NCBI GenBank assembly: GCA_023231475.1
Contig: JALJEE010002916.1
Span: 1 to 47,695, forward strand
Direction of reading: 5' to 3'
DNA from: Seison nebaliae
Lineage: Eukaryota > Rotifera > Pararotatoria > Seisonacea > Seisonidae
DNA: 47,695 nt
Shown here: positions 1 through 47,695 of the stretch, in pieces
How positions within the stretch are numbered: the first letter of the stretch is position 1
Layout of the letters: every line of letters starts with the position of its first letter
The notes under the pieces: model-generated
Told to the model about the DNA's origin: nothing
The model's input: the letters and a program-made list of their open reading frames with translations, nothing else
The model's database searches: none
Made by a program: the position numbers and the translations under genes

Positions 1-605
1 TTTTCTGTTGTTCTCACACCACACACTTTTATTTTAATAGAAATTCTGAAAAACAATCTTATTTTTTAAAGTTTATGTAATTGGATTATTTTCCTTTCAA
101 TTCTAAATCGATTTAATCTTTAACAATTCATTTTAATCTAAACCAAAAATATTTTCCTTTGAATCCAATCTTTGGTTGTTTTCAAGACAAAAACTTCTTC
201 GTCATAATCTTATAAAGCTACAGATGACATAATAAATGAATACTAATGTTTTTGAAAGAAGAAATGAACTTTGAAAGAAAACTGATATGAAATAGACATT
301 TTTTGGAAAGTTTCTAAAAATTTTTTCTTTCCTAAATTTCTGGCTTAATTGTAATGTTAAATTTTCTGATGGTCATCCAATCTGATCTCACATACATCTC
401 TCATTGTTTTATGGAAAAACGGCAAAATCAATATCGTTTTAGAAAAAACCAAAATTTTTATCAACCGAACATTTTTGAATTATTACAAAAAAATTTTAAT
501 TTTTAATTTTTTCTTTTTTCTTAGATTGTGTTAGATTTTTCGGTGTTTAGTTTCCTCTTGGTCTCCTGTCTTTTGTGCATATCTTCCAATTAATTTATTG
601 TTATT
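1..605. other. AT-rich sequence, no gene seen
   Basis: I see no supported coding sequence here. It is the upstream flank of the PRELID3 gene and may also hold the end of a gene lying outside the window. No clear TATA box or RNA gene is visible. Confidence 0.5.
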
Positions 606-1362
606 ATGAAAATTTGGTCATCTGAACATGTCTTCCAGTTACTAATGAATTTCGGAAATAATAATTCTTATGAATTTTAGTCATTCATGGGAAACGATAG
701 TGAACGCAGCTTTGCGCAAATATCCGAATCCTTTAAATCCAGCAGTCATTGGAATTGATATCGTTGATAGGAAGTTAGAAAGAGGAATTTTATCCACACA
801 TCGACTCATCATTACTCAATGGAATTTGGGTAGTTATATCAATATGGTTTCAATTTGAATTAAGAAAAAGATTCTTCATTTGCTTCTTCTTTAGATTATG
901 GGAAATCAAAGAACATTCTTCGCCAGTGAACATTCGGAAATTGATGTGAAAAATCGTCGGATGGTATTGAAAACGAAAAATTTATCGTTGAACTCGAGTG
1001 CCAGTCTGGAAGAGAATATAATTTATGAATCGACCGATAAAAAAAATAAACAGTTAAATTTCCATCAATTTTAAATTTTTATGAAATTTTTGAAGGACGA
1101 TAATGAAACAGGAATCAGTAATTAAAGTTGATAATATGCCTTTGTCGAACTATTTGGAAGGGAAGGCGCTCGGTTTCTGCCAATCCAACGCAACAAAAGT
1201 TTGAATAATTTTTAGTGAAATTTTCCATTTTTTCATTGGGAACAGGGAAGAGAAGCGATTGAATGGGTGATTAGAAGAATGAAAGATGAAATGGATCTAA
1301 TCGATAAAGTAGTGAATATTGATAAAATTAAATATACGATATCTCCTCCCAATTCCAACTAA
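606..1362 (+). CDS. PRELID3: PRELI-domain protein 3 (slowmo), mitochondrial lipid transfer
   Basis: Five exons: 606-637, 681-846, 895-1052, 1096-1198, 1246-1362; introns of 43, 48, 43 and 47 nt; 191 residues, close to the family length of about 194. The protein starts MKIWSSEHVF, the family's conserved N-terminus, followed by KYPNPLNPAVIGIDIVDRK and THRLI, all characteristic of PRELID3/Slmo. It ends with GREAIEWVI, matching the conserved KGRQAMEWVI. By family knowledge, PRELID3 proteins carry phospholipid (phosphatidylserine) between the mitochondrial membranes together with a TRIAP1/Mdm35 partner. The second intron's donor (ATG|GTTTCA at 847) was chosen over GG|GTAGTT at 830 because only the former keeps frame and residue-for-residue alignment. 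All introns start GTT. Identification is strong; PRELID3A versus 3B cannot be separated here. Confidence 0.93.
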
Positions 1363-4300
1363 ACTTACAATCTCCCCACCATCAAATCCAAATTATCGTT
1401 TTCGTTTTATCATATCGATAATTGTTGATATGGAAAGTATTTATTATGCACAATAAATATCATATTTATAGAGAAAGTAATTTGAATGACGATGACGATG
1501 GTCATGATAGACGATAATGATGATAATGGGACGTAATATCGTTAATAAGAAGTTTAATAGAAATTAATTGAGAATATGAATAAGGAAATTTATTTAACTA
1601 TTATCTTAAACCTGCACTCCACTCAACTTGTCTTAACTCACATCATTCCTTTTGCGGAAGTAATAGACAAGAGGAGAGACAAATCGAATAGATTGAACTA
1701 AATGAAACTCAATTGATATTGGGGAGAGTGTTAGGTGTAATACGAAGCATTCGAATAAGTCCTTCTTCCCAACAATTCTTATGTTACTCGAATTTATTCT
1801 GACATTCACAAATAACGACAATTTGATTAAACAATTCTCAGTATTTTCTTTGTGGATATTTGTGAGAAGGACATTTAGTAGGAGGCACGTTTACCTTCCC
1901 ACGAATTTTGTGGTTGTAAAAAACTCATTTTATCTCATAAATATCAATCAACATTATAATTTAGTCATATGAAAATTTGTAGAATTGCAAGGTAGAATTG
2001 ATTCGAAGAGGGAATGATGGTGGAATGGTAGAATTGATTTGAGGGAGAATAATGGTAGGATGATCGACGAACGTGTCGTTATACTAATTAATAATTAATG
2101 TGGAAATTCGTTCATTTCATCTAATATTTAATTTGGATTCTTATCTCGTTTGCGTCTTACATTAGAATTAGAAATAAATTAATTCTATGTCGGTTTCGTC
2201 TTCTTCGGGCGGGAAGTGTAGTGCCAATTCGTTTCATTCTAATTAGTCACGTATCAAATCAAAGAACAAATCAATAATTTTCTAACGATTTCATCAAGAA
2301 TATCTATTTCCGTTTTGATGACTAAACTGAATTTTTTCACTAACCATATGGAATAATATTGTGATACCATTCCAATACATAGCATGCTCATCAAATGCAT
2401 CAGAAAATTGTTTGAAAAATTTTGAATAGAATTATTTAAAAATTAAATCTGTAGTTGTTTAGTGAACTTATCTGTGAGTACCAATGTCCAAATGAATTTC
2501 CATCAAACCATTTCCCATTAAACGACGATGTTCCTTATTTCTACTCCTCATTGTTTAACATCAAAAATTCGAATGTTTGACGGAACTTTCAAATTCTCCT
2601 CACATTTTTTAGATAATGATAATGTGAAAATCATTATTTTTCCATTCAGTTCTTTCTTTTTTCCGCGATTAACTTTCTCGACTATAATTGAGAAAAAATT
2701 AATGTGGGAAAATTAATAAGATGCCGATAGATTGTCGATTTATTAATAAATTACAATTCTTAATTTAATATCATTCACATTATGTAATAAGAATAAAATC
2801 AGGTGAATAATCTCAAATTATGAGATTGAGAATAATATGATATTTAATAAAATGATTCCCTTTTGGCTTTGGTTGAATGTCGAATAAATGAATTAAGAGA
2901 ATTTCTTTTAATGACGATAATACATAGGATGGATGTAAGTAGGAAAAATGTTGTCTGTCTAATGCAAATGACGGTCTGAAGAGAATTATGTTATTGGAAG
3001 TGAGGCGGGAAATACGATAACTAATAATATATTACATTTATTCCGCCATATCTTCTCCTTTTATGCGAACAACTAAAGAAAAGAATATAAGACTTCGTGA
3101 CATTTCTGTTCAATTAATGTTCGATATACCAACTTATACAACTATCAATATGATGATTCACGTCAGTGAAAATTTCTTTCAAAAGAATCCTAATTAAGTT
3201 GACCATTGGACATTTTGCCTCCTCCCATTCATTAGATCATTCGTCCCATCTTTCTTTTCTTTTGCTTAACGCAATCTTTTTTCTATAATAAATTTTCCTT
3301 ATAATTTATGTTTCTTCTCGTTTCATTAGAATTGCTCGTCATCTTTAGAGATAAAATTGATTTATGTTCATTCCAGTTATTTCTAGTTAGTTACCGAAAT
3401 TTCTGGTGTCGTGATTATGGTTGTTCTTGGGAATGTAGTGGAAATATGTATCTCCGATTCTAATGAAGCGAGAAATTATTGATAAAATCATTAAATAATC
3501 GGAGATGAATGTAATGTTCGTGAGGAACTTCCGTGTAATGTTTATGGTAAAATGTTTATGATTTTTCTGGTTAAGCAGACGACTCTTTTCTCCACAACGA
3601 CAATCAATATCATTGCGAAGTTTATGAGATGATGGTTTCCACCAAGAACATTTTTCCTTCTTGAAATTCGTTTGAAAATCTAACGAAATAATTTCCTTCT
3701 TTCTTCGAAAAGTAAAGAAAGTAATCATATTTGACTTCTCCATATAATTACTATTCTTTATAATAAACCTTTCCGTATTGTTGAGTGGTTCACCTACAGG
3801 AATTTTATTTGATTTCCCGATCATTATTAACCTTCATTACCGAGTCTGTCATTCCAAGGTTCAAGAACCAGTTGAAAATTATGGAGGATAAGTAAGAGAG
3901 GACACCAACGTCTGCATAGGAATTTTGGGGGTAAAATAAACATATCTAAATATAATATTGTAGAATTTATTGGGATATTGTGTTAATCGTCTGTCAAAGA
4001 ATGTTAATTATATTGAATCTTTTCTTTCCTTTTCTCTTTCGTTCGATTGGGAAGGATTAACAATAAAATTCCACCAAATTCCTTCACTCTTTCTTTTCCT
4101 TAATAAAATTATTCTAATTATTATTCAATTCGTAATGATGCCTCTAAATTATCCATTTGACATAATCAATTTTTGAAAAAGAAGATCATTTTGAAAAATG
4201 ATCAAGAATAAATAATTTGGAATGTATTTGGACATAGTTTCCCAACTGTCACTCTCTCTCACTTTCCTTTATTTCCGAATGTTTCGATTGTCTACATTTC

Positions 4301-5730
4301 TTGTAGGAGATATTCTTTACTGATATGGAGAGATATATAGGGAAGATTCGAATGAATTTAGTGCACAAATGATTAATTTCAATATAATTTGATGAGAATA
4401 TTTGTCATTGGGTGATGGAAGATTTGAAAGATGTAATAGTAAATGATATATTCCTCCAAAACTTTCGTTCATCATGTCATTGACATCGTACGGCCTTCAT
4501 CTCCAAACGATTGCATTACAATATAATTTAAGAATACAATGCTTCCATTAACGTGTTCGCCTTATTCTTTATCAATAATCGACAGTTAATTTATTTATTC
4601 TCATTTCAACTAACATTTTTTTTGGTTTGAGTGACGAGAAATTGATCGCCATAAAAAATATCTGATAACAAACGATTGTTTCAATTGTTCTCGACGTTCA
4701 ATGAAAGTTATTCGTCCGACGAGAATCATCGGGAACAATTCGTTCGGTTTCTTTGGTTTCCCATTACAGTGGAAGGCGAAATGCAGAAATTTGATGAAAT
4801 TGTTCTTTTTCGTCTTCGATGTTTGTTTAAGAATTATGTAAATACATTTTAATAATCACTTGCAGTTCTTCCTCTCCTATTCGCGTTATCTGATAGATCA
4901 AACAGTTTCTCCTTCAAATCTTTTCTTTCTTCGATGTGAATCGATTCCGATTCTTGAAATTAATATGTAAATATTACTCAATAATCCTAATGGGAACTAT
5001 AAGAACCTTTTCTCTTCACATACTCGTAAAAATTTCTCAAAATTTTTAATCTTTCTTTCCGTCAAATCTAAAAGATATTATTGTTGGTGGAAATAAATTA
5101 TCGATTTGATGGAAATGTGGTTGTGGGAAAAGTGTTTTTCATAGAATGTTCTTTCCGAATTAGATAATAGAATCAATCAATATATTGATAAATAAATTGT
5201 TGTTTTTAATGTGCTTCCTCGTTGGGAGAAAGATATTCGATTATTGAGGAGAATGTTATGGATATAAAGTAGGATATGCATCAATAATCTCACATGTTCT
5301 TATATGATTCTTTCAATTCTTTTCCATCTAATTATTCTCATAGAAAGAAAAAACTACTCAAATAATAGACGAGTTGATTAGGAGAATAAAAGAGTGAATG
5401 ATAAACACGGAAATTAGAAACACTTGAAATCATGTCGTGAGAGGATGATAGTCATCAGATTCCATGAATTCAATGACCAGAAAAGTAAGTTTTCATCGAG
5501 ATCAGGAAAGAAAACGAAAGAAATGAGGAACGAGACAAATTTAATTAATCGTAAGTTTTATGAGAAAAGGATTGATTGTGCTAAGTTGTTCTTTCTCACT
5601 ATAATGGAATCGTCAGGAATCCTAATGACTGCAAAATGGTGATCGATGGAAGAATGTTCTTCCACTTCATTATTCGAATTCGTCGTCATTAAGTCGAATT
5701 TTCCACATAAAATTACTGAGAATCCTCTCG

Positions 5731-5765
5731 GTGTTGTTGTTATTATTATTAGTAGTATTATTAGT
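5731..5765. repeat. Triplet-rich low-complexity tract (GTT/ATT)
   Basis: GTTGTTGTTATTATTATTAG-type sequence, an imperfect trinucleotide microsatellite in non-coding DNA. Confidence 0.7.
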
Positions 5766-8655
5766 AAATGGTACTCTAAACAGTATTGGTAGTTGTAGAT
5801 TACTAATTTGGCACTTCACACCATTCTTGAGTAGTTTGTTAGGAATGTAGTTGTATCGATACATTCTCCATGGACTTATTTCCATCCGTAACAATGACAA
5901 TAATAATCATGTTGATTCTACACTTTCCCCTGGAATCGATCAGTATCATGATCAGAAATGACGGAATAGATAACGAGATAGATAAATCGGAACATCTTGA
6001 AACGTGATAAGTAAACGAAGAAAAGTTGATTAATAACAAGAAGAAGAACAATCGATATAATGAGAATATGAAAAAGAAGATCTATAAATTTCTTTTTGAA
6101 TTGTTTATAATTAATAAGATTTTCCATGATGGAATACCAACCATGGTGAGATGGAATTCATTGTTTATCCTATTGTGTCTGAATGAATGGAATTAGAAGG
6201 GGAAACCTGCTGTGCACCAGATGCTATCGTACATTAAGAGATTGATATATGTGTACATAGGTCACTGATAATGCGGAACGGTTCTCGCCAATTTTCTTCA
6301 TCAAATTGCGACACCTTAATTTCTCTCCTTTCCCTACTTTCTCCATCTTACATCTTCCTTACAAATATTTAAGTAATTCTCCTTAACCAATTTTTTACCA
6401 TCATTCTCATCTATAATTCTTCATTTGTTTTTAGTCGAAAAACCATAATGATGGTTTCGTGGATTTGGAATTCTTCCAAGTATCACTCTAATCTGAGGTT
6501 GGCTCTCCAATCCGCAATTATTAGAATAATTCTAATAGAATTAGGTATTTGATGAATAATATGAATTTTATTAGAACAATACTGTCAACCAATATTTCAA
6601 CTTAATCAATTACCATAAATAATGGAATGGAATTCGTTCATTCATCCATTCCTCGATTTAGTGAAATAGGAGCATGTTAGTTAGAGAACACGCCACTCAC
6701 CTTCATTCCTTCTTTCTTATTGAATAGTAATAGGTGAAACGATCGACACACTATAGTATATGCTTTGTCAATGACGCGTTACGCATCGACTGAATTCATA
6801 TTCAAATGAGATTCATATTCGTCTCAAAATCCATGAACGGACTACACTATCGCTTACACATTCTTTTACAAATATCTATTCTTAATTTTTTCATTCCATT
6901 ATCGTCTTGGAAATTCAGATCAAATCAATTTTACTAATCATTGCCACCAAATCTTGTGAATGTTCCTTATAGTTTTTTTTCATGTTTTTTATTTAAATTT
7001 TTCATTCAATTCATAAATTGAAGTTATTCTTTAATTAAAATTTTTATGAAAGAAATGAAGAAAGAAATGTAGAATTTCCTCAATCGTTGTTCGTTCAACA
7101 TCATTACTCTCCAAAACTGAAAGTTGGAGAACAATTATATCATTTGTGTTAAATACAAATGATGATGGGAGAATAGTGATGATGGATAGAACAGATGGTG
7201 TTTTGTGCGAATTGAGTGCTAGGTCAATTGCACAATTGTTGAGAGAGAGGTTCTAGTTTAAGACGAACGTTATCGATATGAACCATCTAGACAAGAGAAA
7301 GTAAACGGTTATTTTCTCCGTGAAACTTTCTTTACATTTCACTTTTTTTCAACGAATATTTTAATCGATTTCGATAACACTTTTGCTCATTTTCCCACAT
7401 CATCATTCACTCTTATATTTTTTTTATTTATTCGTTGAAGAAAAAACTCCAACAAATTCATCTTTGCCTAATTTGTTTTCTGTCTTTTCTTCTTTTGTTT
7501 TTATGATGATGATTGTCTTCATTTTAAACCGCATCCATTCTAAAGGAAGTATTATTAACCAACAAATAACAACAACAATAAGAACTCGATAATTATCTTC
7601 GTTTAACGGAAATGATTGAAAGTTCATTAAATTCGACTTCGTGACTTCGTTAAGATTTATTTTAATTGTGTCTTCTTCCATTGCATGAGAATTGCGAAAA
7701 GAAAATATTTTGAAGAGACTTCTTCCATACACCTCTCTTCTCATACTCCATATTGGACTCATTTCGTCCCATGTACACCAAACATGAAGATGCACTTAAA
7801 CAATTCGATTTGTGTAGTGGGAAAAAGGGAAAATCATTTTTTCCTATAAATTCTTCATTATAAGATGTTTTCCTTTAATTCCGGTAGAAATAGCCATATC
7901 ATAACGGAAATGGAATGAATACGTTCAAGAACTTCTTGACTGATTGACGGCGACAATGGTGGAGAAAAAATTAGGAGCTATTGATATTCTCTCTCGAAAA
8001 TAATTAATAATTTGATGTTGGAAAGTCCGAAACTTATTCAATTTTTTCTTCAGTTGTATTTCGAGGAAATGTGTGAAATGAATTAAAAGTAGGGATATCT
8101 GTTCTCCTCTTTAACTATTCAGATAATTTTATTAGACGAATAATTTCGTTAGTTAAAGTGTGAAAAAGGAGAGTGTTGCCGATTCATAACGAATATTTCA
8201 GAAATTAACAAGTTCTCCTTTTAACAGATTGACGAATAAGTTTTTCATCTTTATTCATTCGATTCACAAAGAGATAGTGGAAGAAACTGTTTAATTTCAT
8301 TTCGTCGCTATTCGGATGGGAAGTTGTGGTTGTCGTGGTAGTTGCAGCTGTTAAGTCCGCCAGTCTAATTTCATTATATCGATGCATTAAACATCGTCTT
8401 TCATCTTTCGTTCTTATTCACCGACTTCATCTCGTTATCGTTTTATTGTGTTGGAATGTTATCGTTCGAAAGAGAATTCCCTAATAATTTACTTGTCTGA
8501 CAATAATTATCGTCGCTGAGTTTGCATCACCATTCCACCAACCTCAAATTTACTCCTCTTCAAAAACTTCATCCCGCTTATCCCAATTTCACTAACGATA
8601 GCCAATGGTCATTATTACCACAAGTTATTTTTACGTCTCCATATAAACATCGAAC

Positions 8656-8697
8656 TTCTACTACTACAGTAGTGCTACTACTACTATCACTACTCTT
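8656..8697. repeat. Imperfect (CTA)n microsatellite
   Basis: Runs of CTA, interrupted by CAGTAGTG and TCA, in the non-coding stretch upstream of the Ig gene. Confidence 0.7.
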
Positions 8698-9372
8698 GGA
8701 CGAATAATAATTATTGAGTTTTAGCGAACATTAATAAATTGAATTATTTGAAAACTTTATGTAAAAACTTTCATTTGAATATTATCAATTCGAATATATT
8801 TAATAAATATCTTTATAGTAGTTCGTGTTTATTGGTCTCTCCTTTTCGAGAGTACGAACTCATAAAAGTATTAAGAGACTCATGTTAATGGATAGAATCA
8901 ATTATCAGTGAGAATGTTGCGCAACTTTTATAGGAAATAATATCATCATTATCAATGATTGTGAGTCACATGAAATTGAAAGTTAGTTATTAGTTCATTT
9001 ACATGCCAAATATCTATGAAGATTGATTTCCTTCTTTTCACCATCATTTCGACGCGTTCCTCATCAAATCATTTTCAAATCTCTCTAATATTCACATATG
9101 TATATGTCGATCATTTACAAATTGAAATGTTTCCTATCCTACACGTATAAGTATTAAAAGTAGGTGTCAATTTCTATTGCCTGACATATTCCCATTTGAT
9201 TACATCATCAGTCTATTTCGGGTGTTGGAGATTTAGTAATGCCGACTAAAATTTTCTTCCGTTTTCTTCTCCTGTTTCCTATTCGGCTCCTCTTTCCTAT
9301 CCATATTCATTCTCATGATCATAACTCTATATTCTTTCAATTCTCCCAATAGAAATACTTTCGATAAGAATA

Positions 9373-11481
9373 ATGACGAATAATCAAACAACAATTTTCA
9401 TACTTCTCCTTCTCAAATTCATATTTCCAATTGGCAGTTAATACTCATTAATACATTTTCCGTCATCATTTATACTTTTCTTTTCAGCTTCACCATCCTT
9501 CATCACATTGGAAGTAGATAATCATGAAACGTTCAATTATCTCAATCGACACAAAATCTCCCAACTCATTTCGCAACACAACGATAAAGAGATTCGGACG
9601 AAAACGGTCAAGAAAGATAAAGTAGTTTCACTACATTGTATAACGATCAATTTGGAGAAATATATTGTTAGTCTCTGCAAATTTCTTCGAAAATTATTCA
9701 AATAATTTATAGATCGCTTGGTTCGATATGAAGAAGAATTTGTTGATAAGTCTCAATAGTGATATCGTCATAAGTGATGATCCGAGATACTCCATTAGAA
9801 TCCATAAAAAAATCATCGATGATGGAAGTAACAAGAATGCGATTCATATAACTGATCACGTTCTCAACATCAAAGAAAGTAAGGAACGTGATGCTGGTAT
9901 TTATAAATGTTTCTCCAACTTTGACGGACCATCACAAAATTATCATTTGAGGAAAGTGATTATAGAAAGTTTTATTTAATTCAAATTTAATTCAACAAAC
10001 TCTTTAATTTTAATTCAAATTTTAGCACCACCAAATATAACGCAAACATCAATTGTGATAATTAAAGATGGTATTCATCCCATCCAAATCAGTGAACACG
10101 AAGAGACGACGAAGAAGACAAATAATTTTGATGATAAATTTAATTTAGAGAAGAATCATTTAACTTCCAACGATCGATTATATGAAGGAAATACTGTTAA
10201 ATTGGAATGTTCAGCACATGCATATCCATCACCACGAATCGTTTGGAGAATAATTCACACATGGACCGAATTCCAATTGAATCACAATCACACCAGACAA
10301 TATTTCAATAAATTAATCAATCTTTTAGATATGAAACAATTTGATAATAAATTATTCTCCAACATCGAACCATTAGCAAATAAACGATATCTACGCCATC
10401 ATTCGATATTGAGTAGTTTTAAAAATCAACGAAAAATTTCCAAGTTCATTAAAGAAGGATCGGAATTAATTCTTCAGAATGTTCGTTCAACTGACGAATA
10501 TTTGTGGAGGAGTTATCCAATTTCATCTACCATTTCCTCCGTAGAGAATGCGGTTGATATAACTGATAAATTCTCTAATAAATTATTACAATTATTCCTA
10601 CCAAATAATTACGATCTTCTCTATCATAAACTTTCAACAGAAATCGAATGTATCGCTGAGAATGGTGTGGAACCGGCATCATCAAGAAGTTTCCGATTAC
10701 ATTTGATCTGTTAGTAATATTCTCCAATAGACTACAATTTTTATATCTCTTTTATTAGATAAACCAAAAATATTAGATGTCAATTTTAAGAAAACTAATT
10801 TTCGACGAATCTTTAAAAAATCTGTCAGTTCTGTTATCTTACGATGTTTATCAGATGGTGAGCCATTACCTAACGTGACATGGAAACGACGTTATGAATC
10901 GGGTAAAGTAAAAACATTAGATTCGTTGAGTACTCATATTTACAAGAAGAATTCAGATAAGAAAAGAATGCCGCATCGAATTTTATTGACGACACATATC
11001 ATATTGGTTAGGAATCATATTATTGATTTATTTATTTTTAATAATAATAATTTTTTAAATAAATTAAACTATTTTTTAGAATATTTCAAAAGACGACATC
11101 GGAGAATATGAATGTCATGCACAAAATTATGAAGGAATAACGTCAAAAAAATTAAGTTAAATTTTCTTCAAAATTTTAATTTCTCAATTATTTATAGTTA
11201 TGCTATTGAAAGATTTCCCGTTATTATCAACACAAATTATGGATTATTCCCAATTGAATTATAATCCGGTCTTCGATTTTACGAATTGGGAAATTGGAGT
11301 TGATAATAAGGCGCAGTTATTGAAAGAAAGTCGATCAAAACATCTTCCTTTCTACCAAACGAAAAAATCGTTGAATTCTAGAACATTATTACACTTTAAT
11401 TCCTCACCAAAACTTTATTCTTCATTTTATTTATATTTTCTCATTTTTATTGTGAAGAGAATGTTTATGAATTTCTTTTGA
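9373..11481 (+). CDS. Three-Ig cell-surface protein (lachesin/DIP-like)
   Basis: Seven exons: 9373-9436, 9488-9666, 9713-9968, 10026-10709, 10759-11006, 11080-11155, 11198-11481; 596 residues. Exon 1 encodes a signal peptide (TIFILLLLKFIFPIG). Ig1 shows SLHC, then IAWFDM, DDPRYSIRI, LNIKESKERDAGIYKC, the pattern of the first domain in lachesin/DIP/IgLON proteins. Ig2 has KLECSAHAYPSPRIVWR and IECIAENGVEPASS, but about 135 residues separate Trp and the second Cys, where about 40 is normal. Ig3 has ILRC, NVTWKRR and DDIGEYECHAQN. The C-terminus ends in a hydrophobic stretch (SSFYLYFLIFIV) followed by a short basic tail, compatible with a GPI signal or a single membrane anchor. Family members act in neuronal adhesion and synaptic partner recognition. 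Family call strong; exact subfamily uncertain. Confidence 0.83.
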
Positions 11482-12028
11482 ACTTCCGTCAATCATCATT
11501 ACTCGAAGTGTTATCGTTCCCGACATACAAAATCACAATGACATTGTATATAAATAATATTCATTCATTGAATGACCTCAAGACACATTTCTTTTTATGA
11601 TTTCTCCATTTTTTCATATTAGTTTTGAACAGTTTCTTTTAACAATTTCTAATTAAAAAATATATCGTATATACTATATAGTCAAAAATCGTATGAAAAA
11701 ATACCATGCACAAACAAGCTAAAAGAAATTCATTTACACTACTAGACACAAAATTAAAAATATTAATAAATTCTCTAATAAATCTTCTTAAAATGTATCG
11801 GATTATGATATATCTTTATTACTTGAATACTATGAATTAGTTGTCATGGAAACCATTATGTTTCTTGAAACTTACCCTACCAAGCTTAAGATTAAAAAAA
11901 TAATTTATGAAAATGAAAGAATTTTAAAATTAAATTTATAATTATGAAAATTAATCCGTAACAATCGATTGTATCGATACAAAGAAATGTTCCTTATCGT
12001 CGCGCCCAATCTTAAGAAATAATAAAAA
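11482..12028. other. AT-rich intergenic spacer
   Basis: Between two plus-strand genes. It must contain the Ig gene's 3' UTR and the promoter of the small gene at 12029. No further structure recognised. Confidence 0.5.
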
Positions 12029-12523
12029 ATGATTCCTTCAGAATTGGATATGTTGACATTCCTTTCCAATAGGTATATTAACAACTTAACAGATCCAATT
12101 CGGAAGAAAACGCTAAATAGAAAAGAATCTAGAAGTGGATCAACTAAACCGATTGTAAAAGGGAAAAAAGTGGAAAATTCAACAAAACCTAAAAGTAGCG
12201 TCATTTCCGTTCCGAAAAGACCAACGAGAAGTATCGTTCGTGAAAAATCGAAAATTTGTCCACAATCAACACAAATTAAAACAATTAAAGCAAGAATGGA
12301 TACAATTCAAGTTATTTAGTTATCTCTATATATCTTATCAATATCGTCCCATTATTGACAGAGTGAAACGGAAATGATCGCTCTGAAATATGAGAAAGAA
12401 TTGAGAAGAATTGACTCTGATCCATCAGTCAAGAATTCGGTAGATAAGATCTCTCAAAAATTGGCAGATGAAATTTTTTGTAGCGAATTTCTGAGAGAAG
12501 ACGAAGAATTCGTTGTTTCGTAG
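12029..12523 (+). CDS. Small unknown basic protein, two exons
   Basis: Exons 12029-12310 and 12362-12523 with a 51-nt GTT...CAG intron; 147 residues. The first exon encodes a basic, Ser/Lys/Arg-rich, probably disordered region (TKPIVKGKKVENSTKP). The second encodes a more ordered, acidic-amphipathic tail (EMIALKYEKELRRIDSD, then KISQKLADEIFCSEF) ending DEEFVVS. I do not recognise the family. The joined frame is open across the splice and the second exon's composition is protein-like, so it is probably real. It converges on FAU; the two stop codons are 52 nt apart, so the 3' UTRs probably overlap. Confidence 0.6.
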
Positions 12524-12543
12524 AAACATTAAGTAAAATTATT

Positions 12544-12549
12544 TTTATT
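12544..12549 (-). terminator. AATAAA polyadenylation signal of FAU
   Basis: On the minus strand AATAAA lies about 27 nt after the FAU stop codon. Cleavage 10-30 nt further on would put the transcript end at or inside the 3' end of the convergent gene at 12029-12523. Confidence 0.6.
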
Positions 12550-12575
12550 TTATAAATTTTTTCATTGTCTCAAAA

Positions 12576-13033
12576 TTACTTCGATCGGGAATTTGGACCT
12601 TTCGGTTTGAAGAATCCTTTCTTGACGATAACAAATCGTCGATTGTATTGAAGACGTCGCTTTGCTCGTCCTGTTGGTGGTTTCTTCTTGTCTTGTTTAT
12701 CCACATTTGGTGTGTGATTCTTCACTTTACCGGCACGAGCCAAAGAACCATGGACACGACCTAAAATTGGAAATAATTCATTTAAAAAAATTAGAAGAAT
12801 TTCGATGAACCTCCAAGTAAAGAAAAATTTAGATCCAAAACAGAATTATCTTTTATGTTCGTTTCTCCCAAAATGCAATCATCACCTTCCAATGGTGCTC
12901 CATTCATATAGGAGAGAGTGAATGGATGTTCTTCACCAATTTTAGATTTTACTGCATTCTCCAAATCTTTCACGCTGTTATCCTCATCGAGGAGAACTGA
13001 ACAGTTGACAACTGATCGAATAAATACTCGCAT
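12576..13033 (-). CDS. FAU: FUBI-ribosomal protein eS30 fusion
   Basis: Exons 13033-12811 and 12760-12576 with a 50-nt GTT...TAG intron; 135 residues. The N-terminal half is a divergent ubiquitin-like fold ([15 protein letters not shown] ... [10 protein letters not shown]) and ends in the LLGG cleavage site. The C-terminal half is ribosomal protein S30: [32 protein letters not shown]. The precursor is cleaved after the Gly-Gly to release eS30 into the 40S subunit; this is established for the family. The intron falls exactly at the LLGG/S30 boundary. A TTTTCCTATTAG acceptor sits 2 nt upstream of the ATG, suggesting a 5' UTR intron, as is common in ribosomal protein genes. Confidence 0.97.
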
Positions 13034-14155
13034 ATCTAATAGGAAAATGAAAAAAAATTAAGGATATGAAGTTGGTTTGTAATAATATATCTTTCCAAAT
13101 TATGTTTATCCCAACATGTGTTATTGTTTAATTAAGGCTTGAAATTTAAATTTCTTAAGATTTCGAAATTTATTTACTTCAACGTCTCTCCCATTTTAAA
13201 TTGAAAATAGTTGCATCTTTCTTTGAATCATTATTCTTAATATTATTTTAATATTTAAAGTTTTCAATTTCTTCCCGAAATAAATTATAAATAATTTTCT
13301 TATAGTTTTTATTAGAATAAATTAAGGAGAAATTATTAGTAAATTAACTTGTTGAAAATTAAAATGGAATTCTAAATATTTTCGAGAGGAGAAAAAATAA
13401 CAATCAAAAATTTTTAGTTTTACTATGTCTCTTATATGTTGATGACACTTATAGATTTCTACTATATGTCCACTTAATGGACAACACTTGAAAAAGAAAG
13501 ACCTTGGGAATGAGTTTGTTAAATTAAAAAAATTTCTGTTAACTTTCCTTTTAACAAATCCTTCAGTCAATATCGTTTATGCTGAAATGAATGGCAGAAA
13601 TTAATTTTAGCGAACTGGAAGTTTGTTTATTGAATCATTTCTTATTTGACATTCAAGAAGAGTAGGAAAGAATAGTGCATTTTATTAAATATCTTCCCTT
13701 TCTTTTCGGTTGTCTTTCGAAATAAGAAATGAGTCTCTCTTTAACGACCTTCGATTATATTCGGCAGACAAATGTAATACTTCTTAATTATTCGACAGAA
13801 ACTACATAATATTAGTAATTTTACAACGAAAGATGAAAAGTGTGTTGAAGGAATACATATACATATTGTTAGGTAGGACAAAACGATAAATTTTAAGATA
13901 ATTCTTTCAATTCTTATACCGAATTATGGAATACATGTTTAGTGATGTAATTAGAAAAAAATTCGATAAATGTCAATTGATAATTCATAGTCTTGTCAGT
14001 TGAATCATAATCGATTGAAAGAAAGAACGAAAAATGTTTGGAAATTTTTAGCTTAATTCCAATTGAGAAGACAATAGAAAATAATAATTAACAAAAACTA
14101 TTGGTACAATTCGTACTGATAATTCTGATTCAATTCAACAACAGAAGTACATAAT
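13034..14155. other. Shared upstream region of FAU and SAP18
   Basis: 1.1 kb between two divergent genes. It should contain both promoters and the FAU 5' UTR exon. The longest open frame (13570-13322, minus) has no recognisable features. Confidence 0.5.
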
Positions 14156-14875
14156 ATGCGTATTGATCGGGCGAAGGTTCGGAAAAAATTTATATCTCAT
14201 AAAATTATGAAAATCTTCTTCTTAGACATGTCCGTTATTGTTACGTGTCTTTTGTAACATGAATGAACATAACGATTTATCGGAATATAAAAATGGGAAA
14301 ACGCCATCGAACGGATTAATTATTCATACATGGTTTTATTCCGTTTGTTTCCATCAAATTAAATTTTTTGTAGGAAAGATGCCTCTCTCCAAGAATTCTC
14401 TCAATTGATCAAAGAAGTCAATCCAGAAGCGAGAAAAAAGGGAACACGATTCGAATTCCGAGTTCCATTTTGATCATTTTTTATTCTTTCAAATTTCCTT
14501 CATCAGTTAATTTATCCGACTTCCAGTGCTCAAGAATATCTATCAGAAGATATTGGGAGTATCATATCAGGTAGTACTCTGTCTCGTGGAGGTGGAACGA
14601 CTCTTGAAAATTGCAAATCATTTCGTATCGGAGATTTTCTCGATGTGGCTATTATTCAACCGATAATATCTTCATCGACATCAGCCTCGTCTATGTATCG
14701 ACCGAAAGGACGACAACGTCTCCATTCTCCACCTCGTCGCCACGAAGATTATCATCGATATCATCGAACTGATGAGAAGCCAAGTCGATATGAATCCAAT
14801 CGATCATATCGTTATGAGAGAAGTGGAGGAGGACGACGACGTTCTCGATCACCAATTCGTGATAGATTCAAATAG
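14156..14875 (+). CDS. SAP18: SAP18, Sin3/ASAP complex subunit, with RS tail
   Basis: Exons 14156-14176, 14226-14332, 14374-14461, 14507-14875; introns of 49, 41 and 45 nt; 194 residues. The seven-residue first exon MRIDRAK joins TCPLLLRVF to reproduce the conserved IDREKTCPLLLRVF start. Further matches are TWKDASLQEF, KEVNPEARKKGTRFEF, EDIGSIISG and SFRIGDFLDVAI. SAP18 has a ubiquitin-like fold and acts in the nucleus in the Sin3 histone deacetylase complex and, with RNPS1 and Acinus/Pinin, in the ASAP/PSAP splicing complexes. Most homologues end soon after the IGDYLDIAI strand. Here about 65 residues follow, rich in Arg, Tyr and Ser (RYESNRSYRYERSGGGRRRS, SRSPIRDRFK), an RS-like tail within the last exon. 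Confidence 0.95.
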
Positions 14876-15133
14876 AGAAAAATTTCAGATAAAAGAAAAG
14901 AAAATTTTCTTTCTAAAAATAATTCTAAAGGAAAAACATCCAAAGAAAATTTGATTTTTGTTTTTGAAAAAAACTTCCATAAAAGAAATTTGGAATGATT
15001 TAAATTGTTTTTTTTTCTTCTTTTTTTAATCATTAAATATGTTAAATATTTTAAGACACTTTAACTGTTTATAAAATATTTTGTTTTAGAATGTTTTTCG
15101 TTTTCAAATAATTTTTTAGATTTAGTTTAGAGA

Positions 15134-17281
15134 ATGAAGAAGCGAAATCTATTCGCAGTGTCGTCGTTCTATGTAAACGGAATAATTTTCAGTTTTCTTA
15201 ACACTTATGGATTGACATGTCTTCAAGCAATGAGAGAATCAGGAATTAAACATTATCTGATTTTTGGTTTGAAATATTTTTTGTTAAATTTCTTTCTATA
15301 TTTTCTTTTAGTTTCAATTGGATCGATTGTATTGTCCATGACATATCTTTCACATTATAATTCTCTACAATTGACTTATAAATTTGGAGCGAGAGTTTGT
15401 GGCATCGTTGGAAGTAGTATAGCTGCTATCACCATTTATTTATCATCATTTCTCTTCTGTGACAATTATACATTCATTTTCTCCAATAATCTCCAATTGA
15501 ACAATTCGACGTTGAAGAAGAAATCGATAATGGTTGAAAATGAATGTGGAATGATCAGTGATGAATCTGTCAATTTTTTCAATTATCAATTTCGTTTATA
15601 TTCTCTCCTCATCATTTACTCGGTCATTTGTGGAATGTCTTTAGCATTAACTTACACAGCATTTTCATATTCATTCAATATTTATTTTCCACCTCAATTA
15701 AACAAAATAACAAATAAATCGAAGAAAAATGAGAATGGGAAATTAATTCGATCCGTCATGAGTTTAGGCGCTCCCATATTATCACCACCGATAATTTGGC
15801 TCCTTAAATATTGTTTGTACAATTTTGGTGTGAGTGTAACATTAAGATTTTTTGCCGTGCTCATTTCTACGATGTGTCCATTATCAGCATTCTTCCTACC
15901 ATCATATCGTCATGGAAGCAAAAAACGACGACAAGTAATAAAGAATTTAAAACGTTTATATCCATTCGATTATCAAACAAATTATCTGGGTGAAAATACA
16001 CCGTTTGTCATTTGGTGTATTGTCGTTCCATTATCATTATTCGCTTATTTTATTCCATATCTTCATCTTATCATTTATGCGGATTATCAATTTGGTGATA
16101 AAAAAATCGATCCACCAAAACTATTGATTGTTGATCATGGTCATCTATCTTCACTTCCAACTACCACAATTCCACTCGATGATTATTATGAATATGCTAC
16201 AGATGATATAGACACGTTAGAGAAGAATAAAGAACAACAACAACGTGTGTTTTATGGAAAATATTTGTCGTTAATGGACATTTATAAACGGAATCAATTT
16301 AATCCATATTCTGAAATACTTTTGACACTTTTATGTTTCATTTCAGGAATCACTTGTGTTCTCATATCTGTAATGTTTAGTGAATCGAAATTAATTAAAC
16401 GTTTATATCTCCATCAATTTACTTTACTTCTATTTGGTGTTATACTTTGTTTGGTACCGGTAGCTAAAGATTTCTCCGCTCTTGTTATCATTACATTAAT
16501 TATTGGTTGTTCTGAAGGTGCAGCAATTGGAATCTCATCAACCATTCTACCTGATCTCATTCTTCAATATCACGATTATTTTGATCGAAAGAATTTCCAA
16601 GAATCTAATCGAATGTTATTCGAATCAGATGATGTGGCTCGAGCCACATCTATTTTAATGTTTCTTTGTGGAATTACAGTGGCTGTCGGTCCAATATTAT
16701 TCGCTTATATTTTTCATCGTACATCAATCTATTCCTATACATTCTTCTCTAGTGGATGTGTAGTTATTATTGCTGCTCTCTTACTCAATCTTGTCATTTA
16801 TCTTTTAAAGAAAAGAACTCGACATAATCTCCATCGAAGACAAATGTATGATGAAGATATCGATGAAGTTGTTGAATGTCAATCATCATCTCTTATCTCA
16901 CCAACAATAATAACAAATGAACAAGAACGAAATAAAAGTAAATCGATGGAGAAATCATCGTCAATGGCGAATGAAGTTCTAGATCAATTTTTAAATACTT
17001 ATATACAAACCAGATCATTACCACGAAAATTTGAATATGTCGACAAAATTGTCAATCTCAATCAATCATCAACTTTACAACAAACAACAGTAACAATTCC
17101 ACCATCAAACGAAATTAAACGATCGGCAACAATCAACGTCAATCCAAATTTTCAAGAGAATCTCAGTCGACAACGGAAAGAATTATATGAGAAAACTTTC
17201 TTCCGTCTCAGTTTTCAAGAGAATTACGATTCTCATGATTTCCCATTAATCATACGCAGTAGTTCAGAAAGAAAATTGTGA
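15134..17281 (+). CDS. SLC16-like (MCT-type) major facilitator transporter
   Basis: Intronless, 715 residues. About twelve hydrophobic segments are visible, in two blocks (roughly 8-316 and 395-560) separated by a hydrophilic loop with an acidic stretch (DDYYEYATDDIDTLEKNKEQ). The second half carries the monocarboxylate-transporter-like pattern LIIGCSEGAAIGISSTILPD and SILMFLCGITVAVGPILFAY. The long C-terminal tail (about 560-715) is cytosolic, Gln/Ser/Asn-rich. The family's usual DGGWGW motif before helix 1 is absent: the ORF opens MKKRNLFAVSSFYVNG. A small upstream exon is possible, since TTTAG precedes the ATG closely. Substrate cannot be predicted. It converges with PMVK, the two stops being separated by one base. 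Confidence 0.75.
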   Translation: MKKRNLFAVSSFYVNGIIFSFLNTYGLTCLQAMRESGIKHYLIFGLKYFLLNFFLYFLLVSIGSIVLSMTYLSHYNSLQLTYKFGARVCGIVGSSIAAITIYLSSFLFCDNYTFIFSNNLQLNNSTLKKKSIMVENECGMISDESVNFFNYQFRLYSLLIIYSVICGMSLALTYTAFSYSFNIYFPPQLNKITNKSKKNENGKLIRSVMSLGAPILSPPIIWLLKYCLYNFGVSVTLRFFAVLISTMCPLSAFFLPSYRHGSKKRRQVIKNLKRLYPFDYQTNYLGENTPFVIWCIVVPLSLFAYFIPYLHLIIYADYQFGDKKIDPPKLLIVDHGHLSSLPTTTIPLDDYYEYATDDIDTLEKNKEQQQRVFYGKYLSLMDIYKRNQFNPYSEILLTLLCFISGITCVLISVMFSESKLIKRLYLHQFTLLLFGVILCLVPVAKDFSALVIITLIIGCSEGAAIGISSTILPDLILQYHDYFDRKNFQESNRMLFESDDVARATSILMFLCGITVAVGPILFAYIFHRTSIYSYTFFSSGCVVIIAALLLNLVIYLLKKRTRHNLHRRQMYDEDIDEVVECQSSSLISPTIITNEQERNKSKSMEKSSSMANEVLDQFLNTYIQTRSLPRKFEYVDKIVNLNQSSTLQQTTVTIPPSNEIKRSATINVNPNFQENLSRQRKELYEKTFFRLSFQENYDSHDFPLIIRSSSERKL

Positions 17282-17282
17282 A

Positions 17283-18139
17283 TTATATTTTCAATATCTC
17301 ATTAAATTTCCTCTCATAATCCAATTCATTATATTCCTTCGAATTGTCAATCTCAAAATTCCAATTCTGTTTCAAATCCAAATTACATTCTGATTCCGCA
17401 TCATCAATTCCTGTAAAGAAAAAAACAAAATAAAATTGAATCTCGGTTTTTTACTGATCTCATTTATTTTTATTAATTTTCCTCAACACATTTATTTCAT
17501 GATTTCTTCCTCATCTTATTAAAGTTTCCTTTCATTCTATAACATATAAAATTGAACCTTTAGTGAAAATGAATCCTCGTTGAATTCTTGAAATCTCATC
17601 CGCTATTATTCGAATATGAATTATTTCTTGAATATTTTTCGTATCTTTCAACTTTTCTTTACTCATCTCAAAATATTCATAATCGCTCAATCGACGACAA
17701 TCCACAATTACGTAAATATCAACATCTATTTAATTTCAACATCGTCAAAAAAAAACAAAAATTTAATTAGGAACTTTCTTTCATATTATTCTCAATTAAA
17801 CGACAAAAAACATATCGATCTTCTTTCCTCTTATCTTCTCCCCATCTGTCAATTAATTGATACACGAAAAATTGTATAAGAAAATTTCAACTTGATCATA
17901 TCATATCGAAATTGTTCTTTGTATTTGGAATGAGATAATAATTCGTTGAAATCCAAATTATGATCAAGAGCATATTGATATTTGAGAGGAGCAGATAATC
18001 TGAGAATTTGTATTTTTATTCCATGTTCTTCGCAGAAACTGATAAATTTTTCACTCCAGAAATCTTTTCCACTTTTCCTCTTACCTGATAACAATAATAA
18101 TCGAACCATTCTCTTCTGTTGATTGATGAAAGCTTTCAA
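17283..18139 (-). CDS. PMVK: Phosphomevalonate kinase (animal type)
   Basis: Exons 18139-17892, 17845-17775, 17725-17558, 17410-17283; 204 residues (human about 192). The P-loop LLLSGKRKSGKDF, then LRLSAPLKYQYALDHNLDF, YKEQFRYDMIKWGEDKR, VDCRRLSDYEYF, RIQRGFIFTKG and IDDAESECNLD follow the human protein in order. The enzyme phosphorylates mevalonate-5-phosphate to the diphosphate in the isoprenoid pathway and belongs to the NMP-kinase-like P-loop fold, not the GHMP fold. The Met at 18109 (MVRLLLLSG) is an alternative start. The third intron is longer (147 nt) than the others. The last exon ends one base from the stop of the convergent transporter. Confidence 0.94.
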
Positions 18140-18221
18140 TTTAGTGAGAACATTCCTTCGATTCTTTTCTCATCGAAAAATTTTTTTTTTTAATTTTATT
18201 TAATAAAAATTTATTTTCAAT

Positions 18222-18851
18222 TTAAGTTTTATAATTTTTATATAATTTGAAATGTTTCAATATGTCCACATAATTCTTTGTCGCCAGATTCATGGTTTCA
18301 GTATACTGATCGATATTAGGATATGGTTTTGTGGATGTATTTTTCGGTGATCCTCTTTTACCATCATAAGTAACGATGGGTATATCGTTTACCCATTTCG
18401 GTATGAATTTTTTTTCTTTCCCAAGAAATATTTCGGCGATCCAGTCGTCGAACCTATCTGAGTCTTCTACAACACTCAATCTAGGGACGGAGATCTCATA
18501 ATTATTCTGTGATTTATTGCTACTAATACTAAAAGTATTATTCGGTTGATCAGGAAATTCTATTGTTGGCGATGGAACGGCACCATCAAAATTCGATAAC
18601 ATGATTGGTGTGAGATCTTCATTGTTCATAATCTCTTCAAAATTTCTTTTGAGTTTATTTGAAACTATTTTTTCTGATTCTCCAACTGCAATTTGAGGTG
18701 TTGCATGATCAGATGATCTATAAACATATCGTCCACTATTAGAAAATAAATCCATTAATGAAAGTAGAATGAGGATAAAAAGAACTTTAATAGATTCCTT
18801 TAATAGTGAAATTAGAATTTTTTTGTTTTTTGAGAAAGTCAGATCTGTCAT
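18222..18851 (-). CDS. Unknown single-pass membrane protein
   Basis: Open frame to 19058, but the start MTDLTF at 18851 is preferred: the longer N-terminus is low-complexity and looks like translated 5' UTR. That gives 209 residues with one hydrophobic segment near the N-terminus (IKVLFILILLSLMDLF) and a polar remainder. It ends with a more ordered region (DRFDDWIAEIFLGKEKKFI, then KNYVDILKHFKLYKNYKT). I do not recognise the family. It is intronless and divergent from the TBC1D5-like gene, with about 350 bp between the starts. Confidence 0.5.
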   Translation of the reverse strand: MTDLTFSKNKKILISLLKESIKVLFILILLSLMDLFSNSGRYVYRSSDHATPQIAVGESEKIVSNKLKRNFEEIMNNEDLTPIMLSNFDGAVPSPTIEFPDQPNNTFSISSNKSQNNYEISVPRLSVVEDSDRFDDWIAEIFLGKEKKFIPKWVNDIPIVTYDGKRGSPKNTSTKPYPNIDQYTETMNLATKNYVDILKHFKLYKNYKT

Positions 18852-19200
18852 TATATGGAACAGCTTCAAATTTACAGAAAATATATGTATTTGTCTGTTT
18901 TTAAGAGGAATTGGTTGATAAAGTGCAAATGAAAGATGCAGAAAAAGAAATTGAATATAAATTTTATAAATTTTCCCAAATTTTTTATGATTAATATTTT
19001 TAAATGTTCGAAAATGATATATATATATCATTTTTATATAGAGATTTTGTTGATACATTCACCTCCAAACTTTTAGTGTGTAAATAAAAGAGAATAATTA
19101 TTCTCCTTCAAATGGACCATAAGATTCATTAGAATATCTTCTTCATTCAATTATTTGTCGAACACATTTAAACTGGAAACATAATTTGATTCCTCAAATT

Positions 19201-21192
19201 ATGTATTTCACATCCCAATCATCTAAGGACGATAATGAAAATGATAAGATAAAATTGAGTAAAAGAATTAGTGAAGAATGGAAGAAGTTTGTGATGGATG
19301 TCCTACTTCCTGATGCAATTAAGAAACGATCTTCCTCAATTAATAGTCTCTCATATCATTCAATAAAAAGTGATAATCAACAAGATCAACAAAAACAACA
19401 TGTGCATAATCAACATACATATACGAGTTATTTACCTGAAGAATTAGAACGACGTCGATGGATGAAAGATAATTATGGACGACGTTTAGCAACAACTCAG
19501 AATTATGTGGAGTTGCGTCAGATGATTTTATCTCATGAATATATTATGTTCCGTTCATTAAATTGGAGATTAATGTTGAATTTATTACCATCCATAGAAG
19601 TCCCACATTTTGATAATGTGCCTTCAGTATTGATGATGTATCAAGAGGAATGGGAAAAAGAATTTGGAAGACGACGAGAATTACTCGATCCAAACGGTTT
19701 AGGAGAACATTTAGAAAACGATTCACATCCATTAGATAATAATTCACCATTCTGGGCACATTATCATAACAGGAATAAATTAAACGAACAATTATTGAGG
19801 GATTTGAAACGAACATTTCCAGAATATGATTGGTTCCAGCAACCGTCAATTATTGACACTTTACAAAAAATATTAATTCGATATTGTTACAATACATTCT
19901 GTAGGAATTGTGAAGATGATGAGAAAAGTAAAGAAAGAACGGCAGATGATGAACCGATGAATTTATATTTGAATTTTTACCGACAAGGATTCCACGAAAT
20001 TTTATCTTTAATTTATCATGATTTTCATGTGGAATATGAACAAATCAATCGATTATTGCCATTCATTAAGAAAAATTTTTGTATGTCTGATAAAACTGAG
20101 AAAGAAATGTTCAAATTATTCAAATATTGTTATCGTCCTTCATTCCTGACGATTGACGTTTATGATTTTTTCACCGTTCTCGTATCGAAATTATCGATTT
20201 GGTACAATTATTCTATCTCATCAAATAAGAATAATAATAATAATAATCAGAAGAAGAAACAGATGAATGAACATCGTCTTCCAACAACTAAATACCGTTC
20301 TAGTGATACGTCCACTCAACGATTTAACAACATCTTCAAATATATTCTCCAACGACGGAATTTGTGTTCTGCGGAATTGATGACGAAATACGATATCGAT
20401 TTCTCAATTTTCGCTTATCGTTGGTGTCGAATATTATTCATTTATGAATTTAAAAAAATTTCGCATATTTCACTTTTGTGGGATTTGATATTCGCTTACG
20501 ATTCATCGGATGATCTCATATTGACCGATATCGTCATAGTTGCTCTTCTGGAGAAAATAATCAACGACATTCTCCTTCAACATAACTTAGACGATGAAGA
20601 TTATGATTTATATCGTTCTCATATACTTATCGGTTTGTCGAAAACTCCAGCATTTAAATATGAGATCGATGAAGAATTCTTTCTCTTTTTAAGCAATCTC
20701 CTTCTTATTGGTGAACCGGAGAATTTACAATTGATACAACAGATCGAACAAATGAAAAGAAATGTTCAACGCGCATTAGAAGAACATCACACGAAACTGG
20801 ACGAAGAAATGAGATCGGAATATTTAAAGAAGAAGAAACGTCTGAAATTAGAACGGGAAAAATTAAACGAGACAAATTTCGATAATAAACAAATCTGTGA
20901 ACAACCAAAATCGATTGAAATTCCTGATAATTATTGGCTTTACCGTCGATGTGATGAAAAGAAACATGAATATTATCGGAAAGGAGATGAATATTTTAAA
21001 AAGATTTTAATGAAAAAAGATTTAATGATAAATCATCATCCTCATCTAATTGGTGATGATAAAGAATCGTTCGTTAAAGTCTCACCAAATCTTCATGATA
21101 AGAATTGGAATATTCAAAAAGGACTGACATTAAATACTGAAATTGATACTGGAATTCCATCCTCTTTTTTAAATAATTATTTTGAATTTTGA
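19201..21192 (+). CDS. TBC1D5-like Rab GTPase-activating protein
   Basis: Intronless, 663 residues from the first ATG. The TBC domain spans roughly residues 115-445. It shows FRSLNWRLMLNLLP at its start, the arginine-finger motif RDLKRTFPEYDWFQQ, the glutamine-finger motif YRQGFHEIL, and FAYRWCRILFIYEF with LLWDLIFA. The arrangement KRTFPE...YRQG...HE and the position of RWCR match TBC1D5, a Rab7 GAP that binds retromer and ATG8 proteins on endosomes and autophagosomes. Both catalytic fingers are present, so GAP activity is plausible. An Asn tract (about seven residues, near 20232) interrupts the middle of the domain, and a basic/acidic coiled segment follows at about 520-570. Confidence 0.82.
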   Translation: MYFTSQSSKDDNENDKIKLSKRISEEWKKFVMDVLLPDAIKKRSSSINSLSYHSIKSDNQQDQQKQHVHNQHTYTSYLPEELERRRWMKDNYGRRLATTQNYVELRQMILSHEYIMFRSLNWRLMLNLLPSIEVPHFDNVPSVLMMYQEEWEKEFGRRRELLDPNGLGEHLENDSHPLDNNSPFWAHYHNRNKLNEQLLRDLKRTFPEYDWFQQPSIIDTLQKILIRYCYNTFCRNCEDDEKSKERTADDEPMNLYLNFYRQGFHEILSLIYHDFHVEYEQINRLLPFIKKNFCMSDKTEKEMFKLFKYCYRPSFLTIDVYDFFTVLVSKLSIWYNYSISSNKNNNNNNQKKKQMNEHRLPTTKYRSSDTSTQRFNNIFKYILQRRNLCSAELMTKYDIDFSIFAYRWCRILFIYEFKKISHISLLWDLIFAYDSSDDLILTDIVIVALLEKIINDILLQHNLDDEDYDLYRSHILIGLSKTPAFKYEIDEEFFLFLSNLLLIGEPENLQLIQQIEQMKRNVQRALEEHHTKLDEEMRSEYLKKKKRLKLEREKLNETNFDNKQICEQPKSIEIPDNYWLYRRCDEKKHEYYRKGDEYFKKILMKKDLMINHHPHLIGDDKESFVKVSPNLHDKNWNIQKGLTLNTEIDTGIPSSFLNNYFEF

Positions 21193-21342
21193 AGGAGAAT
21201 TATTTTCTCAGTAATTAATTCTAATCCATTTCCATTTATTTATTTGAATAATCATAATGTTCATAATTCATAACAATTCGTTAATTAATTTCTTCTTTCT
21301 ATTTATCATCAATATAATTTATTGAAAAAATGTTAAAATTAT

Positions 21343-23203
21343 TTACATCAATTTACTTCCACAATTCTCGTAGTTGCATGATTCGAATGGATACGTGTCA
21401 GGTGTGACCATCAAATGGGTTGACAATATTAGTGATCGATCATGTCCGTTTCGTGTTTTAGTCGGAAAATATAAATCGAAGTAGAGACCTTGATAATAAT
21501 CTGGTGTAGTTTTAATACATTTTCTAAATTTGTTGAATTCCTTAAAATGGAAAAAATTAATTTTTAAAACGAAAATTGGAAATAGTAACTGGATATTCAA
21601 AATCGACTGATTTCCAGAAAATGTTCGATCGAATTGTTCCTGAGTGATCATCATTTGGAATTAAAGCACGGAAATCTCTCCTAAAAACGATTTAAATAAA
21701 TGAAATTAAAAAAAGGAAATTTAACGCTTTATTTGAATGAGAATGTGCAAGAAATGCTTCCACCATTATAGGCGATTCATCATTTGCTATCACTTCTAAA
21801 CATTCCTCTGATCCGTTTCTTTTCATCTCCCAACTAATTGATGGAAGATTTTTCTGAATAATCAAAATACTTTGAGACTTTAATGAATTAAAATTTAAAC
21901 TTGTGAAATTCGTGAAACAAATGCACCGATAACATCCCATAATCTCAATTTATGTCCTTCAATGAAATGATCACAATTTGGAATACGACTGGAAGGAAAG
22001 GTAAATTTCCAAATTACAATTTTGAATAGTAGAACCTCAAGAATTTATTTCCATTAAGATCATTCCAAAAAATCGGTTCGTTATCAGGAAAAAAGAATCG
22101 ATCATTTGATGCGGTGACGAATAAAATGGATTTATCTTTATACTTCTCGTTATAATAGAAAGGATCAATAATCGTTGCTAATTCTTTATCCATAGCATAA
22201 CCGGTAACATTTTCCATTTTATATTCAGCTAAACCGTTCACCACACCTCCAATGGATTTATACATCGTTGTCATTACCTACGAGGAGAAGAAAGAGTTTT
22301 TGTTTTGTTCTATATGAAAAATGAAACGTTTTTCATGTCAATCATATTGTAAACTATTGGAATTATGTGTGTAATTCTTGGATCGACAGCCGCTGCTAAC
22401 ATGGAAGTCCATCCTCTTTTCGATTGACCCGTCGGAATATAATTACAAATATTATATCGGAGATGATCACGTGCAAATTCCTGTAACGCCGTCATTGTAT
22501 TGACGAGAGACTTGACCATTGGTAATCGACCAAGTACATTTGTATCTCTCGTTTCTAAAAATTTCCTCCAACAATAACCTAAAATTTCATCTTCAAATCG
22601 AACTTTTTTTGATGGATCATCTGAATATTATTTTCGATAAAATTCTTTAATAGAACTTGAAAATTATTTAACCTTTAAAAATTACATTTGAAATAGGTAC
22701 ATTTTTTAGATCGACTCCAATCATTCCGTTCATTAATGCGAATTCACTAATCTCCGCAACACCAGCGTCATCAATTGATGGTATTCTTTAAAGGAAATTA
22801 ATTGAATATCAAATCACAATTCCACCAAAAAAGAAAAGAAAACCCTGGCGTTTTAATTCGATGTTCCATATAGATAAGTGCGGTATCCTTCACTTTTATC
22901 TTGTGTGGTACTGCCACATAAGCGTAATGGATCCATAAAGTTGGTGAGATAAAAGAATCTCAAAATAATATAATTATTTTTCCTAATGATTAATAAAATT
23001 TCAGTACCGTTCAACCATTTTTGGGATGTAATGTTGAGAATATAAATATCTCGTCCAGGTAACGTATATTTCCGTTCCAGTGACCAACCGAAATTGGGAT
23101 CTTTTTTCAAAACATAATCCTCTAAAACTTTACTGTGTTCCCCTTGAACCAGACAAGTGTAGAAGGAAACAAGAAGAAAAACAATGTTAATTTTTCGAAT
23201 CAT
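21343..23203 (-). CDS. PhoPQ-related/AprA-like secreted protein, copy A
   Basis: Nine exons: 23203-23008, 22958-22844, 22785-22673, 22620-22328, 22277-22036, 21988-21901, 21853-21726, 21680-21590, 21540-21343; 487 residues. A signal peptide (INIVFLLVSFYTCLVQG) leads a mature protein with SPTLWIHYAYVAVPHKI, TMTALQEFARDHL, the nucleophile-elbow-like PTGQSKRGWTSMLAAAVDPR, ILFVTASNDRFFFPDNEPIF and NCDHFIEGHKLRLWD. This order is that of the PhoPQ-activated pathogenicity-related family (alpha/beta-hydrolase-like), which includes Dictyostelium AprA; similar genes occur in several animals. Enzyme activity is unproven for the family as far as I know. The eight small introns show it is a long-resident eukaryotic gene. 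It lies 365 bp downstream of its duplicate, same strand. Confidence 0.88.
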
Positions 23204-23256
23204 GATTTAGAAATTTTGGAGTAATTGAGTGAAATTTGTTTCTCTCGAATTACTTT

Positions 23257-23264
23257 TATTTATA
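23257..23264 (-). promoter_or_regulatory. TATA box of AprA-like copy A
   Basis: TATAAATA on the minus strand, 54-61 nt upstream of the ATG at 23203, in the short spacer between the two copies. The spacing would allow a start site about 25-30 nt downstream and a short 5' UTR. I saw no equivalent as clear upstream of copy B. Confidence 0.45.
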
Positions 23265-23568
23265 CCTAACAATCGAATCATGAATGTGAGATGATTAATT
23301 GTATAATATGAACATGAGAGGGATAGTATTGACTTAATAAATAAAACAATTTCCATATAAAGAACATTTATGGACATACACTAAAGTAATCGAAAGAATA
23401 ATAAAATTTCAACTTTGTTTCTTTGTCTTTAAGAAATGAAGTTTGCTCCAACAACAAAACACTTCAGATATTTCCCATTCTTATAATTTTTATTATTCTA
23501 AAATTTAATAAATTCGAAATTAGAAAATTGAATTTTTATTTACCGCAAATATAGTCACAAGTAGATGA

Positions 23569-25341
23569 TCATGCGAATGGATACGTGTCAGGTGTGACCA
23601 TCAAATGTGTTGACAATATTAGTGATCGATCATATCCGTTTTGTGTTTTAGTCGGAAAATATAAATCGAAGTAGAGACCTTGATAATAATCTGGTGTAGT
23701 TTTAATACATTTTCTAAATCTGTTGAATTCCTTAAAATGGAAAAAATTCATTTTCAAAACGAAAATTAAAAAATAATAACTGGGTATTGAAAATCAACAG
23801 ATTTCCAGAAAATGTTTCTTCGAATCATTCCTGAATGATGAGATTCGGGAATTACGGCACGGAAATCTCTCCTAATAATGATTCGAATAAATGAAATAAA
23901 AGAAGGGAAATTTAACGATTTATTTGAATGAGAATGTGCAAGAAATGCTTCCACCATTATAGGCGATTCATCATTTGCTATCACTTCTAAACATTCTTCC
24001 GATCCGTTTCTTTTCATCTCCCAACTAATTGATGGAAGATTTTTCTGAATAATGAAAATACTTTGAGAATTTAATGAATTAAAATTTAAACTTGTGAAAT
24101 TCTTGAGACGAATGCACCGATAACATCCCATAATCTCAATTTATGTCCTTTAATGAAATGATCACAATTTGGAATACGACTAAAATTCAACAATGACAAT
24201 CTAAAATAAATTGAAAGTTTAAACCTCAAAAATTTATTTCCATTAAACTCATTCCAAAAAATCGGTTCGTTATCGGGAAGAACATATCGATCACTTGATG
24301 CGGTGATGAATAAAATGGATTTATCTTCATATTTCTCGTTATAATATAAAGGATCAATAATTTTTACAAGATATTTATTCATTGCATAATCTGATCCTTC
24401 GTCTTCGCTTGTTCCTTGAACATTTCCCCCAAGAGCTTTGTGTGTCGAACTACTTATCTTTAATGGAAGATATTTGTCAAATAAGAAGTTCAATTTCCAA
24501 TATCAACTTTCTCCATATCAATTAAATTGTATACAATCGGAATTAGATGGGTTACTCTTGGATCTATGGCGGCTGCTAACAAAGAAGTGTAACCTCTTTT
24601 TGACTGACCAGTTGGAATATAATGATGAATATCATATCGAAGATATAACCGACCAAATTCTTGTAGTGCTGTCATTGTATTGACTACTGATTTTACCATC
24701 GGCAATAAAGGAATGAAGTTAACGTCTTTTGTCTGGAAATATTTCAGCCAACTATACTCCAGAATTTCATCTTCATAACGGATTTTTTTCGTTGGGTCAT
24801 CTAAACGAAACTCAACGAGATAGTTGAAAAATAATTTTCAACCATGAAATTTTACTCCAGGAATTGGAACGTTTTTTAAATCGACGGCAATCATGCCATT
24901 TATTAGGGCGAATTCACTAATTTCAGCTACACCAAAATCATCAATTGATGGTAAACTAAAATCCTGTTTCAAATTCAAATAAATTCAGAAAAATCAACTC
25001 TGCACTCCGAATTCGTGGTTCCATATAAATGAGAACGGTGTGTTTAATTTCAATATTATGAGGTACCGCCACATAAGCATAATGTTGCCATAAAGCCGGT
25101 GTTATTAAAGATTCTTTTGAAAATTTTATTTTAATTTAAAAATCAAATTTAGCGAACCGTTCAACCATTTCTGAGATGTAATATTCAGGATATATATATC
25201 CCGTCCCGGTAATGTGTATTTTCTTTCCATTGACCATTGGAAATTTAGATCTTTTTTAAAAACGTAATTTTCCAATACTTTATCTTGTCTTCCCTCCACC
25301 ATCATGATGATAAATTGAACAACAAAAAAAACAAATTTCAT
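23569..25341 (-). CDS. PhoPQ-related/AprA-like secreted protein, copy B
   Basis: Nine exons with the same phases as copy A: 25341-25158, 25113-24999, 24955-24843, 24800-24508, 24457-24225, 24179-24092, 24044-23917, 23871-23781, 23730-23569; 468 residues. The signal peptide is MKFVFFVVQFIIMMVEG. The elbow reads PTGQSKRGYTSLLAAAIDPR, and ILFITASSDRYVLPDNEP and NCDHFIKGHKLRLWD are present. Relative to copy A it lacks three residues in exon 5. It also stops at TGA straight after DTYPFA, where copy A continues with a 12-residue tail holding two cysteines. The bases after that TGA still resemble the tail. The 5' half differs clearly from copy A, while the last four exons and their introns are nearly identical, suggesting gene conversion. 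Confidence 0.88.
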
Positions 25342-25762
25342 TTCGTTAATTTTAATTTCAAAACAAAATATCTTCCTCAGAAAATGAGAATTTCAGTTTT
25401 TAAGTGTCTACCACTTATGTTTCGACGAATTGTTTAATATGAAACGAAAGAATATTGACGAAAGAAACATGATAATTTAATGACAAATATTTCATATGAT
25501 ATGTTAAAGAAAGTGACGAAGATATTTCTACAAAACTTACTTCAATTTTGATTAATTCAAAAATCAATAAATCATCTTCATGTACGTATATCGTTCACTC
25601 TCGATCAGTTTCCTGGCGACATATGTACAACACTTGCCAAATGATTTTTTACAAAAAAAAAAGAATATAAAAATATAGTCACTGGGACATCATTCTGCTG
25701 CAATTTCGGGATCATTCATTCGAATCATTTGTAGATGTGATGACGATAAACAAGAAATATTT

Positions 25763-28700
25763 CTATTTCTCTGATAATAATTTCAGAATTTGATTCATCT
25801 TCTCCTCAAATTTATTCTCTAATTTATCTAATCGACTTCAAATGGAGATAATAAAGAGGAAGAGATGTAAAAGAATGGTAACTGGTTGAAAGTGGAAATG
25901 ATTTCCTGCATTTTCCTCTTCTCCATATCATCAGGTTTTTCAGTTGTTCGTGGAATTTGAGGTAGTTGCATTAACGAATTATAAAGATTCTTTTGAAGAT
26001 ATAATCGATTAGTCACTCTAAGAAAAGAATTGTCAAAGGAATTAAAAGAGAAATTGAGGAAACCGTAATGATTCGTTTGGATTAATGGGAAGTGAATTTT
26101 CCCCATCATTCTCATCAAGAAATCGAGGGAAATTGGGTTGTTTCGGTGTTAAATGTTTTTTCAAATAATTCACATCAGCTAAAAAATGAGGAGTAGTTTT
26201 CTGCTCTATCTTCTGATAATTTATTGATTTATTTGATTCCGTTAGAATTCTCGGTACTGAGAACAAAACATTCGAACTGGATTTGGATCTGATATTTTTC
26301 AATTTATCCGAATTCTGTCGAGATGATGATGTTGGTGGATTGGGCGAATCGTTCTTGATATCTACATCTGTATCATCACTATTCTTCGTTATATCAGTAG
26401 CAATCGTTTTCACCGATAAATCGTTATTATTATCTGACGATTTCTGTAGATGACAATCGGCGTCTGATGGTTTCGATCGTTTAATTAATGAATTGAATGC
26501 ATTATTTCTTCGGAGAAATGAATTGTTATCATTGTGTGTAAGATAAGAGATTTCTTGATTAGAATCTTCAAATTCAGAAATAAATTGAGAATGAAATTAA
26601 TTGAAAAAAATAAACTTTGTAATTTTTTATCAGTTTGATGTAAACATTCGAGATTAAATCGATCTACCGGTTGCAATGGATTATTCGTCTTATTCTTCTG
26701 ATTTAAACTCTTTCTCATCAATTCATTTCTGATAGAGATATCGGGGAAATTCTTTATCGATTCACTATCCACCTGCATCGAACTCACACAATGAGTTAAT
26801 TTTTTCTATTAAGTCTAATTTGAAACAAATTCAAAAGAAGAAAATTTCTAACATTTCTCAACGAAACTGTAATATCGAGACGATCACGAAAATGACTCGT
26901 ATATTCAGGATATGCATGTAACGCATCTAACAGATCCGTCGCAGATAATCGATGCACCAGACAATGTGTCAACGTTCGTACTGTACTATGGGAACGTCCT
27001 GGTGTTTTATGGCGGACAGGATTCTCACCAAAACTATCAGAATTTGCTAAAAAGGAATTTTTTAAAATTTAAAGAAATTTAAATGAAAACTTATTATGGC
27101 AATTAGTGTTGTATTGATATCGTTACCATTGATATCTTTCGAATTTTTCATCGAATGTATTTCGTCAGTTATTAGACTATTATTCTCTTGATTATTTTCT
27201 GAAAATAATTGATTTAAATTCAAATAGAAAACATGAAAATCGAACCGAAATCATTGGAAATTTTATCGGAGAAATTATTGTTATTTCCTACGAATCGAAT
27301 ATCATCATTCTCCATATCGATCACATGAGGTTTCACATTGTGATGTGTATGATGGAAAGGCATATTTCCCGTATCAACTGAAACATCGAAATCATAATTC
27401 GGTTGTTGAAAAATTTCGATACTTCCTCTCGTCAAGAAATAAATTACATTTAATGGATCGTCTTGATTGATTAACGTTTCGCCTGGTGGACATCTGACCG
27501 CTCTTACACGTGTGGAAATGAGTCGTAAGAAACTATAACTAAGTCCTTTGAATACTTTGTTACTAGCGAATAAATTCCAATTGAGATGGAGACAAATATC
27601 GCCTTGAAGAGATTCAGGAAAACTTCTGAGAACTGTATTAGTATCGACACCATTCGAATACGACCACATATGATGGAAATAATCTTCGATTCGTTGGCAA
27701 ATCGGTACGGGCAATTGATGAGTTCGAATGAATTCTTTCAATCTCAACATCTGCGTATGATAACGAGCACTACCGTTATATAATCGTTGAATAATGGCAC
27801 TGACATTTCCAAAGATACTGGCATACATTAATGAACCGATCATCATGACACAAACACTGAAAATCTTCTCATTATTCGTATTTGGAGATACGTTACCAAA
27901 ACCAACGGAAGTGAGTGAACTTAATGTGAAATAAAGTGCGGTGACATAACGCGATTTAATTGATGGTCCTGAAAATCGTTTTGTGGCGTCATATGGCTGA
28001 TTGGTCATATTCGCCAATTGCATCAACCAACCGATCTGACCATATTCTGTTCGTCTTTCTGCATGACCTATCGCGTACCAGATACATGCTAACCAATGTG
28101 CAATCAATGCAAATCCACAAGTCAATAAGCCTAACAATGCGCCACCATATTCTGAATAACGATCCATCTTTCTAGCTACTCGAATCAATCTCAATAATCT
28201 CGCCGTTTTCAATAGGCCGACGAGGGTTGGAATTTTCTTGATATCTTCAATCATCACTTTCAAAATCAGATCGAATGGTATTGCTGCTAATAGATCGATG
28301 ACAAACCAACCGGTTAAATATTTTTTCGCTATTCGAATCTGTTCACTAATTAATTCACCTTTCTCGTTGACATATGTAGTACGGAAATTTATCAGAATAT
28401 CCAAAACGAATAAAACATCGACAGCATAATCGATGTTGGTCATGACAGCTTTCACTTTATCGGATTCTTCCTCACCACTCTCGATGAGGAATGCCGCATG
28501 ATATGGCGTTGAAACGGCTGTGTAAATGACGAAAAATAAGATGATCCAATCCCAGATCGTTTTGAAAATTGAGTAATGAAGAATAGTGCATTTGGCTCGT
28601 GGTTGCTGCATCGGATCTAATTGAAATTCATTTGACATATTTTCATCTCCGAATGTTAATACCTAAATGTGATTAACATGAAATTTATTATGAAACTGTT

Positions 28701-31700
28701 TAATTGTAATACGAAATGATAATATGAAATTAATTATAAACTCATCTTAATTAACAAAACTCTTCATGGACTTAACAAAGTGTGTTGTAGTGGAATTATA
28801 TACATAAAAGTTTTCTTATTCAATATCTTTATTTTCGTTACGTGAACACGTTCCGGGAATGATGAGATAGTTACACTAGTATACTCTGGAGATTTTATTT
28901 ATTGAATGTTTAAAGAGAAAATATTCTCGGTGTATCTTATAAATCTGTCAGACATTCAGGAATTTTTTGAAAAAACTTCATTCACCTATCGATAGGAATG
29001 TCAATCAAATATTTATTAATCTCCAAACATGAATTTTTCATTCATATCTCCGCGAAATATGCTCATGAAAATGACGAATTATTTCATACGCATCATAATG
29101 ACCATATTTCTTATCGTTACATATCTTATTGGAAAGAAGATAAAGATTCTTTTGACATGATCATGAAAGAATGAACAGATATTGTCACATCGAATAGAAA
29201 GAATGAAATCTCAACATCTTCGTATTGTGAACGAGGAAAGTTGCCAAGAGGATTTTTTAGTGAAAACTTTAATTTCTATTGAAAGTCAAATGAATAATTA
29301 TCGATATTCTTTTCCTTTCCATCAGACATCAAATAGAAGGTTTCCTTCCGGAACTTCTTCAATGACCGAGATGAATTGTTCGATTATCATATCGATTTCT
29401 CTTCGAATAAATTCTCAGATATTCTCGACACATTTCCAACTCACATCTTCCTAAAATGAACTTTAACTTTTTTACAATTCGATACTTCTCTCTCAGAATT
29501 TTATTGATTTCTTCCTATAAAAATGATTGTTGTGTAACTCTCTTCAAATTGACCAAATTTCATTGTCCTCCAGATTCGATTTGACATATTTCAATTTTAA
29601 TTTTATTTCTCTTCCAATATTCTCTATAACATACAACTATACAACAATAACAACAACAACAATATTAAAGGTTGGTAAATATGTCTCTAAATTTAACGAT
29701 AATCGCACATCATTATATAATAATGATGGTAGACGGCAAATGTGATTGAGGAGAAATAATTAAGATTTTCGAGAGAATTAAAATAATTGAGCAAAAATAT
29801 GAGGAGTCATTCGATAAGGAAGAGAGTGAGTGAGTGAGTAAGGAAGGAAGGGGATTGAGCATCTTTTCTCTAACTCCTCAATTTGACGAACGTTCGTTAT
29901 CGTTAACGACTAATACTTAAATCAATTTTACTCATCCACACAATCATGACACATGTGCACACATCACTTACTATGGTGGATGATGGGACAAAACCCAAAT
30001 TCTCCTATTCCCAACTATACAACCAACACTTATGTACATTCCTCAACGACGTTCTTCATTTCTCAACTCCGACACTAATAGTTCATTTGCATGAAATTAA
30101 TAGTTCAATTCACACTTTCATTTCAACTCAACTCCTCTTAACACATCACATTACATCGTCACAACGACTAAACATCTGAAGTTATCATAATTAATTCCTC
30201 TTCCAATGATGTAAGTTTCAGAAATTTCATTCATGTTTCTCTCAAGAAATCATATAAGTGAAAACTTTACGAATTGACGATAATTATATTCGGAGAAATT
30301 ACTGCAAATCAATTCCTTAATTAAAAGGAATTTCACTTCGCGGCTGATGAATGAAAAATGTGAAAGTTTAACCTTTTGCAACTTCTCCGCTAAACGGTTA
30401 GTAATTCCAGTGTGACAAGAGAAGAGACGATCATGAATCGTTTTCATTAAAGAGGTACTCTTCGATGCTTCCATATACCAATCGCAATATTCTCGTTTAA
30501 CATTTCGCTCTTTCAATTCTTTCTGATTATTCATCATTGTCTTCTCATAATTGTCTAATTCGTCGTTGATCTCATCACAATTATCAGTGTTGTTGTTTTT
30601 AGGAGTATAGAGGTTGTCTAATGGGAAATCTGGATTAAATTTGTCGTTTTTCGTAAAGATATTTTTCTCTGCACTTTTCTCACCTTCTTTCGAGTATTTT
30701 ATATTCAATTTATTCTTTCTCGTTCCGTTATCATCATTATTGTAAAATGTTTGATATCGTTTCATAACATCATCTATTCATTGACAATCGTTAATGAGAA
30801 CAATAATTATATAAAATGAATAATAACCGATTGTTGTAGTAACCAAATGGTCATGAATTCGACAATTACTCTTTTGTGTGTTATCATTCTTTAGTAATCG
30901 ATCTATTAATAAAAATAATTACACAATTTATCACACAAATAGTCGAATATTGGAAGAATTCGAAAATTTCACATATTAAATAAAGCTCATCCTCTTCTCC
31001 GTCAATATCGAAAATGTTATGGAAATTGATTTCCATATAAAATTATTGTGATATAAAAAATCAATAATTTTTCCTTCACATGTTTATTGGTTAGAAAACA
31101 ATTAAATATTTTTTCAGCGCAGAAAGAATAATTTTATCATCATGTAAAAAAATTCAAATAATTCTTTCAATTATCGATTAGTTTTTCAAATTTAAAAATA
31201 CTATTTCAAAATACTTGCAATCTGACAGAGAACTTTAGAATCATTGAAATTAATTCGAGGAAGACAAAAAGAAAAATTAATTTGAACTCAAAATTGTTTT
31301 CAGCTATCACGTTTTATTGTATTGGAGGAAATGTGAAGTGAAAAACGTCGAAATGAATTTGAAAGTTTTGGAGGAGAAGACTTTAAATCGAAATGAGAAT
31401 AGCTGAAGAAAGCGATGAGCATGGATGGAATGATGCTTCAAACCACTTGATGCAGAATAAATAAGAGGAATCAATTGAAGTTCCTCCTTTTTCAAATATG
31501 AAGAGAAAGGAACGAATGTTTAATTGCTAATAATGGTGTTGATGATCGATCAGTTGATTGTTGAACATGCCGAACCAATCGATATAAAACGTAATTCTCA
31601 TCGTAGTGAATCATCGGTGCACAATTCTTCCTAACACTCACTCTCATCAGTGCATAAACGTTGCTGATGGAAATGTAGATAATAAATAAATATATTAATA

Positions 31701-34700
31701 AATAAATATCTAATATAAATATTATCATTTCAACAAGAAGACGAATGATAAGAATCTACTCAAATTATCTGTGCCACAAACAATAGGAAGAGTGAACTAA
31801 CCACATCGATGGATGGATGGATAGATGGATCGACCGATCAATAAATAAAACATTCAAAAATATGTGAACATAATTTAATTAATAATTAGTCAGAACTAAC
31901 AAGTAGATAATATTGTTAATTAAAATGAGATTCGAAAAGAATGAAGGAGGGAAGGTAAACGAAAAATGTAAACGGTCAACATTGACGAAGTTGGAGGAAA
32001 GAGAAAGATCGAAGTTTAGTTTCAAAGAAAATTTCTTTTTTGAATTAATTAATCGTTAAAACGAGAATTTTCAAATAGAAACGGTGAAATATTAAAATGG
32101 AGAAGGATGAGAAATGTCTAATGTTTATCGAAACAAAGAAACTGAGAAAATAAAATGGTGTTTGTTAAAACCATTAACGATTCGTGGGTTGGGGGGGAAA
32201 GGAAATGAAAAGTTTACGAACCACTTTGCCATTGAATTTCATTGAATTGTGGAAGGATCGAACGACGACGAACATCATTCTTCAATTTTTCATTAATATT
32301 TTGTTTATGATTTTTTATTGGTGTTTCATCCATCTCATTCTCCGTTAGATTATTATTTATGTTTGTCTCCATATCATATTCTGATAAGCTGACAACTGAC
32401 AGAAGATGTTTTCCCGAATCGTTCCGTATCGGAATAATGTGAAGATTTCTTCGAATATTTTGATCTGGAAAAATTGAAATTTTTTTGATTATTTCGAAAA
32501 AGGAGAATTTGGATTAAACTAGAAAAAGGATTTATGGCTGGATTTATTGACAGAAATAATGGAATTTGAAAGGAAAGAAATTTATAGAAGTCTTTTCTTT
32601 TCGTTTTTTACAAAAAATTCTCATGTTTACTATACAGTTTCTTTTTATTCGATAATGTTCTCTGCATTAATCAATGAATGTGTGTCAATAAATTTCTTCC
32701 GGTTTCTAATACGATGAAGATTAAGTTTTCGTTGAAAAAGAGAATTTGAGCTAAAAAACTTAAGGAGGATGAGAGATTAACTATAGAAAAGAAATTTTTA
32801 TTTGAATTTATTCATAATTTCTCCTCCATGAAAATCGTTAGGTTGAATATTTGCTCAACAACGATTTTATTATTTGGTATGAAATAAGAAAGAAATTAAT
32901 GAATTACGACAATAAAATAGACAGAAACGTTTCATTACTCACACAATTTGCATAGTAGTTTCAATAAAATTGAATTATACAGGAAAACAAAACTATTTCA
33001 TTTTATCTTCAACTTGATGCTCTCCAACATTCCCCCCACTCTTCATGAATAATAGAAATTGCTTTTCCACCTTTTTCCTTTTTTTCAATCGATAAAACAA
33101 TCGAGGAAAGATGTTTGTTAAATTCCAATAAATTGCTTTGAAGAAAAACCAGAATCAAACAACAACATCTCGTTGAGGTAGAGATATTCTTGTGAATTTG
33201 CATGAAACGCAGTTATGATACAAAACTGAAATTTGTGAATGGGTTTTTTCGATGAGTTTTCCCATTTCTCTTAACAATGATCATGTTCACTGTTCGTTTA
33301 TGGAAGAGTTGTCAGGAAATAATACATATGAATGAATCACAAGACTGTTGTTCTCTCAACTTTAGGACGTTCGCTTAACAACTATCTTGACTATTGGACA
33401 AAATACTCTTTAATTCTACTATTAAATGACAAAATTACATCGTTTTGACTAACAGGGGACAAGACGTCCATTTATAAAACTACAACGAATAATTATACAG
33501 GTATGAAACACAACGAAAATAGTTAAATCATCAATTCTTGTATTAAAAATACGATAATTTCCTCATCGATTCGTTCTTTATGTAAAACTTCCTCCTTCGT
33601 TTTTTTCCGTTCCTTCTAACTTGTTTTGTATTTAGGTTCATAGTTGAAATGAAAATCGAGTTTAAGAAACTTTATATCAGTTTTCTACTTCTCAAACTAA
33701 AGCCAAATTTTAATGAAGATGATGAAAATTCTAAAGCGGAATCCTGAATTTTACCGGGAATAATTTGATGAGGTATCCCTAACCGAAAAACTATCCAAGA
33801 AAAAATTAAATTTTAGTTAATTTGAGAAAGTTTCTTTTGGCAACCATTGTTTTTCAGGGTGGCAAAATCACCATGTAGGTAGTTTCTTAGAGGATTCTGT
33901 TTAGGTTTAGGAAAGGATCTGCAACTAGTAATATTTACAGATTTTTAATAAGAAAATAATCTACTGTGAACTATCGTAATTGGAATACTAAAATAGAATT
34001 TTGAATATTATATTTCATATGTTCAAAACTATATTGTAATTGAGACTATGATGTCGATGTGGGATATGGATGTTTGTGAGAATTGTCGTGAAGAATATGA
34101 TGCCTTTGAAGAATCAGATTGTGCATAATATATCATGTTGTAGAATATCAATCGATAATAAGGAAATTAACCATTGGAGAATGTTTCCATACCAACTCAT
34201 GACAATTCATATCAATTACATAATTCCTTCTTTCGTATTGTATTGCCAATGATTCCCTGATTGGGAGGAATTTTATTTGATTCGTAAACTGAATTCTAAT
34301 TTGTTCACACTCCATCATCGGAGTGGTTATTCGATTATTAATTAGATAAATCGGGAGAAACAACTTTCATTAAACCAACATCGAATTACTAATGAAATGA
34401 AATGATCAAATTTCCTAGTTGTGTTTCCACATTATGTCGTTGTTTTTGTTGAAAGAAAGAATTAATGAAAACCTGAAGTTAAATTACTTTCGCAAAGTAG
34501 ATCGGTTAATGTTGTGTTCTTGCCTTGTTTGATCGCATTAATGACGTACTTATGAAATGGATTGAATTGACATGTCGAATTTGATGTAAATGATTGTCTG
34601 TCGTGATATTGATTGATGAAGGAAGGCAAAACTTCGACATTTCCGTCTTCATCGATAACCGTGGAGAACGAAGAAGGTTCGAAAGAAATTAATAGAACAC

Positions 34701-35090
34701 AAAAGGGAAGTCCTCTTATTTCTGCTTTTCGCACCGTATTCTTTTCACATTTTGTCGTCAGTCTTCGACATTCATCAATCAAATAACTCTCATTTCTCAG
34801 ACTCCCGTGCACTTCACAATTGTTTAGAGTGGACGGTGTTAAATTCTCGATTTCCTCCTCATCATATTGATTGAACAGATCACCATCTTCTTCCAGAAAC
34901 GATTTACTGTAGTAAATTATCCGGGAATGCTCAATCGTATTCGGATTGACTAAAAGGAAGCGAATATCTTTAAATGAAAAGGAAATGTTAAAGATAAATT
35001 CAAAATTTAAATTGTCCAACTGTATGACTCAAATTTCTTGATTAATGCAACAATATAAGAGTTTTGTGGTGCAATATGACCACGCTTCAT
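25763..35090 (-). CDS. KCNH (ERG): ERG-type (Kv11) voltage-gated potassium channel
   Basis: Eleven exons: 35090-35021, 34967-34473, 32464-32222, 30773-30373, 28662-27246, 27198-27127, 27046-26853, 26772-26616, 26565-26064, 26017-25883, 25835-25763; 3759 nt, 1252 residues. Exon 1 ([12 protein letters not shown]...IKKFESY, with an in-frame stop two codons upstream) matches the ERG N-cap RRGHVAPQN; exon 2 holds a diverged PAS/eag domain ([20 protein letters not shown]). Exon 4 ends [11 protein letters not shown] and joins VLTFGDENM, matching the ERG linker. Exon 5 carries S1-S6: the S4 motif [20 protein letters not shown], the filter [15 protein letters not shown], and the C-linker. Exon 7 completes the CNBHD ([20 protein letters not shown]). 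Exon 11 ends with [19 protein letters not shown], the C-terminal tetramerising coiled coil. These channels carry repolarising K+ current in nerve and muscle. Less certain: the exon 3 donor and the exon 4 acceptor. Confidence 0.93.
28663..30372 (-). other. Large ERG intron 4
   Basis: 1.7-kb intron starting GTTAAA and ending TTTAG. It contains a (GTGA)/(AAGG) tract near 29824-29852 and a CAA tract near 29641-29664. No convincing coding sequence. Confidence 0.6.
29824..29852. repeat. GA-rich microsatellite (GTGA/AAGG)
   Basis: Tetranucleotide-like repeats GTGAGTGAGTGAGTAAGGAA in an ERG intron. Confidence 0.65.
31307..31728 (-). other. Possible small gene nested in an ERG intron
   Basis: In ERG intron 3, same strand. 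An ORF from 31728 has a hydrophobic leader ([20 protein letters not shown]) followed by [19 protein letters not shown]. At that point a GTTCGG...TTATTAG segment of 49 nt, the usual intron size here, could be removed. The frame then stays open for about 50 codons ([15 protein letters not shown] ... [15 protein letters not shown]). The spliced product would be about 100 residues with several cysteines. I do not recognise it, and it may be chance. Confidence 0.25.
31808..31830. repeat. (GGAT)n microsatellite
   Basis: GGATGGATGGATAGATGGAT within ERG intron 3. Confidence 0.65.
32465..34472 (-). other. Large ERG intron 2
   Basis: 2.0-kb intron starting GTTTTC and ending CCAG. No coding sequence recognised. 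An alternative donor for exon 2 in the same phase lies at GAAA|GTAATT (exon end 34488). Confidence 0.55.
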
Positions 35091-38000
35091 TCTTCACCAC
35101 ACTTCGGATATCTGTCGGATGAAACGATTAGAAAAAATTGCAATTAATTTAAATTACTTTCTATACTCAAATTCAAACGAATGAGGATAATGAACTTTTT
35201 ATGAAACATTAAATAACATTAACATCTGAATTGACTGTCAGTTAAGAAACATTTGATGGATAAATGATGTTGGTGGGGAGTATGTTTATTTTGTCGTTTT
35301 CAAAAGTAGAAAAGTAGCATTTGTTCCGGAGAAGAAATAGTATAAGTGGAGAATGGCGACAAATCGATTTTATTCGTTAGGAAATTAAGAAAATTATATT
35401 TGGAGAATGGAACGATTGTTGTGAGAGGTATTTGTATGAAGATAAAAGATTATTGTCATGTTTCTTATAGGAACAAGATAAGTGTAGATTGAATTTAACA
35501 CCAATTACGTCTGGTAAAATTGAAGGTCATACCGATTCAGTTGAACATTAACAAGAAAGGAAATTAATGATGGAGAAAGCGAATCGGACCGGATGAATTT
35601 GTCAGAATTTGCTGAAATTATTCTTTGGAAAAGGTCATTGTTTGTTGTGTCTGTGTTTGGAAGGGAGAGATTTTTCAACAGAAATAAAAGAAAAGGAATT
35701 CTACAAGAATTCCATCAGGATGAAAACATTAAATGGATTGACAATCATTCTCTAACAATAATTCTAGTCAATACCATTGTCGTTGATTAGTTCTCGTAAT
35801 CTCTTCAATCATTATCACAAAATTTACATTGTCTTCCTCCTCAAACAAAGTCCGTCACGATGGATTATGTAAAATTATATAATTATCTTCACTAACCATT
35901 AGTAAATCTACTTAGGGAGAAGGTTTTTTAGGTTTTTAAGAGATTGTAATGTGATACGAGCATTATTCATTAATTAAATGAAATATGTTCAATTCAATCT
36001 TTCAAATTCATCAACAGAATTGTCGACTGGGAGAAATAGGATAACATTTTGAGAATAAGTTGAAAATCTGTTGTGGAAATGATCTGGTAGTGGAAGGGGA
36101 GCAGGAGATGATGGAATAATAATTAGTGTTCTAATCATTTTTATCAAATCTATTTTTCTATCCAGGAAATGAAATTTGATTGTTTTCCTGATGATGAAAA
36201 AAAAGGAATCCTAAACAAAAATCGATTAGATGATCGAAGGAAGTGATGATAAGATTAAATTAATTCGAATTAAATATTGGGAATAAATGTGATGATAGAA
36301 ATCGATAAGGCTTTCCATCAATATTCGATTCTCTCAATACAAAACCGTAATAAAACGAATATTTTTGGGGCAATGGACACGTGTTCAGATATTGGTCGTT
36401 GGCGTATTGTCTCCTTGTCGATTACACTAACTAAGTATTTCGTCATACGATTGAATGTTGGAGAATGCTCAGCGTCGAAATTATCAAATTATGTCACATT
36501 CTCATTGAGAATGCACACCTTTAAGAAATATTCTTTACACGGAAATGAATATAATACACCCATATCTACCTCCATCATCTTCTCCTCCTTATTTGTCATC
36601 AAATTGTATGTCCGAAAAGGAAGAATAACACTTTTCTTAAATAATCAATATCCTTTCTTCAACCATAACTTCTCCATCTTCGTGATGAAATAATTTTCTT
36701 TTATCTCCCATCAATAATACTTTCAATCGTCGTCGTTTAAATGCCTGTTCGGGACAAGAACGTACCATTCAGACACTATGCAATTTATTCACTGCTTAAT
36801 CATGATGATTGAACTCATTCGAATTATTCCAATTATTCCATATCATTAGTCTACATGATACATAACAATGTACATGAAAATATCTTCGTTTAAAGAAGAC
36901 TTTAAAAGAAAAATAAATTGTCTCACGTTGTCGGAAATAACGAAATATCATCCCAAATGTTTCCCAAAACTTTTCTTCCTTCTAATGACATTTATACGTT
37001 CTCCTCTACAGCAACTCTCATTCTTATGTAACATAACGAATTGAACTGCATAATTCTGATTGACCCATTAGATCATGAATATCACTCACTTCTCCTAGAT
37101 TCCCAACTTTAATTTCCTTATTCATTTGCACTTTCCCACCAGTTCCCGGTTAATCTCAATACTGCTCATTCCATTCATAATATCAACTTCATTTGACTAA
37201 TCTCATAATTTTTCTTTGAAGTCCAAACAGAAATTTCTTTCAAATATAATTTTCTCACAAATTCTCTCACACAAATTTCCGGAAAAGAAATAATTAATTT
37301 GATCAACAACCATTATAGATTATTATAATTTTCTTGGTTAATCACAATGTTATGAAGACTTGAAAAGAATACTTCAACCATTTCATAAGAATATTGAAGG
37401 AAAAAAGTTCGATAAGGAAAAACTTTATCCATTGAACGAACATTACATTAAAATAAACAAAGAGTTTAGATTGTTATCGTGGTCTGTAATTGATATATTA
37501 AAAATTATTTTTAGTTATTATCGAATGAGAACCCAATAATGATAGTAGTACCATGCACTAATATCCTTTCTTCTTATTACACGTAAAAAAAGAAATGAAC
37601 TTCATTAAATGAATCATTTAGTTTTCGTTAATGAAAAAATTTTTTTTTTCATTTTCAAAGAAATATTTTCCTTATTATTTATTTTCAAGGATAAATGGAA
37701 GAAAGTGAAAACTTTTTATTTTTTATCGCACGAGAACACTATCTATCTGCTCCATACACTTCTCCTTCTACTTCTTATACACGACGAGCAGTCAACTACT
37801 TTTCCCCCTCACAAACCAAGCTATGGAACACTTGATATAAAATATTTTCTTTTGCACATTTACTTTTTTCTGCAATACTAACTCTTTCACCCTGGACCAA
37901 ATAGTTAATACTCGAAAGGAAAAATTCAAATGGACTATCCATTCTGAAATTACGCCGAAGAGGTAAGGCATTGATGATTTGAAGTGATAGTAAGAAACTC

Positions 38001-38679
38001 ATAAGTCTTACTAACAACCAATTCTTCTCGTCTGCACATGACTGAAATAATAAATATTTCATCCATTTACTCGTTATTAATTGTTACGTTCTCCATAATT
38101 TGTCTTATGTTCACAATCTTTTCCCTTACCATCAACTGAAGTATCAAGTTTCATTTAAAAATTCTTCTTTCTAACAAGAATAACTTCGGAAATGTTCTAA
38201 CTGAATAACAATCTCATTTCTCACAAAAAAAAAAGAAACCAAAAGAACATTCCCCCCACTGAATTGGGTAATGACGTCGAGAGAAATTGAATTTAACGAC
38301 TTTCTAAATCTTAGTCTCCTCCGAATTTACTCAAACTTTAACCGTGACATATTCCGTCCATCTGTTTTTTCTTGACAGTTTCATATAAAGTGTAACGGAA
38401 CGGAAACTGATATTTTTGAAGGCAATTTTTGACATATTTACTCTCAACAGAAATGCTCTAAAGTTCCTAATTTTTTTATGATGACACTCATACGGAGTAG
38501 GAAATTCAAATGATGAGACAGACACATTGAGCAACCAAATTAATCGGATTAATCAGTTTTACAGTTGATCTTTACAAAAGTTGTAAATAAGAAATGGTAA
38601 TGAAAATGGTTATTTGATGAAAAGAATTGAGAAATTTCCTCATACAATATTAATAAAACAAATAGAAGAGAATTGAAAT
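35091..38679. other. Region upstream of ERG with no convincing gene
   Basis: 3.6 kb between the ERG start and the SUGCT-like stop. Open frames include a plus-strand frame at 36277-36693 (138 codons, no features). A minus-strand frame at 38062-37796 has a possible TTTCAG acceptor and a hydrophobic stretch (LMSFLLSLQIINALPL). Neither resembles a known family. The region probably contains ERG upstream regulatory sequence. Confidence 0.45.
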
Positions 38680-39762
38680 TTATTCGATTTGACGAGTTAA
38701 TTGAATTTGGTGAGAAATGTTTCCTTTCCTACAATCAAATCGATCGATGGCTGATGATAATGAAGTGAGTGAATGAATCGACTTTTGAGCTTCATCGACA
38801 ATCTCAACTTTTCTCCAGGAATTCATCGCATTAAAATGAACGTCATTCTCCACCAATTGCTCGATTGTTTGCACAGGCCCATAAGGAAAATGGACATTCA
38901 TCTTCTCAAACAATTCGATCCAATCGACTAAATTTCTTTCTTTCATCACCGAACTAATAGTGTGAGTAAGTAATTCTCTATTTCTTACACGATCTCCATT
39001 CGTCACCGTTATTGGCGATAATTGTGATAATGATTGTGAATTGACTAATTGAACAAATTGTCGATATTGTTGATCACTTCCAATACCTAAGATGATATAA
39101 TTCCCATCGGAAGTCGGAAATGCCTGATATGGGACGATACTGGAATGGCCAGAGCCTAAACGTTTTGGTTCAATTCCATTGAATAGATACGAGGCGGCTA
39201 AATGAGTTAAAGTGCCCACTCCCATCAATTGTCGATTACAAGAAATATAATTCAATTTTTCTTCGTTTCGTCCATTATGAAAGAGACATGCATTAATGGA
39301 AGATAATGCTTGAAGTGCAACACAATATTCAATTGCAGGTAATCCAAGTGCCGTGGCATCACCGTCCATTTCACCAGTGATATATGCATATCCATTCTCA
39401 CCATCACTAGCGATCGATCCATCATATTCGTCAATGAATTCACAAAGAATTTGATTTGGAGAATTTCTCAAATTGAATTTATTCTTGTCATTTCTATCGA
39501 AGAGAATTATATCAAATAATTTAGATTTCTCATTTATGATATCGATCAATTGTTGTGGGTGTGACGGTGGAATGAATAAATATTTGCCAATATTCTCATT
39601 AATATCTTTCATTGACCTCTTCTTGACGATTCGATCAATTAAAGTGTTTGATGCGATTTTTGTTACTTTTCCTCCATATTCACTAAATATTCGACCACAC
39701 AATATGGCGGATTGAGAGGAGGCAATCTCCAACAATTGATAACCTTTAAGGAAGGAATTCAT
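38680..39762 (-). CDS. SUGCT: SUGCT-like CoA-transferase family III protein
   Basis: Intronless, 360 residues. The region AASYLFNGIEPKRLGSGHSS, then IVPYQAFPTSDGNYI and GSDQQYRQF, follows the succinate-hydroxymethylglutarate/glutarate CoA-transferase SUGCT. MNVHFPYGPVQTIEQL and the C-terminal block also fit. Family III enzymes form intertwined dimers and transfer CoA between acids; SUGCT makes glutaryl-CoA from glutarate in mitochondria. The N-terminal third is shorter and more diverged than usual: KGYQLLEIASSQSAILCGRI and SEYGGKVTKIA are recognisable, but the segment normally reading SITGYGQTGP is replaced by IDEYDGSIASDGENGYAYIT. No mitochondrial presequence is obvious. I cannot confirm the catalytic acid by eye, so activity is uncertain. 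Confidence 0.75.
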   Translation of the reverse strand: MNSFLKGYQLLEIASSQSAILCGRIFSEYGGKVTKIASNTLIDRIVKKRSMKDINENIGKYLFIPPSHPQQLIDIINEKSKLFDIILFDRNDKNKFNLRNSPNQILCEFIDEYDGSIASDGENGYAYITGEMDGDATALGLPAIEYCVALQALSSINACLFHNGRNEEKLNYISCNRQLMGVGTLTHLAASYLFNGIEPKRLGSGHSSIVPYQAFPTSDGNYIILGIGSDQQYRQFVQLVNSQSLSQLSPITVTNGDRVRNRELLTHTISSVMKERNLVDWIELFEKMNVHFPYGPVQTIEQLVENDVHFNAMNSWRKVEIVDEAQKSIHSLTSLSSAIDRFDCRKGNISHQIQLTRQIE

Positions 39763-40335
39763 TTATGTTAATTCGATTATGCTTCTAATTCATTCGACCA
39801 TCTTCCTTCCATAAATTCTACTAAAAAAATCAATTCTCATTTTCCTTAAATATCTTTCCTTTATAAAATTAATTTAATTTGAATTATTTTAAAATTTTAT
39901 TAATTATTATTTTCATCAAATTAAATCAAATACCACCAAATTCCATCAAATTCCATCAAAATTGATTTAATAATACGAATTGAACTTTTTAAATTGGTTT
40001 TAATAAAAAAATGTTTAATAGAATAAAGAGAGAAATGAAGTTGGAATGAAAGAAATAAAATATTTCCGATTTATTTTTAAGATGAATAATATAAAATTCT
40101 ATATTTCAATATCGTTCTGGCAAATGAAAAAGTAAATAGGTATATGGGAAGTGAATATAAATAAGAAGATTGTTATTGTTCTTTTTTTTTGGCAGAAGGA
40201 ATAAATCGGGATCGATTTTTTACTTCGTATTTTCTTCATACACGAATTTAGTATTTGTGCTGTTAAAAAAAAAGTAATAGGAACAATTCATTTTTCAATG
40301 AGAGTGGTGGTGGTATCATTCGACAGAATCCGGTT
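39763..40335. other. Very AT-rich spacer between SUGCT and NPF
   Basis: Contains short direct repeats (ATCAAATTCC and ATTCCATCAAA around 39915-39960). It should hold the NPF 3' UTR and the SUGCT promoter. Confidence 0.5.
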
Positions 40336-40734
40336 TTATCCAAATCTACAAAAGAGGAATGGTGAGAGGATGATGTGGATGAATGAAGTGAACCTTGGAC
40401 GACTAATGAGTACGTAGTAACGACGTAATTTCTCCATATACTCTCTCATCTGATCAAGGTTCTCGAATTTGGAGGGAGTCTCCGGCTTAAAAATAAGATT
40501 ACTGGAGAGTCGATTGAAAGTTCTTTTTCGACGAGTATCCGACTCGATTTGTGAGCGATGTAATTTGTTGGTTCTCAAAAGGAATTTCATGCAAGACAAC
40601 CGATTAAGAGAATTGGGTTGAATGCAATCATTTAATCCGATAATTTCGTTGACATCCGACATCATATCAACTTTGGAGGAGAAGCACATCAAATAGAATA
40701 GAATTGGTAGTGAAGTGATTTTGATGAAAAACAT
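40336..40734 (-). CDS. NPF: Neuropeptide F precursor
   Basis: Exons 40734-40394 and 40345-40336 with a 48-nt GTTCAC...GTAG intron; 116 residues. A signal peptide (ITSLPILFYLMCF) is followed by a propeptide with two cysteines and a basic site RRKR. Then comes a PP-fold peptide: KPETPSKFENLDQMREYMEK, LRRYYVLIS, RPRFG, stop. The final Gly is the amide donor, giving an RPRF-amide end. The intron splits the last Arg codon (AG|A), the position conserved across NPY/NPF genes, which confirms the model. The ligand should act on an NPY/NPF-type receptor in feeding and related behaviours. There is no C-terminal flanking peptide: the stop directly follows Gly. Intron retention keeps the frame open. Confidence 0.92.
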   Translation of the reverse strand: MFFIKITSLPILFYLMCFSSKVDMMSDVNEIIGLNDCIQPNSLNRLSCMKFLLRTNKLHRSQIESDTRRKRTFNRLSSNLIFKPETPSKFENLDQMREYMEKLRRYYVLISRPRFTSFIHIILSPFLFCRFG

Positions 40735-42168
40735 TTTTATATTGAGAGTTGTTATTCCTATCTGAATGAGCGAATTGCATGAAAATATTTCTGAAGGATG
40801 TATATCTTCTTCTGACCAATTATGATATGTTCATAACTTTTACGTTAAAGGAAAAAAAATCTAAATGGGGAATTAGAGTGGAATTGAAATGATATATAAT
40901 AATTATATGGAATTCATTCATTCAAATGTTCATCGTCGTTCAACAAAAGAAAGAAGATATTTCTCCTGATGGATGAGGCATAAATGGGAGAAAGTAGAAT
41001 TATTTCCGTTCCTCTTCCTTTGCACGAGATGAAAGTAGGAATGACATAATTACGGGTTGACAACCATAATAAATATTTTAGATGGAGTAAAAGAATGGAA
41101 CTGCTCCAATAAAAACAATGCTAATTGGATGATATGAAACGAATTATTTGAATAATGATGATACGTAGGAAATATTAGTTGCTTCTTCTTCTTCTTCTTC
41201 TTCTTCGTCTTTCAACCCTCATTCTTTCTCCCCCTCACTCATTCTTCCTTTTCACTCATTCTTACACTACCCGCCTCAAATCGTTTCTCCTGTCCCTCCA
41301 CTAGTCAAAGGAAGCTTTGTGCCAATTGCTTATTAGATAACATTTCCAAGTGGAAAATGATCTTTCCAAGTGTGTCAATTACATTTCGCGCCCAGACTAC
41401 ATAATAAGAAATGGAATGAGAATGATGAATGATCATTTAGTAGAGATCATTTAAGAGCATTTCCTTTCTGTTTCGTCCCCCCTCATTCGAATTGATGAGA
41501 ACATCCAGTGTGAAAGATGAAAGACAATCCAGAAAGATATATTATCAAATTAAAGTGTTAAACATTCCTCCTCTTCTCTCTAAATCACAATAACTTGTAT
41601 ATAACGAGAAAAAACGAATTGACATGGTGATGATGGATAATATGGTGCAGGAGAAAGAACAGGTAAGGAACGGTAGTGTTAATAATTATGGTGATTTCAA
41701 GTTGATTGGATGTTATAAATACGATTCGATTTTGATGAAGCTGACTGAAACCTTGATCCTAATAAACGATGCATGACTTACATAAATAGATAACGATCTA
41801 CATAAATATATAGAAGTGACGGATTTTAAATTGGGGGGGATGATGGAGAGTGATCGGACAAAAGGAATCATGTGGATAAGATTTAGATGTGCTAATAAAT
41901 GAGTGGTGAATGATTAAATGAGCTAACAATATATTCACTTACTTCATCGAAGTTTATTTCGCTTCGACGTTCTTCTCACGATTAAGTCATGACTCTTATT
42001 TCAATTATTGACAGAAACAATAAATAAACAATTAGTGATTGTATTTAACAGAAAATGGAAATGTGGAGGAAGATGGTGAATGAAGGTGGAAATGAAAATC
42101 TACTTTCATATATGACCCAATTTCGACATGTTTCGTTCACTTCCAAAAAATTTTTAATAAATTACATC
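40735..42168. other. Spacer between NPF and RECQL4
   Basis: 1.4 kb with no recognised gene. It holds the NPF promoter region and a perfect CTT microsatellite. Confidence 0.5.
41182..41206. repeat. (CTT)8 microsatellite
   Basis: Uninterrupted CTT repeat of 25 nt upstream of NPF, followed by a pyrimidine-rich stretch to about 41300. Confidence 0.85.
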
Positions 42169-45100
42169 TCAATCTACCACCTCCCACAATATCTGTCTAG
42201 CGATTTGTTGAATTTGATGAAAATCGATGTGGAGAAATCTCCGCCAAAATCTCTTTACCTTTCCCCATGTTTCCACGGGATAACAGGGACTACCAATTCC
42301 ATGGAATATTCGTGCAATTGCTCTCGCACTCAACTTCTTTTCTTCATTAAATTGTTCATTCAATTGAAGCAAGTCTTTAATCTCCCATCGAATTTCATCG
42401 ATCTCCTCACTAGATAAATTAATTTTTCTTACAGAATTATCTTTGAAAAAATTCTCGTCGTTCGTTATGAAATATTGGTTAAAGAATCGTCGTATATTTT
42501 CATCTGCTGCCGTTATCTCTTTGTTCGTTACTTCGTCGAAATGATGGGCGATTATTCCCCGCACACTTTCTTCACCGAATTTTCTCATGTTTTCGAGAAA
42601 GACGATCAATGACGAGAAAGATTTCGATGAAATTTTGTTGATTCGTTCAAAAATTTCATTACTCAAATGGTTGATGGTCGTCGTATTATTCACCAAATCC
42701 CAATTCAATATTTCACATCGTATACATGAGTCCGACCATTGTACGTTAATTCCAGATCGATAAACTTTTCCTTCAACTTAAAGAGAAGAATGTTCGAATG
42801 GAAAGAAGAGGAAGAAGAAGTTCTACCTGATCGAATGTATTGGAGATCATTCAATTCTTTCGTTAGTTCTTCCATCGTTAAATGGCGACAATTTATAATA
42901 TCGTGTGAATTGAATTTGATCTTTTTATCTTCGATTATACTTTTCTCTTTGATGATAGGAAACTGTTTTGACGATGAATTCGATGAAAAGGATATTTAAT
43001 TGGAAAACTTTCTGAAAGATTTCTTCAATTTGCGTCTGATCTTTGTAGCAATAAATTTCGCACTTGTAATTGCAATTTTTTAGTAGTTTAATATGTCCAC
43101 TCATTTCCAAATGTGTCAATATCGTTTCTAGAACTACGAAAAGAAAATGTTATTAGCAGAAGATAAAGTAGGAAACCTTCGATCTTCACATCATAAATTA
43201 ATGGAGATTTCTCGATGGAAATAAATCGTTCATGTGTCCCGTCGCCTGAACACCTACAAGTGAATTGGAAAAGATGTCTGAATAGTTGTTTCACACAATT
43301 TAAGTCGATCATCGTCGAATTGATATGTCGTTTCGCTTCATTCAATTCAACAGATTCCTTCAATTTCATCTTATTCGAATCATCTGAAATTATTTAAATT
43401 AAATAAGAAGAAATATAAAAAGTCGAACGATTTTCTTTCGAAAGAAATAAATGAGCATTCGCTTTCAACATATCTCGACCAGCACGACCTGTTTCTTGAA
43501 CATATGCTTCGATATTACTTGAAATATTATAATGAATAATTAATCGAACATTCGATTTATCAATTCCCATTCCTGTCAATCCAAATGATAATTAGATAAC
43601 ACGAAAATAATGGTAACCGAATGCGATTGTTGCGATCATAATTCGAATTTTATCTTTCATAAATTTCTTATAAATTTGTTTACGATTTGATGTTGATTTT
43701 CCAGCATGATAACTATCGAGCATTTCTGGTGAAATTATTTGTGCTAAATCCATTCTCAATAAATTGAGGAGGAAATCACAAGTATTCCGTCTCGAACAAT
43801 AAATGATAGCGACACCATTGTCATTTTTGTGATTGATCCATCTTTTTAATAATTGAATTAATGCTTCATTTCTATCTTCATCGAATGAAACGGTAAAGAA
43901 GATATTATTTCGAATAGTCTCATTAAATCGAATGACCGATCGATTACCGATATGAGAAACGATGTCTGACTCCATTTCTCTTGTGCATGTTGCCGTTAAT
44001 GCTAAGAAACAATCGACATTGAACTCGTCACGTAATAACTGAAAAGGAAGTTGATGAAACTATTCAGAAGAACTAACTTGACACACACGTAAATAGATAA
44101 CTCGGAAATTATAAGACCAATGAGAGATACAATGTGCTTCATCCATACAAACGAAAGCGATTCGTCTCTTCAAACATAATCGATGAAGAATATGATTTTT
44201 GGTGGTGGCTCCAGTCCAAACCATTTCAGGTGAAATCATCAGACAATGTATCGAGAGATCATTATCTAATTTATTCAACGTATTCTCTCGTTGCTTTTCC
44301 GTCAGGGAACTGTGCAATGTCACAATATTCAAACAATTCGGTGCATTCGATATCTGATCATCCATCAACGATACCAACGGTGAAATCACCAAAGTAATCG
44401 GTAAAATTTTCTCTTTTTTTTCTTCAAATATGAAAAGATTTAAACTGATAAAAAATCATAAAAATTTTTATTAAAACCAGTTTTTTTCCACATATCTCCA
44501 CAAAGTAAAAACGATGCAAATTGATAAATCAACGACTTTCCTGTATTAACCAGATGAAAAAAAAGAGAACATTATATAATCATGAAAATTATTCATTAAA
44601 AACCTGAAGCTGGTGGCACTACACATAAAGTAGATTTGCCTTCCAAAATGTGACGGATCGATTCTATTTGAAATGAATGGAAACCAGAATTAATTTTGAA
44701 ATATTTTTTAAGAATTTCTTCGAGAATTTCATCTCCCAATTCGCTACATTCTTCCCGTTTCTTTTCTAAATTGTTCGTCGAATTCATTTCTGGCTCATTT
44801 TCTACAAACTCCAATTCTTTCGTTTCGAATAATTGGGAAGAGTGTTCGGTCGTTTCCGATTGTTGAGGATATTCATCGTTCTCCAATATTTTGTCTAAAT
44901 CATCGTTGATATTATTCATTGCTAATTCGGCAATCTTTTGTGGACAGTTAGTCGCCCAATGTCCTTCTTCGTTACAACGGAAACATTTTGTTCCATCCGT
45001 CTGTGTCTTTTTACCTAATTTCGCCCGATAAACTTGTCTCTTACATCGATTACTTCGATTCTTTGTAAATTTACTACCATAACTTCTCTTATTATTAAGA

Positions 45101-46050
45101 CGACGATAATTTACTGATATGGTCGAGGCATTCCTCGTCATTCTCTTGTTTGAATGATTTTCCGTTACTCCCGTATCTGATGACGATGAAGATCGACGTC
45201 GTTTATTTGACATCGACAACTTTGTTGTATCATGTTGAGTAATCGTATCAATTTCATTCGTTTTTTCTACAATTTCAATTTCGGAAAGTTTTGATCGATT
45301 TATTTCACGATCGACATTTTCAATAATTTCATTCGTTACCGAAATCACTTCAGACATTTCATCCGATTTATCATTAACGTTCAAATCATTGCCAATAGAA
45401 ATCTCAATTTCTTGTTCAATCGACTCACTGATCGAAATTTTATTAATTCGAGAAATATCCTCTTTAATTTGTTCCTCATAATTCTTCAATTCAACTTTAT
45501 CCTTAAAATTCTTCACTTCAAAATTTTCTTCATTATTTTTCATTTCAATTTTATTTTCAAAATTCTTCTCTTCTGAATTATTTCCTTCAATCTTCTCTTC
45601 ATTATTATTCACATTAAAATCATCATCAAAACCGTTCAATTCTTCTGGTTCGAGTTGTGAAGTTAAAATTTCGTTGGTGAAGAAATTTCGATGATTCTCC
45701 AATATATCTGAATCGAATCGTCGAATGGGAAGTGAAGAGAATTTCGAACAAATATTTCGATCTTCGTTGACAGTCGCAACTCGTATCAATAAATTTAACA
45801 TATTCGATGATTTCTCTCGATTCTTCTTTTCACTGTTCTTCGATTGTCTAACCGTTTTCTTCTTTCCTTTATCTTTCCAATTTGCTACTGGTTTCTTCGT
45901 AGCCTTCTTCCTGTTTTCTTCCTCACCATACAAGAGGAATTGAGGACATCCAAATACTCGTTTCTCCATGAAAAAATTTAAGAAAAACAATAAAAATTTA
46001 TGAAAAATAGAAACATTAAACTTAAATCTGAAAATCCGCCAAAATTTCAA
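42169..46050 (-). CDS. RECQL4: RecQ-like DNA helicase Q4
   Basis: Nine exons: 46050-44604, 44540-44478, 44421-44078, 44038-43618, 43572-43429, 43383-43177, 43133-43009, 42962-42827, 42776-42169; 1164 residues, or 1137 from the Met at 45969 ([10 protein letters not shown]), which I prefer. A long acidic/Ser-rich N-region leads to a Sld2-like basic stretch ([15 protein letters not shown]) and a CCHC zinc knuckle ([15 protein letters not shown]). The helicase shows PPASGKS (Walker A), [49 protein letters not shown] and [11 protein letters not shown]. The C-terminus [27 protein letters not shown] is specific to RECQL4. The protein works in replication initiation and genome maintenance. Introns are 39-63 nt. 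The N-terminal Sld2 motif known from vertebrates is not visible, and Walker A departs from PTGAGKS. Confidence 0.96.
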
Positions 46051-46188
46051 ATAATGTTTAAAAAACGAAATTTTCTATTTGTATCAATTTTCACTTATTT
46101 CCATAGAAACAAATAACAGATTAATTATAAACAAACAGCTAATATCTAAATTTGACATTCTATAATTTAATACATCTAATTCATTAGA

Positions 46189-46996
46189 ATGGACATTCTG
46201 GAAGAGTTAGATCAACTCCAACTCGATGGAGAAGACAAAGAAAATAATTTAATAAAAGAATATCGGAAATTGAAAAATGCTGATGATCGAATGAATGAAT
46301 TACAACTGGAACTTGGAAAGAAGTTGAAAGAAAAAAGAGAAACAAATAAAATTTTCCGAATAGAAAACCATCAAATTATTTCATATTCGAAGAACGTTGC
46401 CAAAGTTAAAATTTAAGAGAAAATGAAAAATTTTCCATTTTTTCAAGTCTCTAGGAAATGAAACAATAAACTTAAATGATTACTATAAAGAACGGATAAA
46501 GAATATTGATGAAGAGATTGTAAAGATGAAAGAAGAACAAGAGAAGAGAATGAAGGAAGTGGATGAAAGAATAGAAAAATTAAATTCGATTATTGAGAAA
46601 TTGGAAGAAGAAGTGAGAGAATTGGCACCAATCAGAAGAATAGAAAAGGAACAAGAAGATAAAATCTTGAAAATTCGAGAAGAATTGAAGAATTTACAAA
46701 TTGAACAACAAATTAAATTGAATGAATTAAAAGAGAAATTTCAGTGGGAGACGAATGAATTCAGTCGGCGGATGGAAATCGATATTCAAATGAACATCGC
46801 TAAAGCTAACGAAGAAGCGAAGGAACAGTTGAAGAATAATTGTTTACGAGTGGCGATGAAGAACGAAGAACTACGAGAGAATTTAATAGAATTAATGATG
46901 AAAAGTCGTATTGCATTACGTACAAGGGAATCATTGAAATTGGAAAAGAATAAATTAATTGATGAATTACATAATCAAAAGTATTTCCGAATATAA
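46189..46996 (+). CDS. Coiled-coil protein, unknown function
   Basis: Exons 46189-46404 and 46448-46996 with a 43-nt GTTAAA...CAAG intron; 254 residues (the donor could instead be at AAC|GTTGCC, removing three residues). Almost the entire protein is charged heptad-like helix (EEQEKRMKEVDERIEKLNSI, ILKIREELKNLQ, RMEIDIQMNIAKANEEAKEQ). It resembles cilium/centrosome-type coiled-coil proteins (DUF4515-like), but I cannot assign a family. It is divergent from RECQL4, with 138-219 bp between the starts depending on the RECQL4 start, so the promoter is likely shared. Confidence 0.7.
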
Positions 46997-47695
46997 CTTT
47001 TCATCAGTAACTACTTAAAATCATTTCTCCTCCCACGTGCATGTTGCATCAGAAGAGAACCATAATTCTTAAACTTTACTCTAAACTAATTTCCCAATTA
47101 ATCGTCTATTATTTTTGTAATTCCATCATTGCGATAAAATATCAATTTCTTTAAGTAATAGCATACATTCGGGTTCTCAATTAGAACGGATTAATACGAA
47201 ATTCATATTCGATAAATTTTCGATGACTGGTATGGCTTTTGTTAAATTGTGGAAAGGTTCGATTAATCGATAATAAGTCAATTTTATTTTATTAATTATA
47301 AATATAACTTATTTCGTATGGTAAAGAGGTTTTAAATGCGCAAGAACGAGAATTTTTCTTTACTAATATCTTCATGGATTTTCTTTAAAAAATTAAAATT
47401 TTAAAAAACATTTTTCCATCCAATTTCCCTAAAACCGATTAAACTTTGAAATTTATCTAATTTTCATGAAAATATTTTCATTAAAAATATTAAATAAGTG
47501 GAAGGAACAATGAAATTTATAAAAATAAAGCACTGATCGTTATAACGATTATAGAATAGTGATCGAAAAAAGACAAAAAATTTCCGAGGACAAAATTTTT
47601 GGCTTATGTTTGTCCGGACAATATTGTTTAGACAAAATTGTCTCGGACAAATTACCAAGAATTGTTCAAGTCAAAAGACAAAATTAAAAGAACTT
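46997..47695. other. Non-coding right edge
   Basis: No gene recognised; contains the repeat cluster described separately. Confidence 0.5.
47571..47690. repeat. Cluster of GACAAAATT-like repeats with a palindrome
   Basis: Six copies of GACAAAATT or a one- to two-base variant lie at about 47572, 47589, 47617, 47631, 47646 and 47677. The perfect palindrome TTGTCCGGACAA is at 47610-47621, and CCGAGGACAAAATT and TCTCGGACAAATT flank it. This looks like the edge of a satellite or small transposon that continues beyond the window. Confidence 0.5.

Follow-up and report, generated by a model that had tools for sequence, protein, structure and literature searches.

Background

Engineered suppressor U1 snRNAs carry a change by which U1 pairs again with an altered donor (5' splice site). 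The animal donor consensus has a purine at +3 and G at +5, and nucleotide 6 of ordinary U1 (a U, as pseudouridine) faces +3, favouring A or G there. To our knowledge, the donor-reading sequence of U1 is considered almost frozen, as a change would upset thousands of introns together.

As far as the accessible sections of the cited reports go, Entamoeba histolytica has a highly conserved donor, GUUUGU, and introns of about 75 nt (PMC6018208, PMC6085484), and its U1 snRNA is described as not recognised (PMC6018208, PMC13292270). Fritillaria borealis and other larvaceans have abandoned GT/AG termini while carrying two U1 versions with identical, strictly preserved 5' ends; in the sections seen, the authors invoke m6A and U2AF duplication (PMC13326754). 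In Saccharomycotina, where donor +4 pairs with U1 position 5, switches between A and U at +4 are reported with U1 ACUUACC and U6 ACAGA invariant, and the part of that report consulted describes compensation as sought and not found (PMC10581693). The diplonemid S. specki is described as having a U1 variant with a run of Cs, whose complementarity to the donor logo is comparable to that of canonical U1 (PMC12621601). According to the passages available of a further source, no definitive correlation of U1 with variable donors could be demonstrated in earlier work (PMC10599564).

The window analysed here comprises 47,695 nucleotides from the genome of Seison nebaliae, a tiny rotifer found on crustaceans (GCA_023231475.1, contig JALJEE010002916.1), and it was compared with a wider sample of loci. 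Judged from sequence, it is highly probable that S. nebaliae has had its 5' splice site recoded to GTT because of an accompanying change in its main U1 snRNAs. The combination of GTT donors with A at U1 position 6 (A6) suggests that splice signal and reader have shifted jointly in nature.

Introns of the window

Introns were modelled with a donor-neutral HMM, in which G and T are fixed at +1 and +2 and followed by plain intron composition without further preference at +3, and with the HMM after self-training. The HMM disfavours long introns, and the very long ERG introns are thus outside its reach. GTT begins 41 of the 46 introns of the window in the neutral HMM (GTA 3, GTG 2) and 49 of 53 after self-training (GTA 2, GTG 2), counts of like order to the 51 of 54 given in an earlier note on this DNA. 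The gene names PRELID3, FAU, SAP18 and ERG-like used below are taken from that note.

On the forward strand, both HMMs place introns at 9437..9487 (GTTAAT), 9667..9712 (GTTAGT), 9969..10025 (GTTTTA), 10710..10758 (GTTAGT), 11007..11079 (GTTAGG), 11156..11197 (GTTAAA), 12311..12361 (GTTATT) and 46405..46447 (GTTAAA), and in the SAP18-like gene at 14333..14373 (GTTTTA) and 14462..14506 (GTTCCA). The self-trained HMM alone adds 847..894 (GTTTCA, PRELID3-like), 1053..1095 (GTTAAA), 15267..15311 (GTTTGA) and 16401..16463 (GTTTAT), the last of which is doubtful, the frame being open throughout in the neutral model. All remaining introns lie on the reverse strand. Those supported by both HMMs include 12761..12810 (GTTCAT, FAU-like), 17726..17774 (GTTCCT), 17846..17891 (GTTGAA), 30774..30827 (GTTATT) and 34950..35020 (GTTGGA; acceptor end 34968 in the neutral HMM), while 17411..17557 (GTTCAA) comes from the self-trained HMM only. 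Both HMMs also give two GTG exceptions: 18164..18269 (GTGGAC), which is doubtful and may join two genes, and 30903..30936 (GTGTGA), a 34-nt intron of a weak model.

Two tandem gene copies, which we take to be AprA-like, offer paralogous introns for comparison, all found by both HMMs unless stated. Those of copy 1 at 21541..21589 (GTTACT), 21681..21725 (GTTAAA), 21854..21900 (GTTTAA), 21989..22035 (GTTCTA), 22278..22327 (GTTTCA), 22621..22672 (GTTAAA) and 22786..22843 (GTTTTC) correspond, in this order, to those of copy 2 at 23731..23780 (GTTATT), 23872..23916 (GTTAAA, self-trained HMM only), 24045..24091 (GTTTAA), 24201..24248 (GTTTAA, self-trained HMM only), 24458..24507 (GTTGAT), 24801..24842 (GTTGAA) and 24956..24998 (GTTGAT). 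The exceptional intron 22959..23007 (GTACTG) has its counterpart in the tandem paralogue at 25114..25157, where the donor (25157) is GTTCGC.

In the ERG-like gene, both HMMs give 25836..25882 (GTTACC), 26018..26063 (GTTTCC), 26566..26615 (GTTTAT), 26806..26852 (GTTAGA), 27047..27090 (GTTTTC) and 27199..27245 (GTTCGA); the self-trained HMM alone gives 28663..28755 (GTTAAT), a doubtful donor with an upstream exon of only 12 nt. Three exceptions to GTT had been named earlier, of which GTACTG (23007) and GTAGAA (42826) recur; GTAACG (27126) falls in an exon of the new model, which uses the GTTTTC of intron 27047..27090 instead.

The RECQL4-like introns were additionally scored by homology. Both HMMs and homology agree on 43573..43617 (GTTACC) and 44541..44603 (GTTTTT). 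For 44422..44477 (GTTTTA, both HMMs), homology favours the same donor with a different acceptor, and for 43384..43428 (GTTCGA, both HMMs) the site is the sole GT-AG option by homology, an unrestricted boundary scoring far higher. The self-trained HMM places 44039..44077 (GTTAGT), which homology scores at 75.2 bits, the best GTG reaching 61.6; the neutral HMM prefers 44060..44101 (GTTATC). Homology is uninformative for 42777..42826 (GTAGAA, both HMMs), for 42963..43008 (GTTTTC, self-trained HMM; 42921..42963, GTTTCC, in the neutral one) and for 43134..43176 (GTTTCC, self-trained HMM; acceptor end 43128 in the neutral one).

Donor consensus in the sample

Introns are termed well-flanked here when coding flanks of at least 90 nt lie on each side and the intron measures 35-120 nt. 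Locus L006 (within L007) and locus L001 (overlapping L002) were left out of intron counts; L016 and L022, retroelement-like by eye and with 'introns' that skip stops, were dropped where so labelled. With these two dropped, the donor-neutral HMM gives +3T at 90 of 101 well-flanked introns in the sample as a whole and +5G at 16 of 101, a clear departure from the animal consensus; the earlier estimate of about a fifth for +5G was close. Outside the window, GTT begins 63/71 well-flanked introns with the same loci dropped. Keeping them changes the GTT counts to 91/108 (whole sample) and 64/78 (outside the window). In held-out loci, GTT begins 23 of 24 introns, and 33 of 43 when every model, including weak ones, is counted. 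The GTT donor bias in the sample is thus confirmed. Non-GTT donors make up about 5-11% of those modelled, and part of these are errors.

The information at +3 amounts to 0.91 bits, and that at +4 to +9 to 0.03 to 0.22 bits. The ends are GT...AG, as in major U2-type introns. The median length of introns in well-flanked models, which are limited to 35-120 nt, is 48 nt.

Boundary tests by homology and deposited proteins

In the homology test, each frame-keeping boundary pair at most 24 nt away was scored, and the GT-AG pairs were then compared. GTT scores best at five of eight introns in RECQL4, the remaining three being near or under zero. In SUCLG2, GTT is best at 5/6 introns, the sixth being nearly tied and leaning to GTA. 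In NMD3, it is best at 9/12; GTA is best at introns 6 and 12, and no donor is best at intron 1, the incomplete end of the model. The GTA of NMD3 intron 6 (GTATTT) is backed by both homology and the deposited protein; that of intron 12 sits in a C-terminus which the deposited protein contradicts. Unrestricted boundaries often score somewhat above the best GT-AG pair (far above in RECQL4 intron 5, 67.1 vs 42.3 bits), so homology by itself is not proof of the sites.

Two deposited Seison (SNEBB) proteins, mapped back to the DNA, provide a further test. A GT-AG solution fits them at 21 modelled introns, with 20 GTT and one GTA: 10/12 in NMD3 and 11/23 in a second gene, presumably CFAP57-like. The latter 11 are those within the deposited protein; introns 1-12 precede its start and have no solution. 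A protein search with the CFAP57-like model matched solely its own deposited record, and the gene was tested against that protein. The deposited protein also implies an extra intron that the model reads through, GTTTCC by eye and uncounted. Two non-GTT calls were corrected to GTT, SUCLG2 intron 3 by homology and CFAP57-like intron 15 by the deposited protein.

U1 snRNA genes and other spliceosomal components

The Rfam covariance model RF00003 detects four U1 genes at 97 to 113 bits (gathering score 69.5), and a pattern search with position 6 left free finds the same four. Their 5' ends read AUACUAACCUG, AUACUAACCUG, AUACUAACUUG and AUACUUACCUG, the last being the canonical metazoan sequence. 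In the other three, nucleotide 6, which faces donor +3, is A instead of U, and one of these A6 copies additionally has U in place of C9. The copies are 62-67% alike, yet 37-43 of the 46 Rfam pairs form in each, and in an alignment fitted to the Rfam structure both-sided changes occur at 23 of 46 pairs. As the folds are kept despite this divergence, the copies look like selected genes and not decaying ones. Broken pairs are most numerous in the A6/U9 copy (8/46). An Sm-like site is present in all four genes, and the U1A loop motif AUUGCAC in all three A6 copies; the canonical copy is without it.

A search for a promoter motif common to the U1 genes, sought as a sign of their expression, scored within the shuffled range. 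By eye, the stretch TTATCACACTTTT is common to the upstream regions of the canonical U1 and one U2 gene, and ACAGTTC[A/G]CACTTTCT to those of the A6/U9 U1 and U5; both are leads.

The single U6 gene found has a canonical, intact ACAGAGA box, which rules out a shifted U6 as the cause for that gene. The earlier note suggested altered U1/U6 recognition or a reliance on intron definition. Of the former, the U6 half is not supported by this gene; the U1 half, with A6 in three of four genes, is supported at the level of sequence. The one U5 gene has a canonical loop 1, GCCUUUUAC, and the branch-recognition sequence GUAGUA of U2 is kept in 3/3 genes. The U1-C zinc finger is almost human, and both modelled U1-C introns begin with GTT. 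LUC7 matches are confined to one locus, which we assume to resemble the LUC7L3 type; for its type, a search of solved structures yielded yeast Luc7 only and a literature search yielded nothing.

U12-type introns, whose donor is RTATCCTT, were considered and rejected: this consensus is absent, +6 to +8 resemble intron interiors, and +4 and +5 differ mildly. A U12 snRNA search gave no match, and neither did its controls.

Pairing of U1 with donors

In an A6 U1, C8, A7 and A6 pair with +1G, +2U and +3U, respectively, and U9 of the A6/U9 copy pairs with A, the commonest base at -1 in the Seison genome. The longest run of pairs, a measure that mostly restates the match at +3, was compared between 107 donors and 151 decoys. 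Its mean is 3.89 at donors vs 2.90 at decoys for the A6 U1, 4.78 vs 3.35 for the A6/U9 copy, and 2.80 vs 2.95 for the canonical U1, whose predicted duplex is slightly stronger at donors (-2.11 vs -1.70 kcal/mol). Pairing past +3 is weak, which would leave a short duplex and require further factors to supply specificity.

The selection of GTT by U6, Prp8 or another protein, with the A6 U1 minor or silent and its match coincidental, is an improbable alternative. The retention of an intact, well-folded canonical U1 gene (42/46 pairs) that has an upstream stretch in common with a U2 gene would agree with it. However, three diverged, well-folded U1 genes carry exactly the change that matches the donor shift, the canonical copy alone is without the U1A loop motif, its run of pairs does not separate donors from decoys, and U6 is unchanged.

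Even less probable is that U1 pairing has become nearly irrelevant, short introns being found by intron definition while A6 and +3T came to match loosely by drift. The short introns and the nearly uninformative positions beyond +3 are what such drift might leave, and the former fit intron definition, which alone does not explain +3T. Lost dependence on U1 predicts a lost bias at +3, yet +3 holds most of the signal, and the donor shift falls precisely opposite the altered U1 base.

Controls for composition and intron placement

Among all GTs of the sample, 9,456 of 23,174 are GTT, a count that still takes in overlapping loci; among decoy GTs within 25 nt of chosen donors, 56 of 151 are, compared with 91 of 107 donors (Fisher, p = 4e-15; 8 of 227 rows were lost from the comparison, through L001 and incomplete flanks). 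When +3 of 162 GTT donors was changed in silico to A or G and the HMM rerun, the calls were GTA 108, GTG 84, GTC 12 and GTT 6; the HMM is therefore not biased to GTT, and gene-finder bias is ruled out as its source. An artefact of base composition or intron placement can be dismissed for the sample: the AT content is high (GC 29-36% per locus), 41% of all GTs are already GTT and the T-rich intron composition of the neutral HMM gives +3T a mild advantage, but the decoys and the mutation rerun contradict it, and homology and deposited proteins agree with GTT, to which their corrections of non-GTT calls also went.

Contamination is ruled out by GTT introns on the U1-bearing contigs (13/13 near C762, 6/8 on C208 and 2/3 near C647) and by a PRP8 100% identical to a Seison protein. 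A search of the assembly for COX1 gave no match.

Proposed mechanism and implications

If the donor has been recoded together with U1, A6 U1 snRNPs would be expressed and choose the GTT donors, which would then be handed on to the unchanged ACAGAGA box of U6. This box is not known to form a Watson-Crick pair with +3, so that only U1 would have needed to change. For the few GTA donors, the canonical fourth U1 may be the reader, or the mismatch may be tolerated. U1 duplication may have come first, followed by the A6 variant and then by a drift of donors to GTT. More tentatively, and with a likelihood somewhat short of even, the U1 set might be split, A6/C9 reading G|GTT, A6/U9 reading A|GTT and the canonical copy without the U1A motif reading residual GTA. 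Such a split, if true, would give a direct example, from nature, of U1 and donor consensus co-evolving in an animal genome.

In Seison, such a U1 change can be tested in a natural setting, with the mixed gene set as a possible intermediate still present. In practice, a gene finder whose training donors were GTA/GTG may put introns in the wrong place in a genome of this kind.

Comparison with known systems

Within what the cited reports describe, Seison resembles E. histolytica in +3 U and short introns. It falls outside the Entamoeba-type class (GUUUGU, U1 not recognised): that protist also conserves +4 to +6 (UGU), whereas Seison has a U1, in altered form, and a strong bias at +3 alone among the positions after GT, with +4 to +6 unfixed. 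As in F. borealis and other larvacean tunicates, splice-site rules have changed genome-wide in an animal lineage; unlike them, Seison retains GT-AG and alters U1. In Saccharomycotina, too, the donor consensus evolves, repeatedly, within the region facing U1 and U6, but the 5' end of U1 is reported as invariant there and is changed in three of four genes in Seison. A natural U1 paralogue with an altered 5' end exists alongside a canonical one in S. specki as well. Engineered suppressor U1 snRNAs are laboratory-made and act on single introns, whereas the case of Seison would be natural and genome-wide.

GTT donors in the window and across the genome

The donor consensus of the sampled introns is clearly GTT. 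Within the window, a reading of the 47.7 kb by eye had placed about 51 of 54 introns on GTT donors. This dominance was reproduced by a neutral HMM gene finder, for which only G and T are known at +1 and +2, followed by plain intron composition (41/46 introns), and by its self-trained version (49 GTT, 2 GTA, and 2 GTG among 53 introns). Of the three exceptions listed in the earlier note, those at 23007 and 42826 recur, while 27126 lies in an exon of the HMM model. Two tandem duplicate genes (21299-23203 and 23569-25305 of the window; presumably AprA/PhoPQ-related-like) have intron places in common. One matching intron opens with GTACTG in one paralogue and GTTCGC in the other; GTA and GTT can therefore interchange.

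The assembly (36.0 Mb, 846 contigs, the window being contig 100) encodes a PRP8 protein 100% identical to SNEBB_004371 of the epizoic rotifer Seison nebaliae. The 264 kb sampled combined the window with the first 10 kb of 19 contigs and with the neighbourhoods of snRNA genes and of PRP8; held-out loci brought the total to 295 kb, about 0.8% of the genome. The neutral model placed 163 of 219 usable introns of the 264 kb on GTT, rising to 91/108 (64/78 outside the window) for introns with good coding flanks, and to 90/101 (63/71 outside the window) after removal of two retroelement-like loci. The latter, L016 and L022, contain long frames with a reverse transcriptase/integrase look (by eye); their gene-finder introns were regarded as artefacts and left out of the counts so labelled. 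In ten loci never used in training, GTT opens 23 of 24 well-flanked introns and 33 of all 43. Self-training lifts the proportion to 110/118, a step which favours its own majority.

Background composition does not yield such values: GTT makes up 9,456 of the 23,174 GTs in the sample and 56 of 151 decoy GTs lying at most 25 nt from the chosen donors, versus 91 of 107 donors (Fisher p = 4e-15 for donors versus decoys). When +3 of 162 GTT donors was switched in silico to A or G, the neutral model returned 108 GTA, 84 GTG, 12 GTC, and 6 GTT. The gene finder is therefore not the source of the bias.

Intron boundaries supported by proteins and homology

Two deposited Seison proteins, themselves derived from deposited gene models, were mapped to the DNA with any boundary permitted near the modelled introns. 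NMD3 gave 9 GTT and 1 GTA (12 introns examined, two without a solution), and the second protein, which we take to be CFAP57-like, gave 11 GTT (23 introns examined, the other 12 preceding the start of the protein). The CFAP57-like protein implies one more intron, read through by the HMM model, with the donor GTTTCC by eye. A homologue profile of NMD3 built without Seison yielded the identical 9 GTT and 1 GTA; of the remaining two introns, one was a GTA that lacked support, in the divergent C-terminus, and the other fell at an incomplete end. In SUCLG2, homology selected GTT at five of six introns; the sixth, in the poorly conserved N-terminus, is a near tie (GTA 21.9 bits vs GTT 21.3). In RECQL4, GTT is the best GT-AG option at all five clearly scoring introns, of eight. 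Boundaries free of the GT-AG restriction often score slightly above the best GT-AG pair, and much above it at RECQL4 intron 5 (67.1 vs 42.3); homology therefore selects among GT-AG sites and is no proof of the sites. Those non-GTT calls of the neutral model that homology or a deposited protein corrected (SUCLG2 intron 3 and CFAP57-like intron 15) became GTT.

Profile of the splice sites

Position +3 carries 0.91 bits of information, whereas each position from +4 to +9 carries only between 0.03 and 0.22 bits. Compared with intron interiors (n=101), T is depleted at +4, while at +5 A and G are somewhat enriched and T is poor (46 A, 16 C, 16 G, 23 T). At exon position -1, A occurs in 46/101 and G in 30/101, where codon position predicts 35 and 18; A constitutes 53% at -2. 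The acceptors of 108 well-flanked introns are TAG (50), CAG (28), AAG (26), and GAG (4), AAG being common sample-wide. Median intron length is 48 nt in self-trained models restricted to 35-120 nt.

U1 genes and other splicing machinery

Of 293 candidates, 41 were scored with the Rfam U1 model, and four genes exceeded its gathering threshold; a pattern allowing any base at position 6 returned the identical four and no further one. Their sequences are determined with confidence. The 5' end is AUACUAACCUG in the first copy on contig C208 and in the copy on C647, and AUACUAACUUG in that on C762 (L004:1501-1659), where A6 is accompanied by a change of C9 to U. The second C208 copy (L002:1501-1664), with AUACUUACCUG, has the sole canonical 5' end among the four; its fold and Sm-like site are kept. 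U1 nucleotide 6 faces donor +3, and A6 therefore pairs with +3U.

The four copies are mutually just 62-67% alike. Of 46 Rfam pairs, 43 and 42 form in the first and second C208 copies, 40 in C647, and 37 in C762, with changes on both sides in 23/46 (the alignment being fitted to the Rfam structure). Pairs kept despite such divergence read as selection retaining all four copies as U1. The U1A loop is AUUGCAC in the three A6 copies and AGAGCAC in the canonical one. By eye, the canonical U1 and one U2 gene have the upstream sequence TTATCACACTTTT in common, and ACAGTTC[A/G]CACTTTCT, possibly an snRNA promoter element, lies about 75 nt upstream of both U5 (locus L038) and the C762 U1.

The altered U1/U6 recognition proposed in the earlier note is supported for U1, changed at nucleotide 6 in three of four genes, and not for U6, for which one gene was found, with ACAGAGA intact. 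Since U6 contacts the donor at +4 to +6 through its ACAGA box, and not at +3, a change in U6 would be unnecessary. U5 loop 1 and the branch-recognition sequence of U2 are ordinary. U1-C closely matches human U1-C through the zinc finger, and the two modelled introns of its gene open with GTTATA and GTTCGG. One METTL16-like match and a single LUC7 locus (L029/L031, contig C540) were found; the LUC7 zinc fingers presumably resemble those of human LUC7L3, a type that might accompany the low information content of +4 to +6. The PRP8 gene (L007:615-7715) is intron-free, with 2,366 residues encoded in a single open frame.

Pairing fit and proposed mechanism

In a fixed register with wobble counted, the longest run of pairs averages 3.89 in 107 donors versus 2.90 in 151 decoys for A6 U1, 4.78 versus 3.35 for the A6/U9 copy, and 2.80 versus 2.95, i.e., no discrimination, for canonical U1. 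Predicted duplex energies agree in direction with a milder effect (donors -2.70, -2.82, and -2.11; decoys -1.86, -1.87, and -1.70 for A6, A6/U9, and canonical U1, respectively), and the contrast in pairing and energy largely restates the match at +3. U9 of the C762 copy would also pair with -1A, the commonest -1 base.

We strongly infer from these sequences that the changed U1 explains the GTT donor consensus. U1 would have been duplicated and one lineage would have acquired A6, after which donors would have shifted to GTT; at present A6 U1 would perform most donor recognition. We infer both this order of events and this use of individual U1 copies. The canonical U1 may serve the rare GTA donors, of which GTATTT in NMD3 intron 6 is one example, or may have another role.

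Comparison with known systems

In the Seison genome paper, 'intron' occurs twice and 'splic' once, and no splice-site analysis was found in the available portions (PMC8351084). The matches listed from openly licensed PubMed Central literature, as far as their available text goes, include neither a GTT-dominated animal genome nor natural U1 compensation. According to the accessible parts of the reports cited, Entamoeba has GUUUGU donors, and a U1 is not recognised in it (PMC6018208, PMC6085484, PMC13292270), Giardia retains ACUUAC in U1 (PMC3510501), and the second U1 of one diplonemid contains a run of Cs, yet fits the usual donor logo comparably well (PMC12621601). From similarly partial text, Saccharomycotina underwent donor switches at +4 without compensation in U1 or U6, ACUUACC being invariant (PMC10581693), and Fritillaria altered its intron termini with the 5' ends of U1 strictly preserved (PMC13326754), unlike the A6 copies of Seison.
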